A DNA stretch of 64,000 nucleotides, taken from Heterotrichella gracilis. Its lineage: Eukaryota > Sar > Xanthophyceae > Tribonematales > Xanthonemataceae. Shown here piece by piece: positions 1-64,000 of this stretch. Location of the stretch: the NCBI GenBank assembly GCA_032358255.1, contig JAULBX010032035.1, positions 100,199-164,198 on the forward strand, read 5' to 3'. Within the stretch, counting starts at the first letter, position 1. Every line of letters starts with the position of its first letter. The notes beneath the pieces are model-generated. The model was given only the letters and a program-made list of their open reading frames with translations. It was not told where the DNA came from and did not search any database. The translations under genes were made by a program, and so were the position numbers.

Positions 1-560
1 TTCCCCCGCGTGGCAATACAAAGGCGTGGCATGGCATGCCATCCTAGCGTTCCCCTAGCCTAGATCCGAGCATACTCCAGGGCCCTGTGGGGCTTCCCCA
101 CCTGCAAGCCCTAGTATGGCTTCGCAGCGGCCTTGCAGTGGCCCTGTTTTACACCATGGTGGACTACCTGCACCACAACTGGAAGAACTTCTACACCTAC
201 CAGCTGTTTGCAACCCTAGTAGGGTTCTCGGTGGTGTTCAGGTGGCCGGATGGGTGGAGTGGGTGGGAGGGTGGGTGGGAGGGTGCCTTGTAAGTGCGTC
301 CTCGTGGTGCCATGCTGGACTCCATTGCCTGGTCCCATCCCAGCCTGGGTGGTGCACCCATTGCTGCAACCGCATGCGTGTACACGGCATGGTGCGGGAA
401 AGGCCATCACACCCTTGGGTACCATCCGTGTCCCTGCCACAAGGAACAGCGCCTAGCTGCCTTGGCAACTGCCCTGCAGGGGTACAGTGCGCCAGCCTGG
501 CAGTACCTGCGCATGTACCACACATCAATGGATTGCCCGCACAGTACCACTTACATGCCT
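1..560 (+). pseudogene. Broken duplicate of bestrophin exon 1 and its flanks
   Basis: The first about 560 bases match about 3121-3725, that is the upstream flank, exon 1 and part of intron 1 of the bestrophin gene. The copy still encodes the stretch FYTMVDYLH(H/D)NWKNFY and ends in the same TTCAG-GTGG donor near 243. It is broken in two ways: the ATG used by the intact gene is changed, and 34 bases are missing after the TATGGCT stretch near 115-121, which shifts the frame between the first and second halves of the exon. No copies of exons 2-9 follow it before the intact gene, so this is a partial duplication and not a second gene. It could still act as an alternative non-coding first exon, because its donor is intact. 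The duplication may extend left of the window. Confidence 0.8.
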
Positions 561-3120
561 ACGCACTTGAAGTTACAGCAAGCTAGACCAGCTACTGGCA
601 CCTCTTGCAGTAATGGGCACACTGCCAAAGAGTTGTGTGATCCCGCACAGGCAAACTGAAATCAGCAAATGCACAGCACCAAAACAAAGGCGGTCTGCGT
701 GGTTCATCTTTGCTTGGCGCGCACCATGCATTGCTTATTCTCCGAGACAACAGGAGGTAATGGTGGGGCAGGTCACCTCCCCCTCCTCCTGTTGTCTCAG
801 AGAATAAGCAACGCATGGTGTGCGTCGTGCCCGGGGCGGTGGGAGGGACGGGGCTGGGAGGTGCAGCAGGAGGTTGGAGGCGTGATCATCAGTGCCCCTG
901 CATCACAGCGGGCTTGAGCACCGCACGCATGGGTGGTAGGACGCGTGCGCTGCCGCTGTGGAGACTGCACAAGCTACCTTCGGGCAAGAACGCTTCCAAA
1001 ACGAGCGGCACCCTGCCACAACCACCCATGGTGCCCTGGTTGGTGGCTGTGGTGCAGCGGAGGGGGATGCCCAAACCGCCATGGGGCACCACAAGAGGCA
1101 CAGCAGATGCTTTTAAATCGCCGTTGGCAGCAAAGCCGTAGTGGTCCTGCACGCGCAAGGGAGGAGAAATGGGTTCAAGGTATTCCCAAATCAGGAATAA
1201 AAAGGGGGAATGTTGGGCCATTCGTGCATAGATGCAAAATTTGACTCTGCTCAAACAGGTGGGGGATTGGGAGTTCATCTATGGCCATTCAGAACATTAC
1301 AGCGTACTTCAATGCATAACCGCTATGCAATGATGGTATGCACTGTCACAGTATATAGAGAAGGCAAGGCATGCGGGAGAGGGTAAGGCATCCTGAGGCT
1401 CCCCACATCCCATGTAAGCATGCTCACGAGGAGAAAGGATCCCAAGCTGAATATTTGTACTGTGCTACATGGTGCCGTTAAATATCAAAATGGCAGTAAT
1501 TGTCACTGCTCGTACATGTTTTCCATGATGCCAGCAATTCCATTCCTCAAAAAGCACACAGGCTCAAAACAGCACGCCAGTTCAAACTGTTTGTGTTACA
1601 TTTTAACAAGACACTTATACAGGGTTTTTAATGGAATCAAGCTACACTGCTCTCAACACGGTTCTGCATGTACATGGGCTCCACTACCCAGCACGCCACC
1701 TTGTTGTCAGAGCACCGCCTCCGCTGTCACACTTTGCAACCCCCACACCCTTGCCCTGTTATACTTGTATACCCCTTGCCCTGCCTGGCTCCGCCTGCGC
1801 AGCAAACCAGCCATTGACTAGTGGCTAGGGTGCGCTGTGTGGAGTATCTGCAAAGACATCGCGCAAATGCTGCTCAACAGCTTGCAAAATCTTGACGGAA
1901 GGGGGCAAGAATGCCCAAAGAATGACCAAGACATACAACATATGCACTGCCCACCACACCCGAAAATGCACACCAACTTGCGCAGAAGATTAGACGGCAC
2001 GCCCACCCGTACAGCACCACCCTACCTGCAAAGTACTTTGACTCTCAGAGAGGAATTGAAAATCGACTCCAGTGTAGTAGAAGGCATAAGGAATGCTGCA
2101 GAAACCCAATATGAGGACCAGCAGAACGACAAAGAGATCCTTCCCAACGCTTTCGTCAGATTCCACCTGTGTGGACATTGCACTTCAGTCAGTACTGTGG
2201 TCAGCATGGGCTAGAACACCACCAGGCACTCTTCTGGATCCAACTACAATAGTTCAGACGACTGAGAGAAACGCTTGGCGCTGGGATAATGTACCACCCC
2301 GACAACATGCATGGACCCTGACGTTGTGGCAAGCCTACAACAGTGTTCCCACCACCCGTGGACCCTCAGAACGTATATAATAAAGCGTTTTACCTTGGCA
2401 GTGACAACCCTCCATCGTTACCCACCTCAAAGGACTCTGCTGCTTCGCCACGAGACCTTTCTGCTTGCTGACAAGGGCGAGACTTTTGGTTCCCTCTGTA
2501 TTCTGGACTGGTCTCTGCCTGTGGGGGCCCCCGGCGCCTGACATCTTTCCCTCTCGCAGAGCAAGTGAGCCTGTTTGTGCTGTGCCTGAAGCTGTGGATA
2601 TGGCGAACGGGGTGGACCTGGTAGGGGCTGCTCTCGGCACCAGGCAACTGGCGAGACACCACTGCTGTTCTGACGACACTAGCCATCGTGCGCGTTGACG
2701 CTGGGTATGCAAAAGCAACAGTGGGCGCTGTCGCTGCACAGGCGTGGGTAATTGCTACCTAGTAAAACTCAACGTGTGTAAACCACGGCGCAGATGCATG
2801 CATGCATCTCGCAAGCTTCAACTTCATATACATGCAACAGGAAGGTTGATCACCCGCAGCGTCAGTTGCAGCCACGGTGCCGGTGTTCGCACGCTACCGG
2901 TTGGGTTCGGCGAAAAGTACCAGACCGCAACGCCTCTCTGCAAGTTGATATGCATGCATGCAAAGTTTCTCCCCGTCCCACTGGGCCTGCATGTTGGCCC
3001 CTGGCAAACAGCGCAACGAGATAGCATAAGCAGCGAGGTGGTGCATCACGCGTCCACCTGTATCACCCATCAAACAACACGTCGGCAATCTCAGTTATTG
3101 CGGCTGCAGACGCGCTGCGC
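561..3120. other. Intergenic region between the exon 1 copy and the bestrophin gene
   Basis: About 2.5 kb with no exon I can recognise on either strand. Short open frames occur (for example 889-1278 on the minus strand) but none shows family motifs or a consistent splice pattern. It holds the inverted repeat at 721-823 and several TGCATGCA palindromes (near 2795 and 2952). Confidence 0.5.
721..823. repeat. Near-perfect inverted repeat (hairpin)
   Basis: Arms 721-757 and 785-823 are reverse complements over about 37 positions with two mismatches and one 2-base indel, separated by a 27-base loop. The core TTGCTTATTCTC...GAGACAACAGGAGG is shared. It could be a foldback element, a small MITE or the template of a hairpin RNA; there is no coding gene at this spot. 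Confidence 0.75.
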
Positions 3121-3202
3121 TTCCCACCCGCATGGCAACCAACAGGCATGGCATGCCGTCCTAGCAGTACCCTAAGCCTAGCTACCACACCCTCTCTACA
3201 CC

Positions 3203-6200
3203 ATGATCACGTACTCCAAGGTCCTGTGGGGCTTCCCCACCTTCCTGCGATGGTATGGCTCCGCGGTGCCCCGCGCACTGCCCCCTGCCCTGCTGAGCAG
3301 CGGCCTAGCGGTGGCCCTGTTCTACACCATGGTGGACTACCTGCACGACAACTGGAAGAACTTCTACACCTACCAGCTGTTCGCAACCCTAGTAGGATTC
3401 TCGGTGGTGTTCAGGTGGGTGTGTGGAGCAGTGTGCCTTGGATGTGCGCCCTTATGGCGCCATGCACTCCCGCAAGGTGATGTGGACTCAAAAGCCTGGT
3501 CCCAGGGGGTGGTGCAACCTTGTGCCTTGCTGCAGCCATGTAGACTTTGCAAGGCAAGGTGCGGGAAAGGCCATCATGCCCTTGTTTAAAACCCCTTGCC
3601 CAAAGGGATGATGCCTAGCTGCCTCCTTGGTCTGTGCGCTTTGCAAGGGTACGGTGCGCCACCCTGGCATATACGTAGGTACCTACGTATGCCGCACACA
3701 GTTCCATGGATGCCTGCACATTTACAGTCACACGCCTGCAGATTCACAATTGCGCTCCTGCACAGTACCAGTAAATGGTTCACACTGCGTCATCTGTTCC
3801 ATTGGTTGCGCTGCAGGACCAACATCGCCTACAACCGATTCTGGAGTGCGCGCAGCGGGGTGGCCTCCCTGCAAGCGCAGCTGGTCAGCGCCTGCTGCCA
3901 GGTGCGCACAAAACCCTAAAACCCTGGCACTACCCTTCCACGCAACCCTCCATGCTGGGTGGCAGAGCGCGCACGCCTCCATACACTCATCCCACCACAT
4001 GTGTCACCCCACGCGCCCGTTTGGGGCTGCTCACCACGCTCACCCTGGCAGTGCTCCTCCACACAAACCCTCCACGCTGGCCTCCCTGCAATCACTCCAC
4101 CAGCGCACTGTGTTATGCATCACGCTGCACCCTGTGTTTCCTGAGAGGCTCCGTGTGCCTCACCCCTCATGGCAGACACATTCCCATTCCCGCCAATACA
4201 CACCCTGCACTGGCAGCCCCGCAACCCTAAACCCTAAACCCTAAATTGGTGGTGCATGGCGCTTACAAAACCCCACCCCCCACCCCCCACCCGTGACACC
4301 ACCGTCATCCCCCACCCTCCCCAGGCCATCACCTACGACCGCTGGAACCTGCCGCCCGCCACCCCCACCACGCCCCCCACCGCCCTCCCACCCCCCACCC
4401 CCTCCAGCTCCGCATTCTGCAACCGCCTGGTCCACCTCACCTCACTCCTGGCAGCATGCGGGCTGCAGCACCTGCGCCAGGACTGGGAGTGCGACAACTT
4501 GAGCATGCACAGGCCGGAGCAGCTGCCCCCGCCAGCGGTGAGTGGGGTGTGGGGAGAGGGGTGGGGGTGGTGCGGGGTACCAGGGGTGTGTGGGGTTTGA
4601 AGCCGGTGTAGGTGTAGGCCCACCGCTGGGACCAGTGGCCTTTGTGGAAATTGTGGCAATGCTTTTTGTAGCAATGGCATTCCAGCCAGTTGGCCCCGCC
4701 TCAATCATGCTGGGGGGTGCAGGATAAAATGCGGAGTTGGAGCCCTGGTGTGTGTGGAGTGGGGTTTGTGGTGCGCTGTGAGGGAAGGGGATGGTGCGTG
4801 CTACGCAGGATGTGTGATCATGTAACTACTGTGTACGGATTTTGCTTTCCCCCACTTGCCTGGCCCCCCTCAGGACTCTGCCGCCCTGCGCCCCTCTGTG
4901 TGGCACATCTAAAGCTTGTGTACTACTTTTGATTGCATCCTCCCAGGACTCTGCCGCCCTGCGCCCCTCTGTGTGGCAGTGGATCCGCCACAGCCACAGG
5001 TTCTTCGTGCTGTGGACCGAGATTGGCACGTACAAGCGGTACTACAGGTGAGGCCAGGTGGTGTGTATGTATCGTGGGGAAAGGGGGTTGGGGGGAAGAC
5101 TGCATGGCAGCGGTTTCAGAAGTGGTGGGTGTGCAGGGGCCAGCATCAGCCGTCATGGTGGGAAATGTGTGTGGAGGGGTGGTGGTTGGTGGTGGGAGGG
5201 AGTGGGCAATGCTGGTGCCAGTGGAAAGGGAGGGAGGGGAGGGAGGAGGTGGCAGTAATTGTATTTTATGGTGGTGGAGGGGCTGTGGCACATTTTGTAT
5301 AGCGGGAGCAATTCCATTTCCCCCCTGTGCTCACCGCATTGCCCCTCCTTCCCCATTCTTCCCCTGCAGTCGCTCCCCCTTGAGCGTGATAGGGGGGGTG
5401 AGCCCTGCAGAGGTGGGCCAACTAGAGCGTCAGGCGCTTGATGCCGCACCCCCCGGGCACCACCTGCGGCGCATGCGGTCCATGGTGTCTGGCAAGGAGT
5501 TCACCATACAGGAGGGGGCGTGGTTCACCACAGGTGGGTAGGGTGCAGGGTAAGGTTTGCAACAGGTGGGTTGGGTTTGAGGTAGGGTTCACGACAGGTG
5601 GGTTGGGTTTTGGGTAAGATTCACAACAGGTGGGTAGGGTATGGCTGTTGAAATGAGTCCTGCGTCCCAGCTAGGGCATGCATGTGGAAGTCCTACTGCA
5701 TGTGCATGAGTGTCTGTGTGTGCCGCCAATGGCTAGGTGGGACGTGGATTGCCGCTCAGCTCCCACCTACACCCTACACCCACTGTACACCAAGTATGTT
5801 GTCAAGGACAATAAGATAGTTATAGGTCCTATTACTCTCTTATTGCGCTTGCTGTCGCCTGGCAACTGCATGCCCCTACCCTCTACCACATTGCCCCCAA
5901 ATGCACCCCCTTGCATTTTTCACCCCTTTCCCTCCCACCCCCCCCAGGCAGCTACGCCCCCTTTGGCCCCGACCGTGTGTACCGCGTGCTTGGCTGGATA
6001 CACCAGCTGCTGGAGGTGCGCCACAGGCAGGGGGGGCTGCAGGTGGAGGGGCCGCTGAGGGCAACGCTGTACACCCTTATGGCGGGGGCGCTGCAGGCAT
6101 TCGAGCAGTGCAGGTGCGGTGCAGGGCAGGGGAGGGGTCCTTGTGTGATGTGGCGATGAACGGGGTGGCGATGAATGGGGTTGGGTGCTGAGTTGCTGGC

Positions 6201-8216
6201 TGGTGGTAGGGCATGGAGGGAAGCGGTTGGGGGCAGCAGAAGCGCACCGGAATTTGATACATCCCAGCATGTACTGCATCCACGGTTTTAAGGTATTTTT
6301 TAAGTTAAGGGTTTGGCGCATGCACTTATGCAGCATCCAAACCCTGAGTGCTGCATGCCATTGGCAGCCCAGCGCTGCACTCAAGCCCACACGTGCTCCA
6401 GCCTCTTCAGCGGGCCCCCTCCCCTTCCTTTTCCCTTCCCCTCCTTCTCCCCCCCTGCAGGGCCCTGTCCGAGACCCAGTTCCCCTTCCCATGGGCCCAG
6501 GCCATCAACTTTGTGCTGGTCATGTTCACACTCACCGCACCATTTGTGGTGGTGGCCTCGCACTACAGCATCGAGCTGGTAGTGGTGGTGACATTCATCA
6601 CAACGCTCACCTACTGGACGGTGGAGGAGGTGGCTCGGGACCTGGAGGACCCGTTTCTGTATGAGCCTAATGACCTCCCCTTGGCTCAGCTACAGGTGGG
6701 TGGTCGAGGGGGGGGCCGGGGGGGTAGCGAAGGGCACTAGCTACAGTGGTGGTGGGGTTTAGGGTTCAGGGTGCAGAGTTTAGTTTGGCACATGGCAGCA
6801 ACTGCAGTATGGAGTTGGTGGCGGCGGCCACATATATCACCATCCTCACGTATTGGTTAATGGAGGGGGTGGCAGGGTCTTTGAGGAACCATTCCTCTGA
6901 CAGCCGTATGACCCTGGCTCAACTGCAGGTGGGTGGTGTGGTGTGGGGGGGTGGTAGGACATATGGTGGCAAATAGAACAAGGGTGACTGCTGATCTGGC
7001 CGCAAACTGAGTGCAAGACTCTTCAGATGCATTCAACTACCTCGTGTGCACAGCCTTACACTTCAGGTGGTGGGTGCATCTGCACCTCCAACTCAAGGAT
7101 TGATAGCATGGAGGGCATTCTGTATGATGAAAGAATCTTTAATCAATAAATTGTTTTTTTTTAATAATGAATGCTTTATCATTCATATGATTTAAAATTC
7201 ATCCAATTATTCATCTATTTGTTTGGATATGGAACACCAGGCTCAGATTAGACAGGGCAGGCTGATAAAGAGTGCCGCGCCCCTCTGCCCTGCCCTCACC
7301 CTTGGTCATGTCGCTGCAGTTTGAGTTCAACCAGCGCCTCCTCACATGCGCCAATGCGGCGCTGAACCCTGTGGGGTGGGGCCCCGCCATCAGGGGGGTT
7401 GCGTCGTCTGCCATTGCCGCTGGCAATGGTCCGGTTTCAGAGCTGGAGCGCTACGACTCCATGTGGCGCACACCCACTGAGGGGCACTCGCAGGGGCTGG
7501 CAGGTGGGAGGAGTGGGGGGCATGTGGAGGGGTTGGAGGGGGGCAGCATGCACTCTGCAATTTGGCCAGTTGGCCAGTCGTTGCAGTGGCTGTAGCATGC
7601 GGTCCAGGGAGCAAGCATGTGGCAATAACAAGAGATCATTGCATGGGGCCGTAGCATGTGGTGGGTGGAGATGTGCAGCAAGGTTTTGCGGCAGGTGGAT
7701 GGCTGGCAGGGCATGCAGGGATCATTGCCCTGCTGGGTAATGATTCAGGGGCTGCACTTGCATCACACATGCAGGCAGGCGCGCCTGTGTGGTGCATGGG
7801 TGTGCAAATATTGGCAGGTATCGCCCATGGCCACTTGCACTGCACATCACCAAACGCGTGCACGCCCACGATGGGCCAGCCGCGGCGCCTGTGCCGTGCA
7901 CTGGGGGTATTCCGGTTGCATTTGCCTTGCATCCACGCATCCACGTGGCCACATGCCATGCACTTTTGTAACATGCCATGCTGTTGGGGGGTAAGCACAC
8001 GCTGAGTGGGTTGGGTGTGTTGCAGGGAGCCAAGGGGCGCCATCCCTTACCATGGCAATGGATGGTATTCCCGAAACAACGGGGGTGTTGCGTGGCGATG
8101 CAGTAGTGGAGGTGGACGACGTGCGGGTGCCGCTGATGGGTGCAGCCACAGAGCGGGTGCAGCAGGATATGTACTACAGCACACACAGGGAGGAGGGCGG
8201 CTTGGAGAACGTCTAG
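3203..8216 (+). CDS. Bestrophin-family (RFP-TM) anion channel, 516 aa
   Basis: Nine exons join in phase: 3203-3414, 3817-3901, 4325-4537, 4947-5047, 5370-5533, 5948-6113, 6461-6695, 7320-7503, 8026-8216. The product fits the bestrophin/UPF0187 family of pentameric chloride or bicarbonate channels, which in algae and plants sit mostly in plastid or thylakoid membranes. Diagnostic stretches are the basic N-terminus with FLRWYGS, a first membrane segment, the family motif FRTNIAYNRFWSAR across the exon 1/2 junction, NRLVHLTSLL, the segment PFPWAQAINFVLVMFTLTAPF, and the calcium-clasp-like region EVARDLEDPF followed by EPNDLPLAQLQ. The C-terminal tail is hydrophilic. I see no clear transit peptide, so localisation is open. 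Introns 3, 5 and 7 hold copies of exon ends (separate entries). The start is the first ATG in frame and is kept in the aligned flank. It is convergent with the OB-fold gene. Confidence 0.9.
4874..4905 (+). repeat. Copy of the 5' end of bestrophin exon 4 with its acceptor
   Basis: A CAG acceptor followed by 32 bases (GACTCTGCCGCC...) that are identical to the first 32 bases of exon 4 at 4947-4978, 73 bases downstream. After the copy the reading runs into unrelated sequence with an early stop, so splicing to it would truncate the protein. Confidence 0.85.
5523..5641 (+). repeat. Four tandem copies of the exon 5 donor junction
   Basis: The exon 5 end TTCACCACAG followed by GTGGGTAGGGT recurs three more times in the first 110 bases of intron 5, as GTTTGCAACAGGTGGGTTGG, GTTCACGACAGGTGGGTTGG and ATTCACAACAGGTGGGTAGG. 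Each copy keeps a usable CAG-GTGGGT donor. Confidence 0.8.
6781..6945 (+). repeat. Decayed copy of the 3' half of bestrophin exon 7 with its donor
   Basis: About 150 bases in intron 7 match the end of exon 7 (about 6555-6700). In the same frame it still reads MELVAAATYITILTYW and MTLAQLQ before a CAG-GTGGGTGG donor, compared with IELVVVVTFITTLTYW and LPLAQLQ in the exon. There is no matching acceptor in front, so it is a dead exon fragment or an alternative 3' exon end. Confidence 0.8.
7125..7235. other. AT-rich island in bestrophin intron 7
   Basis: A stretch of A and T runs, including a run of nine T, in otherwise GC-rich surroundings. Similar islands occur in introns near 27411-27470 and 44945-45030. 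No coding content. Confidence 0.5.
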
Positions 8217-9093
8217 AGTCATGTGCGCACAGCTGCGGCAGCTGCTGGGGTCGCACATATAAACATGTGTATTTGGCACCCGCCACTCCCTGCCTAGCTA
8301 CTAGGAACGCCTGATAAGTAGAGCCATGGCGCTGTCCTGAAGAGCCATGGCTGCAGCCAATTATCGATATTTGTGCTTCACCACAATGCAATTGACTTCC
8401 CAGACTGTTGCAATTGTCACATTACGTGGTACGGGCCCTGGGGAATGGACCACAGTTGTTAACGCTGTGTTACCACTCAGTGGGCCTCTCTGTTAGCTGA
8501 TTTAGGCTTGCATTCAAGGAGGTGTATTGAATAATATGGGCGCACACTGCAGCGTAAAGGGCAGGGAGCACGGCTAGGATTGGAGAACTTTTGCTTGGCA
8601 TAGTGCACTTATTTGCGTCCGCCATGCAGCTGTCCTTGCACAAAAATGCTGGGATACAGGCTAGCAGGCACACTCGATCCGGAGCGCAACAAGCTGAAGA
8701 AGTGGAGGTGTGGATAAATGCAGCACGGGTTGCCTTAGCCTGACTTGCACGCTGAAAGAACAGGCTTTGCGGGGTATGTCGTTAGACGTTGGTGAAGTCT
8801 AGTGCGTGCAAACACCTAGATACACTGAATGTGCTGTTGATCTTGGATAACCTATGTGCTACAGCTTGTGTGTGTATCAACAACTACAGCAGGATAGTAC
8901 ACTAGAGCTGATCATATGCAGCACATCAAAAATGACGCCACAAACGCCCATCTCTGGGGTGAATGGGTGTGGCTGGTGTCAGTGTCTCGGATCAGAATCT
9001 GCTCATTGCTCTTCATCTACTGACAGTGTACAAGCTGCTGGTGGCAGCTGCCTCGCTGTGGGAACCAGAGAGGAACCCACGGATGCCCACCCA
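8217..9093. other. Convergent intergenic region
   Basis: 877 bases between the stop codons of the bestrophin gene (+) and the OB-fold gene (-). It must hold both 3' untranslated regions. I see no exon and no RNA gene here. Confidence 0.5.
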
Positions 9094-9763
9094 TCACCCA
9101 TCAGCTGGCACCTGCACCAGCTCATACTCCACCAGAGACAGGTTGTTGTCATCCTGCGCAGTGAGCAAGCACATGTGAGGTTGTGCACTACACCTTTACA
9201 GGGCAAGAGTTCAATTGACTGGACAGCAAGTGTGGTGGGCACCTTGGGTTCGAAGTTGAAGTCTTCGCTGACAGGCTCGATCTTTCCCCACTTGTCTACA
9301 GCCAGGCGCATCGAGCCGTGGAACATCACAATCTTTGCATTCCTCAACGTCACGTAGCTACCCAGCTTGAGCTGATCGACTGTAGCACCCAATATGCGCA
9401 CTGTTAAGGCCTTGCTGGCAGCACCAGTCATAGGCAACAACGTATTGCAGACACCCACCTTGATCGTTCCTGGCAGTGAAGATAATCACACCCGAGTCAT
9501 CACCCACCACGCACTCCGAGATGCGGGTAGGTGGCCCATTGACTCTATTTTGCCGGACAGGCACAGGCTTGTTCTCTACTACCTGCAAAAGGTCCGTAGC
9601 AATTGAGTTACTGCCAGTGCCAAAGCTTGGCCATGCCGAGCTATGGTTGCCCACTTGTGCGCACCTTCACCACCAGGTTGTGGCCATTGCTGTCGGGTCT
9701 GAGCTCTCCAATTGTCTTGAATATGGGTTTCCGTTTCTCCATCGTCGTCGTTGGAGCTGCCAT
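9094..9763 (-). CDS. OB-fold nucleic-acid-binding protein (At4g28440 / SOSS-B-like), 139 aa
   Basis: Four exons in transcript order: 9763-9665, 9582-9459, 9379-9243, 9153-9094, all in phase. The product is a single OB-fold of the small plant family typified by At4g28440 and related to the ssDNA-binding SOSS-B/hSSB proteins. Visible family stretches are KRKPIFKTIGELRPDSNGHN near the start, RISECVVGDDSGVIIFTARN in the middle, then the strongly conserved YVTLRNAKIVMFHGSMRLAV followed by DKWGKIE, and NLSLVEYELVQV at the C-terminus. The length is normal for the family. The ATG is followed by MAAPTTTMEK; the second Met at residue 8 is also possible. There is no transit peptide, so it is probably nuclear or cytosolic. 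Function in the family is inferred from the fold, not proven. Confidence 0.9.
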
Positions 9764-11112
9764 ACTGTGTTTCCGAGGGTATGCAAACTTTGATGGGTGA
9801 CTGTCGGACAGCGGGGAAATTGGGGGCAACTTGTTACTCGCTATATCCTGCGAAGAAAGACCCGAACCAGAGCAAGAGATTGGGGAAGGGAATGCTAGCA
9901 GCTGTGTCACATCATTGGTCGCACCGCACGACATTGGCAACATATATGCATAGGGCAATGCATATGCATTGCAATACTCGCAAGGAAGGTGAAACCAGCG
10001 CAAACGAGGGGAAATCCATGCCTGACTGAAGCGAGGCTCTTGTACTGATTGATCGTTAGAACTTGAACTTGCTACTCATCCTACATCTTGTGCCTTGTAA
10101 CACTGGCCGCATTTTTGTTGTTGCACTTACTAGCCATCAATCACCCCATGCCTCAGGATGGTAACCACTGGGGGCCACTCTGTGAGTTCCACTACACTGT
10201 AGTATCACTGTTTGTAGACCAGCACACACACAGTGGCGACATCCGTTTTCCAACCAGCTGGGTAAGCTGGTGGTGGAGATAAACAGCCCTAAATAATGCC
10301 CAAAATGGAATGTGCATATGAAGGCATGCTATCTCCAGCAATAGCTTTCTAGATGACAGACGGGAAGTGCAGTGGCACACAACCCCAAGTTGTGCTTGAA
10401 GCAGGAACGATGTAGTTCCCAGCAACATAGCACTGCTTGATGCAGCCCCCACATTGACAGCCCTGAGGGCAAGTTGAAAGCCAAGCAACACGTCACAGTT
10501 CCTGCCTGAAGGCCGCCGCACCCACCCTGCCGCAGCCCTGCAGCTGGCCGGTGCACCTATACACGTAAAGGTCAGCTGCATGCCGCACAACAGCCGGTTA
10601 ACACTTTGAAGTACAGCAAGTTACAGCCCACAAAAGGGATATGGTCATGCTGCACAGGACACATAAAGCAACAAGAAAAACAGGGACGTGAATCATGAAC
10701 ATGCAGGGGCAATACGTGAGTGCAAGTAAGTATGGTTGTCGGTGCAAGCGTTGATCAGATTGCATGCAGCGCAACAATTCAAAGTGGTTGGCCAGTATGG
10801 GACACTTGCTACTGCAGCTGTTGGCTGCAAAAACCAAAGAAATGAGGGGAGAGGGTACTGCTTGAAAAAATCCGCCAAATTTGAACAGGTTTGTGGGCGG
10901 CTCAGAAAACTGCTGTCACTGCACTGTGCCATGCGCCACGAAAATACCAGCTGACTCTGGGCAAATCAACCTTGGCTGTGCTGTGAGGTATGCTGCCAGC
11001 AATGTGGGGCAACTGTGTGGCTATGGTACCCCAACTCAAGTGGTGCACCCAGATCGAAGAAAAGATACACGGCAACCTGCAGTCGCGCGCCGCGGGCCTG
11101 CTTCCGCCCAAG
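9764..11112. other. Intergenic region between two minus-strand genes
   Basis: 1.35 kb holding the promoter of the OB-fold gene and the 3' untranslated region of the Alfin-type gene. A 132-codon open frame on the minus strand (10192-10590) has no recognisable motif and is not supported. Confidence 0.45.
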
Positions 11113-12931
11113 TCACTGCGTGATGAGCGACATGTGACCCTCCCTCACAATCTCCTCCAAGTTCAGGTCCTCTACCTCTCCACTGGTGTAGGTGGCCCTG
11201 CACACCACCACACACGCCCCCTCAACAGTGCACCACCACCGCACTCCAACTGGACGTGCAAAGAGAAGGACCAGCTCATGACAAGCAGTACATTGCGACT
11301 TACTTGGCTGTCTTATTCCTGACGTTGACGCTCTGGATCTCAATCAAGTACCACAGCTTGTCATCAGGCCAGTATAGCTGCGGGCAACCCCAGGTGGTTA
11401 GCAAAAACCACCACAGCAGATTGGCAGGCTTAGCAGAACACCCCAGGTTGGCAGACCAGTACCCACCTCAGCTTTTCGGCCCTTCAGGGCCACACTGACG
11501 TCTGAGCTTGTAAGCAACCTCCCTGTCGGCAGTGGGGAGTCAGACGACTTTGCCACTCCACCCATGCCTGACCCCGGCCCTGTGCCTGGAGGCGCGCTGC
11601 TCATGTACTGCTCCTGCACACCGAGGGCCACTGTGAGTGGCACACCTCACAAGGGGTCGAAAAAGGCAACCCGGCAGCCACCCAACCAAAGCGTTACCTC
11701 TTCACGCCTCCTCTTCGCATGGTTGGGTCCGCTCCTGTGCTTGAGGTGCCTGCCCGTCACCGCCTCGTACAGAGTTGGGTGCTGGTTGATCAGTTTGAAC
11801 AGTTGTGACCTGCGGGTGGCGTGGGTGCGTGAGTAAATTCCACAGACGCCAACAAGCCAAGGGGCGGTCGCCATACCACAATCAAGCTGCGCACCTTCCA
11901 GCACTGTCCAGCTTGGCTCCGTAGTAGAAGGACACAGCCATCAGCCACGCGTCACTGTGTACTGCGACCAGCCCGAGCCAGTCCTGCACACCGACATGTG
12001 GGTTGTCGGCCAGGCTGCTCAAAATCTGATTAATTCAGCAAACCTGCCCTCCTCTAGCTCACACTCGCAGCCATAACACCCACAAAGCTGCTCAGACAAG
12101 GGCGCCATAGCGCCTGCCCATTATAGCACACAACGACACCATGACCCTCACAGGCCAAAACTTGCCTTCCGTTGCATCCCGTCCCTCGCGAAGTTTATCC
12201 CTAGGCAAGGCTCTGGAAGCTCTGGTGGTACCTGTAGACGTACAACCAGCTCAGGGGCGCTGGATAGACGCTGGTTGGCAGCCAAGCAAACATGGAATCG
12301 AGGCGAGTGAGTAAGCATGTCGTGCACGTTGCCACTCCTGGCCTAAGAGCGAGCGTGTGGACAACACAAAACGCTTCAAACTGGCGAAGCAACAAGCAGC
12401 TCACCTCCTCAGCAGGTATGTCCACCACCCAGCTCCCATCGCTCTCGCCTGCAGGGCACACACGGGGGTCATCACATGGCAGTTTGTGCGTCGTCATGTG
12501 CGTGGGATGCTTGCACGGCTCGCGCCCCTTACCATAGAGGCACAGATTCTCTCGCTCTGGATCGCACTGCTGGTAGAACTCGTCAACTTCTGCAATGCGC
12601 GCAACACTCGGCTCGTCAGTGCCCGTCAGTTTGGCTGACGATCAGTGGTTTAAAGAGAGCAAAGCTTGCGTACCCTCAGTCAAAGCTCGAACCAGCCCAG
12701 TGCGCCTCCTGGAGAAATCCTCGTATATCTCGCCCACACTGCACAGCCCCAGGCACATAGGTTTCATTGGCACCCGTGCAGAGGTTCAAGGTGGCGATCA
12801 ACAGCCGGTGGACGCGGCAGCAGCAGGCTGAGCACGACGCCAATGTCGTGGTTTTTGCTCGGCTACAGAGCTTGGCATGATGTCACAACGGGACAGGTTA
12901 TATAAACACACCTTCTTGGGTGGTCCGCCAT
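11113..12931 (-). CDS. Alfin-domain protein with a C-terminal Tudor-like domain, 252 aa
   Basis: Ten exons: 12931-12912, 12738-12674, 12589-12533, 12448-12405, 12231-12166, 11983-11895, 11809-11698, 11613-11467, 11377-11304, 11197-11113. Residues 1 to about 145 are a typical Alfin1-like N-terminal domain: [104 protein letters not shown]. Plant Alfin-like proteins then end in a PHD finger that reads H3K4me3. Here the C-terminus (201-252) has no Cys/His zinc pattern; it reads [15 protein letters not shown], then [15 protein letters not shown], which is the pattern of a Tudor/agenet-like barrel. The linker is basic and then Gly/Ser/Pro-rich. The intron after exon 5 uses a GC donor. The role is probably nuclear chromatin binding. 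It is divergent from the AIMP1-like gene. Confidence 0.88.
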
Positions 12932-13419
12932 GCTCGCAGCGCCGTCTGCCTGGGAGTCCTTCAGGTGCGTGGCTCCCAGTCTAACGCCACGACGGCTCTG
13001 ATTATCTCCTTCGGATGCTTTGATGAGCAGTGGCAGGACAACACGCAGGTGCAGCCGCCCTCTCGCTGCCAGGAGACAAACGCCCCAACGCACTGTCTGT
13101 GTCCACGTAGGTATGGGTAGATAAGAACGTCAATGCTGGCGGAACCTGGCAGAAACAAGCACTCTGTACGCCAGAATACGGCTTTTGAGGTGGTCGAAAA
13201 CACAACACCTTTGTTTTTGGGACGAACGCCCGTGGATCTCCAAATCCCAGGGATAGTATATCGTACCAAGGGGGTTTGACATTTTGTATAAATTCGTCAT
13301 GCATTGGGCAGTGGTTCTTCCACTATTTAACGAAGGAGCTTGTTTGAGCACGGGTGGCATTGTTTCCTTTCCATTGCCAACTTTCTGTAGGCAGTAGTGG
13401 GTCTTTGTAGCGATTCACA
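12932..13419. promoter_or_regulatory. Divergent promoter region (Alfin-type and AIMP1-like genes)
   Basis: 488 bases between two start codons on opposite strands. A TATAAAT box at about 13287-13293 lies about 130 bases before the AIMP1-like ATG and is well placed to direct it. No clear TATA box faces the Alfin-type gene. No coding exon is recognisable. Confidence 0.45.
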
Positions 13420-15170
13420 ATGGTCCCGGCATCGGACGACCCATCGCATGGCACCGCCCTCACCAAGGCTCTCACACTACTGGAGGAAGTAATTGCTGAC
13501 CTGGAAAAGCATGCCGGCGCACTGGGCACCAGCGGTACGGCACAAGCTCCCGAACTAACGCAAACGGTGCACTTGAATTGGATCTAGTTGTTCACGTTTG
13601 CAGGCAATGGGAATGCCAAGCAGGCACAACGTTGTTGGCTCTGCGGCAAACCGGGCACTCCCTCTTGCTCTCTATCTGGTTTCCTTTTTAAAAAGAGACC
13701 CACAATGTACTCCCTGCATCTGCTCTGGGCATGCACCGCATGTCCATGCATATCATCCCCACCAGCAATCCCACCCCACACACAAACTCTTTGCCACGTC
13801 TCCGCCGGCACCACCACTGAACTCTCTATTCTTCATCTTGAAATTCTCCCAATCTTCCTACTTCCTTCCCGCAGCCGCCCCCAGCGACCCACAGCCAGCG
13901 CCTGCCCCCACCACCGCCCCTGCCAAGCCAGCCAAGGCGCCCAAGCAACCCAAGGCCAAGCCAGCCAAGGAGGCAGCTGCAGAGCAGGCTCCTGCCAGTG
14001 AAGACCTGTTTGCACGCGCGCAGCTGGTGGTGAGTTGCGTGAACTCTGGCACACGCATGCTTTGCCATGGCATGGACCGCAACGGGCATTGTCACACAGC
14101 AGCTTGGGGGTAGCTGTGGATCAGGCAGTGCTGGCAACGGAGCAGCATGGGCGTCATGTGCTAGTCATGGTCCAGCATTTATACGGGCCGCAGCCGTCAC
14201 CTCGCTGTGCGCCTTGGTGTATCTCAGCCAGTAATGCACGCACCATCTCTCGGACATCATACCACCTGCACGTCACTAGCGCTGACGCATGAAGGATCCT
14301 AGGACGCGACATGCTGCATTTGGAGGACAAAGCTGTGCAGCGCTGCACACCAATACACTGCCGCTCCCCCCACCAGCACCCATACCCACACCACCCCTGC
14401 AGGTTGCGCGTGTTGTGGCGGTGGAGGAAGTGCCCAACTCCGACAAGCTGTACCGCTGCCAGGTGGAGGTGGGCGGCGGAGTGCAGCGCCAGATCTTGGC
14501 GGGCCTCAAGTTGTTTGTGCCAGCCGAAACCCTACAGGGCAGCCTGGTAGTGACCATACTCAACCTCAAGGCAGCCAAGCTGGCAGGTGGGTGCTGCGGG
14601 GCACTAGTGTATGGGGTCATGAGAGTGGGTGGTGGTGGGTGGTGACGGGAAGATGTTGGCAGGTGGAACAGGGTGAGGGTGGTGCATTGATGTGGCGTAA
14701 ATTATGTGACGTAGATCACGATATCACTAGTCCGGATTCTCGTGGATCGGGACTTGATGAACATCACATGCGACCTGAGGTGCTGCATCCCATGTGGATG
14801 GCGACCCCGCGTGCATACCTACAGCTTGCATCCTAGGGTTTTGGTTCGAAACCCTAATTTTGCCGCCACAGGTGAACTCAGTGAGGGCATGATCCTGGCT
14901 GCCGAGGCGCCCACCTCTGAGGGTTCCGGAACCATGGTGGAAACCCTAATCCCGCCGCATGGCGCAGCCCCTGGGGACCCAGTCTATCCCCAGGGCTCCA
15001 GCCCCAGCCCCAGCTACCCCAAGGTGCTGAAATCCGACCAATGGCGGAAGGTCATGGCGGGGCTGCGGGTGCAAGGGGGGAAGGCCACGCATGAGGGGAG
15101 GACACTGGTGACTGGGGGTGGGGAGGTGACGCTGCCCGGGAGCATACCCGATGGGACTGGCATCCACTGA
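13420..15170 (+). CDS. AIMP1/EMAPII-like tRNA-binding protein, 250 aa
   Basis: Four exons: 13420-13534, 13875-14029, 14403-14586, 14872-15170. The N-terminal third has a short helical stretch (LTKALTLLEEVIADLEKHAG) and then a Lys/Ala/Pro-rich linker with repeats of the KPAKAPKQPKAKPAK kind, typical of the basic tRNA-contacting linker of Arc1p and AIMP1. From about residue 86 it follows the EMAPII/Arc1 tRNA-binding OB-fold and its extension: LFARAQLVVARVVAVEEVPN, SDKLYRCQVEVG, QILAGLKLFVP, LVVTILNLKAAKLAGELSEG, MILAAEAP, GAAPGDPVYP. This family binds the tRNA elbow and helps aminoacyl-tRNA synthetases in the cytosol. There is no synthetase domain, so it should be a free cofactor and not a methionyl- or tyrosyl-tRNA synthetase. 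Exon phases agree throughout. Confidence 0.9.
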
Positions 15171-16865
15171 TCAGGGCAGTGGTGAGCTGGGGACCAATGA
15201 CGGGACTGGTGTTGGCTCATGACTCCCAGCGCAGCTTGCAAAGCCAATAAGCACTCTCTCGCATGCGCAGACGATTGCATGCTTGTGGCACATGATCATC
15301 CATGGCATGGTGTCGTGTGCGTTGTCTGGCATGCCTGCAGGCAAGGCTTGGTGAGCAGCATGCTGGTCTACCACACTGTCAGCAGCCAGTTTAGCTAGCC
15401 TGTTACGTCTACAAGTACATATGATGGCGTGAGCTCGCACGTCAGGCCATGCCAATTTTATCCAACATGCGTGGCTATTAGGGGATCCAGGGAGTGTAGT
15501 AGAAAGAATACTAGTACCTAGGTAATAGTGAAAGTACGGTTCGTCCTGAAAGAAAAGAAAAGGAAACAGACGCCAAAGGCGTAAATAAATCCTGCATACA
15601 ATTGCTACCATCATGATGATTATGTCCCGCGGACATTTGAGAGCCGCGGCGTGCTTTGAACCATTTGCCATGGAAGAGATTATGCACATGCATGGCAGCC
15701 AACTTCTTTTCCACCTTTTCTTTGTTTCTACCATGCATGATGATCCGCTCGCCAAGATCTGATGCATTTGTAAAATCAATTTATCATGTGGAATATGTTT
15801 ACTTCGATTTTTGAAAGAAAGAAAGGGGACGCACAGAGGGACCACTGGCTCAAACCCAAAAAACACAGCCTGTGACAGGGAAATAGCTGTGCGTCATCCG
15901 ATGAGTCATGACGCAGTGCATGTTCAATTCACCATCTGATTCAGCTGGTGCACCCCGCCAATAATTGCCAAATAATATTATGGTGGTACGGTACACTCTT
16001 ATTGAATGCCGCTGGCAATTTGGCATGGCATGGGCATTGCCGATGATCACGTGACGCGGCGTACCGTACTTTGTGCACCAGGTCCAGCAGCAGCAGCCAA
16101 CAAGACGTGTTCCGCAGTAGTGACAGTAGTCCAAGACTGTCTGCTTGCAGTGCGCACAATTTGCCGCAGCTTGCTCTGAGTCAGCAAGACTGAGTATTGA
16201 GCCAGGTATCGCCCCCAAAGGCCTAAGGGATGCATCATGCCCATGATGTCATTGAACCAGAAACAGTTGTTTTGTTACCACTCAAGACAATGCATCATGC
16301 ATGGGTCACACCAACCACAGTTCATGATGACAACAAAGGTGAAGTGGTGCAAGCCCGTCCTGGCTGATCCAAGCCTCGTCCAGCTGTCAGCTCAGTGAGG
16401 CACTGCCAGTGATCAAATTGGCATACCGTGGCGACGCTGTGCTGCAAAGGCAATTAATGAAACCCTGCTGTGTTGAATGGGCCACACCCTTCACTGCACA
16501 TGCACACGCTGGCACCTGCACCACCCGCCATTGCCATGCGCCTGACACATGCTTTGCTCCAGCTGCCACCTGTGTGCCATAGCTGCCATTCTAAAAACAA
16601 CTCCAACTCTGGGCCACCATATACAGGGTATGCCTCCAAGGGGGGTCCTGGCAGCGTAGTAGATACCCCTGCGCTGGTCCCAGTCTCTCCCAGTCCGAGC
16701 AGTTTCCTTGCAATGCTTCCCCTCGCCAAAGTGCTCCCCTTGGTTTGCGCTCTGCCACTGTATGGCAGCCTGGGCACTCTCCCACCGCATGCTAGCCTGA
16801 GTACTCTGCCACTGCATGCTAGCCTGGCTGTGCCCCGCATCACAGCATGTCCGCCACACCCCGCA
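15171..16865. other. Convergent intergenic region
   Basis: 1.7 kb between the AIMP1-like (+) and PRMT4 (-) stop codons. A 231-codon open frame on the minus strand (15171-15866) is the longest unassigned frame here, but it has no family motif and AT-rich, non-coding-like composition. I treat it as chance. Confidence 0.45.
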
Positions 16866-22777
<5,912 letters not shown>

Positions 22778-23814
22778 GCCTGCAGTGGATGGCCACGCTA
22801 GCGGCGCACGGATAGGCACAAAGCACTAAGGTGCAACGACGACTTGTTCAAGGTCATGCTTTCCACAGAGTTACGCCCCAGTTGATGGCAGTAGCGGGCA
22901 ATATTAGGTAGATCTTTGGGCGATGAGTGGGGACGGGTGCATGCATGCAGGCCAAAATCTGCCTGTGGGTTGCTCACGCAGCGGCGACCTGGCCGAGTAG
23001 CTACAATATACTTGACGAGAAGCAAGCTTTGGATGTCTGCCTGTGTGCAGCCAGACAGTAGTATCAGCAATAGTGTAGCTGCATATGCATGCCTCGGGGT
23101 AGCGAAAACGTGCCCCATTTTCCGAGACAAAAGGTAAATAATGTTTCATTTTAAAAGGATAACTGGGGCAAAGTTTTGTGTCAGCAACCAGCCAGCCTGT
23201 CCATGCTTTCAGCTACAGCAATAAGATGGTGGTGCTGAATACATAGAACACATGCAACGGTCATACCTCAATTGTCACACAGCTGGTTTTGGAAACATTC
23301 GTTGCGCCAGCAAAGTGTGTGGACGTGATGCGAAGCGTGACTGCCCTTCTGCCGTTTAGATATTGAGACTGTCAATCACCACAAGCTGACCCACACTGGT
23401 GTTGCTGCAAAATAATTCAAGAACTGCTGCTGTACCTACACTATGTTGGACATGCTCTGCCAGACCGAAAAAGGACACGAATGGTTGCAGAAAGACCTCT
23501 ACACCTTGCGGGGTTATAACCAAACCCTTGCAAAGGGTTTGTTGCCACCGAAAACGGTGTGTCATGATCAGCCACATCTCGTCATGTACCAAGTCACACT
23601 AGCTACTTAATGCGGTGACCACCCGCGGTGTAAACGCAGTTGCTGGCCAAGCCAGCCTCCCCCAGCGATACAACGGTGGGTGCATGCCAGACTTGTCATG
23701 GGGAAAGTGAAGCTGCCGTTAAATTACCCAATCCATGATGATCCACATGAGCAATCCAGCACTTCGTCCCTCTAACAGGAACCACCTCTTTGGTTGCAAA
23801 CCCCGCCCCTTGCA
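22778..23814. other. Intergenic region between PRMT4 and the esterase gene
   Basis: About 1 kb that must hold the PRMT4 promoter and the 3' end of the esterase transcript. I see no exon, RNA gene or clear TATA box. Confidence 0.45.
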
Positions 23815-25483
23815 TCAGGCCCCCGCCGCCACCATGCCGTGCAGCATGCGCGTGAGGCGCTCCGTCCACATGTTGTAGGGACCCGGCCCGCAGTAGTGTG
23901 TGCACTCCTGCTCCGCATGCAGCCGCCAGGCGGGCACCGTCTCATTGAAGGTCTCCAAGTAGGGCACCCCCCCGGCCTGCACGATGCGCTTGGCCCACAT
24001 GTTGCGCCACCCCCCCTGCACGATGTACACGTTCTCCCCTTGCAGGTGCCCCTCGTTGGTGAGGTTGACGGCAGGCAGGGGTAGGCACTTGAGTGGCTTT
24101 TTCACCTTGTTGGGCAGCAGGCGCCCTGCATCCTTGGGATGAGGGTACTCCCCATTGATGGTCTCAAAATGCTGCGTCCCCGTGTCCCTGAAAATGGTCA
24201 GCGGCATCTCCCCCTTGTGCTCCCCATACCACCCCACAAACTGCTGCAGCAGAGAGTGGTAGTTGTCTGTCTGAAAATGGTGCCAGATGCCAAAGTTTAT
24301 CAGCAGCACGTCGGTGCGCTGGGCGCCCAGGAGGTGGAGGGAGGGGAGGTAATCCTTCACCACGTCTCCCCCCTTGTTGACCCGCACGTGGCAGATGCGG
24401 GTGCCCTGGATGAGGTGCGCGCACACTGGGAGGGCCTTGCCGTGCTGCCCGTCCTTCACCACGCGCTCCTTGATGGCAGCAACCTGCGCCGGCCAGCGGG
24501 AGGGTTGATCACCATTTCTTTAGGACTATTTTTGGACTGATATTTGACTAGTTGTCTACTGTAAAACAAACAAGCATTTCTATTAGAATGTCAAATAAGT
24601 TGATACAAGAAAAATGCATGCGCTCCACCACAATGATGTTGCATGAGTCGATGCTCCGATGAACATCCTCTTTTGTAATTGTGATTGTGAGGATCTCAAT
24701 GTGCTGGTTGTATGCATATTCGCGGTACATTTAGGTAAGCACCTGCTGGTAAGTGACAAGCATTCCACCAATGCAGCAGATGAGCGGTCTGCCAGTCTTG
24801 CATGCCTCCATCCCTAATTATGGGGGACATGGGGATGGTATAGATGACAATGGGGATGGAGGCATAGGGATGGGATGGGGGTGCCGATGACAAGGCTTCA
24901 AAGACACCGAGATCCAACACCACCCTCGTTCTTATGACCCTACCTGCTTTGGATCACTGGTGACCGGGACGTCAGTCCCATAGTCATGCTCCCCGTCTGC
25001 AAACCCGCCCATCAGGCACTTGACGGTATAGTAGTGCAGGCGGGTCATGGAGTCACCCATCAACCACAGGGTGCGGCCCCGGATGAGCTTGAAAAGGTCA
25101 CATGGCAGCCACGTCAGCATCTCAGTCTGCCCCCGCCCCCGGATGGCGCTGATGTAGTCGTTGAGGGCGCCCCCCCCGCACCCCCAGATTTGCTTGCACC
25201 CCCACACGTATAGGCCCCTGGGGAAGGCCCCGTCTTTGACCGATTGGATGTATCCCTGGCTGATTTGGGGGTCGCAGGCATTGAATGCCCGGGACCCCGG
25301 CTCGAGGCCCATTGCAAGGGGGTCTAGTGCGGTGACTGTGAAGGGGATGGAGGGGGGGGTGGCTGTGGCTGTGGCTGCGGCTGCGCTGTGCTGGTGGTGG
25401 TGGTGGTGGAGCGTGAGGGTGGCAAAGAGGATGAGGTGGAGGAGGGGGGGCCGTGGGCTGGGAGGTGGTGGGCGGGGCGCCAT
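23815..25483 (-). CDS. PC-esterase (Pmr5/Cas1p, TBL-like) acyl esterase, 402 aa
   Basis: Two exons: 25483-24944 and 24483-23815. The protein fits the PC-esterase superfamily, which includes plant TBL polysaccharide O-acetyltransferases and Cas1p. Residues 11-24 form a short hydrophobic stretch (LLHLILFATLTL) that could be a signal anchor, followed by a His run and an Ala/Thr-rich spacer. The catalytic GDS motif is at 143-145 (LWLMGDSMTRLHYY), and LLINFGIWHH fits the middle block. The C-terminal block normally reads DxxH; here it is ECTHYCGPGPYNMW, with Glu373 where Asp is expected and His376 in place. Glu can serve in the triad, but the change is notable. Cys-rich GCKQIWGCGGG precedes the GDS block. 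It likely acts in the Golgi on cell-wall or matrix glycans. An upstream GTG/ATG extension of the frame lacks support; I start at the Met before APRPPPPSPR. Confidence 0.85.
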
Positions 25484-26944
25484 GGCGGCAGGGGGCAAGA
25501 GGGGGGTGGGGGCTGCCAGCGGGGAGGGAATCAGGGTGAGGGCAGGGGGACTAGAATAGGACAAGCCAACGTGAGCTTGTGGCATAAGGCCCAAATGGTA
25601 TATATGCGTAGTTGCTTGTGCTTGCTGTGGCGCCATTCACCCTGGGTGGCAGGGTGTATAGCAAATGGGGCGCGTAAGTAGGGGGTGGAAAGTGCCCGAT
25701 GGGTGGAGTGGACAGTGGCACACAGCCATTGGTCGTGATCAAAGGAAACAATATATTGCAATACAGCAAGGTAAGTGAACCACGAGGAGCCAGATTCAGA
25801 CAAAGCAACGAGCCAGGCAGCAACGCACGGGTGCACATATGCATTTGGTGGGCGATTGCAACCAGGCTGAAGACCCAGGCTAGACTGCTGTGCCACAAGC
25901 GCGACGACAACAGGCCGTAGTTGCACGTGTGTCAATAACAACCCTAGCGACAACAAGTTTAATTTCTGTTGCGCCTAGTACTAGCCTGGTTGCGCTAGCC
26001 GCTCGGTGGCCACCCCCAGTTTGCCTCCGCGCCCAAAGCTCACCCTTAACTGTCGTACGTTAAAGGCAGCCCTTGAAGTTTTCAACCTGTTGGCGTGTCA
26101 TCAAAGGCCGGGGGTCGAACTGGGCGATCGACCCTTGTCGAGCCATCGGCCAGTCATCCCACTCGAGAGCCACATTGCTATTAGACAGCCAGCGCGGAGG
26201 GTTTTGTTGTATTTGCAAGTGGGTCTGAGCTGTTCACGTCTCTGACAAGCGGGGGTTTAAGGTTGTGTGTGCTTTAGGGTGCCACCGTGCATGCATATAT
26301 AATACCGCCCAAAAGAAGGGGGGTGGTATTTGCATGCACAGGTTCCCACCAGCGGGGGTGTTCCAGCTTCTACAGAAACAGACAACAGTTGAGGCTGACG
26401 AGAGTTGGTTAATTTGATTATTTGGTTGCTATATGTTACCCCAGCTTGCTTGAAGCAGTAACGCCATCGAGTGCAAGCGGTTTGTTGGCCATGCATGCAT
26501 GCATATGGTCAGCTTGTAGAAAACAAGATGGCAGAGTGAAACGAGTTGCCCGTTGAAAGCCTCTGCAGCCACAATGTCTTGCTTTACCTGTTTGTCACCG
26601 TGAAAGTTTCCACGGGGCGGGGCACCCAACGCTTCAACCTCTCAACTGTAAACTTGTGGGCTTTGGTAGGGCGCTTTGCGCTCCCATCCACTCCAAGTGC
26701 TTGAAGTGCACCCCTTATTCCTCAACAGCAGCCTCAACCCCACCAGCCCCTCTCAGTACCTGTCACAGCAAAGCAAACACCCCAGCCTAGGGTGCGGCTC
26801 GTGCTCCCAACCAAACCACAGGCCTGCACGCACACCCCTGCGTCCAGTGGGGGATCCCCACCCACCTTCCACAGCTTAGGCCTAGCGCAGACCAAAACCC
26901 TCCATTGGGTAGCCCAGACCCCTCGCTAGGGTTTCCTACCCACC
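25484..26944. promoter_or_regulatory. Divergent intergenic region (esterase and SURF4-like genes)
   Basis: 1.46 kb between two opposite start codons. It contains TATATA-like stretches (near 26296) and a TGCATGCATGCAT palindrome near 26492. No exon recognised. A GTTCGA stretch near 26110 was checked as a possible tRNA T-arm and not accepted. Confidence 0.4.
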
Positions 26945-29900
26945 ATGGCCGACCTCCACCAGGCCCGCCAGGTTGTGGCCAAGGTGAAGCGGGGGATACC
27001 CTACACGCTGCCGCACCTGGACGAGAAAACCCTACAGAAGCTGAAGGAGCAGGCCATACGCAAGGCGCACAAGCTCAAGGCACAGGTGGGGAGGTGGGAT
27101 GGGATATGGCGCAGGCGGAGTGGAGGGGGTGAGGGGGGCCCCATCCGGCTTTAGTTCGGGCGTGGTGGGTGGTGAGTGGTGAGGGCGGGGGTGGGGTTCT
27201 TTTACATCCATGCAGACTCCAGGTGGTGGGTGGGTATGGTGGACGTCCACTTTGGCACAACTCCCTCCAAGCGGTATTTGATCAAGGTGCTGGTATTGCC
27301 TGGGCGCGCCAGTCCAGGGCCACCCCTGGTGCGGGGCGAGCACATTTTCAAAAACGGCTTCCCTGGCGAGCACCTGCTTATGCCAGGACATTGGGGTGGA
27401 CAGATGACAGATGACCCTAAACTCTATAATTACTTGTTAATATTAATTTAGAAAATAATAATAGAAAACAATGTGGCGCATGAAGCTGCACCCAGTCCGT
27501 TGTGCGTCTACCTGTGTGCGTCCCACCCACCCCCACTAACCTCAGCGCACGCACCCGCCCTCCCGCGCCTCCGCCAGTGTACCATGCCCCCAATTCCATA
27601 TCTCATCACCACCTCCACTCTCGCAGGCTCTCAAATCCACCTCCGAGGGTCTGGATGCGGCCACGTTAGCAGCACGCCAGGTGGCAGCATCTCGCACACC
27701 GCAGGTCAGTATAACCTACCCAAAGGAAGTGCTGCAAGCAGAATTAAGATAAGCTTACAAATGATATCATAAATGGTAATGTTAACCACTGATCATACAT
27801 ATTACCACAGTCATAGTAACAATAGTCATACATATTTACACAGAATTGACGGTGTTATACCACAATGGTGGCTCACTTCAGTTTGTGCGCATGCAGGAGG
27901 CAGGGTGGCGTGTGTGGGGTGCGTGGCGCGCATTTGACCGGGCTCCAGCTGCTCGCCACCTGGCACGCCTGCTCATCTGCACATACTTTTGCAACCTGGT
28001 GTACGAAGGTGAGGAATTAGGGATAGCTTAGGGCGTAGGCTCATGTGCACATACTTTGCAAACCTGGTCACGCGGGTTTAGGAATTCTGCACACTGTTAC
28101 CCCCTTGAAGGTAATCACATACTCTGCCATCCCACCACCCCGCGGATTCTTGCAATGGCGCAAAATGGCGTGTTCTCTGCCTAGCACAGTGCACACACAC
28201 AGGGCTTCCCGCACGAGCCTCCCCACACCCAAACCATTATATCACCCAAATCCTGACCAGCATACCGTAGTCCAATGCACCTGTGACCAGGACAGGCTCG
28301 TAGGTCTACATTCTCTGCATCAAGCGCCACCACTTACCCCCTCTTCCCACGCTGCAGACTACGAGCAGTGGCGCCACGTGTCCTCCGCCCAGCACCACGC
28401 GCGCACCCAGGGCTTCCCGCACGACTCTTCAGCAGAGGCGGGATTCCCCCTGTTGGGCGTCTGCGTGGTGCTGCCCTGCTGCCTGCTGGCGGTGCTGGGT
28501 GTGCGCCTGACTGCTGCCGCCAGCATCCTGCTCTTGGACACAGCGCGGGACAGCGCAAGGATCGTCTACACGCAACTGTAGGTGGCGGCTAGGGTGAAAT
28601 GCATCCTGGCAGGGTGTGTTGGGGGGATGGCCAAGCGGGAAACCCTGGGTTAGGGTTTACTATGTGCGTCACTTCCATGGTGGTATGCTGCTGCACCTGA
28701 TTAATCATTTTGGATCAGTTTGGTGTGCATACCCAATTTTCCACCCATCTGTATCGCATCCATGTGAGGCGCATCCATACGTAGTGGGCAAACGCCACCA
28801 CCTCTTGCATACCCAGAGGATCACACCTCACCCTCCCCACCCAACCCAACCCCTCGCACACCCACTCCATCCCCCGCAGCCTGATGTGGGCGCGCTACGG
28901 CCACCCCCCCACCGAGATCCTGGTCAAGCGCCTGGCAATGGTGGGGGCAACCGCACTGGTGCTTGCACACTCCCTGCGCCCCACCCGCACCAAGCCCACC
29001 ACCTACGCGGGGCTGCTGCTGGAAGGGGGGGAGGAGGCGGGGGGGAGGGGGCCGCAGCCCGGGAAGGGGAAGTCTGCTGCGCTGCTTGCGGGGAGGCTGC
29101 TTATGGCCACGCTGTTTGTGTTTGTTGGGGTGGAGCAGGTACGGAGGTGGGGGGTGGGGGTGGAGGTGGGCGGTCGCTATCATAGTGGGCATGCTGTTTG
29201 TGTTTTTGAGGGTGGAGCAGGTGAGTGTGTGTCGGGTTGGGAGGGGGGAAAGGGGGGTCTCTGTTGAGGAGAGTTTTGCAATTGGGTTTTGATGGACAGG
29301 GTGGGAGGGGCGTGTCAGTCTGTGTGAAGCGCGTAAGGTTCAAATTGGAGCATTTGGATGTTGTGCAGCGGTCTTTGCGGCATGGGGATTGGGAAGCACC
29401 CTCCACTCCTCGTTTGACTGTGTGGTGCCCCCCTTGCCCCATTCCTGCACCCTTGTGTTGCCCATCACCATGCTTGCCCCCTTGGCAACATGTGCCCCCC
29501 TGCACCCCGCCAACCCCCACCACCATCACCACCACCACCACCACCGCCACCCACCCAGCCAGATCCAGCGCGCGCATTGACAGGCAATGTTGGCTTCTCC
29601 CCTCACTCCCCACCCCCCATTTCAATCCCCGTTCGCCCCTGCCAGGTCCAGCGTGTGCTTGCGCGTGACTGGGCAGCCGCCACCCACCACCTGCCCCCCT
29701 CTGAGGCGCACATGGGCCACGACAACAACTGGCTGCTGCTGGAGCTGGTGCTGGCGGTGCCATTTGCGCTGGGGTACAAAATTGAGGTGTGTTTGGCAGT
29801 TGAGGGGCATACAATGAGGGTTGGGTGGGAGTCATACATGTCCCACCCCTTGCCACCCACATCTGGCCTTAAATCCCTGCCTTTAAACACATACCACCAT

Positions 29901-30130
29901 GCTTTCCCCCCTTGCAGGCCGTCTCTCGCCTGCAAGCGGTGACCCTGTCGTTGGAGGCGCTGACCTGCTGGCAGTGGTGGCGGGAGGGGGGCAGCTGGAG
30001 CCATCGCGCACATGTGCGCTCGCATTTTGCCACCAACCTGGGGGTCGCGGGGGGGCTGCTCATGCTGCAACAGTTTGGGGCGGGGCGCTTCACGGTGGAT
30101 AGCCTGATCAAGCGGGGCAAGGAGGTGTAG
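26945..30130 (+). CDS. SURF4/Erv29-like ER cargo receptor, 387 aa
   Basis: Seven exons: 26945-27085, 27627-27704, 27897-28008, 28358-28577, 28880-29138, 29646-29786, 29918-30130. The multi-pass core follows SURF4/Erv29, which packs soluble cargo into COPII vesicles at the ER. Matching blocks are HLARLLICTYFCNLVYEDYE (first segment), LLGVCVVLPCCLLAVLGV, KRLAMVGATALVLAHSL, LLAGRLLMATLFVFVGVEQ, LLLELVLAVPFALGYKI, and the end block HFATNLGVAGGLLMLQQFG. The protein is longer than the usual about 270 residues, because of a 75-residue hydrophilic N-terminus (MADLHQARQVVAKVKRG) and a Gly/Glu-rich insert in exon 5. The C-terminus KRGKEV has lysines but no strict KKxx retrieval signal. Introns 3 and 5 hold copies of exon ends. 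Confidence 0.85.
27411..27470. other. AT-rich island in SURF4-like intron 1
   Basis: A short run of AATTACTTGTTAATATTAAT-type sequence followed by AATAATAATAG, in a GC-rich intron. Comparable to the islands at 7125-7235 and 44945-45030. Confidence 0.5.
28038..28072 (+). repeat. Copy of the SURF4-like exon 3 end
   Basis: GCTCATGTGCACATACTTTG and flank match the last about 40 bases of exon 3 (from 27970), ending at the position of the GTGTACGAAG donor context, which is degraded here. Confidence 0.75.
29182..29222 (+). repeat. Copy of the SURF4-like exon 5 end with donor
   Basis: ATGCTGTTTGTGTTTTTGAG followed by GGTGGAGCAG-GTGAGT repeats the exon 5 end at 29110-29144. The copied donor GTGAGT is closer to consensus than the original GTACGG. 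Using it would add 82 bases and shift frame. Confidence 0.8.
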
Positions 30131-31226
30131 GGTGGTGTCTCACAGCTAGGGTTGCGTTGCAATTTAGGGTACTGTGCTAGGGTTCTGCATTAGCATTGCA
30201 GTGGGTTATGTTGAGCGGGGTGGTTCTTAGTAGAGAGATTGACGAAGCGAGGTATTGGAGGTAACGTGTTGTCCGTTAGAGTTGTGTGTTAGGATTTTGC
30301 AAGGGTAAGGTGGCCACCAGTGTGGGCCTGTTAATTACAACTTATAATGGGTAGTTCCGAACAAGTCCCGGCGGGAGGGAAATTTCTCTTCCCCGCCAGG
30401 AGAGGAACATGATGCCCCGTGACAGGCGGCACACCACCTGACTTTGGAAGCGGGTCCCTGGAGGACCTGGTGTAGGTTGCGCATTATGGTGGCCGAGCAA
30501 CAGTGGTATGGTGGCGGGGGATCAGGCTGGGGATTAGGTGTCCCTAGTGGGCCACACATGAGCAGTATTCTTGAGATGTTGAACCAGTACTCAGAGATGT
30601 TGAGTCCGAAAGTTGTCACAACCTGTTTCACTTTTAATAAGTGTGTTGGAAATCGACAGCGATCAACTTGCAGGGGGGCAGGCAGAGACAACGGGGGTGA
30701 GAGGGGGAACATGTTGACCCATGCTACAGGCAACTTGCAGACGTGTTACGAGGTACCTTCAAGGAAGTGCTTGAAGCACCACTGTGACAGTGGCATGACA
30801 CATTTACTAAATGTGACATGTGCACAGCGTAGCTGGGCGACCCAAACATGACCCTTTGCACTTTGTCAAGCTTAACAGGCTCAGCCTACAACTAGCCTAC
30901 GCGGCTACGTGCCATGCGGTGCACAAAAAATCTTCCAAAGTCCAAAACATTGCCGCTACACAATGGACCACCAGGTGTGCTCGTAATGATTGAAATATCT
31001 GATTGTAATCTAGGTCGGACTCCGAGGCGATTGCCATGACAGGCCTCAGAGGCCTCAGAGTCTGATAAACAAGAAGTCTAAACGAAATTCTGAAATTCAG
31101 ATCAAGATCGTATGTCTCCAAGTTAAAGATCATAAGCTAAGGATTAGGTTTATGATGAAATCCTGCAGCCTGCCCTGAGGGCATTCCATTGCCGACCCAG
31201 TACGAATATTTCAACAGTGTTCTCCC
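30131..31226. other. Convergent intergenic region
   Basis: 1.1 kb between two stop codons. A 132-codon minus-strand frame (30335-30733) has no family motif. Nothing else seen. Confidence 0.45.
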
Positions 31227-32818
31227 TCAGGCCTTCCCGCTGCCCTGCCCACCCTGTGGGTCCTCCACCGCCTGAGAGGGAGTGGGGTCCTGGCCTTGGT
31301 CATCCAGGCGACTGTTGCGCGCATGGTCCTCCTGCGCCATGGGAATGAGGAGGGTGGGGTTCACTTCCAGGGGCTGCAGAGTCTAGGAGGTCACTCATGA
31401 CAGGCCTGGCACACGTCTTGGCACACGTCTTGGCACACGCGCTCTTTTTCACACGATGTATTGGTGCGCTATGTAGCGGACCTGACATGTTGCACCTTTA
31501 AACGAACAACAGGCACCTGGTGCGTATTATGCACTTGAATATTATTTAGCATGTAAGGTTGAATTTTGATAATCAAGGTCGAGTGCAACTGAGAAACGCA
31601 GTGCATCGCCTTACATGCACCACGTTGACCGTCACCTTCAACTGAGCATGTAGGTGCATGGTTAGTATGTAAGGTTGAGATAAAAATCGTGGGGGAGTGC
31701 CGGTGCATCGCCTTACGTGCACCACTTTGACCGTCAGCTTCTGCAGCTCCTCCATGGACAGCTCGCTGGTCTTCTCGGCCTTGACCACCGCCTCGGAGTC
31801 TGAGGCGAGGTGCTCGTTCCAACCGGGGTGGCCGGGCACTCGCTCAGTCACCTCCTCTGTAAGGCGCAGCAAATAGGTGAAACTGTAGGTCAGGTTAGAC
31901 GTAGCACAGACAAACGATGTTGTCAACAGAGAGATTTAGGAAGCAATCGCTACAGACAACAGCACAGGGTATTTTTCAGTCTGACCTGACCAACCAAGCA
32001 GTAATTAAGGCACAATGCAGCGCGCTGACCAACCAGCATACGCCATGCGTCTGTAGATTCCTCGCTAAACCCTAAAGCAGGTAACTCTAGAAGCGCACTA
32101 TATTTCCCCAAAGTTTCCTTTGTTTCCAATCTTGGCGCACAATGACATCCTTCCAAAGTTTAGGTGCGAAAACAATTTCGATTTTCGATTTATTTTTAGA
32201 CGGCATTTAACCATCCGACTTGCATTCCTCCTCTTAATAATTTAACTTCAGCAACCCCATCTTATGGAACAAATGCAAGTTGAGCCGTAGGTGGCAGGTC
32301 CCATGCATGCTGACCATATAATAAATCAACAACAATGTTGCAAATGCAGTAGGCGCGGGGCTGCAGCATGATAAGGCACCAGCTACTGAGCTCCATGATG
32401 GGTGGACACATGCGCATCAATTGGGCATTAAATGCGCATGCATACACTCATCAAGCCGCACATCAAATGGCGCCATTTCATGCTAGAGCCCCACGTTTGC
32501 AACGTTTCTTTTTCCGCATCTTGCGCCAGATGCTCTAAAGCACGCTCCACAGTCACAACCGCTTAAGGCGCGCCAACAAGCAGGCAATGCCATGGCCCTG
32601 CAGCACCACCCGCCTCCCCAGCGCATCTCCTTACCTTTGAGTGACCTGGTCTTCTCCCTGTGCAGCACCTCTGGGTCATTGTCGGAGCTGTGGCTGCCAA
32701 AGCCAAACCACGCCACCCTGCCGCACTCCCGCTGGCCTGGCCGCAGTACGGAGGATGAGGAGGGGAGGGAGGCCAGCATGCGGGCCTTGGACAGGTGGGC
32801 CAGTATTGAGGAGTTCAT
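31227..32818 (-). CDS. Small conserved-looking protein of unknown function, 156 aa
   Basis: Three exons join in phase: 32818-32635, 31856-31717, 31373-31227. I do not recognise a named family. The N-terminus (MNSSILAHLSKARMLASLPS) is basic, hydroxylated and free of acid for about 30 residues, which would suit a mitochondrial presequence. The middle block PGWNEHLASDSEAVVKAEK followed by SMEELQKLTVK looks strongly conserved in character: a compact helical segment with a WNExLASxSEAxVKA pattern. From memory, not checked, similar short blocks occur in small uncharacterised plant and fungal proteins. The C-terminus is polar and likely disordered. No membrane segment. Coding status rests on three exons with proper splice sites and agreeing phase, and on a high-quality GTAAGG donor. 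Confidence 0.65.
31599..31640 (-). repeat. Copy of the exon 2 end and donor of the small unknown gene
   Basis: GTGCATCGCCTTACATGCAC followed by CACGTTGACCGTCA matches 31703-31738, the exon 2 end plus the first bases of intron 2. The copied donor (GTAAGG in sense) is intact. Confidence 0.75.
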
Positions 32819-35120
32819 GGCGCCTGCGCAGTGGGTACAGGTCCCTGTCAGGTTATCTGCAGCAAGTTTACTGGTGCTGGCTAGGCGCAGTTACAAAATG
32901 ACAAGGTTGACATAGAGTGTCTTTGACATACAACTGAAAATTGATTATGTTTTTCATACTGTGTCCAGTCAATCTCGGAAAATGGCACCAAAACAGATGC
33001 ACTAAATAACAGTGCACAAGGCTTAAAAGGTGAAACAGGTTTCAGTAAGAGGCTGCTTGGAACTCCCAAAGGCTAAAGGTTCTCCCGGCCGGTTACTGGT
33101 ATTTTAGGCTAAGCTTCCCACTAGCCAGCAACAGCAAAAATAGGTAGGTCTAGCTCCACTTGACCTTACTTGAAGTTGAGAGTACACGTCGGGCTGTTAC
33201 AAGCTTGTTGCGCGTGCAGTTGCACTAGCTGTGACCCACACTAAAGTAGAAGTACCAGTGACGAAGTTTGCTGGGCAGCTACCCTTTCCAATCTGTTGCC
33301 GATGTCTCGACTTTGAGGTCAACAGCCCAGTTCAACTCGACCACACAGACTGCTTAGGAATTTACCCGTGTAAAGCTGTTGATACGTTGGTATGTTGAGC
33401 CCTAAACAAGTGTGCAACGGCCAGTGAGCGTTGGCTTGCTCGGAACCTTGCACGTGTGGTTTGAATCACGTGCGTTTCAAGATGTTGCCATGCCAAATGC
33501 TGCTTCCTCCAGCATGCAGTGCAGGTGCACAACAGCTTCCACCCAAAATTGATGCCCTGTATTGCAGCGGCAGATATGGTATTTCGACCACACACCCAGA
33601 ATATGGTACCCTGTTTTCCAGGGAGCCTCCACTTGCACAAGGACCCTAGGTCCCCCACCAGGCCATTGGGCAATGGCATGAAATGGCTGTGCAACTGTGC
33701 CAACATTTGGACCCAAGGGACATCCCCAGCATGCTTTCAGCAAATTCCCCCTTGAGAGGGCAATCTCACGATGGAGCTCCGAAAGGCAGAAACTTTCATG
33801 CGGGTGAACGACCACAGAATAAAGGGTCGAGTTTCGAAGTCGTCTGTGAAGGTAGAGCGTCTCAGCAGGGTCGTTGCAATCCGCAGTGCGTGCCACGACA
33901 GGCCACAAAACCTTCCAGTCAGTTGGGCAAGCGCTAGAAGAACACTAGGTGGCCTGCCAGGCCTGTCTTCCGGGAAGCCATGGCCCAGCCCATGTCGGAC
34001 AACGGTCCTTCCGTCAAGGAGGTGTGGCAACAGCGGGTGACTCAGCTTTGTGCATGCCATGGGCAAAGTCTTTGACTCAAAAGTTCAACAGTGCTTCTTG
34101 CGCCACTTAGTGCCACTGGCAGGAAGGGTAACCCTTGAACCGTTCCTTACTGGTGCGCCCAGTGCGCCCACTCCCGGGCTCAGATGGCCATTGCCATTCC
34201 CACTCCACTTAAAATAAATTCAAGGCTTTTTCGTGGCTTTTTATGGCGTTTATTTAGGGGCACTATAAACTACTTAGTAGTCTGTTTTGTGTGAATCCCA
34301 AAGTTTGACTCCAATGCAACAGTTGCTAAATTAAATGCAGTAACCTTTGGGATTCTCACAGCACAGATGACTACGTATTTCATTGTGCCCCTGCAGTAAA
34401 CAACGTACCTTATCACTTTAAAAGCAAAGCATAAAGAACTATTTCGGGCACTGTGCCCGCCCGCCAGTGACTGCCTGTGGCAAGTTGCACTAGGCACACC
34501 TCACTGTCACAATGCCAATCACTCTACGTTCTGCACAATGCAACATGATACACGATCACTGCTCTGAGATGGCTGCGGCATGATGCATATGGTTGCTGAC
34601 AAGGACAACATTGCATGCATGAGGAGAGCGCTTCAAGCGTGGTGTGTGCGCCTGGATTGAGTCAATTTGGGACTCGCAAACGCGCACGACGCATGTGACT
34701 CGAGCTGGCTCAATTCAGGCAGTACCCAAAGACTGATCAGTGTAGCAATCACACATTATTATGGAGGGCAATTTAGATTGTCATTCTCAAAAAATATTGG
34801 CACTTTACTATAATAGGGGCTACAGAAATTCTGGCCCAGGTCCCCGGAACCTATCATAGGTAGCTGCATTCTGTGTATACTGCAAGTAGCACTTGCACAC
34901 AAATTCGTGAAGGGCATGCCCCTTCACTGACACAATGATTGCACTGGTCCGGCGTACCTTGTCTTCATTGCCATGCTGACTGCTTGCCAAGGAAGACAAG
35001 GAGTGCAAGACCAGTGCAATGCGAGTCAAGTCCATGACCCTTTACAAGACTTGCGCATAACATTTGCACACATAAAGGTAGTAGTGCTTTTTCGTCCAAT
35101 AGCATTGCCCCATAAAGGGC
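32819..35120. other. Divergent intergenic region, 2.3 kb
   Basis: Between the starts of the small unknown gene (-) and the AOX-like gene (+). Several overlapping open frames occur at 33362-34066 on both strands, up to 143 codons, but none has a motif I can name, and no splice model joins them. The AOX-like gene may have an additional 5' exon in this region. Confidence 0.4.
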
Positions 35121-37314
35121 ATGATGCTCCCATGTTCCCATGCTCCCATGTTGCCGCAGGGTGGTGTGCTGACTGGCAAGGGCTCGTATGTGGCCCCACA
35201 CCCCTCCATGCGCCGCGATGCAGCAGACGTGCTGGAGTTTGCGCGTTCCCACCCGGTGTACACGCCCGAGTACCTGCGCAGGGTGGCAGCGGAGCACCTG
35301 GTGCCGCAAAAGGTAGGGTTACAGTCACCAAGTGAGCTTGAAACTGTTCAAACATAAGTACTAATAGTATACGGGATGCAGACTTTCACCAGGCTAGCAA
35401 ATTCCGCTGTGAGGCTCCCAAGGAGGCTTCACCCTCCTGCCCATGCACCGACCTTTCTCATCTCAGCCTGTCCTGCTTTATGAATTTAGGCTGTGGATGT
35501 TGAGCACCATGCCCGTGGCAGATTCGAATTGGGGTGACACATTGCTTTTGTGCATTGCTGGGGTCATGTCACACACACTGACAGCTCCCTGGCAGTGCAA
35601 CCTCCCGCCACCCTCTCATTTTAGGAAAATGAGTGTGACACAGTCTGACACCCCCCTTGCCCCCCATCCCTCAGTTGTTCGACGACCTGGGCTGGTACTG
35701 GCAGCTGTTTGTGCGCGTGGCCATCACCCTGGTCATCGGGGGCCTGCATGAGCGCACCACTGACACCCAGCTGGCCCTGCGCAGCCTGGTGCTGGCGGCC
35801 ATACAGCAGGCAAAGGCGGAGTCAGGCAAGTAGCGCATTGTCGACACGTGAGGGAGTAACCAGCCTCCGAGGCTGGCTCTCCCTCACTCTGTCCCTTTCT
35901 AAGCAACGCCCTCATGCTTGAGATGAGGAGCGCAGTTGTTTATCTATTTGGTGCATTGTCAGTACCTGCAGCACCGCGGCTGTCGGGATTAGCAGTCAGC
36001 CCCTGTACACGCGGTGCCAGGCATGTCTGTCCTGAATGGCGCAACGTACCTGTGATGCACTAAAGAAACGTCACTGTGCAGTCTAGTTGCATGTGCCAGT
36101 TATTGAAGTTATTGAACCCCTCTTCCCTTCCCCTTGCAGCCGCGGGCTTGGTCCACCTGAAGAGCATGGTGCTGGGCACCCCCGACCGCGGCTGGTACCA
36201 CCTGCTGCTGGCTGAGGCTGAGAACGAGCGTACCCACGTGGGCATCCTCATGGCCTACCTGCACCCCAATGTGCTGGTGCGCCTGGCGCTGACCATGCTC
36301 CAGGTGCGTGTGTGGGGTGGTGCTGGGGGATGAGGCTCTTATTATTTTGTGTAGTCAGTTGTGCAGGGCATGCCAAACAAGGCGAGTTGAATGCAGAGGG
36401 GATTGAATCAGAATTTTTTGTGATGCATGCACAGTGTGATACGGCATGATAATCTTGATCTACACTCAGATATTATGTGAAAGTGGGTACGGTAGCTGGG
36501 AAGTGGTGGCAGGCTTGCAAGGGCAGCTGTACAAATCCACACCCTCGTCACAAGGTACCTCTTTCTACCCCCTGTCTGCACAAGCCCACTATGCCCCCAA
36601 CTCCCCGCCCTCTGCTCAAACCACCACTATCTGACCCCTTCCCCCCGTCACCCCCGCAGCTCTTTGTGGTGTTTGCCTACGCCCCCATCTACGTGCTGCT
36701 CCCCTGGGTGTGCCACGCCAACGCCGCCTACCAGGCCGAGGAGAGCCTGCTGGGGTTTGACTACGCCCTCGGCCTCATGGACACCAGGAAGCTCAAGGGC
36801 ATGGCGGCCACACCGGCGCCCATGATTGCGCGCAGCTACTACCAGCTCTCGGTGGGTGTTGTATTAAATTTCATGTAATTTTGATGCCCATGCATGATAC
36901 CAGCTAGATGTGCAAACACATTCTTGTGGGTTTTGGCTGGTGCCGCACAGTCAAATTTTTCATTGACTGGTTTGGCTATGCAGCGCCATGCCAATCCCAA
37001 GTAGAATGAGTTAGCGCAACTGGCTTGTATCATACATGGGCATCAACACCATATATGACACATTTTGGGTTTCTTATTTATGTTTCCTTTTCTTTGACTC
37101 GTCACAACTGTTGATCTAGTGTCAGTGCCATCTGAATCCACCTCCCCCCTTCCCGCCACGCGCCCCACAGAGGGACGCCACCATGCGGGAAGTGCTCCTT
37201 CGTATGAAGGCCGATGAGGCGTGCAGCCAGCACATCAACTGGCAGCTCAAGGAGATCACCCCCGGGGAGCCAAACCCCTTCTACACAATGGGAGTCACCA
37301 GGAAGGAGGAGTGA
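35121..37314 (+). CDS. Alternative-oxidase-like protein lacking several iron ligands, 280 aa
   Basis: Five exons: 35121-35312, 35675-35825, 36140-36303, 36660-36851, 37171-37314. The alternative oxidase fold is clear: AGLVHLKSM, RGWYHLLLAEAENERTHVGI, then APIYVLLPW, YQAEES, PAPMIARSYYQLSRDATMRE, KADEACSQHIN. True AOX is a di-iron ubiquinol oxidase with four Glu and two His ligands. Here Glu144 and His147 (NERTH) and Glu249 (ADE) remain, but the LET Glu aligns with Ala105, the first Glu of LEEEA aligns with Ala195 (Glu196 is next to it), and the last His aligns with Ser252 in DEACS. It may be an inactive homologue or bind metal differently. The second intron has a GC donor. The start (MMLPCSHAPMLPQGG) is the first ATG in frame; no clear mitochondrial presequence is seen, so an upstream exon is possible. 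Confidence 0.8.
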
Positions 37315-38383
37315 ATGGCCATGGCGTGTCAGCTGGGGCCGCAGGGCACTTTGTCCGGCACCTGCAGCGGCAAACTTGGGAGGCATGTGCACCTGTACAG
37401 GGCACTGAAACACTCAATTGAAGCATCGGAGTTGGGAGCTGATGCGGCACTGTCAGTGGCGCCATCATGGCCCATGGTATTGATAGCCGCCGGCCGCCAG
37501 TTGATGAAACACCAGGTTGCATAATGTGGTGCAGGCAGCAGCTCCACAATACAGTACTTGGATCAATTGGACGGGTACCCATGCACGCGCACCTCGAGGT
37601 ACCAGGGCGTGTGGAGAATACCCTCAGTGAACTTTGATGGACGACATTGGCAGTAAATTACCAATCATAAATGATTCAGTAAGGCATCACACTGTGGCAG
37701 AATAATTGTAGTACATGCCTCATGGAGCTGTTGTGGGCTTTGTGGTGCATGCACATGCTTAAATTTTTATGTGCATTGCAGTCTTAACTTTTATATGAGC
37801 ACTGGTGCAACTGACGTTAGGAATGTCCTTAGGTGGAACTAGATTAACAAAGGAAACTACATTTGCGCTACCTCATAGTGGCAGCTTTGACATTGCGGCA
37901 AAAGAGCATTTCTCAGCAAATTTTAGAGTCTGCACCCCATAGTCATCACGGACTTGATAAGACACGTCGTATGTGAAACTTTCTGAGCTAGCTGAGCCTA
38001 GTCGCACTAGGCCTATGCGGCATGCACACAGAGCAGTGCAGCAGCATTTGCAACACCACATCAAATGGCATTTGCTTGGTGCTGATGAACAATGGTCTGG
38101 CAACAACGCATGTAGGGTATTATGCCATAGCAGGACTGTAACTTAGTGTTTGTAGATATGATTCAGGAGCAAGCTTGCAGATGCCGCAGCAGGCTGCCAG
38201 CAACATGTTGGCCAGCATTGACACACATGGTATTATCCACCACCAGAGATCATCCATGATCATGCTGCACTGGCCGGGGCCTACGCACTGCCTTTGCCAA
38301 AAGGAGGCCAGCCTGTAGCTCCCAATGTGAAGCCACAGCATTACTGTCAATATAATTTGCGCATCAAATACCTAAATATTAGG
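37315..38383. other. Convergent intergenic region
   Basis: 1.07 kb between the AOX-like and EF-hand gene stop codons. No exon or RNA gene seen. Confidence 0.45.
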
Positions 38384-41300
38384 CTATGGCAGCCTGAGCT
38401 TGCGTATTGCCTCTATGCTGTCCAGCAGGTCGCGCAGGTCTGGGTCCATGGAGAGCTCAGCACGGGTAGGGGAGCGCCGCCACTGCAGCAGGCACACAAG
38501 GGGTAAAATGTATTATGGGCCAGGTTCTACTGGTTGGTGAGAACAGTAATGAATCCTTTTCAATGGCTGATGGATGCCATGGTTTTAAAGCCACATGTAT
38601 TAGGCAGGGTGATTGAAAAGAGCAAGCCTTGGCAGGTAGGAGGCATGCCCAAGAATTCAATTGATCATTCAACCATTGCACAATTTCAGTACAAAAGGAC
38701 TGCTTAGTTGCAGACATGGTGAGCCACCTGAGGTATACCTAGGTGGGCCCACACGCACCTTGGGGACGCAGAAATGGCTGCCAACGGGGACGGGGCTATG
38801 CTTGCTGCCACACCATGTTGTGCATTGCTGCTGCTGCTGCTGGTGCCATAGCTGCTGTGCACATGTGCAACTGCCTGCTGCACTGGCACTACCGGCGCCA
38901 TCCACCCCTCCATCAGCTTACCCTTCCAGGGTTTTGCATCCACCACCTCCCCGGGGCCGCTGCTGCCATCACCCACCCCCGGCGCTTCCTTCCCTGACCT
39001 CCTCAACACACTCCCTGCTGCACCCCCCTTGGCCCCCGCGCCACCAGCCCGCATCCCCGCGGCAGTCGGTGGGGATGTTGCACCCTTTGGAGGGGATGCT
39101 GCATGCCGTGGTGGGGATACCTCGCGTCGGGGCGGAGACTTGCTCATGCTACTGCGCATCCCCCCCTCCTCCTCCCCCTCCCCCTCCCCACCTTGCGGGT
39201 ACATTGGGAAGGAAGACATGTCCCGGCTGGGCTTCCAGGTGTTGGGCTGGTCGCCTGAGCTAGGGTTTGGCACAAACCAGTAGGGTTTCAGGCGCTCCTC
39301 TGTCAGTCCGGGTGGCAGGTGCCTGGAGGGGGCGCCGGGGCCCGCACCCACCACCTGCGCCTTGGGCGCTTGCGCATCACCACCCTCCAGAGCTGGATCA
39401 TTGCCGTGGTAGTGGGTACTGCAGAGGGTGCAAGAGGGTGTGCACACATGCCCCTCAGCGGCGACCGCAGGCTGGCGCACCGATTTTCGCTTGCCGCCCT
39501 CCCCAGCAATCACATTAGGGTTTGAGCTCCCCTTGGGGTTCACACTCCTGCTCCCCCTGCGGGTAGCCCCAGCCACCAGCAGCACCCCGCAGTGCGCCCT
39601 CACGCGCCGGATGAATGCCTGGTAGGTAAGGTTAGTAAGTTAGTGGCGTGCATTCCAGCAATACTTTTACATCCTGCCATGCATTTCAGGCAGGAATTAA
39701 TACAGGCGCCGTTATATGGCAGGTCAACAGCCAGCCTTGCACATGCCGATTTGGGTCCTGGCACTGCTCATACCTGGTAGTCGATGTACCCGCTGTTGTT
39801 CAGCAGCCCTGCGCCCAGCGCCTCCACATCCCCCTTGCTCAGCCCAGGGAGGCGCTGCGCCACAACCCGGGAGAATTCTGATTGGCTCACGTGGCTGCTT
39901 GCGTCCCGGTCAGCTGCCTCAAAACCCATCCACAGCTCCCGCACTGCCTGAGGGCAGAGGGCCAGCTGGGAGGAGAGGATGCCGTCGGATGCGGCCTGCT
40001 GCGCAGCGTGGGAGGCTGCGTGGGAGCGCCGCCACTGCGCCTCCAGCTGCCAGTGGTTGTAGTAGTCTGTGGGCACGAGGGTTGCATTCAATTTGGGGTT
40101 CATGCGGGAGAAGGTCAGATTGAAACGAATTCAGCAGCCGGCCTGAATGTGTGACATGCTATGCAGCATGGTTGTATGTGTGCCACCGCCTGCTATTGCC
40201 AGCGTGATATGGTGTGTGCAAGACAGCCTTGCAGATGTCCTTCTTGCCATAACAGAACATACTGCAATGCCGCAGCCTAGTATGGTAATCGATTGGCATC
40301 CACACCATATGGCTTCAAATCGGAGGGAGCCATGTCAATATGATGCGACAGTAACTTTAATCCACATGTGCATCCAACATAAGAATGATGATGACGGTGC
40401 ATGGGATGATGGTAGGATATCACACTGTATGATGCTCTCTCACCTCGGCTTGTGGCGGGCACCGACCTCAGCTTGACATCCAGGTTGTCCTCCACGTCAC
40501 CGCCCCCATGAGGCACCACCCCCGCAATTCCACCCCTGCCCACCCCCTTCCTCCCGCTGATGTCAGCAACATCCAATCCCCGGGTGTGGTGCTCCTTCCC
40601 CATCTGCGCTTTGTGGGGAGGCCGCCAGTGTGGGATGGTGCCATCAATGTCGGAGCAGTCGAGCGTGTTTTTCACGGTTGGGGAGGTCCTATTTGGGGAT
40701 GGCTGTGGGGATGGGGCAGGCAGGTTGTGGGGATTTTGCGGTGTGGTGATGCGCATGCGCATGGTGACGTGCATTGTTGCTTGAGTTGAGGCATGGTATG
40801 TTGGTGTAGTGGGCATATAGACCACATGAAGGCCACACCCCATCAAAACGCCCCCATTGCATATGCAAGAAAGTACCTGTTTTTGCAACACCTGTGTACA
40901 TATTGCTGAATGCATGTAAGTAATTCACCAACAGTGGCGTGCCACTGTAATGTTGCGCTGCACTGAAAATGTGATTGGCATGCAGTAATTGTACGGTTGT
41001 AAAGCTAGAGCAAGTGTTACAGTAATGCCATGCAAGGAGCATGACATGATCTAGATATGGTCAGGCCATGCATGTCAGCGCTACCGCTGCTGCAAGGGAA
41101 CTGGCATAGAACTATGCACATGGCCAGTAGTGCTGCGCATGCATTTGTGCAATGATGGTATGCACATCCAATGTTAAATTACATGTCTGATAAACTGATG
41201 TATGTTGCTGTTGCTGTGCGTTGCCCCACCTTGCGCCTGGCAATGTCTGCCACATCCAGCGTGTCCCGCAGGAACTTGGGCACCTCATACTCCGGCTCCT

Positions 41301-42128
41301 CATGGAATGGCAGCTTGTACACAGGTTGCAGCGGGTTGGTGCCTCGTGGCTTGGCTACCAGCCGGTCCTTGGTGCGGGACTGGGTGCCCTCTATGTCGCT
41401 CACATCCAGAGAGTTGCGTCTGGGGGAGGGGTGGCGTGTAGGCCATGTGAGGTTCATGTCGGACACATCCAGCTGCCCATCCTTGTGCTTGGCTTGCTTC
41501 GGGATCCACACCTTGGGTGACATCCCCGCCTCGTCAAATACCTTGCACAGGCCATCCTGTAGCGGGAATGTGGGTTTGGGTTGAAGGTTGCCTAGTGTGA
41601 ATCCACCTCAGAAACTGTTTGAACCATAAGGAACTGGTGTTGATCAATAGGATATCAATGTGTGCCCACTATGCAACCAATATGGTCTGGATACTTTGCA
41701 ATACTGCCCACTGTAAGCAGATTGTCCCACTTGTACAGATCAAGATGCTATTGCCAAGTGCAGGCTCACCTTGATTGGCTCAGTTGGAACGTAGACCGAG
41801 AGCTTAGGTTTTGGCCGTGATTGCCCTGCAGATGAGAGATAATGCTAGGAGAAGGGAGGTTCACTTGGTGAAGCATGCAAATAGTGCCTGCTGGGTATGA
41901 CAATCAGGTTCCGATACATGACATGCCGTTTCAATGCCGTTGCTGCTTGGAAGCTGCATGTTGGTGACCTTGTTAAGGAGCGCCCTGCTTGTCTCGCATT
42001 GCTTTTACCAGGTAACCCTAGGGCTAGTACTGCGCTGGCAATAGTGCCACAGGCGTACCTAAGGTGGCAAAGAGCTCTTTGCTTTGCCCTGCCTTTTTGG
42101 GGAGAGTTTCCTCGACAGCTGCAGTCAT
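38384..42128 (-). CDS. EF-hand protein with LDVxDI repeats, possibly ciliary, 664 aa
   Basis: Seven exons: 42128-42059, 41825-41770, 41556-41230, 40702-40444, 40066-39774, 39618-38728, 38482-38384. The N-terminal half contains at least five copies of a short motif, LDVSDM, LDVSDIEGTQ, TLDVADI, LDCSDIDGT, LDVADISG, separated by Pro/Lys/Arg-rich linkers, one reading TNPLQPVYKLP. One good EF-hand follows, with the 12-residue loop DRDASSHVSQSE at about 290-301; a second near NNSGYIDYQAF lacks the final Glu. The next 250 residues are low complexity (SPPR, SPP repeats, Gly/Ala). The last exon encodes RRSPTRAELSMDPDLRDLLD. I recall the DIxG-repeat plus EF-hand combination from flagellate protists and oomycetes, so a microtubule or axoneme role is a guess. 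The donor of exon 6 was chosen by phase and is the weakest junction. Confidence 0.75.
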
Positions 42129-43105
42129 TGCGACATCAGCCTCAAGTCCAGCTGACTGCTGCTTGTTCCCAGTGCTCGGGTCTGGCAGCACTTTTTCGGC
42201 GTATTCGTGAGGCCCAGCCCTGAGCTCCCGAGGTGCAGCGTGAGAAGGTGCCCGAGATCAGGACCCCCCAGGCCAGACGTAGAAGGTGAGTTGCACCTAT
42301 TGCTCTGCAACAATGATATATGTAAGAAACCTTGTGGGTTAGTACAGGGTATTGGGCATCAAACGAACCCAAGTTCACGTTGAACGAGGATATCGAAGCC
42401 GCCGCCCGCGTTTAGCCACCGTCCGCTTTTGACCACCGTTGCTTCCTGAGATCTTCAAGTCTTGACACTCGCTCTTTAACCTACAGGTTAGTACTACGGG
42501 TTAGTACTACAGTTGTGTATGTATCGCCTCGAGCTGTGGGGTAGCCCACTGAAGCCAGCTTGTGAGACGACGTTATCCAGTGGTCACTGCCGAACGGGTT
42601 TGCTCACCAACTGCCTGTGACCGTATCAGACTGAGCGGCAGTAGCAAGATAAACTTGTGTTGATTTACCACTGCAGTTAATAGGTTGGGAAGTAGTTGAC
42701 CATCAGCAAGTTGGTGCCTGAATACCTGCGAGGTAAGTTATATGCATGCATTATGGTGGGTTCAACAGCAATGCACACGACATCTGCCGTGTTTGAAAAA
42801 GCCTTTCGGTTGCGTGACTGTTCTGTTGCGCAAATACATCTGACCGGTCATCAAGCACCACGTTGGCACCAGATCTTGACTCAGGACTCCAGTTCTGGAC
42901 ACACCTTCAACACTCAGTCCTGACACTCACACCTGTCTGTTGCTGCAGAGACAACAGAGGCAACCAAACTTCCTAGTTGCAACCGCCAGGGGTGTCCCAC
43001 CGGTCGCTGGGCTCCTCCCTCGCCCCACCAGCACCGTCTAGGCCACCCACACTATGTGCACACCAGCCTAACCAAACCCAGCACCACAAGGGGGGTGCGT
43101 CCATA
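42129..43105. promoter_or_regulatory. Divergent intergenic region (EF-hand and MFS genes)
   Basis: 977 bases between opposite start codons. A short direct repeat GGTTAGTACTACGGGTTAGTACTAC is at about 42486. No exon recognised and no clear TATA box. Confidence 0.4.
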
Positions 43106-46100
43106 ATGGCTCCGCCCCAAACAGACTCAGGCGGTGCACCTGGACACATCTTCAAGCTCGTGAGCGATGAGGACAGCCTGGATGACGCCAGCTTGGCGGT
43201 ACTCAGCCACTCAGCCATCGAGCTGGCAGAGCTCCCCGACTCCTCTGCAAGCGCTGGCCTGCTGCCCAGCAACGGCCACAAGCCACCCAGCAGCGGCCAC
43301 AACAGCCCCAATGCTGGCGGTGCCCGTGGTGGGGGAGGGGAAGGCGCCTCCCCCCTGTCTGGAGCCCTGCCCCAGAGCTTTTCTGCTGTGTTGGCGGGGG
43401 AGCGCACCGCGCTGCTTGACTCCACGATTCGCAGCCACTCCACACTCAGCCACACAGACGGTGCGTGCACACATGCACCCATCCCCCCCCCACACACTCC
43501 ACCCCCAGCCACATAGACGGTGCGCAACACATGCACCCTCAGCCACTCAGACGCCGTGCATACACATCCACACTCACTCCACCCGAGTCACATTTCCTCC
43601 ACGTGAGTCACACAGCATGTGCCCACTCAAAACACGCACCTGGGCAAGGGTTTGCAAGGTGTCCACTTCTGGTCCTCCCACCCACCACAACCCATGACAC
43701 GCGGATTACTGGACCATCCCAGTAGCTACCAAATTACAACCTGCATAACTACATTCCATTGCCCCTCACCCCACCCCCCACCCCTTTGCAGCCACCGACC
43801 GCGCCCGCCTCACCCCCCGCCAGCGCAACTACCTCGTGGCCATGCTGTGCGCCACAGCAGCCCTGCTCTACGCCGACCAGAACCTCATGGCGCCCAACCT
43901 CACTGCCATCGCAGAGGACCTGGGCATCAAGGGGGGAGAGGACAGGGATAAGTACCTGGGGGGGTACATCGCGGCGGCGTTTTTTGCTGTGGGCGCCCCT
44001 GCTGCGCTCATCATCGGCTACCTGTGTGACCTGGTCAACAGGCGGAACCTTTTCCTCACGGTGGTGCTGCTCGGTAGGGTTTCAGTAGGGTTTGAGCGAG
44101 GGCGGTGGTGTGAGTGGTGTTCAGAATTGCATGTCGCACAACATGGTGTGACCACATGCACATTCGCCATGGCATGACTTCCATGGGTACATCCATGATG
44201 CGCTGGCAGACACCGAGGACCATCCCTCCTGTCTCCCTTGGAGCTTATATTGCAAATGTGTGCCTTCTCGCATTTTAGAGCCCACATGGCATGCTACAGC
44301 ATACTTCCTGTGAAGCACCCTTTAACCCGTCCCACCGCTCCCCCACTGCAGGCGAGGCCCCCTGTATTGCCACCTACTTTGTGACCCGCTACTGGCAGCT
44401 CTTTGTGCTGCGCATACTCACAGGCATCAGCCTGGGGGGTGCGCTGCCGCTCATCTTTTCCCTGCTGGGCGACATCATCCCATCGGACAAGCGCTCGCTG
44501 GTGTCGGCGGTGGTGCAGATCTCCACTGGGGCGGGCCTGGCGGTGGGGCAGGCGGTGGCGGGGTGGCTAGGTGAGGGGGCCATGCACTGCATGGGACTCT
44601 TTTCCACGACCACACCATCTCCTAACCAAAACCCTCCCAAAAGCCCATCAACCCCGACAATATCATCCTACCACTCCAGCCAAAAAAAAACCCTCCCACA
44701 CAATACCCGTAGGCTCCACCGTCAACTGGCGCCTGCCCTTTGTGGTGGTGGCTGTGCCCGCGGTGGCGCTTGCCGCCGTCTTCGCAGCAACCACGCGGGA
44801 GCCGCCCAGGGGCATGAGCGAGGTTGCCCTGGCCGAGCAATACACGTGGGAGGGGTTTGAGTACACGGAAAAGATTAACTGGAGCAAGGCGAAGGACATT
44901 CTGCGGATACGGACCAATTGGGCGATGATACTGCAGGTGGGTGGCGTGTTTCAGAGTAATAATAATTAGCTTATCGCAATAGTTAAATTTATATTATTAT
45001 TTTAATTAAAATAAGTTGTTGGTAAAAGTGTGATTAGGTGGTGGTGGTGATGGGGTTGACAGGAACTGCAATGCATGGTGGGATAGTCCTTGTCCCCACA
45101 TGCAGCTGCAGATGTCGCCACGCGCAACCACCAACATTTGGGGCAACCACCAATATTTGGCGCAGGTGGCGCTCACTTTGCTGATCAGAGGTTGTGTACT
45201 CCCCCCTGCAGGGTCTGCCTGGTTCCCTCCCCTGGGGCATGGCGCTCACCTTCCTCACCGACTTCCTGGCGCAGGACAGGGGGGTGGGCATCGGCCTGGC
45301 CACACTGGTGCGGGGGCAGGGATAGGGTGGGGTGTGGGTTGGAACCATGAGAGGGCGCACCTGACTTTGTTCTGCCAGCATAGATACACATGGGTGCTGG
45401 GGCGCTGTTCCCCCTCCTCCCCATGGACATTGCCCTCTCCATGTCAACACATTCCATAAACCTTCCACCTATCACTTCTTATCGTCGCCGCCCCTCCACA
45501 CGCACACAAGCACATTCCATTTGCACAGCTTCCCTTGCCAGGTTTAACATACCCGCTCAAGTTTACAAACTCCCACCTGCTCACGAGTCCGCTCCCAACC
45601 CCTCTCCCCACCGCAGATCGTCCTGTCCATGGGGGTGGGCGGCCTGTTTGGCGTGGTGGGGGGCGGCGGCCTGGGCCAGCGCCTGTACAACTGGCGCAAG
45701 CCCTACTGCACGCTGTTTGCCGGGGCCTGCGTGGCGCTTGCGCTGCTGCCCATGATGGTGCTTGTGCACATGGATGCAAAGGGGAACGTGGCGGGGGCGG
45801 TGGCGTGCAGCGCGCTGGCGGGGGCGCTGGCATCGGTGCCGGGGCCAAACATACGGTGCGCTGCATGATTGCAGGAGGTTGGGGGCAAAGGACTAAATGC
45901 GCAGGGACCCAAATCCCTTGCTACCACTGGATCATTAGGATGGGAATCATATGGGACAGCTGATAGCACATGTATTGCTTGGGTGATTGGGAGGGTCAGG
46001 GATTGCAGTAATGTTTTGTATTACCTCTGCCGTGTGCACAGGCCATGTGGGGAATTTTTACGATAGGACGCCTGACACACCACAGTGGTTTCTTATTACC

Positions 46101-47150
46101 TATGGAAAATAAAGTATATACAAATAACACTATTGACAGGTTGTGGATTACAAGCTGTGATGACACTGCCAGCGGCCACACCTGTGCCTCCCTAAGTGCC
46201 TCACGCGCACCACACCACCCACCCCACCTCTCACCCCTTCCTCCCCCATTGCAGTGCTGTGATGCTTGACGTGAACGACCCCGAGACGCGTGGCCTTGCC
46301 CTGGCGCTGCAGATTCTGCTGGATGACCTGGGCAGGGGGCTGGGGCCATTCCTGGTGGCGCAGGTGGGTGGGCGGGTAGAGCTTGCATGGGGGGACATTG
46401 TTTAGGGAGTAGGGATGTTAATTTTGCTGCTGAAGGAGGTATTTATAGGCAGGGAGCAAAGGCTTTCCTGGAGGTGCAAGGTTCGGAGCTTGCTTGCATG
46501 TACCCCAGCAGTGGTGCGCAGCGCACATGGGTGGGTGGGGTGACGTGGCGCCTCCTCCTCATGTACCTCCTCACCTGCCCTCCCTCCTTGCTTACCTGTA
46601 CACACCCCTTTGTTGCAGCTCATCAGCGCGCTTGGTCGCCAGGCTGCCTTCACCTACGCCACCCTGGGCTGGCTGCCATGTGGCGCCCTGCTGGCACTGG
46701 GGGCAATCAGTGTGGAGAAGGATGAGGAGAACATGCAGGTGGGGGGGGCAGGGGGGACTGAGGGTACTCGGGGGCTGAAAAATATAGGGAGCAGACCAGA
46801 GTAATCGAGGTGTGGGGGGTGGAGGAAGGGGGGGAAGGCAGGGACTGGATAGGGGAGGGCAAGATCGCAGTCCTTGAAGCTGGGACTGTTTGTACTACTA
46901 TTACTACATCTTGAAGATGGGCTGAGAGTAGTGTACTGCGTGCACACCCACAGTGCTACGCCGCCCGCCTGTGCATGCACACCACTGGCCCACACCTTCA
47001 ACCCATCTACTCATCACTTCCCCTCCATTTCCACCACCTCACACCCCCATGCAGGCCCGCCTGAAGCGCAAGATAGCCGCCATGACCCCCATCGGCTCAC
47101 CGCTGCCTGTGTCGCGATCCATGGCAGTCATCATGGAAGGGGGCCAATGA
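43106..47150 (+). CDS. Spinster-like major facilitator superfamily carrier, 579 aa
   Basis: Nine exons: 43106-43460, 43792-44073, 44352-44570, 44713-44936, 45212-45307, 45617-45855, 46255-46363, 46619-46738, 47055-47150. After a 118-residue hydrophilic N-terminus rich in Ser/Gly, the membrane part begins RNYLVAMLCATAALLYADQN, then LMAPNLTAIAEDLGI, and the loop 2-3 signature GYLCDLVNRRNLF. Further blocks: ATYFVTRYWQLFVLRILTGI, GGALPLIFSLLGDIIPSDKR, GAGLAVGQAVAGWLG, VNWRLPFVVVAVPAVALAAV. This is the spinster-type MFS group (lysolipid or sphingolipid and sugar carriers), which is common in green algae. Twelve membrane segments are expected; I can place about eleven by eye. Substrate cannot be told from sequence. 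Intron 1 begins with copies of the exon 1 donor junction. Confidence 0.9.
43440..43575 (+). repeat. Tandem copies of the MFS exon 1 end and donor
   Basis: The junction CTCAGCCACACAGACG-GTGCGTG followed by CACACATGCACCC is repeated as CCAGCCACATAGACGGTGCG with ACACATGCACCC, and again as CTCAGCCACTCAGACGCCGT with GCATACACATCC. The first copy keeps a GT donor. Confidence 0.8.
44945..45030. other. AT-rich island in MFS intron 4
   Basis: Mostly A and T over about 85 bases (AATAATAATTAGC..., ATTATTATTTTAATTAAAAT), just after the exon 4 donor. Resembles the islands in the bestrophin and SURF4-like introns. Confidence 0.5.
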
Positions 47151-49460
47151 CAAAGCCTTTGTCAAATGAGGGGGTGGCAGATCCAGCCGGGTTGTCGGGG
47201 CTGGAACATGGGGTGTGGCTGGTGGTGTGGAATAGCTGCCAGCTGAGCCCAAGTCTTTGACAGGACGTGGTACGTTAGACACAGCTCATGAGCTCAGCCT
47301 GGTCTGGGCCACCCTTCGCGATTAGCTTAGTAAGGGCTTTGCAAGCCATCCTTCTCAGAATTTTAATTAGCAGTCTTACAATCGCGGCGATAATTGATCA
47401 TATATATGGTGGTGCGCGCCATTGCAAAGGCGCCATGATTTTCTCAGCAGGAAGGTATTACTTCCTATCCTTGACAGTACATATCTTAGCAGCGGCCCAG
47501 GGCCATAAAAACAGTTATTGAAAGACTTGGCTTGGAACGCGTGCAGTAGCTGAAAAGATCCTTCGACTCACTAGCAAAATTTTGCTTTGAGATCAAAAAC
47601 TCAATCGCAGCATGGCATGCAAGACAGTAAGCCCCATAGTGTGTGCCCCCTGGCTACTGCAATAATCCCCGCCTGCAACACTTGACATCAGTAATCGATC
47701 AACGAGGAATACAAACAAGCTGGGTGTGAACATGTAAGCAGCAATTGCCCCACAGCTGATTAGCAAAGCCAACCCATTTGACGTACAGTACAGCACACAT
47801 TGATGTCAACACCGTGACACACTTGTGTCCCCTAGCCCCCTAGGGCCCATCTACGCCCACCTCAGCCACCAGGGTCCCCCAGGACTGCACTGGATGGCAC
47901 CCGGTCAAAAGACAAAAAAGGAACGACAAACCCCAGGGGGCAATGCGCCAAACTAGCACAGCGCTCCGAGTGAAATCTGGACAAATTTGCAGGTGGAAAT
48001 ATCTCACCTAGTGTAAGGGGAACTCCTTGTATACCTGGCACCTGGCGCATTCCTAGGACTACCCAACATACCACAAGACTTGGTGGGAAGATCAACTATA
48101 CAGCGCGTTGCGATGGCGGGGAGCCGAGAAACTGGTGCAACCAACCTGCTCTAGTGTTGCCCCGCCATCGTGGTCTCACGAGTCAGTGCGTGCCGCATTC
48201 GTTGCTTGCCGGAAGCTAGAGCCTAGGGCAAAGCCGTCCACCCCGATTGCACGCCGCAGTCTCACCATTAGTGCACTGGGGATGCCATTGGGAAAAAAGG
48301 GCACGAAAAGTGTATATGCATCCCCAGTGCAGCACGTGGGCTAAGCCAAGCAGCGGCATGCAAGCGGGGTGGTGGCATGTGATACAAGCGGTAAAGAGGG
48401 AAAACTAGCCAAGGGTCCAGCAATAATTGGGCACCTGGGTGGGTGCTTGCCGAAAAACAATAGTAGCGCGGGTTGGCTGGGCAACTGTTCGTTGGCAAAA
48501 ATAACGCAGATTACCTACACAGGGGCAGGTACTCAAGGGGGCACAATAGAGCGCACTGCACCCCCCCAAGCGAATATGCTGCGGGCAGCCTTGAGTGGGA
48601 AGCTCGCCTGATCACACAGCGCCACCTGGGCCATGGCGTGGGCGTGCGTGGGGAGGGGCGGCGCTGGAGCTATATTCATTGGTTGCATGCGTTGGGGATG
48701 CTGGCGCCTGCTGCAGGGCGGCTTCCGTCAAACGGCGTGGTCGGGGCAGGCTGTCGAGTGCCTTGGGTGCCTCGCCAGCCTGGAGTCATTCCTTGAAAGC
48801 TGTGTTGGCGCTGTTTCACACACGCCCCGCACCGCGCACATAGGGGGCGGGGGTGGGAGAGGACCTGGTGGCGACATTTGTTGGCAAGCGCTGCGCAGGG
48901 CGCTGTATCTCTTGGGGTCGTTGGTGGCGCACCACCCTCCGCTAGGGCGATTCAAGGGTCTGCCTTGGGGTACGTGCTCCAGCGGGGGTGGAGCGGTAGG
49001 CTGATGCAGCTCTTTCTGCTGGCCGGGACCATTCCGGTTCTGGCTCGTCAAATAACAATAGGTGCGTGCCACAGCGTTGCTGGCATGGCTGCTTGGGATC
49101 TAAGCTTGCTGGTCCAAGTGCTGGCAAGTGCTAAATTTTGGGCTTCATTCATTGTCTTCTATCGCTGGCCTCCCCCCTACACGCACCAAATGCACACCTG
49201 GATAGGGGCCGACCCTATAGGGTCCCGGTCGCTCGCATACGCATACGCTCTGTGCCGCTTCCCCCCGCGCTGCGCTGCCTAAGGAGGTGGCCGCCGGGCA
49301 TTATACAAGGGGAGCATGTCACCCCCACATATAGGGGGAGGGGCTGCATGTCCATCGGAGGCTGGGTATGCCTCGGCGCGCCACTGCAGCACTGGCGGGG
49401 GGTGGGGGTGGTTGCTAGTATGGGGTATATACACCCCAGTGTAGGTGGCGGGGGGTGGAG
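47151..49460. other. Convergent intergenic region, 2.3 kb, partly GC-rich
   Basis: The part 48,560-49,300 is GC-rich with three overlapping open plus-strand frames of 82-134 codons, such as one containing ALRRALYLLGSLVAHHPPLG. The composition is like coding DNA here, but I could not build a phase-consistent gene or name a family. It may be a decayed gene. Confidence 0.4.
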
Positions 49461-52400
49461 CTACGAGGGGGCGAACCCGTTGCGCCCCCACCCCTGTGAG
49501 AAGTTGAGCATGGGGCTCTTGGCATGGTCCAGGCGGTCGGCCAGCCTGCAATGGGGGAGAGGAGGGGGGAGTCAGTGGAACGTCAAGGGAGGCCGGAGGG
49601 GTGAGACATTTAGCAAGCAACAGGCCCACAGAGACACTGCCTTGGTCATTGTGTGAGGGCGCATGCACATCAGGACGCAGAGAAGGCCATTGCTTGTGAA
49701 GAACTCCAGTGAACCACAAAATTTGATGAATTTACATATCTGGTTACATGTGACACAACCCAGCCCCCCAATCCCTCCTCACCTCTGTGCGCCGCACACC
49801 GCCGCCGCTAGCTCGGGCGTCTGCGCTGCGGTGTACCCCGTTAGGGTCGCCAGGGAGGAGGGCCAGTAGGGCAGCAGCCCGCGAGCCCGCCTGTCGGCGT
49901 ACAGGATCCCCGCAGCAACCACGCTGGGCCTGCAGTTGGGGGGGCATCTTTCAAATTGCTGCAACTTCAATAAACTGAAATGAAATATTTTGCAAAACTG
50001 GAAAAAGAACACAAATGAGTTGCTACGCAGTCCCGTCCCTGGTCAATTGGCATTTGGCGGGGTTAACAGGAGTAAAGGGGAAGGCATTCCTCGCCTGTCC
50101 ACTGTGTCATGTCCCCTCCCTCGCAACACCACTACCACCTCCTACACCCCCACCTGTAGTTGAGGAACTCCATGTCGAACAGCGCCTCAAACACCAGCTT
50201 GAACGCCGACGCGTGGAAGGTCTTTGCCTGCGAGTACTCGTTGCCCAGGCGCTCCATGTAGAGCTTGAGGCAGCGCAGGGCCGAGATGGCGGTGGTGTCC
50301 TGGGCCAGCAGCTGGGAGATGTTGCGCTGCATCTGCTGGATGAGCTCGGGGGAGAAGCCGGTGGTGCGGGCAACCTCGGCCTGCAAGGGGGAGGGAGGGT
50401 CAGCGGTGGGGGAGGGGGGCAAGGGGAGGGGTGGGTGGAGGGTTGAGCAAGGTGAGGAGTCAGCAATGGGGGTATAGGAGGTCAGCAGTATGAGGAGGGG
50501 AGCAACATCAGGGCTGCACCACCATGTGCCCATCCAGGTAAGGAGGATAAGAGTGGAGAACCGAGGGTGAACCCCACCCACCCTCAAAAGCACGTCCCCC
50601 TTAGGGTTTAGGGTACCTAGGGCAAGCTCTACCCACCTCGGAGGGCACATCCTCCTGCCTGCCCGACTGCTGCAGCAGCATGAGCATGCAGGCCACCACC
50701 GCCAGCGGCAGCAGCGAGTCCTGAACCGTCATGGGGACACTCATCACCCGGTCCATCAGCAGCACGCAGTCATACAGGATGTCGTCCTGAGAGGGGGGGG
50801 GTAGTGTGAGTGTTGTGGGAGGAGGTAGGGGCGACATTGACCTTGTGGGCAATTAGGGTCCAGGCATAGGGTTTTAGGGTCCAAGCTGAGACTTCCCATG
50901 CGTAGGATTCCTCACTTTGAGCGTGTGCGCTGCCTGCAGCGCTCTTTAGGATGGACTGTTTAGGGTTTAGGGTCATTTATGTAGAATTTAGGGTTCCTCA
51001 CCTTGACATTGAGCGAGTGCGCCACCTGCAGCGCCGTGGCAATGATGTTGCTCCTCTCCTGCAGGTAGACATAGCCCATGGACTGCACGCTCAGGTTGTG
51101 GGTGTCCTCAAAGTACTTGACGGCGCCAAAGGCCTCGCCCACGCGCATGCCTGCAAGGGGGGGAGGGGTGGTGGTGGTGAGGGGGCGAGGTCAATGTAGA
51201 AGGGAAGGAGGGGACGGGTGAGTGGGCGTGGAGCAGACAGATTGCTGCAGGCCTCTTTAGAACCAGACCCCACCGAATAGGCATACCCCACAGTTAAGAC
51301 TGCAATGCAGAGGGCTGCATTAACTACAACCGCACCCCGGCTTCCCATATCCTACATTTCCCACATTTGGCCAGACTTCACCCCACCCCTACACCTGCAC
51401 CCTACCCATGCGAACACACCTGTGGCCACCTCCTTCATGACCTCAATTTGAAGTCGATTATGGATCTCAAGGTTTGCCGTAAACCCTAGACAGTGTACCC
51501 TTAAAACCCTAGCCACCCACCTGTTGCCACCTCCTTTGACAGCTCAAAGTCTGTCCTGCCCTGGTTGGTGGGGCTGAGGGAGGAGGGCAGGGCGGGGAAG
51601 AGCATGCAGAAGGTGTCGGGAGGGGAGGAGGACAGCCAGTCGGCCACCTGTGCCCCCGCGGCATCCAGTCGCCCCATGTGGGCGGTGTTGTCGGGACACT
51701 CCTGGTGGTGGGTGAGGGAGAAAGGGGTCAAAAATGGAAGGGAGGTGTGGGTCGGAGTACACGGATGGAGAATACCTAGAGACACTTCGATATCCCATAC
51801 GCATAATTTGTGTTGCAAACTATGTGTTTCTATATTTTATTGTTTTTATAGCTGCATTGTTTGTTGTTGGAAGCACCCTGTTTCCATTTTCAAAGTCCTT
51901 TGCTCACCTTGAAAGGCGCCTTGATCGTCCTGAGCAGCGCCACCACCGCCTCCTTGACCCCGTTGCTTCCCACGTCCTTGTTCTTGCACTTGCCAAGCAC
52001 GATACACACCTTGTCGGGCAGGCACTCAGAGCCCTCAGAGATCACCCGGTCCCTGCACAGGGAGGAGTAGGGTTTAGGGTTTTCAGTGCAGGGTTTAGGG
52101 TTTAGTCAAAGCCCTCTAGAAAGGCACACAGTCTCTGCACAGGGGAAGAGGGGGATGGTGTTTGTCTACTGAACAAGCAAGCGTCAAATGCGTGATCAAC
52201 CAGGGTTTTCCTCCCAAAACCCTAGGGGGGTGTTCCCGCACCTCAGCTCGTGCACCCATGCGTAGAGGCTCAGCAGCGCCACGCTGGCGGTGGTGGAATG
52301 CAGATTGAGCTCAAGGGTGTCGGCACACAGGTGGGCGGTGCGGCGCAGAAGCCCGTCCTGTGTGGCCTGCCTGAACAGCGCCAGGGCCTTGCGCTGCGCC

Positions 52401-55400
52401 CACTGCACGCCGGTGTCCCACAGCGCGTCGATGATTGCGTTGTACACGATGGCGTCGGGCTCGCAGCCGGCGGACTGCATCTGGGTGAAGGCCTGCGGGG
52501 CGGGTTAAGCGTTTAGGGATTTAGGAGCCAGCGGACTGCATGTGGTGAAAGTGTGAGGGAGGGAGAGGTTCGTTACATCAACCCTAAACCCTAATCCAAT
52601 TTCGTTCCAGGCAAATCAATGTGTGGGCGGCTTTGAACAGCAATAAGTGAACAACAAGCTGATGTTAAGGGTTGGTGGGTGAGTGCACAGGATTTTGCTA
52701 GAATTATTTGTATGCCTGCACTGCGCATAGAGTAAGGTTTTGTCAGGGTGTGTTATTGCACCTGCAGCGCGCGGCGCCACTGGCCCCCCCGCTCGTATGC
52801 GCCGATGAGAGCTGTGTACGTGACCACGTCCGGCGTGCACCCCTGGCGCTGCATCTGGTCAAACACCTCGCTGGCCTTCTCCCACTGGGCGCCTGCAGGG
52901 TAGGGTTTAGGGCTTAGATTTGGGGTTTATGTTTGGGGTTAAGGCTCTACATTACAGTGGGTTCCCTCAAGTGACCCTCGTTGGTGCGATGTTGTAGACA
53001 CAAGACACATAATATAGACATACAGCATGACGTTAAAGACATGACACAAGACACATTTTAAATGACATACAGCGTGTTCACGTTCTGCCCCCTCCTGCAG
53101 GTCCCAGCCGCATCGCTCACCTTGCGCGCAGGCGGTGATGAGGGAATTGAATGAGATGACGTTTGGCACGCACCCCTCCTGCTGCATCTCCTCAAACAGC
53201 TGCAGCGCCAGCTTCCACTCGCCGTGCTTCTCGCAGGCGCTGATGAGCGAGCTGTAGGTGATCACGCTGCGCTCGCAGCCCTGCAAATGTAGGAAAGAGT
53301 AGGGTCTGTAACGGATACCCTAAACCCTAATATGAGCGAGCTGTAGGTGATCACGCTGCGCTCGCAGCCCTGGGCAAGGGGAAAGGGTAGGATTAGTAAC
53401 TTGTGTGCCATGGCCCATGTAACTTAGCCTGCATCTCTAGGCTTTCAGTCAAATTGCAGCGTTCCGGGAGAATGAGCAGCGCAGCAGGATCATGATATCG
53501 CTAGATCAAGCAGCGGTAGAGACAGCGCAACAAAAGAGACTGCTTGGCGCCGCTACTTGTGGCAAGACTGTAGCGCCAAACCTGACACCTAGCCTTCCTC
53601 GGTAGATTTTTCGGTCAGGTGGTAGGGTTTTGAGCGCCCGCACCTGCTGCACCATCTGGTGAAAAATCTCCAGCACCTTGCTCAGGTTGCCCGCCTTGCT
53701 GTATGCCGAGATGAGCGCGTTGTAGGTGGTGGTGTTGGGTGTGTGTCCCGCCTTGATCATCTCGTCATACACCTTGAGCGCCTCGTGCCACTGGCTGGAG
53801 GTGTTGCAGGCAATCATGAGGGTGTTGTAGGTGCGGGTCACCGGCTCGATGCACTGCAAGGGGGGAGGGAGCGGGTCAGGGGGCATTGAAGGGGAGTGAA
53901 CACAGTCAAAAAATGCCAGAAAGGAGTAGCACATCACTAGGGTAATCATGGGAGAGCAGGGGAGGATCGAGGGGGTGATACAAAGATCGGGAGAAGAGAC
54001 AGCAGGCACCATGATAATACAGAAATGCATGCCGCAGCAGGATCCAGAATAACAGAGTGCCGCCACTAAATGTATGGGTGTGCCAGGCGCGACGCATGGG
54101 TGCCCTAGGGTTTAGCATGCTTTGGGTTAAGGGTTTAGGGTTCCCTCCCCACCTCCTTCTTCATCTTCTCCAGCACCTTGACCGCCTCCTCCCAGTGCCC
54201 GATCTTGCCAAACACGTCGATGAGCGTGTTGTAGGTGACCACGTTGGGCGCACAGCTCTCGCGCTGCATCTCCTGGTACACATCCAGCGCAAGCTGCAGC
54301 TGCCCAGACTTGATGCACACGTTCATGAGCGCGGAGTAGGTGTGCACGTTGCGCTCCACACCCCGCGCGCGCATCTGCTCGGACAGCTCCAGCGCGCGCT
54401 CCAGCTCCTGAGGAAGATAGCAGTAAATAAGGAAAGTTTTGATTCTCTCGGGAGCACATAACAAAGAGGGGGGTGCGATGCTGTTATGGCATTTAGTAAT
54501 TTGCCATAACAGCAATTTACTAAATGATACAAGGTTATGTAGCAAATTAGCAATGAAAACTATTAAGTGCTGTAGAAAGGCCAAAACCAATGTTACGGCA
54601 TGTACCCAGGCCAAACCCAATGTCACGGGGCGTTAGAATGCTACTCTGGATGTATCGCTAGAACCCAAGTAAGTAAGGTGCTGTAGTGGTTACCTGGTGG
54701 CTGACGCAGTTTGATATCATTGCTGTGTATGTGTACACGTCGCACAGGTGGGACAGCACGTGCTCCTCGTCCAGCGAGGTCAGCCAGTCAAACACCTCGT
54801 GCGCCCGCCCGCCAAGGTGGTTCTTCACAAGCTCCTGCAGGGCGGGATCGGCCCGGATTGATACAGGTAGTACATTGTGTAAAACAGCCACAATTTCAAG
54901 GAGGCTTTCAAGCCAAATTTAAGATGCACGCACTGGATAGGCGCGTTTGTTGAGAAAGGACAGCTAACAAAGTGGAGAGAAGTGCCCCCCTGTCCATCCT
55001 GTCATCTAGCATGCCAGTCTCATACCTTGAGCAGGACAGCTGTGCCCCTTGAGTCCAGGTACTTGAGCCCCTCGCGGCACACAGGTTCAGCGCTCTCCTC
55101 GTGGTGCAGCCGCTTGATGCGCCACAGCAGCTCCTCCACAGGGGAGTCGGAAAACGCAAACTCAGACGAGGAGGAGCCGTCGCGGTTGAGGCGGCGCACG
55201 CCGCGCCCGCGCCCCACCCCGCGCCGGCCGCGCCCGCGGTAGCCGTTGTTGGCGCGCCCGCCATTGCCACTCCCGCCGCCCCGCCCGCCGCGGCCAAAGC
55301 CGGGGGCCTTGCTGGGGTTGAGGTTGGCGGGCGGGATGGTCTGGCCGCCCCACCCCACCTGGGCGTTGCTGGTGGGTGGGTATGCGGGGTGTGGGGGTGC

Positions 55401-55601
55401 GTGGCCGTGGTCCTTTATCTGCAGGTGGCTGAAGGCGACTGAAGGGTCCGCGAGGCCGGGCTGCATGTGTTGGTACGCCTGCCATGGGAGTGTATACTGC
55501 TGCTGGCCATAGTAGCTGTCTTGTCGCTGCGGGTAGGGGTGCTGCTGGGGCGCTGATACCACCCCTTGGGAGTAGCTCGCTGGCCCGTTCCAGATGTCCA
55601 T
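49461..55601 (-). CDS. PPR-SMR-cyclin fusion protein, 935 aa
   Basis: Fourteen exons: 55601-55026, 54834-54694, 54407-54153, 53853-53644, 53280-53121, 52892-52762, 52492-52242, 52052-51908, 51701-51521, 51150-51002, 50786-50637, 50380-50154, 49929-49783, 49545-49461. The N-terminus is Gln/Pro-rich, then an RGG-rich stretch (about 101-139). Nine 35-residue P-type PPR motifs follow from about residue 220 to 530, for example VVTYNTLIDVFGKIGHWEEA. Next is an SMR-like region (about 535-625): LELNLHSTTASVALLSLYAW, CIVLGKCKNKDVGSNGVKEA, as in GUN1/MRL1-type PPR-SMR proteins but without the LDLH and TGxGxHS residues. The rest (about 683-905) reads as a cyclin box: LYDCVLLMDRVMSVP, AVVACMLMLLQQS, then ISALRCLKLYMERLG. 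PPR proteins bind organelle RNA; I see no clear transit peptide. Introns carry three exon-end copies. Confidence 0.85.
51421..51456 (-). repeat. Copy of the PPR gene exon 9 end and donor
   Basis: In sense it reads GAAGGAGGTGGCCACAG-GTGTG, preceded by GACTTCAAATTGAGG, compared with CAAAGGAGGTGGCAACAG-GTGGG and GACTTTGAGCTG at the exon 9 end (51521-51560). Lies in the following intron. Confidence 0.7.
52528..52552 (-). repeat. Copy of the PPR gene exon 7 start
   Basis: GCCAGCGGACTGCATGTGGT repeats GCCGGCGGACTGCATCTGGG of exon 7 (52466-52490) in the preceding intron. Confidence 0.65.
53332..53372 (-). repeat. Exact 41-base copy of the PPR gene exon 5 start and acceptor
   Basis: Bases 53332-53372 equal 53243-53283 exactly. 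The copy includes the CAG acceptor side and lies in the intron before the real exon 5, separated by a run of CCCTAAA-like sequence. The identity points to a recent event. Confidence 0.9.
54480..54525. repeat. Interleaved inverted repeats in the PPR gene intron 2
   Basis: GCTGTTATGGCA (54480-54491) and TGCCATAACAGC (54502-54513) are perfect reverse complements; ATTTAGTAATT (54491-54501) and AATTTACTAAAT (54514-54525) are reverse complements with one extra base. The order is A, B, A', B'. Confidence 0.75.
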
Positions 55602-57394
55602 TGCAGGGTAGTTGAGGCGCAGCGGGGTCTATGAGCTGGTGGTGGTGGAGGTCACAGTGAGGGGGTGGAGCAGGGGTTGCGCTGCGTGCAATGGGTGCTG
55701 AGCGTGGGGTTGGCCAGACACCTGCACAAAGAGTGGTCAGTAAGTGCCAAACTGAAAAGCAGCTGGTGGTGTGGTTAGCGGGAGGTATAGTGCAGCATTG
55801 CAGTTGAGCTGGGTCAACACTCAGCATGGGTGGGAACCGTGTCCCAGCAACAGAGGTTGTGTGCACTGGCAGCACTGTATGGAACGCCAAGCAATTGGCG
55901 AGAGTGTCTTATATGAATGCGCTTCAAAGGCTTTCAGAAAAGTGAGGACTGGGGACACGAAGCGGCCCACTTGACCTGGACTTGCACGCGAGTGCGGCCT
56001 ACCATTGGTGCAAACTGACGAACCAATGCTCGGGCACCTATTATTCTACCGGGCGACAGGTCGACCTGACAGCGTCCGCCTGGATACCACACCTAGGTGG
56101 GGCCATCGACACCGACGCTTGACAAGACCGCGCAGTGAGGGTGCAAGCGGTAAAGGGACAATGCGGCACAATGTGACCTTCCGACCCAGCTCATAACCGT
56201 ACAGTAATGCCAGCTGCACGAAAAAGCCCCGCTCCTACGGAAAGGCACATTAAAGTGCATACCACGCCACGATACCCCAGCCGCCTGATTACCCCTTCCA
56301 AACGGCCAGCACTCTTGCAAAAGCAGGAATATTGGGCTGAGGGTGGAGCCTGTCATTACCTGGTAACTGTTTGCCAAGTCCCTGCTGTGCTTGAATGGGT
56401 GTGGTGAAGGGTCAAGAGTGTGCGTGGGATGACGTGCCTCTGTCCAAGAAAACCCAGCCAGATGCTGGTGAAAGTCTCAAATCGACTCGCTTTTCACAGA
56501 AAATATGGTATAAAGGCTCGCAAAGCAGAGCGAGGTGCGCGGGTAGAGTAATGCGGGTCCTTTGCCTGCAATGGACGGCTGGGTTGAGGTGGCGTGGTAG
56601 GGCAACTGACGGGGCCAACGCCCAAAAGCGTTGCAACGCCTCTGAGGCACGTCAGGGGATGTTTTGCGCCCGAATCGCGCAGAAACGAAGGGTACTTGCT
56701 TAACGACGTCACGCGTAACTCAATGCGCGAGGATGCTTGATCAGCCTGTGCAGGAGCCTGCTCTTGGCGAGTGCTTTTCAGCGCACCTTTTTGCAGACTC
56801 GGGCTCCGCCAACGCCACAAACCTGCAGGCACTTTTTGCTTTTCCCCCTGGGATAAGAAACTTGCGAGCGAGGGCGGCGCGTTTGCGGTGATGTGGCACG
56901 CACGTGGACTGATTTCAAGCCAGCACGTGGGCAGGCCACGGAGCGCCCACGAACTTTTGATGCGTGCTTTTCGGCCGCGGCCGTGATCAGTGATCAGTTG
57001 CACGGTTTTGCCTTGGGTGTTTCTGACATCGTTGGCATGCTAACGCTTTATTTCAGGGTGTGTCCGGGTTCAGAGGATTCCGGGGTCAAGTCTGTGCATC
57101 AACAAGTGCCATAAAGTGCGTTTTGGTTTCCCATTCCAGCTCAAGTGCCAAGCAACTCCGCCCAACATATGCATGCATAGTGAGTGCACCTCGTGGCCAC
57201 ACACGCAGCTTGCAGTAACTCATTACTATCTGCGCATACATATAGCATATGCCCACATAGCCAATAACTTTTTCGTGACGCGCTACCAAGTCCCTTCAAG
57301 CCACGACACACATATTGATATCACCGTACTTGGGCCTTTTACACCCAGAGGTAGTACCAACCAAGTTGTACTAGTAGCTATCAACCCCCACACC
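55602..57394. promoter_or_regulatory. Divergent intergenic region (PPR fusion and BOLA3-like genes)
   Basis: 1.8 kb between opposite start codons. Plus-strand open frames at 56395-57003 are GC-rich but show no motif. Close to the BOLA3-like gene there are ATATAGCATATG-type stretches (near 57240) that could be a core promoter. No RNA gene seen. Confidence 0.4.
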
Positions 57395-58338
57395 ATGGCG
57401 CTGCGGAGGGCCTTGGCAGGGTCAGCTAGCCGGTTAGGGCTCCAGCTGCCGAGACAAATTCCCGCTGCTTCCCGTGCTTGCTTCTCCAGCCAGGCCGAGG
57501 TGGAGGTTGAGGACAAGCTGAAGCAGCACCTAACCGTGCAGCACGTGAAGGTCACAGACACGTCGGGGGGCTGCGGGTCGATGTACGATATCCAGGTGGT
57601 GGCGGAGGACTTCAAGTACGTGCAGGCATATGTGTGCGCGCCTGTGCTGGACAGACACACATATACCGTGTATGCATGCATGTGCATGGCTCTTGGTTGT
57701 TACACTACTTTGTGGGTATATGCTGTGCTACTCAAGCCGCACCCCTATACCTTCCTATGTGGTCACTTGAGTGTCACCAGATGCATGTGCCGCTTTGCCT
57801 GGTGCCAAGCTTTGCAGACAGGGCATTGGCCATTGCTTGATCGCCACAGTTGGCCTCGAAGCATGCCCATCTCTTTTATTGCGCTGCATTTGTACCCACT
57901 TGTCTCATACGGCATGCTGAGCCCCTGTACATGCCCACCCCCTCCGGAAACCCAGTGAGCGTACCCCCTCAGGCTGCCTTTATGACCCACTCAAGCATCA
58001 GCACCAGGGCTATCCCTGCTCCACCTGCATTAGCTGCAGCACCAACACCTCAGTACAGCCTCAGGGACAACTGCAGCATCCCCCCTCTTACCGCTCGCAT
58101 GGCTCCCATGAACAATGCCGTCTCCTGCTGCACCTGGCGCCATGCATGAATATTCAACACAAAATTTCAAGATAATTTTTGCTGAAGGGCACCCAGCCCA
58201 TCCCAGTGCTTACACCCGTGATTTCTTCCCAGGGGCACCTCCACCGTGAAGCAGCACCAGCTGGTGGCCAAGATACTCAAGGAGGACATCGCGCAGTGGC
58301 ACGGGTTCACGCTCAACACGCAACCGCCCAAGGAATGA
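57395..58338 (+). CDS. Mitochondrial BolA-like protein (BOLA3 / plant BolA4 type), 108 aa
   Basis: Two exons: 57395-57615 and 58233-58338; the junction falls inside a Lys codon (DFK-GTSTVKQHQ). Residues 1-34 (MALRRALAGSASRLGLQLPR then RACFSSQA) are a typical arginine-rich mitochondrial presequence. The mature part is a full BolA domain: KLKQHLTVQHVKVTDTSGGC, GSMYDIQVV, VKQHQLVAKILKEDIAQWHG. Cys60 in GGCG and His97 in WHG are the two conserved residues through which mitochondrial BOLA3 with GLRX5 coordinates a [2Fe-2S] cluster, used in late Fe-S delivery to complex I/II and lipoate synthase. Length is normal. The frame around exon 1 stays open to 57958 only because the intron has no stop; the GTACGTG donor and the BolA alignment decide the end. 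Confidence 0.93.
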
Positions 58339-59657
58339 CGCGGGATGCAAACCCTGCGGCAGGGTTTTGGGTGATGGGGGTTTCGGCCAGATGCATGTTT
58401 GGGGGATGCACAGCAATAAGTTGGGGTTGGGATTTTTTTGCTCTTGCTTAACAACCCACACTCAACAGCTAAAGACTAGTCTCTACATTGGCGTCACGGC
58501 ATCACACCAGAGTGTTCAGATTCAACAGCTATTTCAGCACATCATTTGCAGGGAATAGTGACTGCCTGTGACCATGACATGCCATGCCATAGGATGGCCA
58601 CTATTATTTGCAGCATGTTGGGCATGTTACTGCATATATACAGCGCATGTATCCAACTGGGTACCTTGAGGGTCTGCAGTCTGCTCGAACTTGGCATCTA
58701 GGATCAAGAAGAAGTCCTAACCATCGCAGCTGCGGATTTGATTGAACAGCCTTTATATGAAGTGACAATTTTCTGCATTTATTGAGCGCACAGCAACACA
58801 AGTGCAGCTACAGCAACTAACATAACGCCTTTTTGTAACCAACGCGTATGCTGGCAAATTGAATATTGGCAAGGCATGTGCATGACCAGGCGTTCTGGAT
58901 GATTATGGTGCCCTGCCAGGGTGCAATCGCTTGCCCTGGAGCCAACAGCGGCTATTGAATATCCTTCAACTCCGCCGCTGTGCGTTCCCTGTAATAATTT
59001 GTAATTGCTGCTTTTAAACCCCACGCCACTGACCAAGCCCGACCAGCCTGTCACGCTTCAGGAGTATGACACACTTTTATTATCATTGGCAACTTGGCTT
59101 GGAGGGCTGCTACTGATAGGCAAAAAATGCACTGCATTTGTGCGTAATCAAGTTCATTCAATATTCTATTAATTGAAGCCTTCGGAAGCGCACCCTTAAC
59201 GCGTGACAGCATAATTGACCCCCTGGGCCAGAGGAAGAAGCCAGAAGGAAAGGGTACCCACAAAGGCGGAGGTAAGGGACCCACTGGCTCGCACCAGGGC
59301 ACTGCCAAAAAAACAACATACTCTGCCCCCGCCTCCCCACTAGTCTGTGCCTTTCAGTTGATTCACGCAAGCCAGGCGACGGCCAGCTGAGCAGGGTCTG
59401 GTGGGCATGGGCTCACAGAAACTCCATTCCATGGTACCGGACAGTAAGCTTCACATGCATGTGGACTTCGATTCGAGGGTGTCTACCTTCAAGGGTGCAG
59501 GGAAAAAAAGCCTCAAGGATGCAGGAGAAAATATGCTGAGCTGATGGTATCTGCCCAGAACCATGTTGTACTGGAAATAACTGGCAATTGTGTATATGCG
59601 CGTTCCCTTCCTAACGAATGTTTCCTATGCTTCCATAATGCTTCATCCTGCGCTTAG
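58339..59657. other. Convergent intergenic region
   Basis: 1.3 kb between the BOLA3-like and SDHAF1 stop codons. No exon or RNA gene recognised. Confidence 0.45.
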
Positions 59658-60934
59658 CTATCCCTGGCTGGCCCTGTGCTCCTGCGGCACCGCCAGCTGC
59701 GCGTGTGAGCTGCGCACCACCTCCAGGCGCCTGGCCCCCTGCCTCAGCAGGTGCTCGATGCGCATGAAGTCGCGCTTGCCAATGTGGCGGTGGCTGCGAT
59801 GAAGGGAGGAGGGGTGGGGTCAGGGCGGGGGTGAATCGGGGGTGTGAGTAGGGGGAATTTTAGTGTATCATGCATTGCAGTGGGTATGGGATGGATTGGG
59901 GGCAAAGGACGAGAGCCTATAATTTCTACAAACTGCAGCGTCAATATGGTATTTGTTATTTATTATTAACGCTATTGAGGGGAGCGGCGCTTGCGCAGGT
60001 TGCGGTGCCGGCCAGGTGCGGAGAGGGGTGAGGTTCAAAGGGGGAGTGAGAAGACGATCAATGCTGTGCGCCGGTGCATGCAAGGGCCCCGGGGTGGAAG
60101 GGATAATGGAGGGAGAGGACACCTTGGGCGAGATCCTCTGCACGTTGTGACGCAGCAAAGAACGCAAGCCAACACGTGAGCCAATGGCAGCAGCATGCCA
60201 CCAACATGCTACGCAGCAAGGGCACCTTAGGGTACACAGCTTGAGCCCTGGCAGTGGCTGTACGGAGCAGGTACCATACAGGAGTGGTGTCCTCCCCGTG
60301 TGCACCCACCCACCCACCCACCCACTCCTCGCCACCCACCTCTCCAATTCCTGCCTGGCCAGTGCCGTGATTGCCTCCTGCTGTTCGGCGCCCTTGGTGC
60401 GGGCGGTGCGCAGGACTGCGCGGTACAGATGGAACACCTGGCGCTGCACAGGGGATTTAGGGTTTAGGGTTTAGGACATGGCGCGCCACAACTGGGAATG
60501 GGTTGGGATTATCAACTCAGCCTTGTGGGGTGCTTGGCGCCGCAGTAACGTGTGGTGCTTGGCGCCGCATGTGCAGGACTGACTGCTAACCTGGCTGTAT
60601 TGCTAATTTACATGTAACTAAGGAACCAATGTGTGGTCCCCTGGTGCACCACAGGGATGCCTATGGGCAGGGGTGGGGTGAGATGGCTGAAATAGCTTGA
60701 TCTGACACCGTGTTCCCCTAGCAAGACCCTTACGGTACCGCCTTGCAAAAGCAGGTGCATGATATGTGGCGGCAACCAGCCGCTTCAGAAGCCAGCCAAG
60801 GTGCATGCAACGCATGCCGAGAAACGGATGCGGACGAACTTGCCACCCTTGGATGGAGCCCTATTAAACCCAAAAACCGATCAACATGCGCCGCAGCCTA
60901 CCTGTAGACCCGTGAGCCTCGGTGCTTTGCTCAT
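59658..60934 (-). CDS. SDHAF1: Succinate dehydrogenase assembly factor 1 (LYR protein), 90 aa
   Basis: Three exons: 60934-60902, 60443-60340, 59793-59658. The short first exon gives MSKAPRLTGLQ, and exon 2 continues RQVFHLYRAVLRTARTKG with the LYR motif at residues 17-19; this matches the SDHAF1 N-terminus. The C-terminal block GKRDFMRIEHLLRQGARRL then EVVRSSHAQLAV matches the arginine-rich region that contacts the SDHB subunit. SDHAF1 works in the mitochondrial matrix, recruiting the HSC20/ISCU transfer complex through the LYR motif to insert Fe-S clusters into SDHB. Length fits the family. Intron 1 ends in three CCCTAAA heptamers directly in front of the acceptor. The gene is divergent from the DUF815 gene and convergent with BOLA3-like, which acts in the same process. 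Confidence 0.9.
60295..60335. repeat. ACCC/CCCA simple repeat
   Basis: A run of CACCCACCCACCCACCCA-type sequence at the start of SDHAF1 intron 2, just after the donor. Confidence 0.7.
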
Positions 60935-61328
60935 GACGTTGGAACCATGTCTCCCATCGCACTGTCCGTACAAATAAAACCCGTTTACCTTTGCCAATAT
61001 ACTATGTCCAGGGTATTGATGCCCAGTTGATGAGAACGTGTGCTTGGTATGCTGGTGTTTCTGAAGCTAAACCAGCCTCCCTATCTTGCTTCCCAACATA
61101 TATATGTGGGACCCGACACCAGTGGACCACGCTCGGCCACAGCCACACATATATACTCCAGGAAATAGACAACGCAGCACAAAGCGTGGGAAAACCCATT
61201 TCTCTTCTGCTCCTGGCGAGCATCGCATATCCGAGTAGACCCACACTGCCCGTCTGCCTAGGAAAGCCCGTACCACAATGCATGCACATATGCATGCATC
61301 CGCCATCCATCGCGGCCTGGCAGTGCCG
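60935..61328. promoter_or_regulatory. Divergent promoter region (SDHAF1 and DUF815 genes)
   Basis: 394 bases between the two start codons. Two TATATA stretches, near 61098-61106 and 61147-61154, face the DUF815 gene and lie about 180-230 bases before its chosen start; CATATATATGTGGG and CCACACATATATAC are partly inverted to each other. Confidence 0.4.
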
Positions 61329-63604
61329 ATGTCGGCATTCTCAGGCAGCCAACCCCGCGTTTCAACGCATGCATCAACGTACTTGTCGATAAGCGCGAGG
61401 AAAGCAACCAGCTGGCAGCATCGGGGGCTGGCAACGAGCCATACCCGGTCTCTAGCCAGCCCCTTTGGGCCACAACAAACCGGGAGCATACCAAGGTCCC
61501 GGCGGGCAGCGGTTCGAGTGATGGCGATAGGCTTCGACCTGCCTGGCACAACCAGTAGCAAGGGTACGTCAGCTGGGGCAACCGATTTGGTTTGTAGTGC
61601 TCATGCTCCTGGGTACTGGCCACGCTCAGCTTGTTATATGGTCTATAGTTGTGAATGAACAGCGTGGTGGGTTACTCAGGATTGCTCACTACAAGGGAAC
61701 GCTGTGCCCCCAGAAAAAGAATAAACGTGTCTGGGTTGGGCAGAATCGCCACTGGTTTGGGCCCCCTTGCACCTGCCCCAACCCACCCACCAACCGCAAA
61801 CGTTCCAAACGCCCTTCAGGAGCTGAGAAGCAAGCTGATGACCTGCTGCGCGCCGCCTCCTCCCTCTTGCTGCTCCAGCCGGTGCTCAGGGGCAAGCCCG
61901 CACAGGCCTTCCTGGCGCTGCTGCAGAGCCTGCGGGGGGGGTCGGGCAGCAGCGTGATGGAGGCGTTTGGCCAGCTGTATGCGGCGCTGGCGGCGGAGGG
62001 GGCCACCAGCTGGCAGGAGCACCTGCTGGACCAGGTGGGGGGGTGCTGAACCCTTAGGGCGAAATCCTGTTACACTGAACCCTGAGAGGGGGAGGGGCCA
62101 CCAGGTGAGGGGCCCACCTGGCTGGACCAGGTGGGGGTTGGGAAGGGTCCTGAACACACTTCGCATATGACGCACACCCTGTGGGGTCCACGCATGCACC
62201 CCTCCCTGTCCCCAGTCAACACCACACTCCCTTCCCTACGTATGCTTCTGACCGTGCAGAGGGTAAGAAAGGGCACGAGTCGACCTTAAATGAAACTGCC
62301 GATCGCCGGTTGCGCACAGCAATTGCTTTGTTTTGTCATCTGGCTGAGAAATAACCTCTTCTGCAGATCCTGCTGGGCAGGGACAGCTCCTTCGCCAAGG
62401 CCTGCGCCCGAGGCAAGGTCACCCCCGACAGCCCCCTGCTCCGGGCTGTGCGCCACGACCTTGACGTGCTCCAGCAGCTGAGTGTGGCTGAGCGCACGGT
62501 GGTGGGGTGGATTCGGGATGTGGTGCCGGGGGTGCCCGACAGCTGGGCGGCGGCAGGTGTGGGGTGGGGAGTGGGTGGTGGACAGCTATGTGGGGGTAGG
62601 TGGGGTTTGAAGGGCCGGCGAGGGAGAAGGTGTGGGGATGTGGTGCCGGGGGTGCCTGACAGCTGGACGGCGGCAGGTGGGGGGTGGGGGTGTGTTGGTT
62701 CATATCCAGGTAGTTGTGGGTGTGAGGTCAGTGGTGGCCAGAAATGATTTTTTTTTTTTTGGTGTAATTGTTTTTGGTGTAATTGTTTTTGTGGTGTAAT
62801 CACCTGTTGGGTGCCATCATCAGTATGCGGTGAAGGGGCCCTACTGTCGCGGTCATGCGCAGATTGTCAACATGGCAGAACTATACTAAAATAAAATGTT
62901 TTCATATGGCACAATGTGGCACGCCGACAACGCCATCCTCCAACCCTCATAAATGTCTGCCAACTGACTCTCACCCCCTGCCACGCAGCCGACATCTATG
63001 ATGGGGTGCGCCCCGCAGCCACCACCACCACCAGCAGCAGCAGCAGCGATGCGCAGCCAGGCACTTCGAAGCAGCAGGGGCAGCAGCCCCCTACCCCCCA
63101 CATGGGCGCGCCCCCCACCCCTGAGCAGAAGGCGGCATGCGTGGACAGCATCGGGAACAGGTGGGGAGGGGGGGCGTGGCACAAGGGGGAGGGGCCGATG
63201 AAAAGTTCGGACTGGTTAGCATGGGGCTGGCATGGGAGCTCGCATGGTCAAGCCTCATCACCATACAGAACTGCCTGTGTATGAAGCGCATGCTGTGTTC
63301 TCCTAATCGTCAATCTATGTATATGCCCGCATCTGCGCCACGATGCACTCCCACCCATGATCCTCATGCCCTCTCATGAAATCCTAGTGCACCTCTACCA
63401 AAGCTCTATCACGCCCACACGTTAACTCTGAGAACCCTCCACAAAACCCTAACAGTCCCGCCATCCAAACCCTCCCCAGGTGGCGGTGGAGCGAGGGCGT
63501 GTGGGCGCTGTCCGAGTACTACGCAGCCCATGGCTATGGACTCCTGCAGGGGCACAGCAAGCTGACGTGGAAGGGGGGAAAGCTGGAGGCAATCACTGTG
63601 GAAG
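61329..63604 (+). CDS. DUF815 P-loop NTPase, 5' part (gene runs off the window)
   Basis: Five exons lie in the window: 61329-61563, 61820-62034, 62367-62556, 62989-63160, 63480-63604; the last ends in a GTGAGG donor and no further exon is seen before 64000. About 312 codons are present. The first about 65 residues (MSAFSGSQPRVSTHASTYLS ... RSRRAAVRVMA) look like a chloroplast or dual-targeted transit peptide ending in a VRVMA site. The middle is helical (LLRAASSLLLLQPVL, VMEAFGQLYAALAAEG) with a Thr/Ser run. The diagnostic block is VDSIGNRWRWSEGVWALSEY followed by KLTWKGGKLEAITVE, which precedes the P-loop in plant DUF815 proteins. The Walker A region itself would be in later exons outside the window. 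An in-frame ATG at 61278 would give 17 more residues. Intron 3 has a copy of the exon 3 end. Confidence 0.85.
62636..62690 (+). repeat. Copy of the DUF815 gene exon 3 end and donor
   Basis: Forty-plus bases, GATGTGGTGCCGGGGGTGCC then TGACAGCTGGACGGCGGCAG-GTGG, repeat the exon 3 end at 62517-62560 with two substitutions, 121 bases further into the intron. The donor is intact; use of it would shift the frame. Confidence 0.88.
62747..62801 (+). repeat. Poly-T run followed by a 15-base tandem repeat
   Basis: Thirteen T (62748-62760), then GGTGTAATTGTTTTT twice and GTGGTGTAAT. Lies in intron 3. It could be the tail of a reverse-strand retroposed transcript or a plain minisatellite. Confidence 0.7.
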
Positions 63605-64000
63605 GTGAGGAGGGCTGAGTGCAGGCCAATCGGAACAAACACCTGCCTATATTACTACCCTATTCACTGGTAGCTATAGACAGGAGGGAACTTGCCAGGC
63701 AAAATGAAATGTATACTGGTGGTACTTGAAGTCCTCCTGTGATGGTTGTTGTCACGGTTGGTATCTTGCTTAGGGTGCTAGCTCAAGCCCGATGTTCAAT
63801 TCCATCCTTTCTGATTTGTGTCCACACCATGCATCTGATGTTCTTTCCCGCTGCGCACAAGCCCAATAGCCCTGTGCAGAGGTTGCTGTGTGCCCCCCCC
63901 CCCCTGCTGGCATTGTGACGTAATACAGTGGGAGCCACGTAATCGAGTAAGGTTTTAATGGGCGAAAATGGGGGTGGCACTTCAATGCCCAGGATGTTTT
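63605..64000. other. Last intron visible of the DUF815 gene
   Basis: About 400 bases after the exon 5 donor. No exon with the expected P-loop sequence appears before the window ends. Confidence 0.5.

Follow-up and report, generated by a model that had tools for sequence, protein, structure and literature searches.

Why do introns of Heterotrichella gracilis carry copies of the exon ends that adjoin them? An earlier note on a stretch of 64,000 nucleotides (the window) had listed fifteen sites at which the end of an exon recurs, together with its splice site, in a flanking intron. In the larger sample described below, the copies prove to be direct, local and junction-spanning, to decay neutrally, to be anchored at exon edges, and to be associated with a telomere repeat that clusters at their exon-internal joint. 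We see about an even chance that they are local direct duplications of coding-exon edges produced by the repair of DNA breaks.

Sample and gene models

The window is the terminal part of contig C900. A further 238 kb was taken from that contig and from six more, chosen by number and not by content, which brings the sample to 302 kb, or 0.44% of the 68.5 Mb genome of 903 contigs. The genome is that of a photosynthetic organism (43 chlorophyll a-b binding matches). Exon structure was predicted, rather than derived from RNA, by our own HMM gene finder trained on the sampled DNA. The models comprise 490 exons and 414 introns with a median intron length of 285 nt, CAG/GTGGGTG-like donors and TGCAG/G acceptors; the ends of genes are rough.

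Sixteen proteins are predicted in the window. Seven of them were run against Pfam, which confirmed bestrophin, PRMT, SURF4, MFS and PPR and returned no match for the DUF815 gene, which is cut by the window edge, or for the small unknown gene. The predicted PRMT4 protein aligns with solved CARM1 over residues 115-472 without any copy-sized insertion, and the PRMT4 copies therefore lie outside the coding sequence; this is the one gene whose model was checked independently. The PPR gene model (48819-55601) also has a Cyclin_C-like match at residues 830-907, in agreement with the fusion named earlier, and could represent two genes merged by the gene finder. Finally, segment 119-502 recurs in direct orientation at 3292-3669, some 3.1 kb away (72% over 391 positions); the repeat looks like a partial duplicate of the 5' exons of bestrophin upstream of the gene; the predicted peptides are similar.

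Exon-edge copies in the window

At every one of the fifteen listed sites, an exon end matches the adjoining intron locally and in direct orientation, and none of 300 dinucleotide-shuffled introns matched as well. The claim that the duplications straddle a splice junction holds at 12 of the 15, where the aligned stretch includes intronic bases. At 17157, 19701 and 20552 the aligned part is exonic only and ends 2, 5 and 16 nt before the junction, respectively. In the following list, U denotes a copy of the upstream exon's end and D a copy of the downstream exon's start. An additional copy beyond the listed sites and a telomere-like run are included.

4866..4905, + strand: acceptor and first 32 nt of the bestrophin exon 4947-5047, D type; exonic part 32/32 identical
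5586..5627, + strand: bestrophin exon end and donor at 5534, exonic part 12 nt; within a 32-nt tandem array at 5522-5640
6801..6948, + strand: bestrophin exon end (134 nt) and donor at 6696, U type, decayed
17157..17196, - strand: 5' end of the PRMT4 exon 16869-17087, located in the intron before it; exonic only, 78% over 40 nt
18303..18584, - strand: intronic array of copies of the PRMT4 exon end and donor at 18625; four by eye, with telomere-like repeats joining the units
19688..19729, - strand: 5' part of the PRMT4 exon 19276-19451; exonic only
20554..20598, - strand: 3' part of the PRMT4 exon 20649-20747; edge 16 nt off the junction, TTTAGGG-like repeats between exon and copy
21239..21280, unstranded: telomere-like repeat run in a PRMT4 intron
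28040..28086, + strand: SURF4-like exon end and donor at 28009; flanks TTAGGG-like
28135..28216, + strand: start of the SURF4-like exon 28358-28577 with the acceptor side, in the preceding intron; the additional copy
29186..29248, + strand: SURF4-like exon end and donor at 29139
31601..31639, - strand: exon end and donor at 31716 of the small unknown gene; 92% over 39 nt
43495..43538, + strand: MFS exon end and donor at 43461; 59 nt downstream
51414..51446, - strand: PPR-gene exon end and donor at 51520; weak, 79% over 33 nt
52526..52559, - strand: acceptor and exon start at 52492 of the PPR gene; weak, 82% over 34 nt
53332..53398, - strand: acceptor and first 38 nt of the PPR-gene exon 53121-53280; exonic part 38/38 identical, telomeric spacer
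62635..62695, + strand: exon end and donor at 62557 of the DUF815 gene (name from the earlier note); 93% over 61 nt

Copies across the sample

Introns of at least 60 nt (391 of the 414) were scanned for copies, which were called at a direct match score of at least 20, with inverted matches and shuffled introns as controls. This gave 81 direct copies (44 U and 37 D), compared with 0 and 1 inverted matches and none of either type in shuffled introns. At least one copy is present in 74 of the 391 introns: 11 of 81 in the window and 63 of 310 outside it. The pattern is therefore not limited to the window, and is in fact denser elsewhere. The preference for exon ends over exon interiors is also borne out, as 63 of the 81 matches come within 6 nt of the junction and 10 would be expected under uniform placement. 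The copies are local: comparison of upstream exons with non-adjacent introns of their own gene yielded one match in 3565 comparisons. Introns with a copy have a median length of 410 nt (74 introns), versus 276 nt for those without (317).

The density of copies is uneven. None of the 37 introns of contig C10 (L006-L009) has a copy, compared with 22 of 43 in C300 (L018-L020); C10 differs from the rest of the sample in introns with copies at P=0.0006. The number of telomere heptamers parallels this density, with 9 in 40 kb of C10 and 80 in 30 kb of C300. A search for an element shared among the 414 introns gave 35 cross matches at E<1e-3 and no large family in this 0.44% of the genome. Two introns, probably of one gene (L002-L005; window-relative positions -28599 and -27224), share 142 nt with 84% identity.

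Decay of the copies

Decay was analysed in 90 of the 93 matches scoring at least 18, the other three having an exonic part shorter than 15 nt. A copy differs from its exon at rates of 0.113 at the first codon position, 0.112 at the second and 0.194 at the third. Exonic gaps in the copies number 45, and the length of none is divisible by three, under alignment penalties that favour 1-nt gaps. The GT or AG dinucleotide is retained in 60 of 90 copies; in bands of rising exonic identity retention is 8/14, 24/39 and 28/37 (the last at identity of at least 0.9), versus squared identities of 0.57, 0.72 and 0.88. The offsets of the copies leave remainders of 0, 1 and 2 modulo three in 25, 26 and 39 cases, and CpG transitions are about 2.5 times as frequent as non-CpG transitions (0.118 vs 0.048). 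To judge from these comparisons, the copies look dead and appear to decay neutrally, with all codon positions, the reading frame and the splice dinucleotides affected.

It had been suggested that the copies may serve as a source of alternative exon ends or of new introns. The first idea finds no support in copies whose sequence shows neither coding nor splice-site constraint. The second fares no better, as the geometry of intron gain by duplication is present in only 9 of the 81 copies.

Extent of the duplicated unit

The duplicated sequence extends into the intron: in the comparison of 22 donor pairs selected by a retained GT and exonic identity of at least 0.85, identity is 0.41-0.77 at intron positions 3-22, compared with 0.20-0.35 in controls from position 6. 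Homology that stops exactly at the splice site is thereby ruled out for these donors. The intronic part is nevertheless more diverged or interrupted than decay of a simulated tandem duplication would leave it. This comparison covered the 80 of 90 pairs that were long enough. In the 26 pairs with exonic identity of at least 0.92, a median of 0.09 of the expected intron stretch is matched, compared with 1.00 in the simulation, and 27% of these pairs extend over more than 0.6 of it. Plain full-unit tandem duplications do occur, at C300 4112 and C110 17471, and at C300 12501 identity changes in a sharp step.

The divergence of the intronic parts would be accounted for if repair had used a strongly diverged allele as its template. 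Two lines of reasoning disfavour this: third-position differences are in excess (0.194 vs 0.112) by roughly the amount that neutral drift in the genuine exon would produce, and the exact copies of the exons at 4947 and 53280 leave no silent divergence.

A spacer without clear homology is common between exon and copy. Matches elsewhere in the sample were found for 19 of 72 spacers, of which, by eye, 13 are telomere-like, 3 are simple and 3 are of other kinds.

Telomere repeats in introns

Six contigs (C70, C140, C526, C609, C717 and C770) start, within 7 nt, with (CCCTAAA)n. TTTAGGG is therefore the telomere repeat of the species, and the intronic repeat is identical to it. Genome-wide, the 14-mer (TTTAGGG)2 was counted at 5629 positions, versus 5 for a reversed control; in the sample, 43 occurrences are intronic and none is exonic or intergenic. 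Heptamers number 242 in introns (16 after shuffling), 15 in intergenic DNA (8 after shuffling) and 1 in exons. A telomere-like stretch (score of at least 12) is found in 130 of 414 introns, versus 1.5% of intergenic pieces (400 pieces, 285 nt each).

These repeats lie near exons: in either sense they are most frequent 15-45 nt from donors, and a second peak, mostly of CCCTAAA, lies 15-60 nt from acceptors. Sense-strand CCCTAAA is enriched 15-45 nt upstream of acceptors and TTTAGGG is not, as exemplified by the run at 21239-21280; CCCTAAA may act there as a branch point.

The repeats also accompany the copies. Within 40 nt of the exon-internal joint of a copy, telomere 7-mers cover 15-25% of positions, compared with an intron mean of 4.7% and with 3-6% on the other side of the copy. 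Telomere-like sequence (score of at least 12) is present in 27 of 76 spacers, the other 49 being without telomere similarity; the rate is 6% in copy-free intron pieces of equal length, 13% in the remainder of the introns that hold the spacers, and 0.7% in intergenic DNA. The hit rate per gene correlates with heptamer density (rho 0.58, genes with at least 3 introns). The observations of the earlier note that the copies are local and direct, span a range of ages and in many cases adjoin TTTAGGG-like heptamers are supported.

At a score of 10, telomeric spacers are fewer among the youngest copies (6/24) than among older ones (24/52; P=0.13), and the telomere repeat may for this reason have arrived later than the duplication. 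Orientation was scored over the 40 nt next to the joint: the 41 D copies have 4 TTTAGGG and 15 CCCTAAA, which runs counter to the sense expected of telomerase, and the 49 U copies have 14 of each. Simple extension of a broken end by telomerase was rejected, as the strand sense of the repeat at the joint does not fit it.

Exon edges and random duplication

Are exon edges truly preferred, or are duplications at other places merely harder to see? The sample was compared with itself in a manner blind to gene structure (score of at least 20, spacing 40-600 nt, overlapping pairs removed). In the 302 kb, there are 167 direct local repeat pairs versus 8 inverted ones. The direct pairs comprise 113 exon/intron, 25 intron-only, 18 exon-only, 3 intergenic and 8 mixed pairs; the intergenic excess is about zero, with 3 direct and 3 inverted. 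Relative to opportunity, which is a rough measure, there are 5.12 pairs per kb at exon edges, 0.24 in introns only and 0.04 in intergenic DNA, and exon-edge duplications are thus about 20 times denser than intron-only and about 100 times denser than intergenic ones. Of the 25 intron-only pairs, 6 derive in turn from exons and 5 contain telomere repeat. Most exon-only repeats (14 of 18) lie within one exon with a spacing divisible by three, as expected of in-frame survivors or protein repeats.

Random duplications were simulated, decayed and detected in the same way as the real ones. The observed ratios to exon-edge pairs are 25:113 = 0.22 for intron-only and 3:113 = 0.03 for intergenic pairs. 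With the aligned repeat as the duplicated unit, the simulated ratios are 1.4-1.8 and 1.2-1.6, respectively; with the whole offset as the unit, they are 0.62-0.63 and 0.67-0.73. We estimate, by reckoning and not by simulation, that doubling the mutation rate of introns would leave this gap open. Simple neutral tandem duplication should be independent of exon position and should leave the whole unit equally decayed apart from exon constraint; neither is seen here. An effect of CpG or GC content was also rejected: GC-rich positions exist in intergenic DNA (13.2 of 83.5 kb), yet intergenic pairs total 3.

The flanks of genes may help to separate exon edges from splice sites. Matches scoring at least 20 were found at 4 of 60 stop-codon flanks and 2 of 59 start flanks. 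Two of the four stop-flank cases include the stop codon itself, and in one of these the spacer contains TTTAGGG; the remaining two are located within the exon, at distances of 78 and 98 nt. Both start-flank matches extend to the predicted start, and internal exons may have been misannotated there. With gene ends poorly annotated, edge-touching matches do not differ significantly between donors (31/391) and stops (2/60; P=0.29) or between acceptors (32/391) and starts (2/59; P=0.29), and neither do all hits at stops (4/60) and donors (44/391; P=0.37). Since two copies span a stop codon, the splice site may be dispensable for copying, and coding-exon edges are weakly favoured over splice sites as the anchor.

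Origin of the copies

The earlier suggestion of a repair or duplication signature agrees with these data. If the copies do come from break repair, a break would occur inside a coding exon, and repair would copy some 25-180 nt twice, either because a staggered break is filled in or because extension on the sister goes too far before the ends are joined. The joint would often be filled with filler, frequently the telomere repeat of the species. Duplications entirely within an exon would mostly be purged by selection. In those crossing an exon edge, one exon would stay intact and the second copy would turn into intron or 3' flank, where it would be concealed by splicing and then decay neutrally. 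The breaks themselves, the repair route and the entry of the telomere repeat with the event are what we infer from the copies. Several observations count against this course of events: random breaks should strike introns and intergenic DNA too, and the scarcity of intron-only and intergenic duplications is left unexplained; 49 of 76 spacers are non-telomeric; and the telomere orientation and the over-diverged intron part do not follow from it. A tentative, less probable possibility is that a mutational process specific to coding exons or their edges, one that does not act on introns or intergenic DNA, joins local duplication with insertion of telomere repeats and steadily lengthens introns.

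Ordinary random tandem duplication, by slippage or unequal exchange, would be noticed across junctions through the conserved exon partner and purged within exons. It accounts for the direct orientation, locality and neutrality of the copies, for the full-unit cases C300 4112 and C110 17471 and for arrays such as 18303-18673. The simulated ratios far exceed the observed ones, however; whole-offset units are kinder but still too high, and intron parts that align over their whole length in the simulation hardly do so in the sample. We therefore regard this explanation as unlikely. Somewhat more unlikely still is that intronic telomere repeats are fragile sites near exons, at which stalled replication restarts upstream in the exon and duplicates its edge. 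The peaks of repeats near donors (15-45 nt) and acceptors (CCCTAAA, 15-60 nt), the correlation of hit rate with heptamer density and the repeats adjoining the joint are in its favour, but the sequence on the far side of the copy, into which an ancestral repeat should extend, is at background, most spacers are without the repeat, and the proximity of the repeats to exons is left without account. Breakage at exon-intron boundaries by a process of splicing or transcription, such as pausing or RNA-DNA hybrids, would fit the strong edge anchoring, the near absence of pairs in intergenic DNA and the nominal rarity of edge-touching matches at stops. The two stop-spanning copies speak against it and the stop-donor difference is not significant in what is a weak test; we consider it improbable. 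That the copies function as alternative or decoy exon ends is very improbable: many young copies have good splice motifs, with GT/AG kept in 28/37, but coding constraint is absent, gaps shift the frame, offsets ignore it, and splice dinucleotides are lost at about or above the neutral rate. An assembly artefact, with haplotypes stacked in tandem, has nothing directly in its favour in the one assembly used and is scarcely credible, as the copies, unlike allelic exons, carry frame-shifts and differ from the real exons at codon positions 1 and 2.

If exon edges do initiate duplications and telomere insertions, breakage or repair would set coding exons apart in this lineage. The introns would then hold a datable fossil record of repair events, and the process would be a route of intron growth as well as a natural system for testing the role of telomerase in algal break repair.

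Comparison with known systems

Templated insertion by Pol theta is expected to yield both direct and inverted copies. The 167 direct and 8 inverted pairs found here do not match it.

The closest single-gene precedent found is the potato RdRp gene, in which a tandem duplication across an intron-exon boundary created a new intron (PMC4974935). Both tandem duplications cross such a boundary; in our case, the extra copy stays within an existing intron, and this occurs in 74 of 391 sampled introns. The same paper describes the Rogers model, in which introns are gained by duplication of an AGGT-containing exon segment. The copies resemble it as local direct duplications carrying splice signals. The model would place the copy against the opposite splice site, and this geometry is rare in our sample (9/81 judged by an offset equal to the intron length, 8/81 by abutment on the opposite splice site). 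Introners (PMC9860276) likewise represent a mass modification of introns, but no large repeated family is present among the 414 introns of the 0.44% of the genome sampled.

Mammalian interstitial telomeric sequences are inserted at double-strand breaks, some with target duplication or random filler; in the horse, telomere insertion with duplication was ascribed to staggered breaks, and human insertion sites are compatible with random insertion, 31% being in introns (PMC7215372). Here too, the interstitial repeat is the telomere repeat of the species, and in some cases it may have entered with direct target duplication or filler (27 of 76 spacers are telomere-like and 49 are not); it differs in being intron-specific and exon-proximal. 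By analogy with some of the horse insertions, we infer that fill-in or over-extension followed by end joining may be involved. Telo boxes of Arabidopsis and rice are enriched in 5' UTRs, not introns (PMC3022908); the present repeats are also short interstitial motifs of the plant telomere type, but introns far exceed other compartments. TTTAGGG is the ancestral telomere of green algae (PMC8226300), and interstitial telomeric repeats are mentioned for Chlamydomonas reinhardtii, their intronic location being unstated in the available text (PMC6549138). Error-prone resynthesis has been proposed around transposon breaks (PMC5023962), and a similar resynthesis might have caused the diverged intron parts.

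Among the titles and opening lines of abstracts of the literature matches listed, exon-edge copies in algal introns are undescribed, and the earlier remark that no described system fits exactly is a fair one. The parts are nevertheless known from elsewhere, as boundary-crossing tandem duplication and telomere insertion at breaks with target duplication have each been described in the sources cited above.
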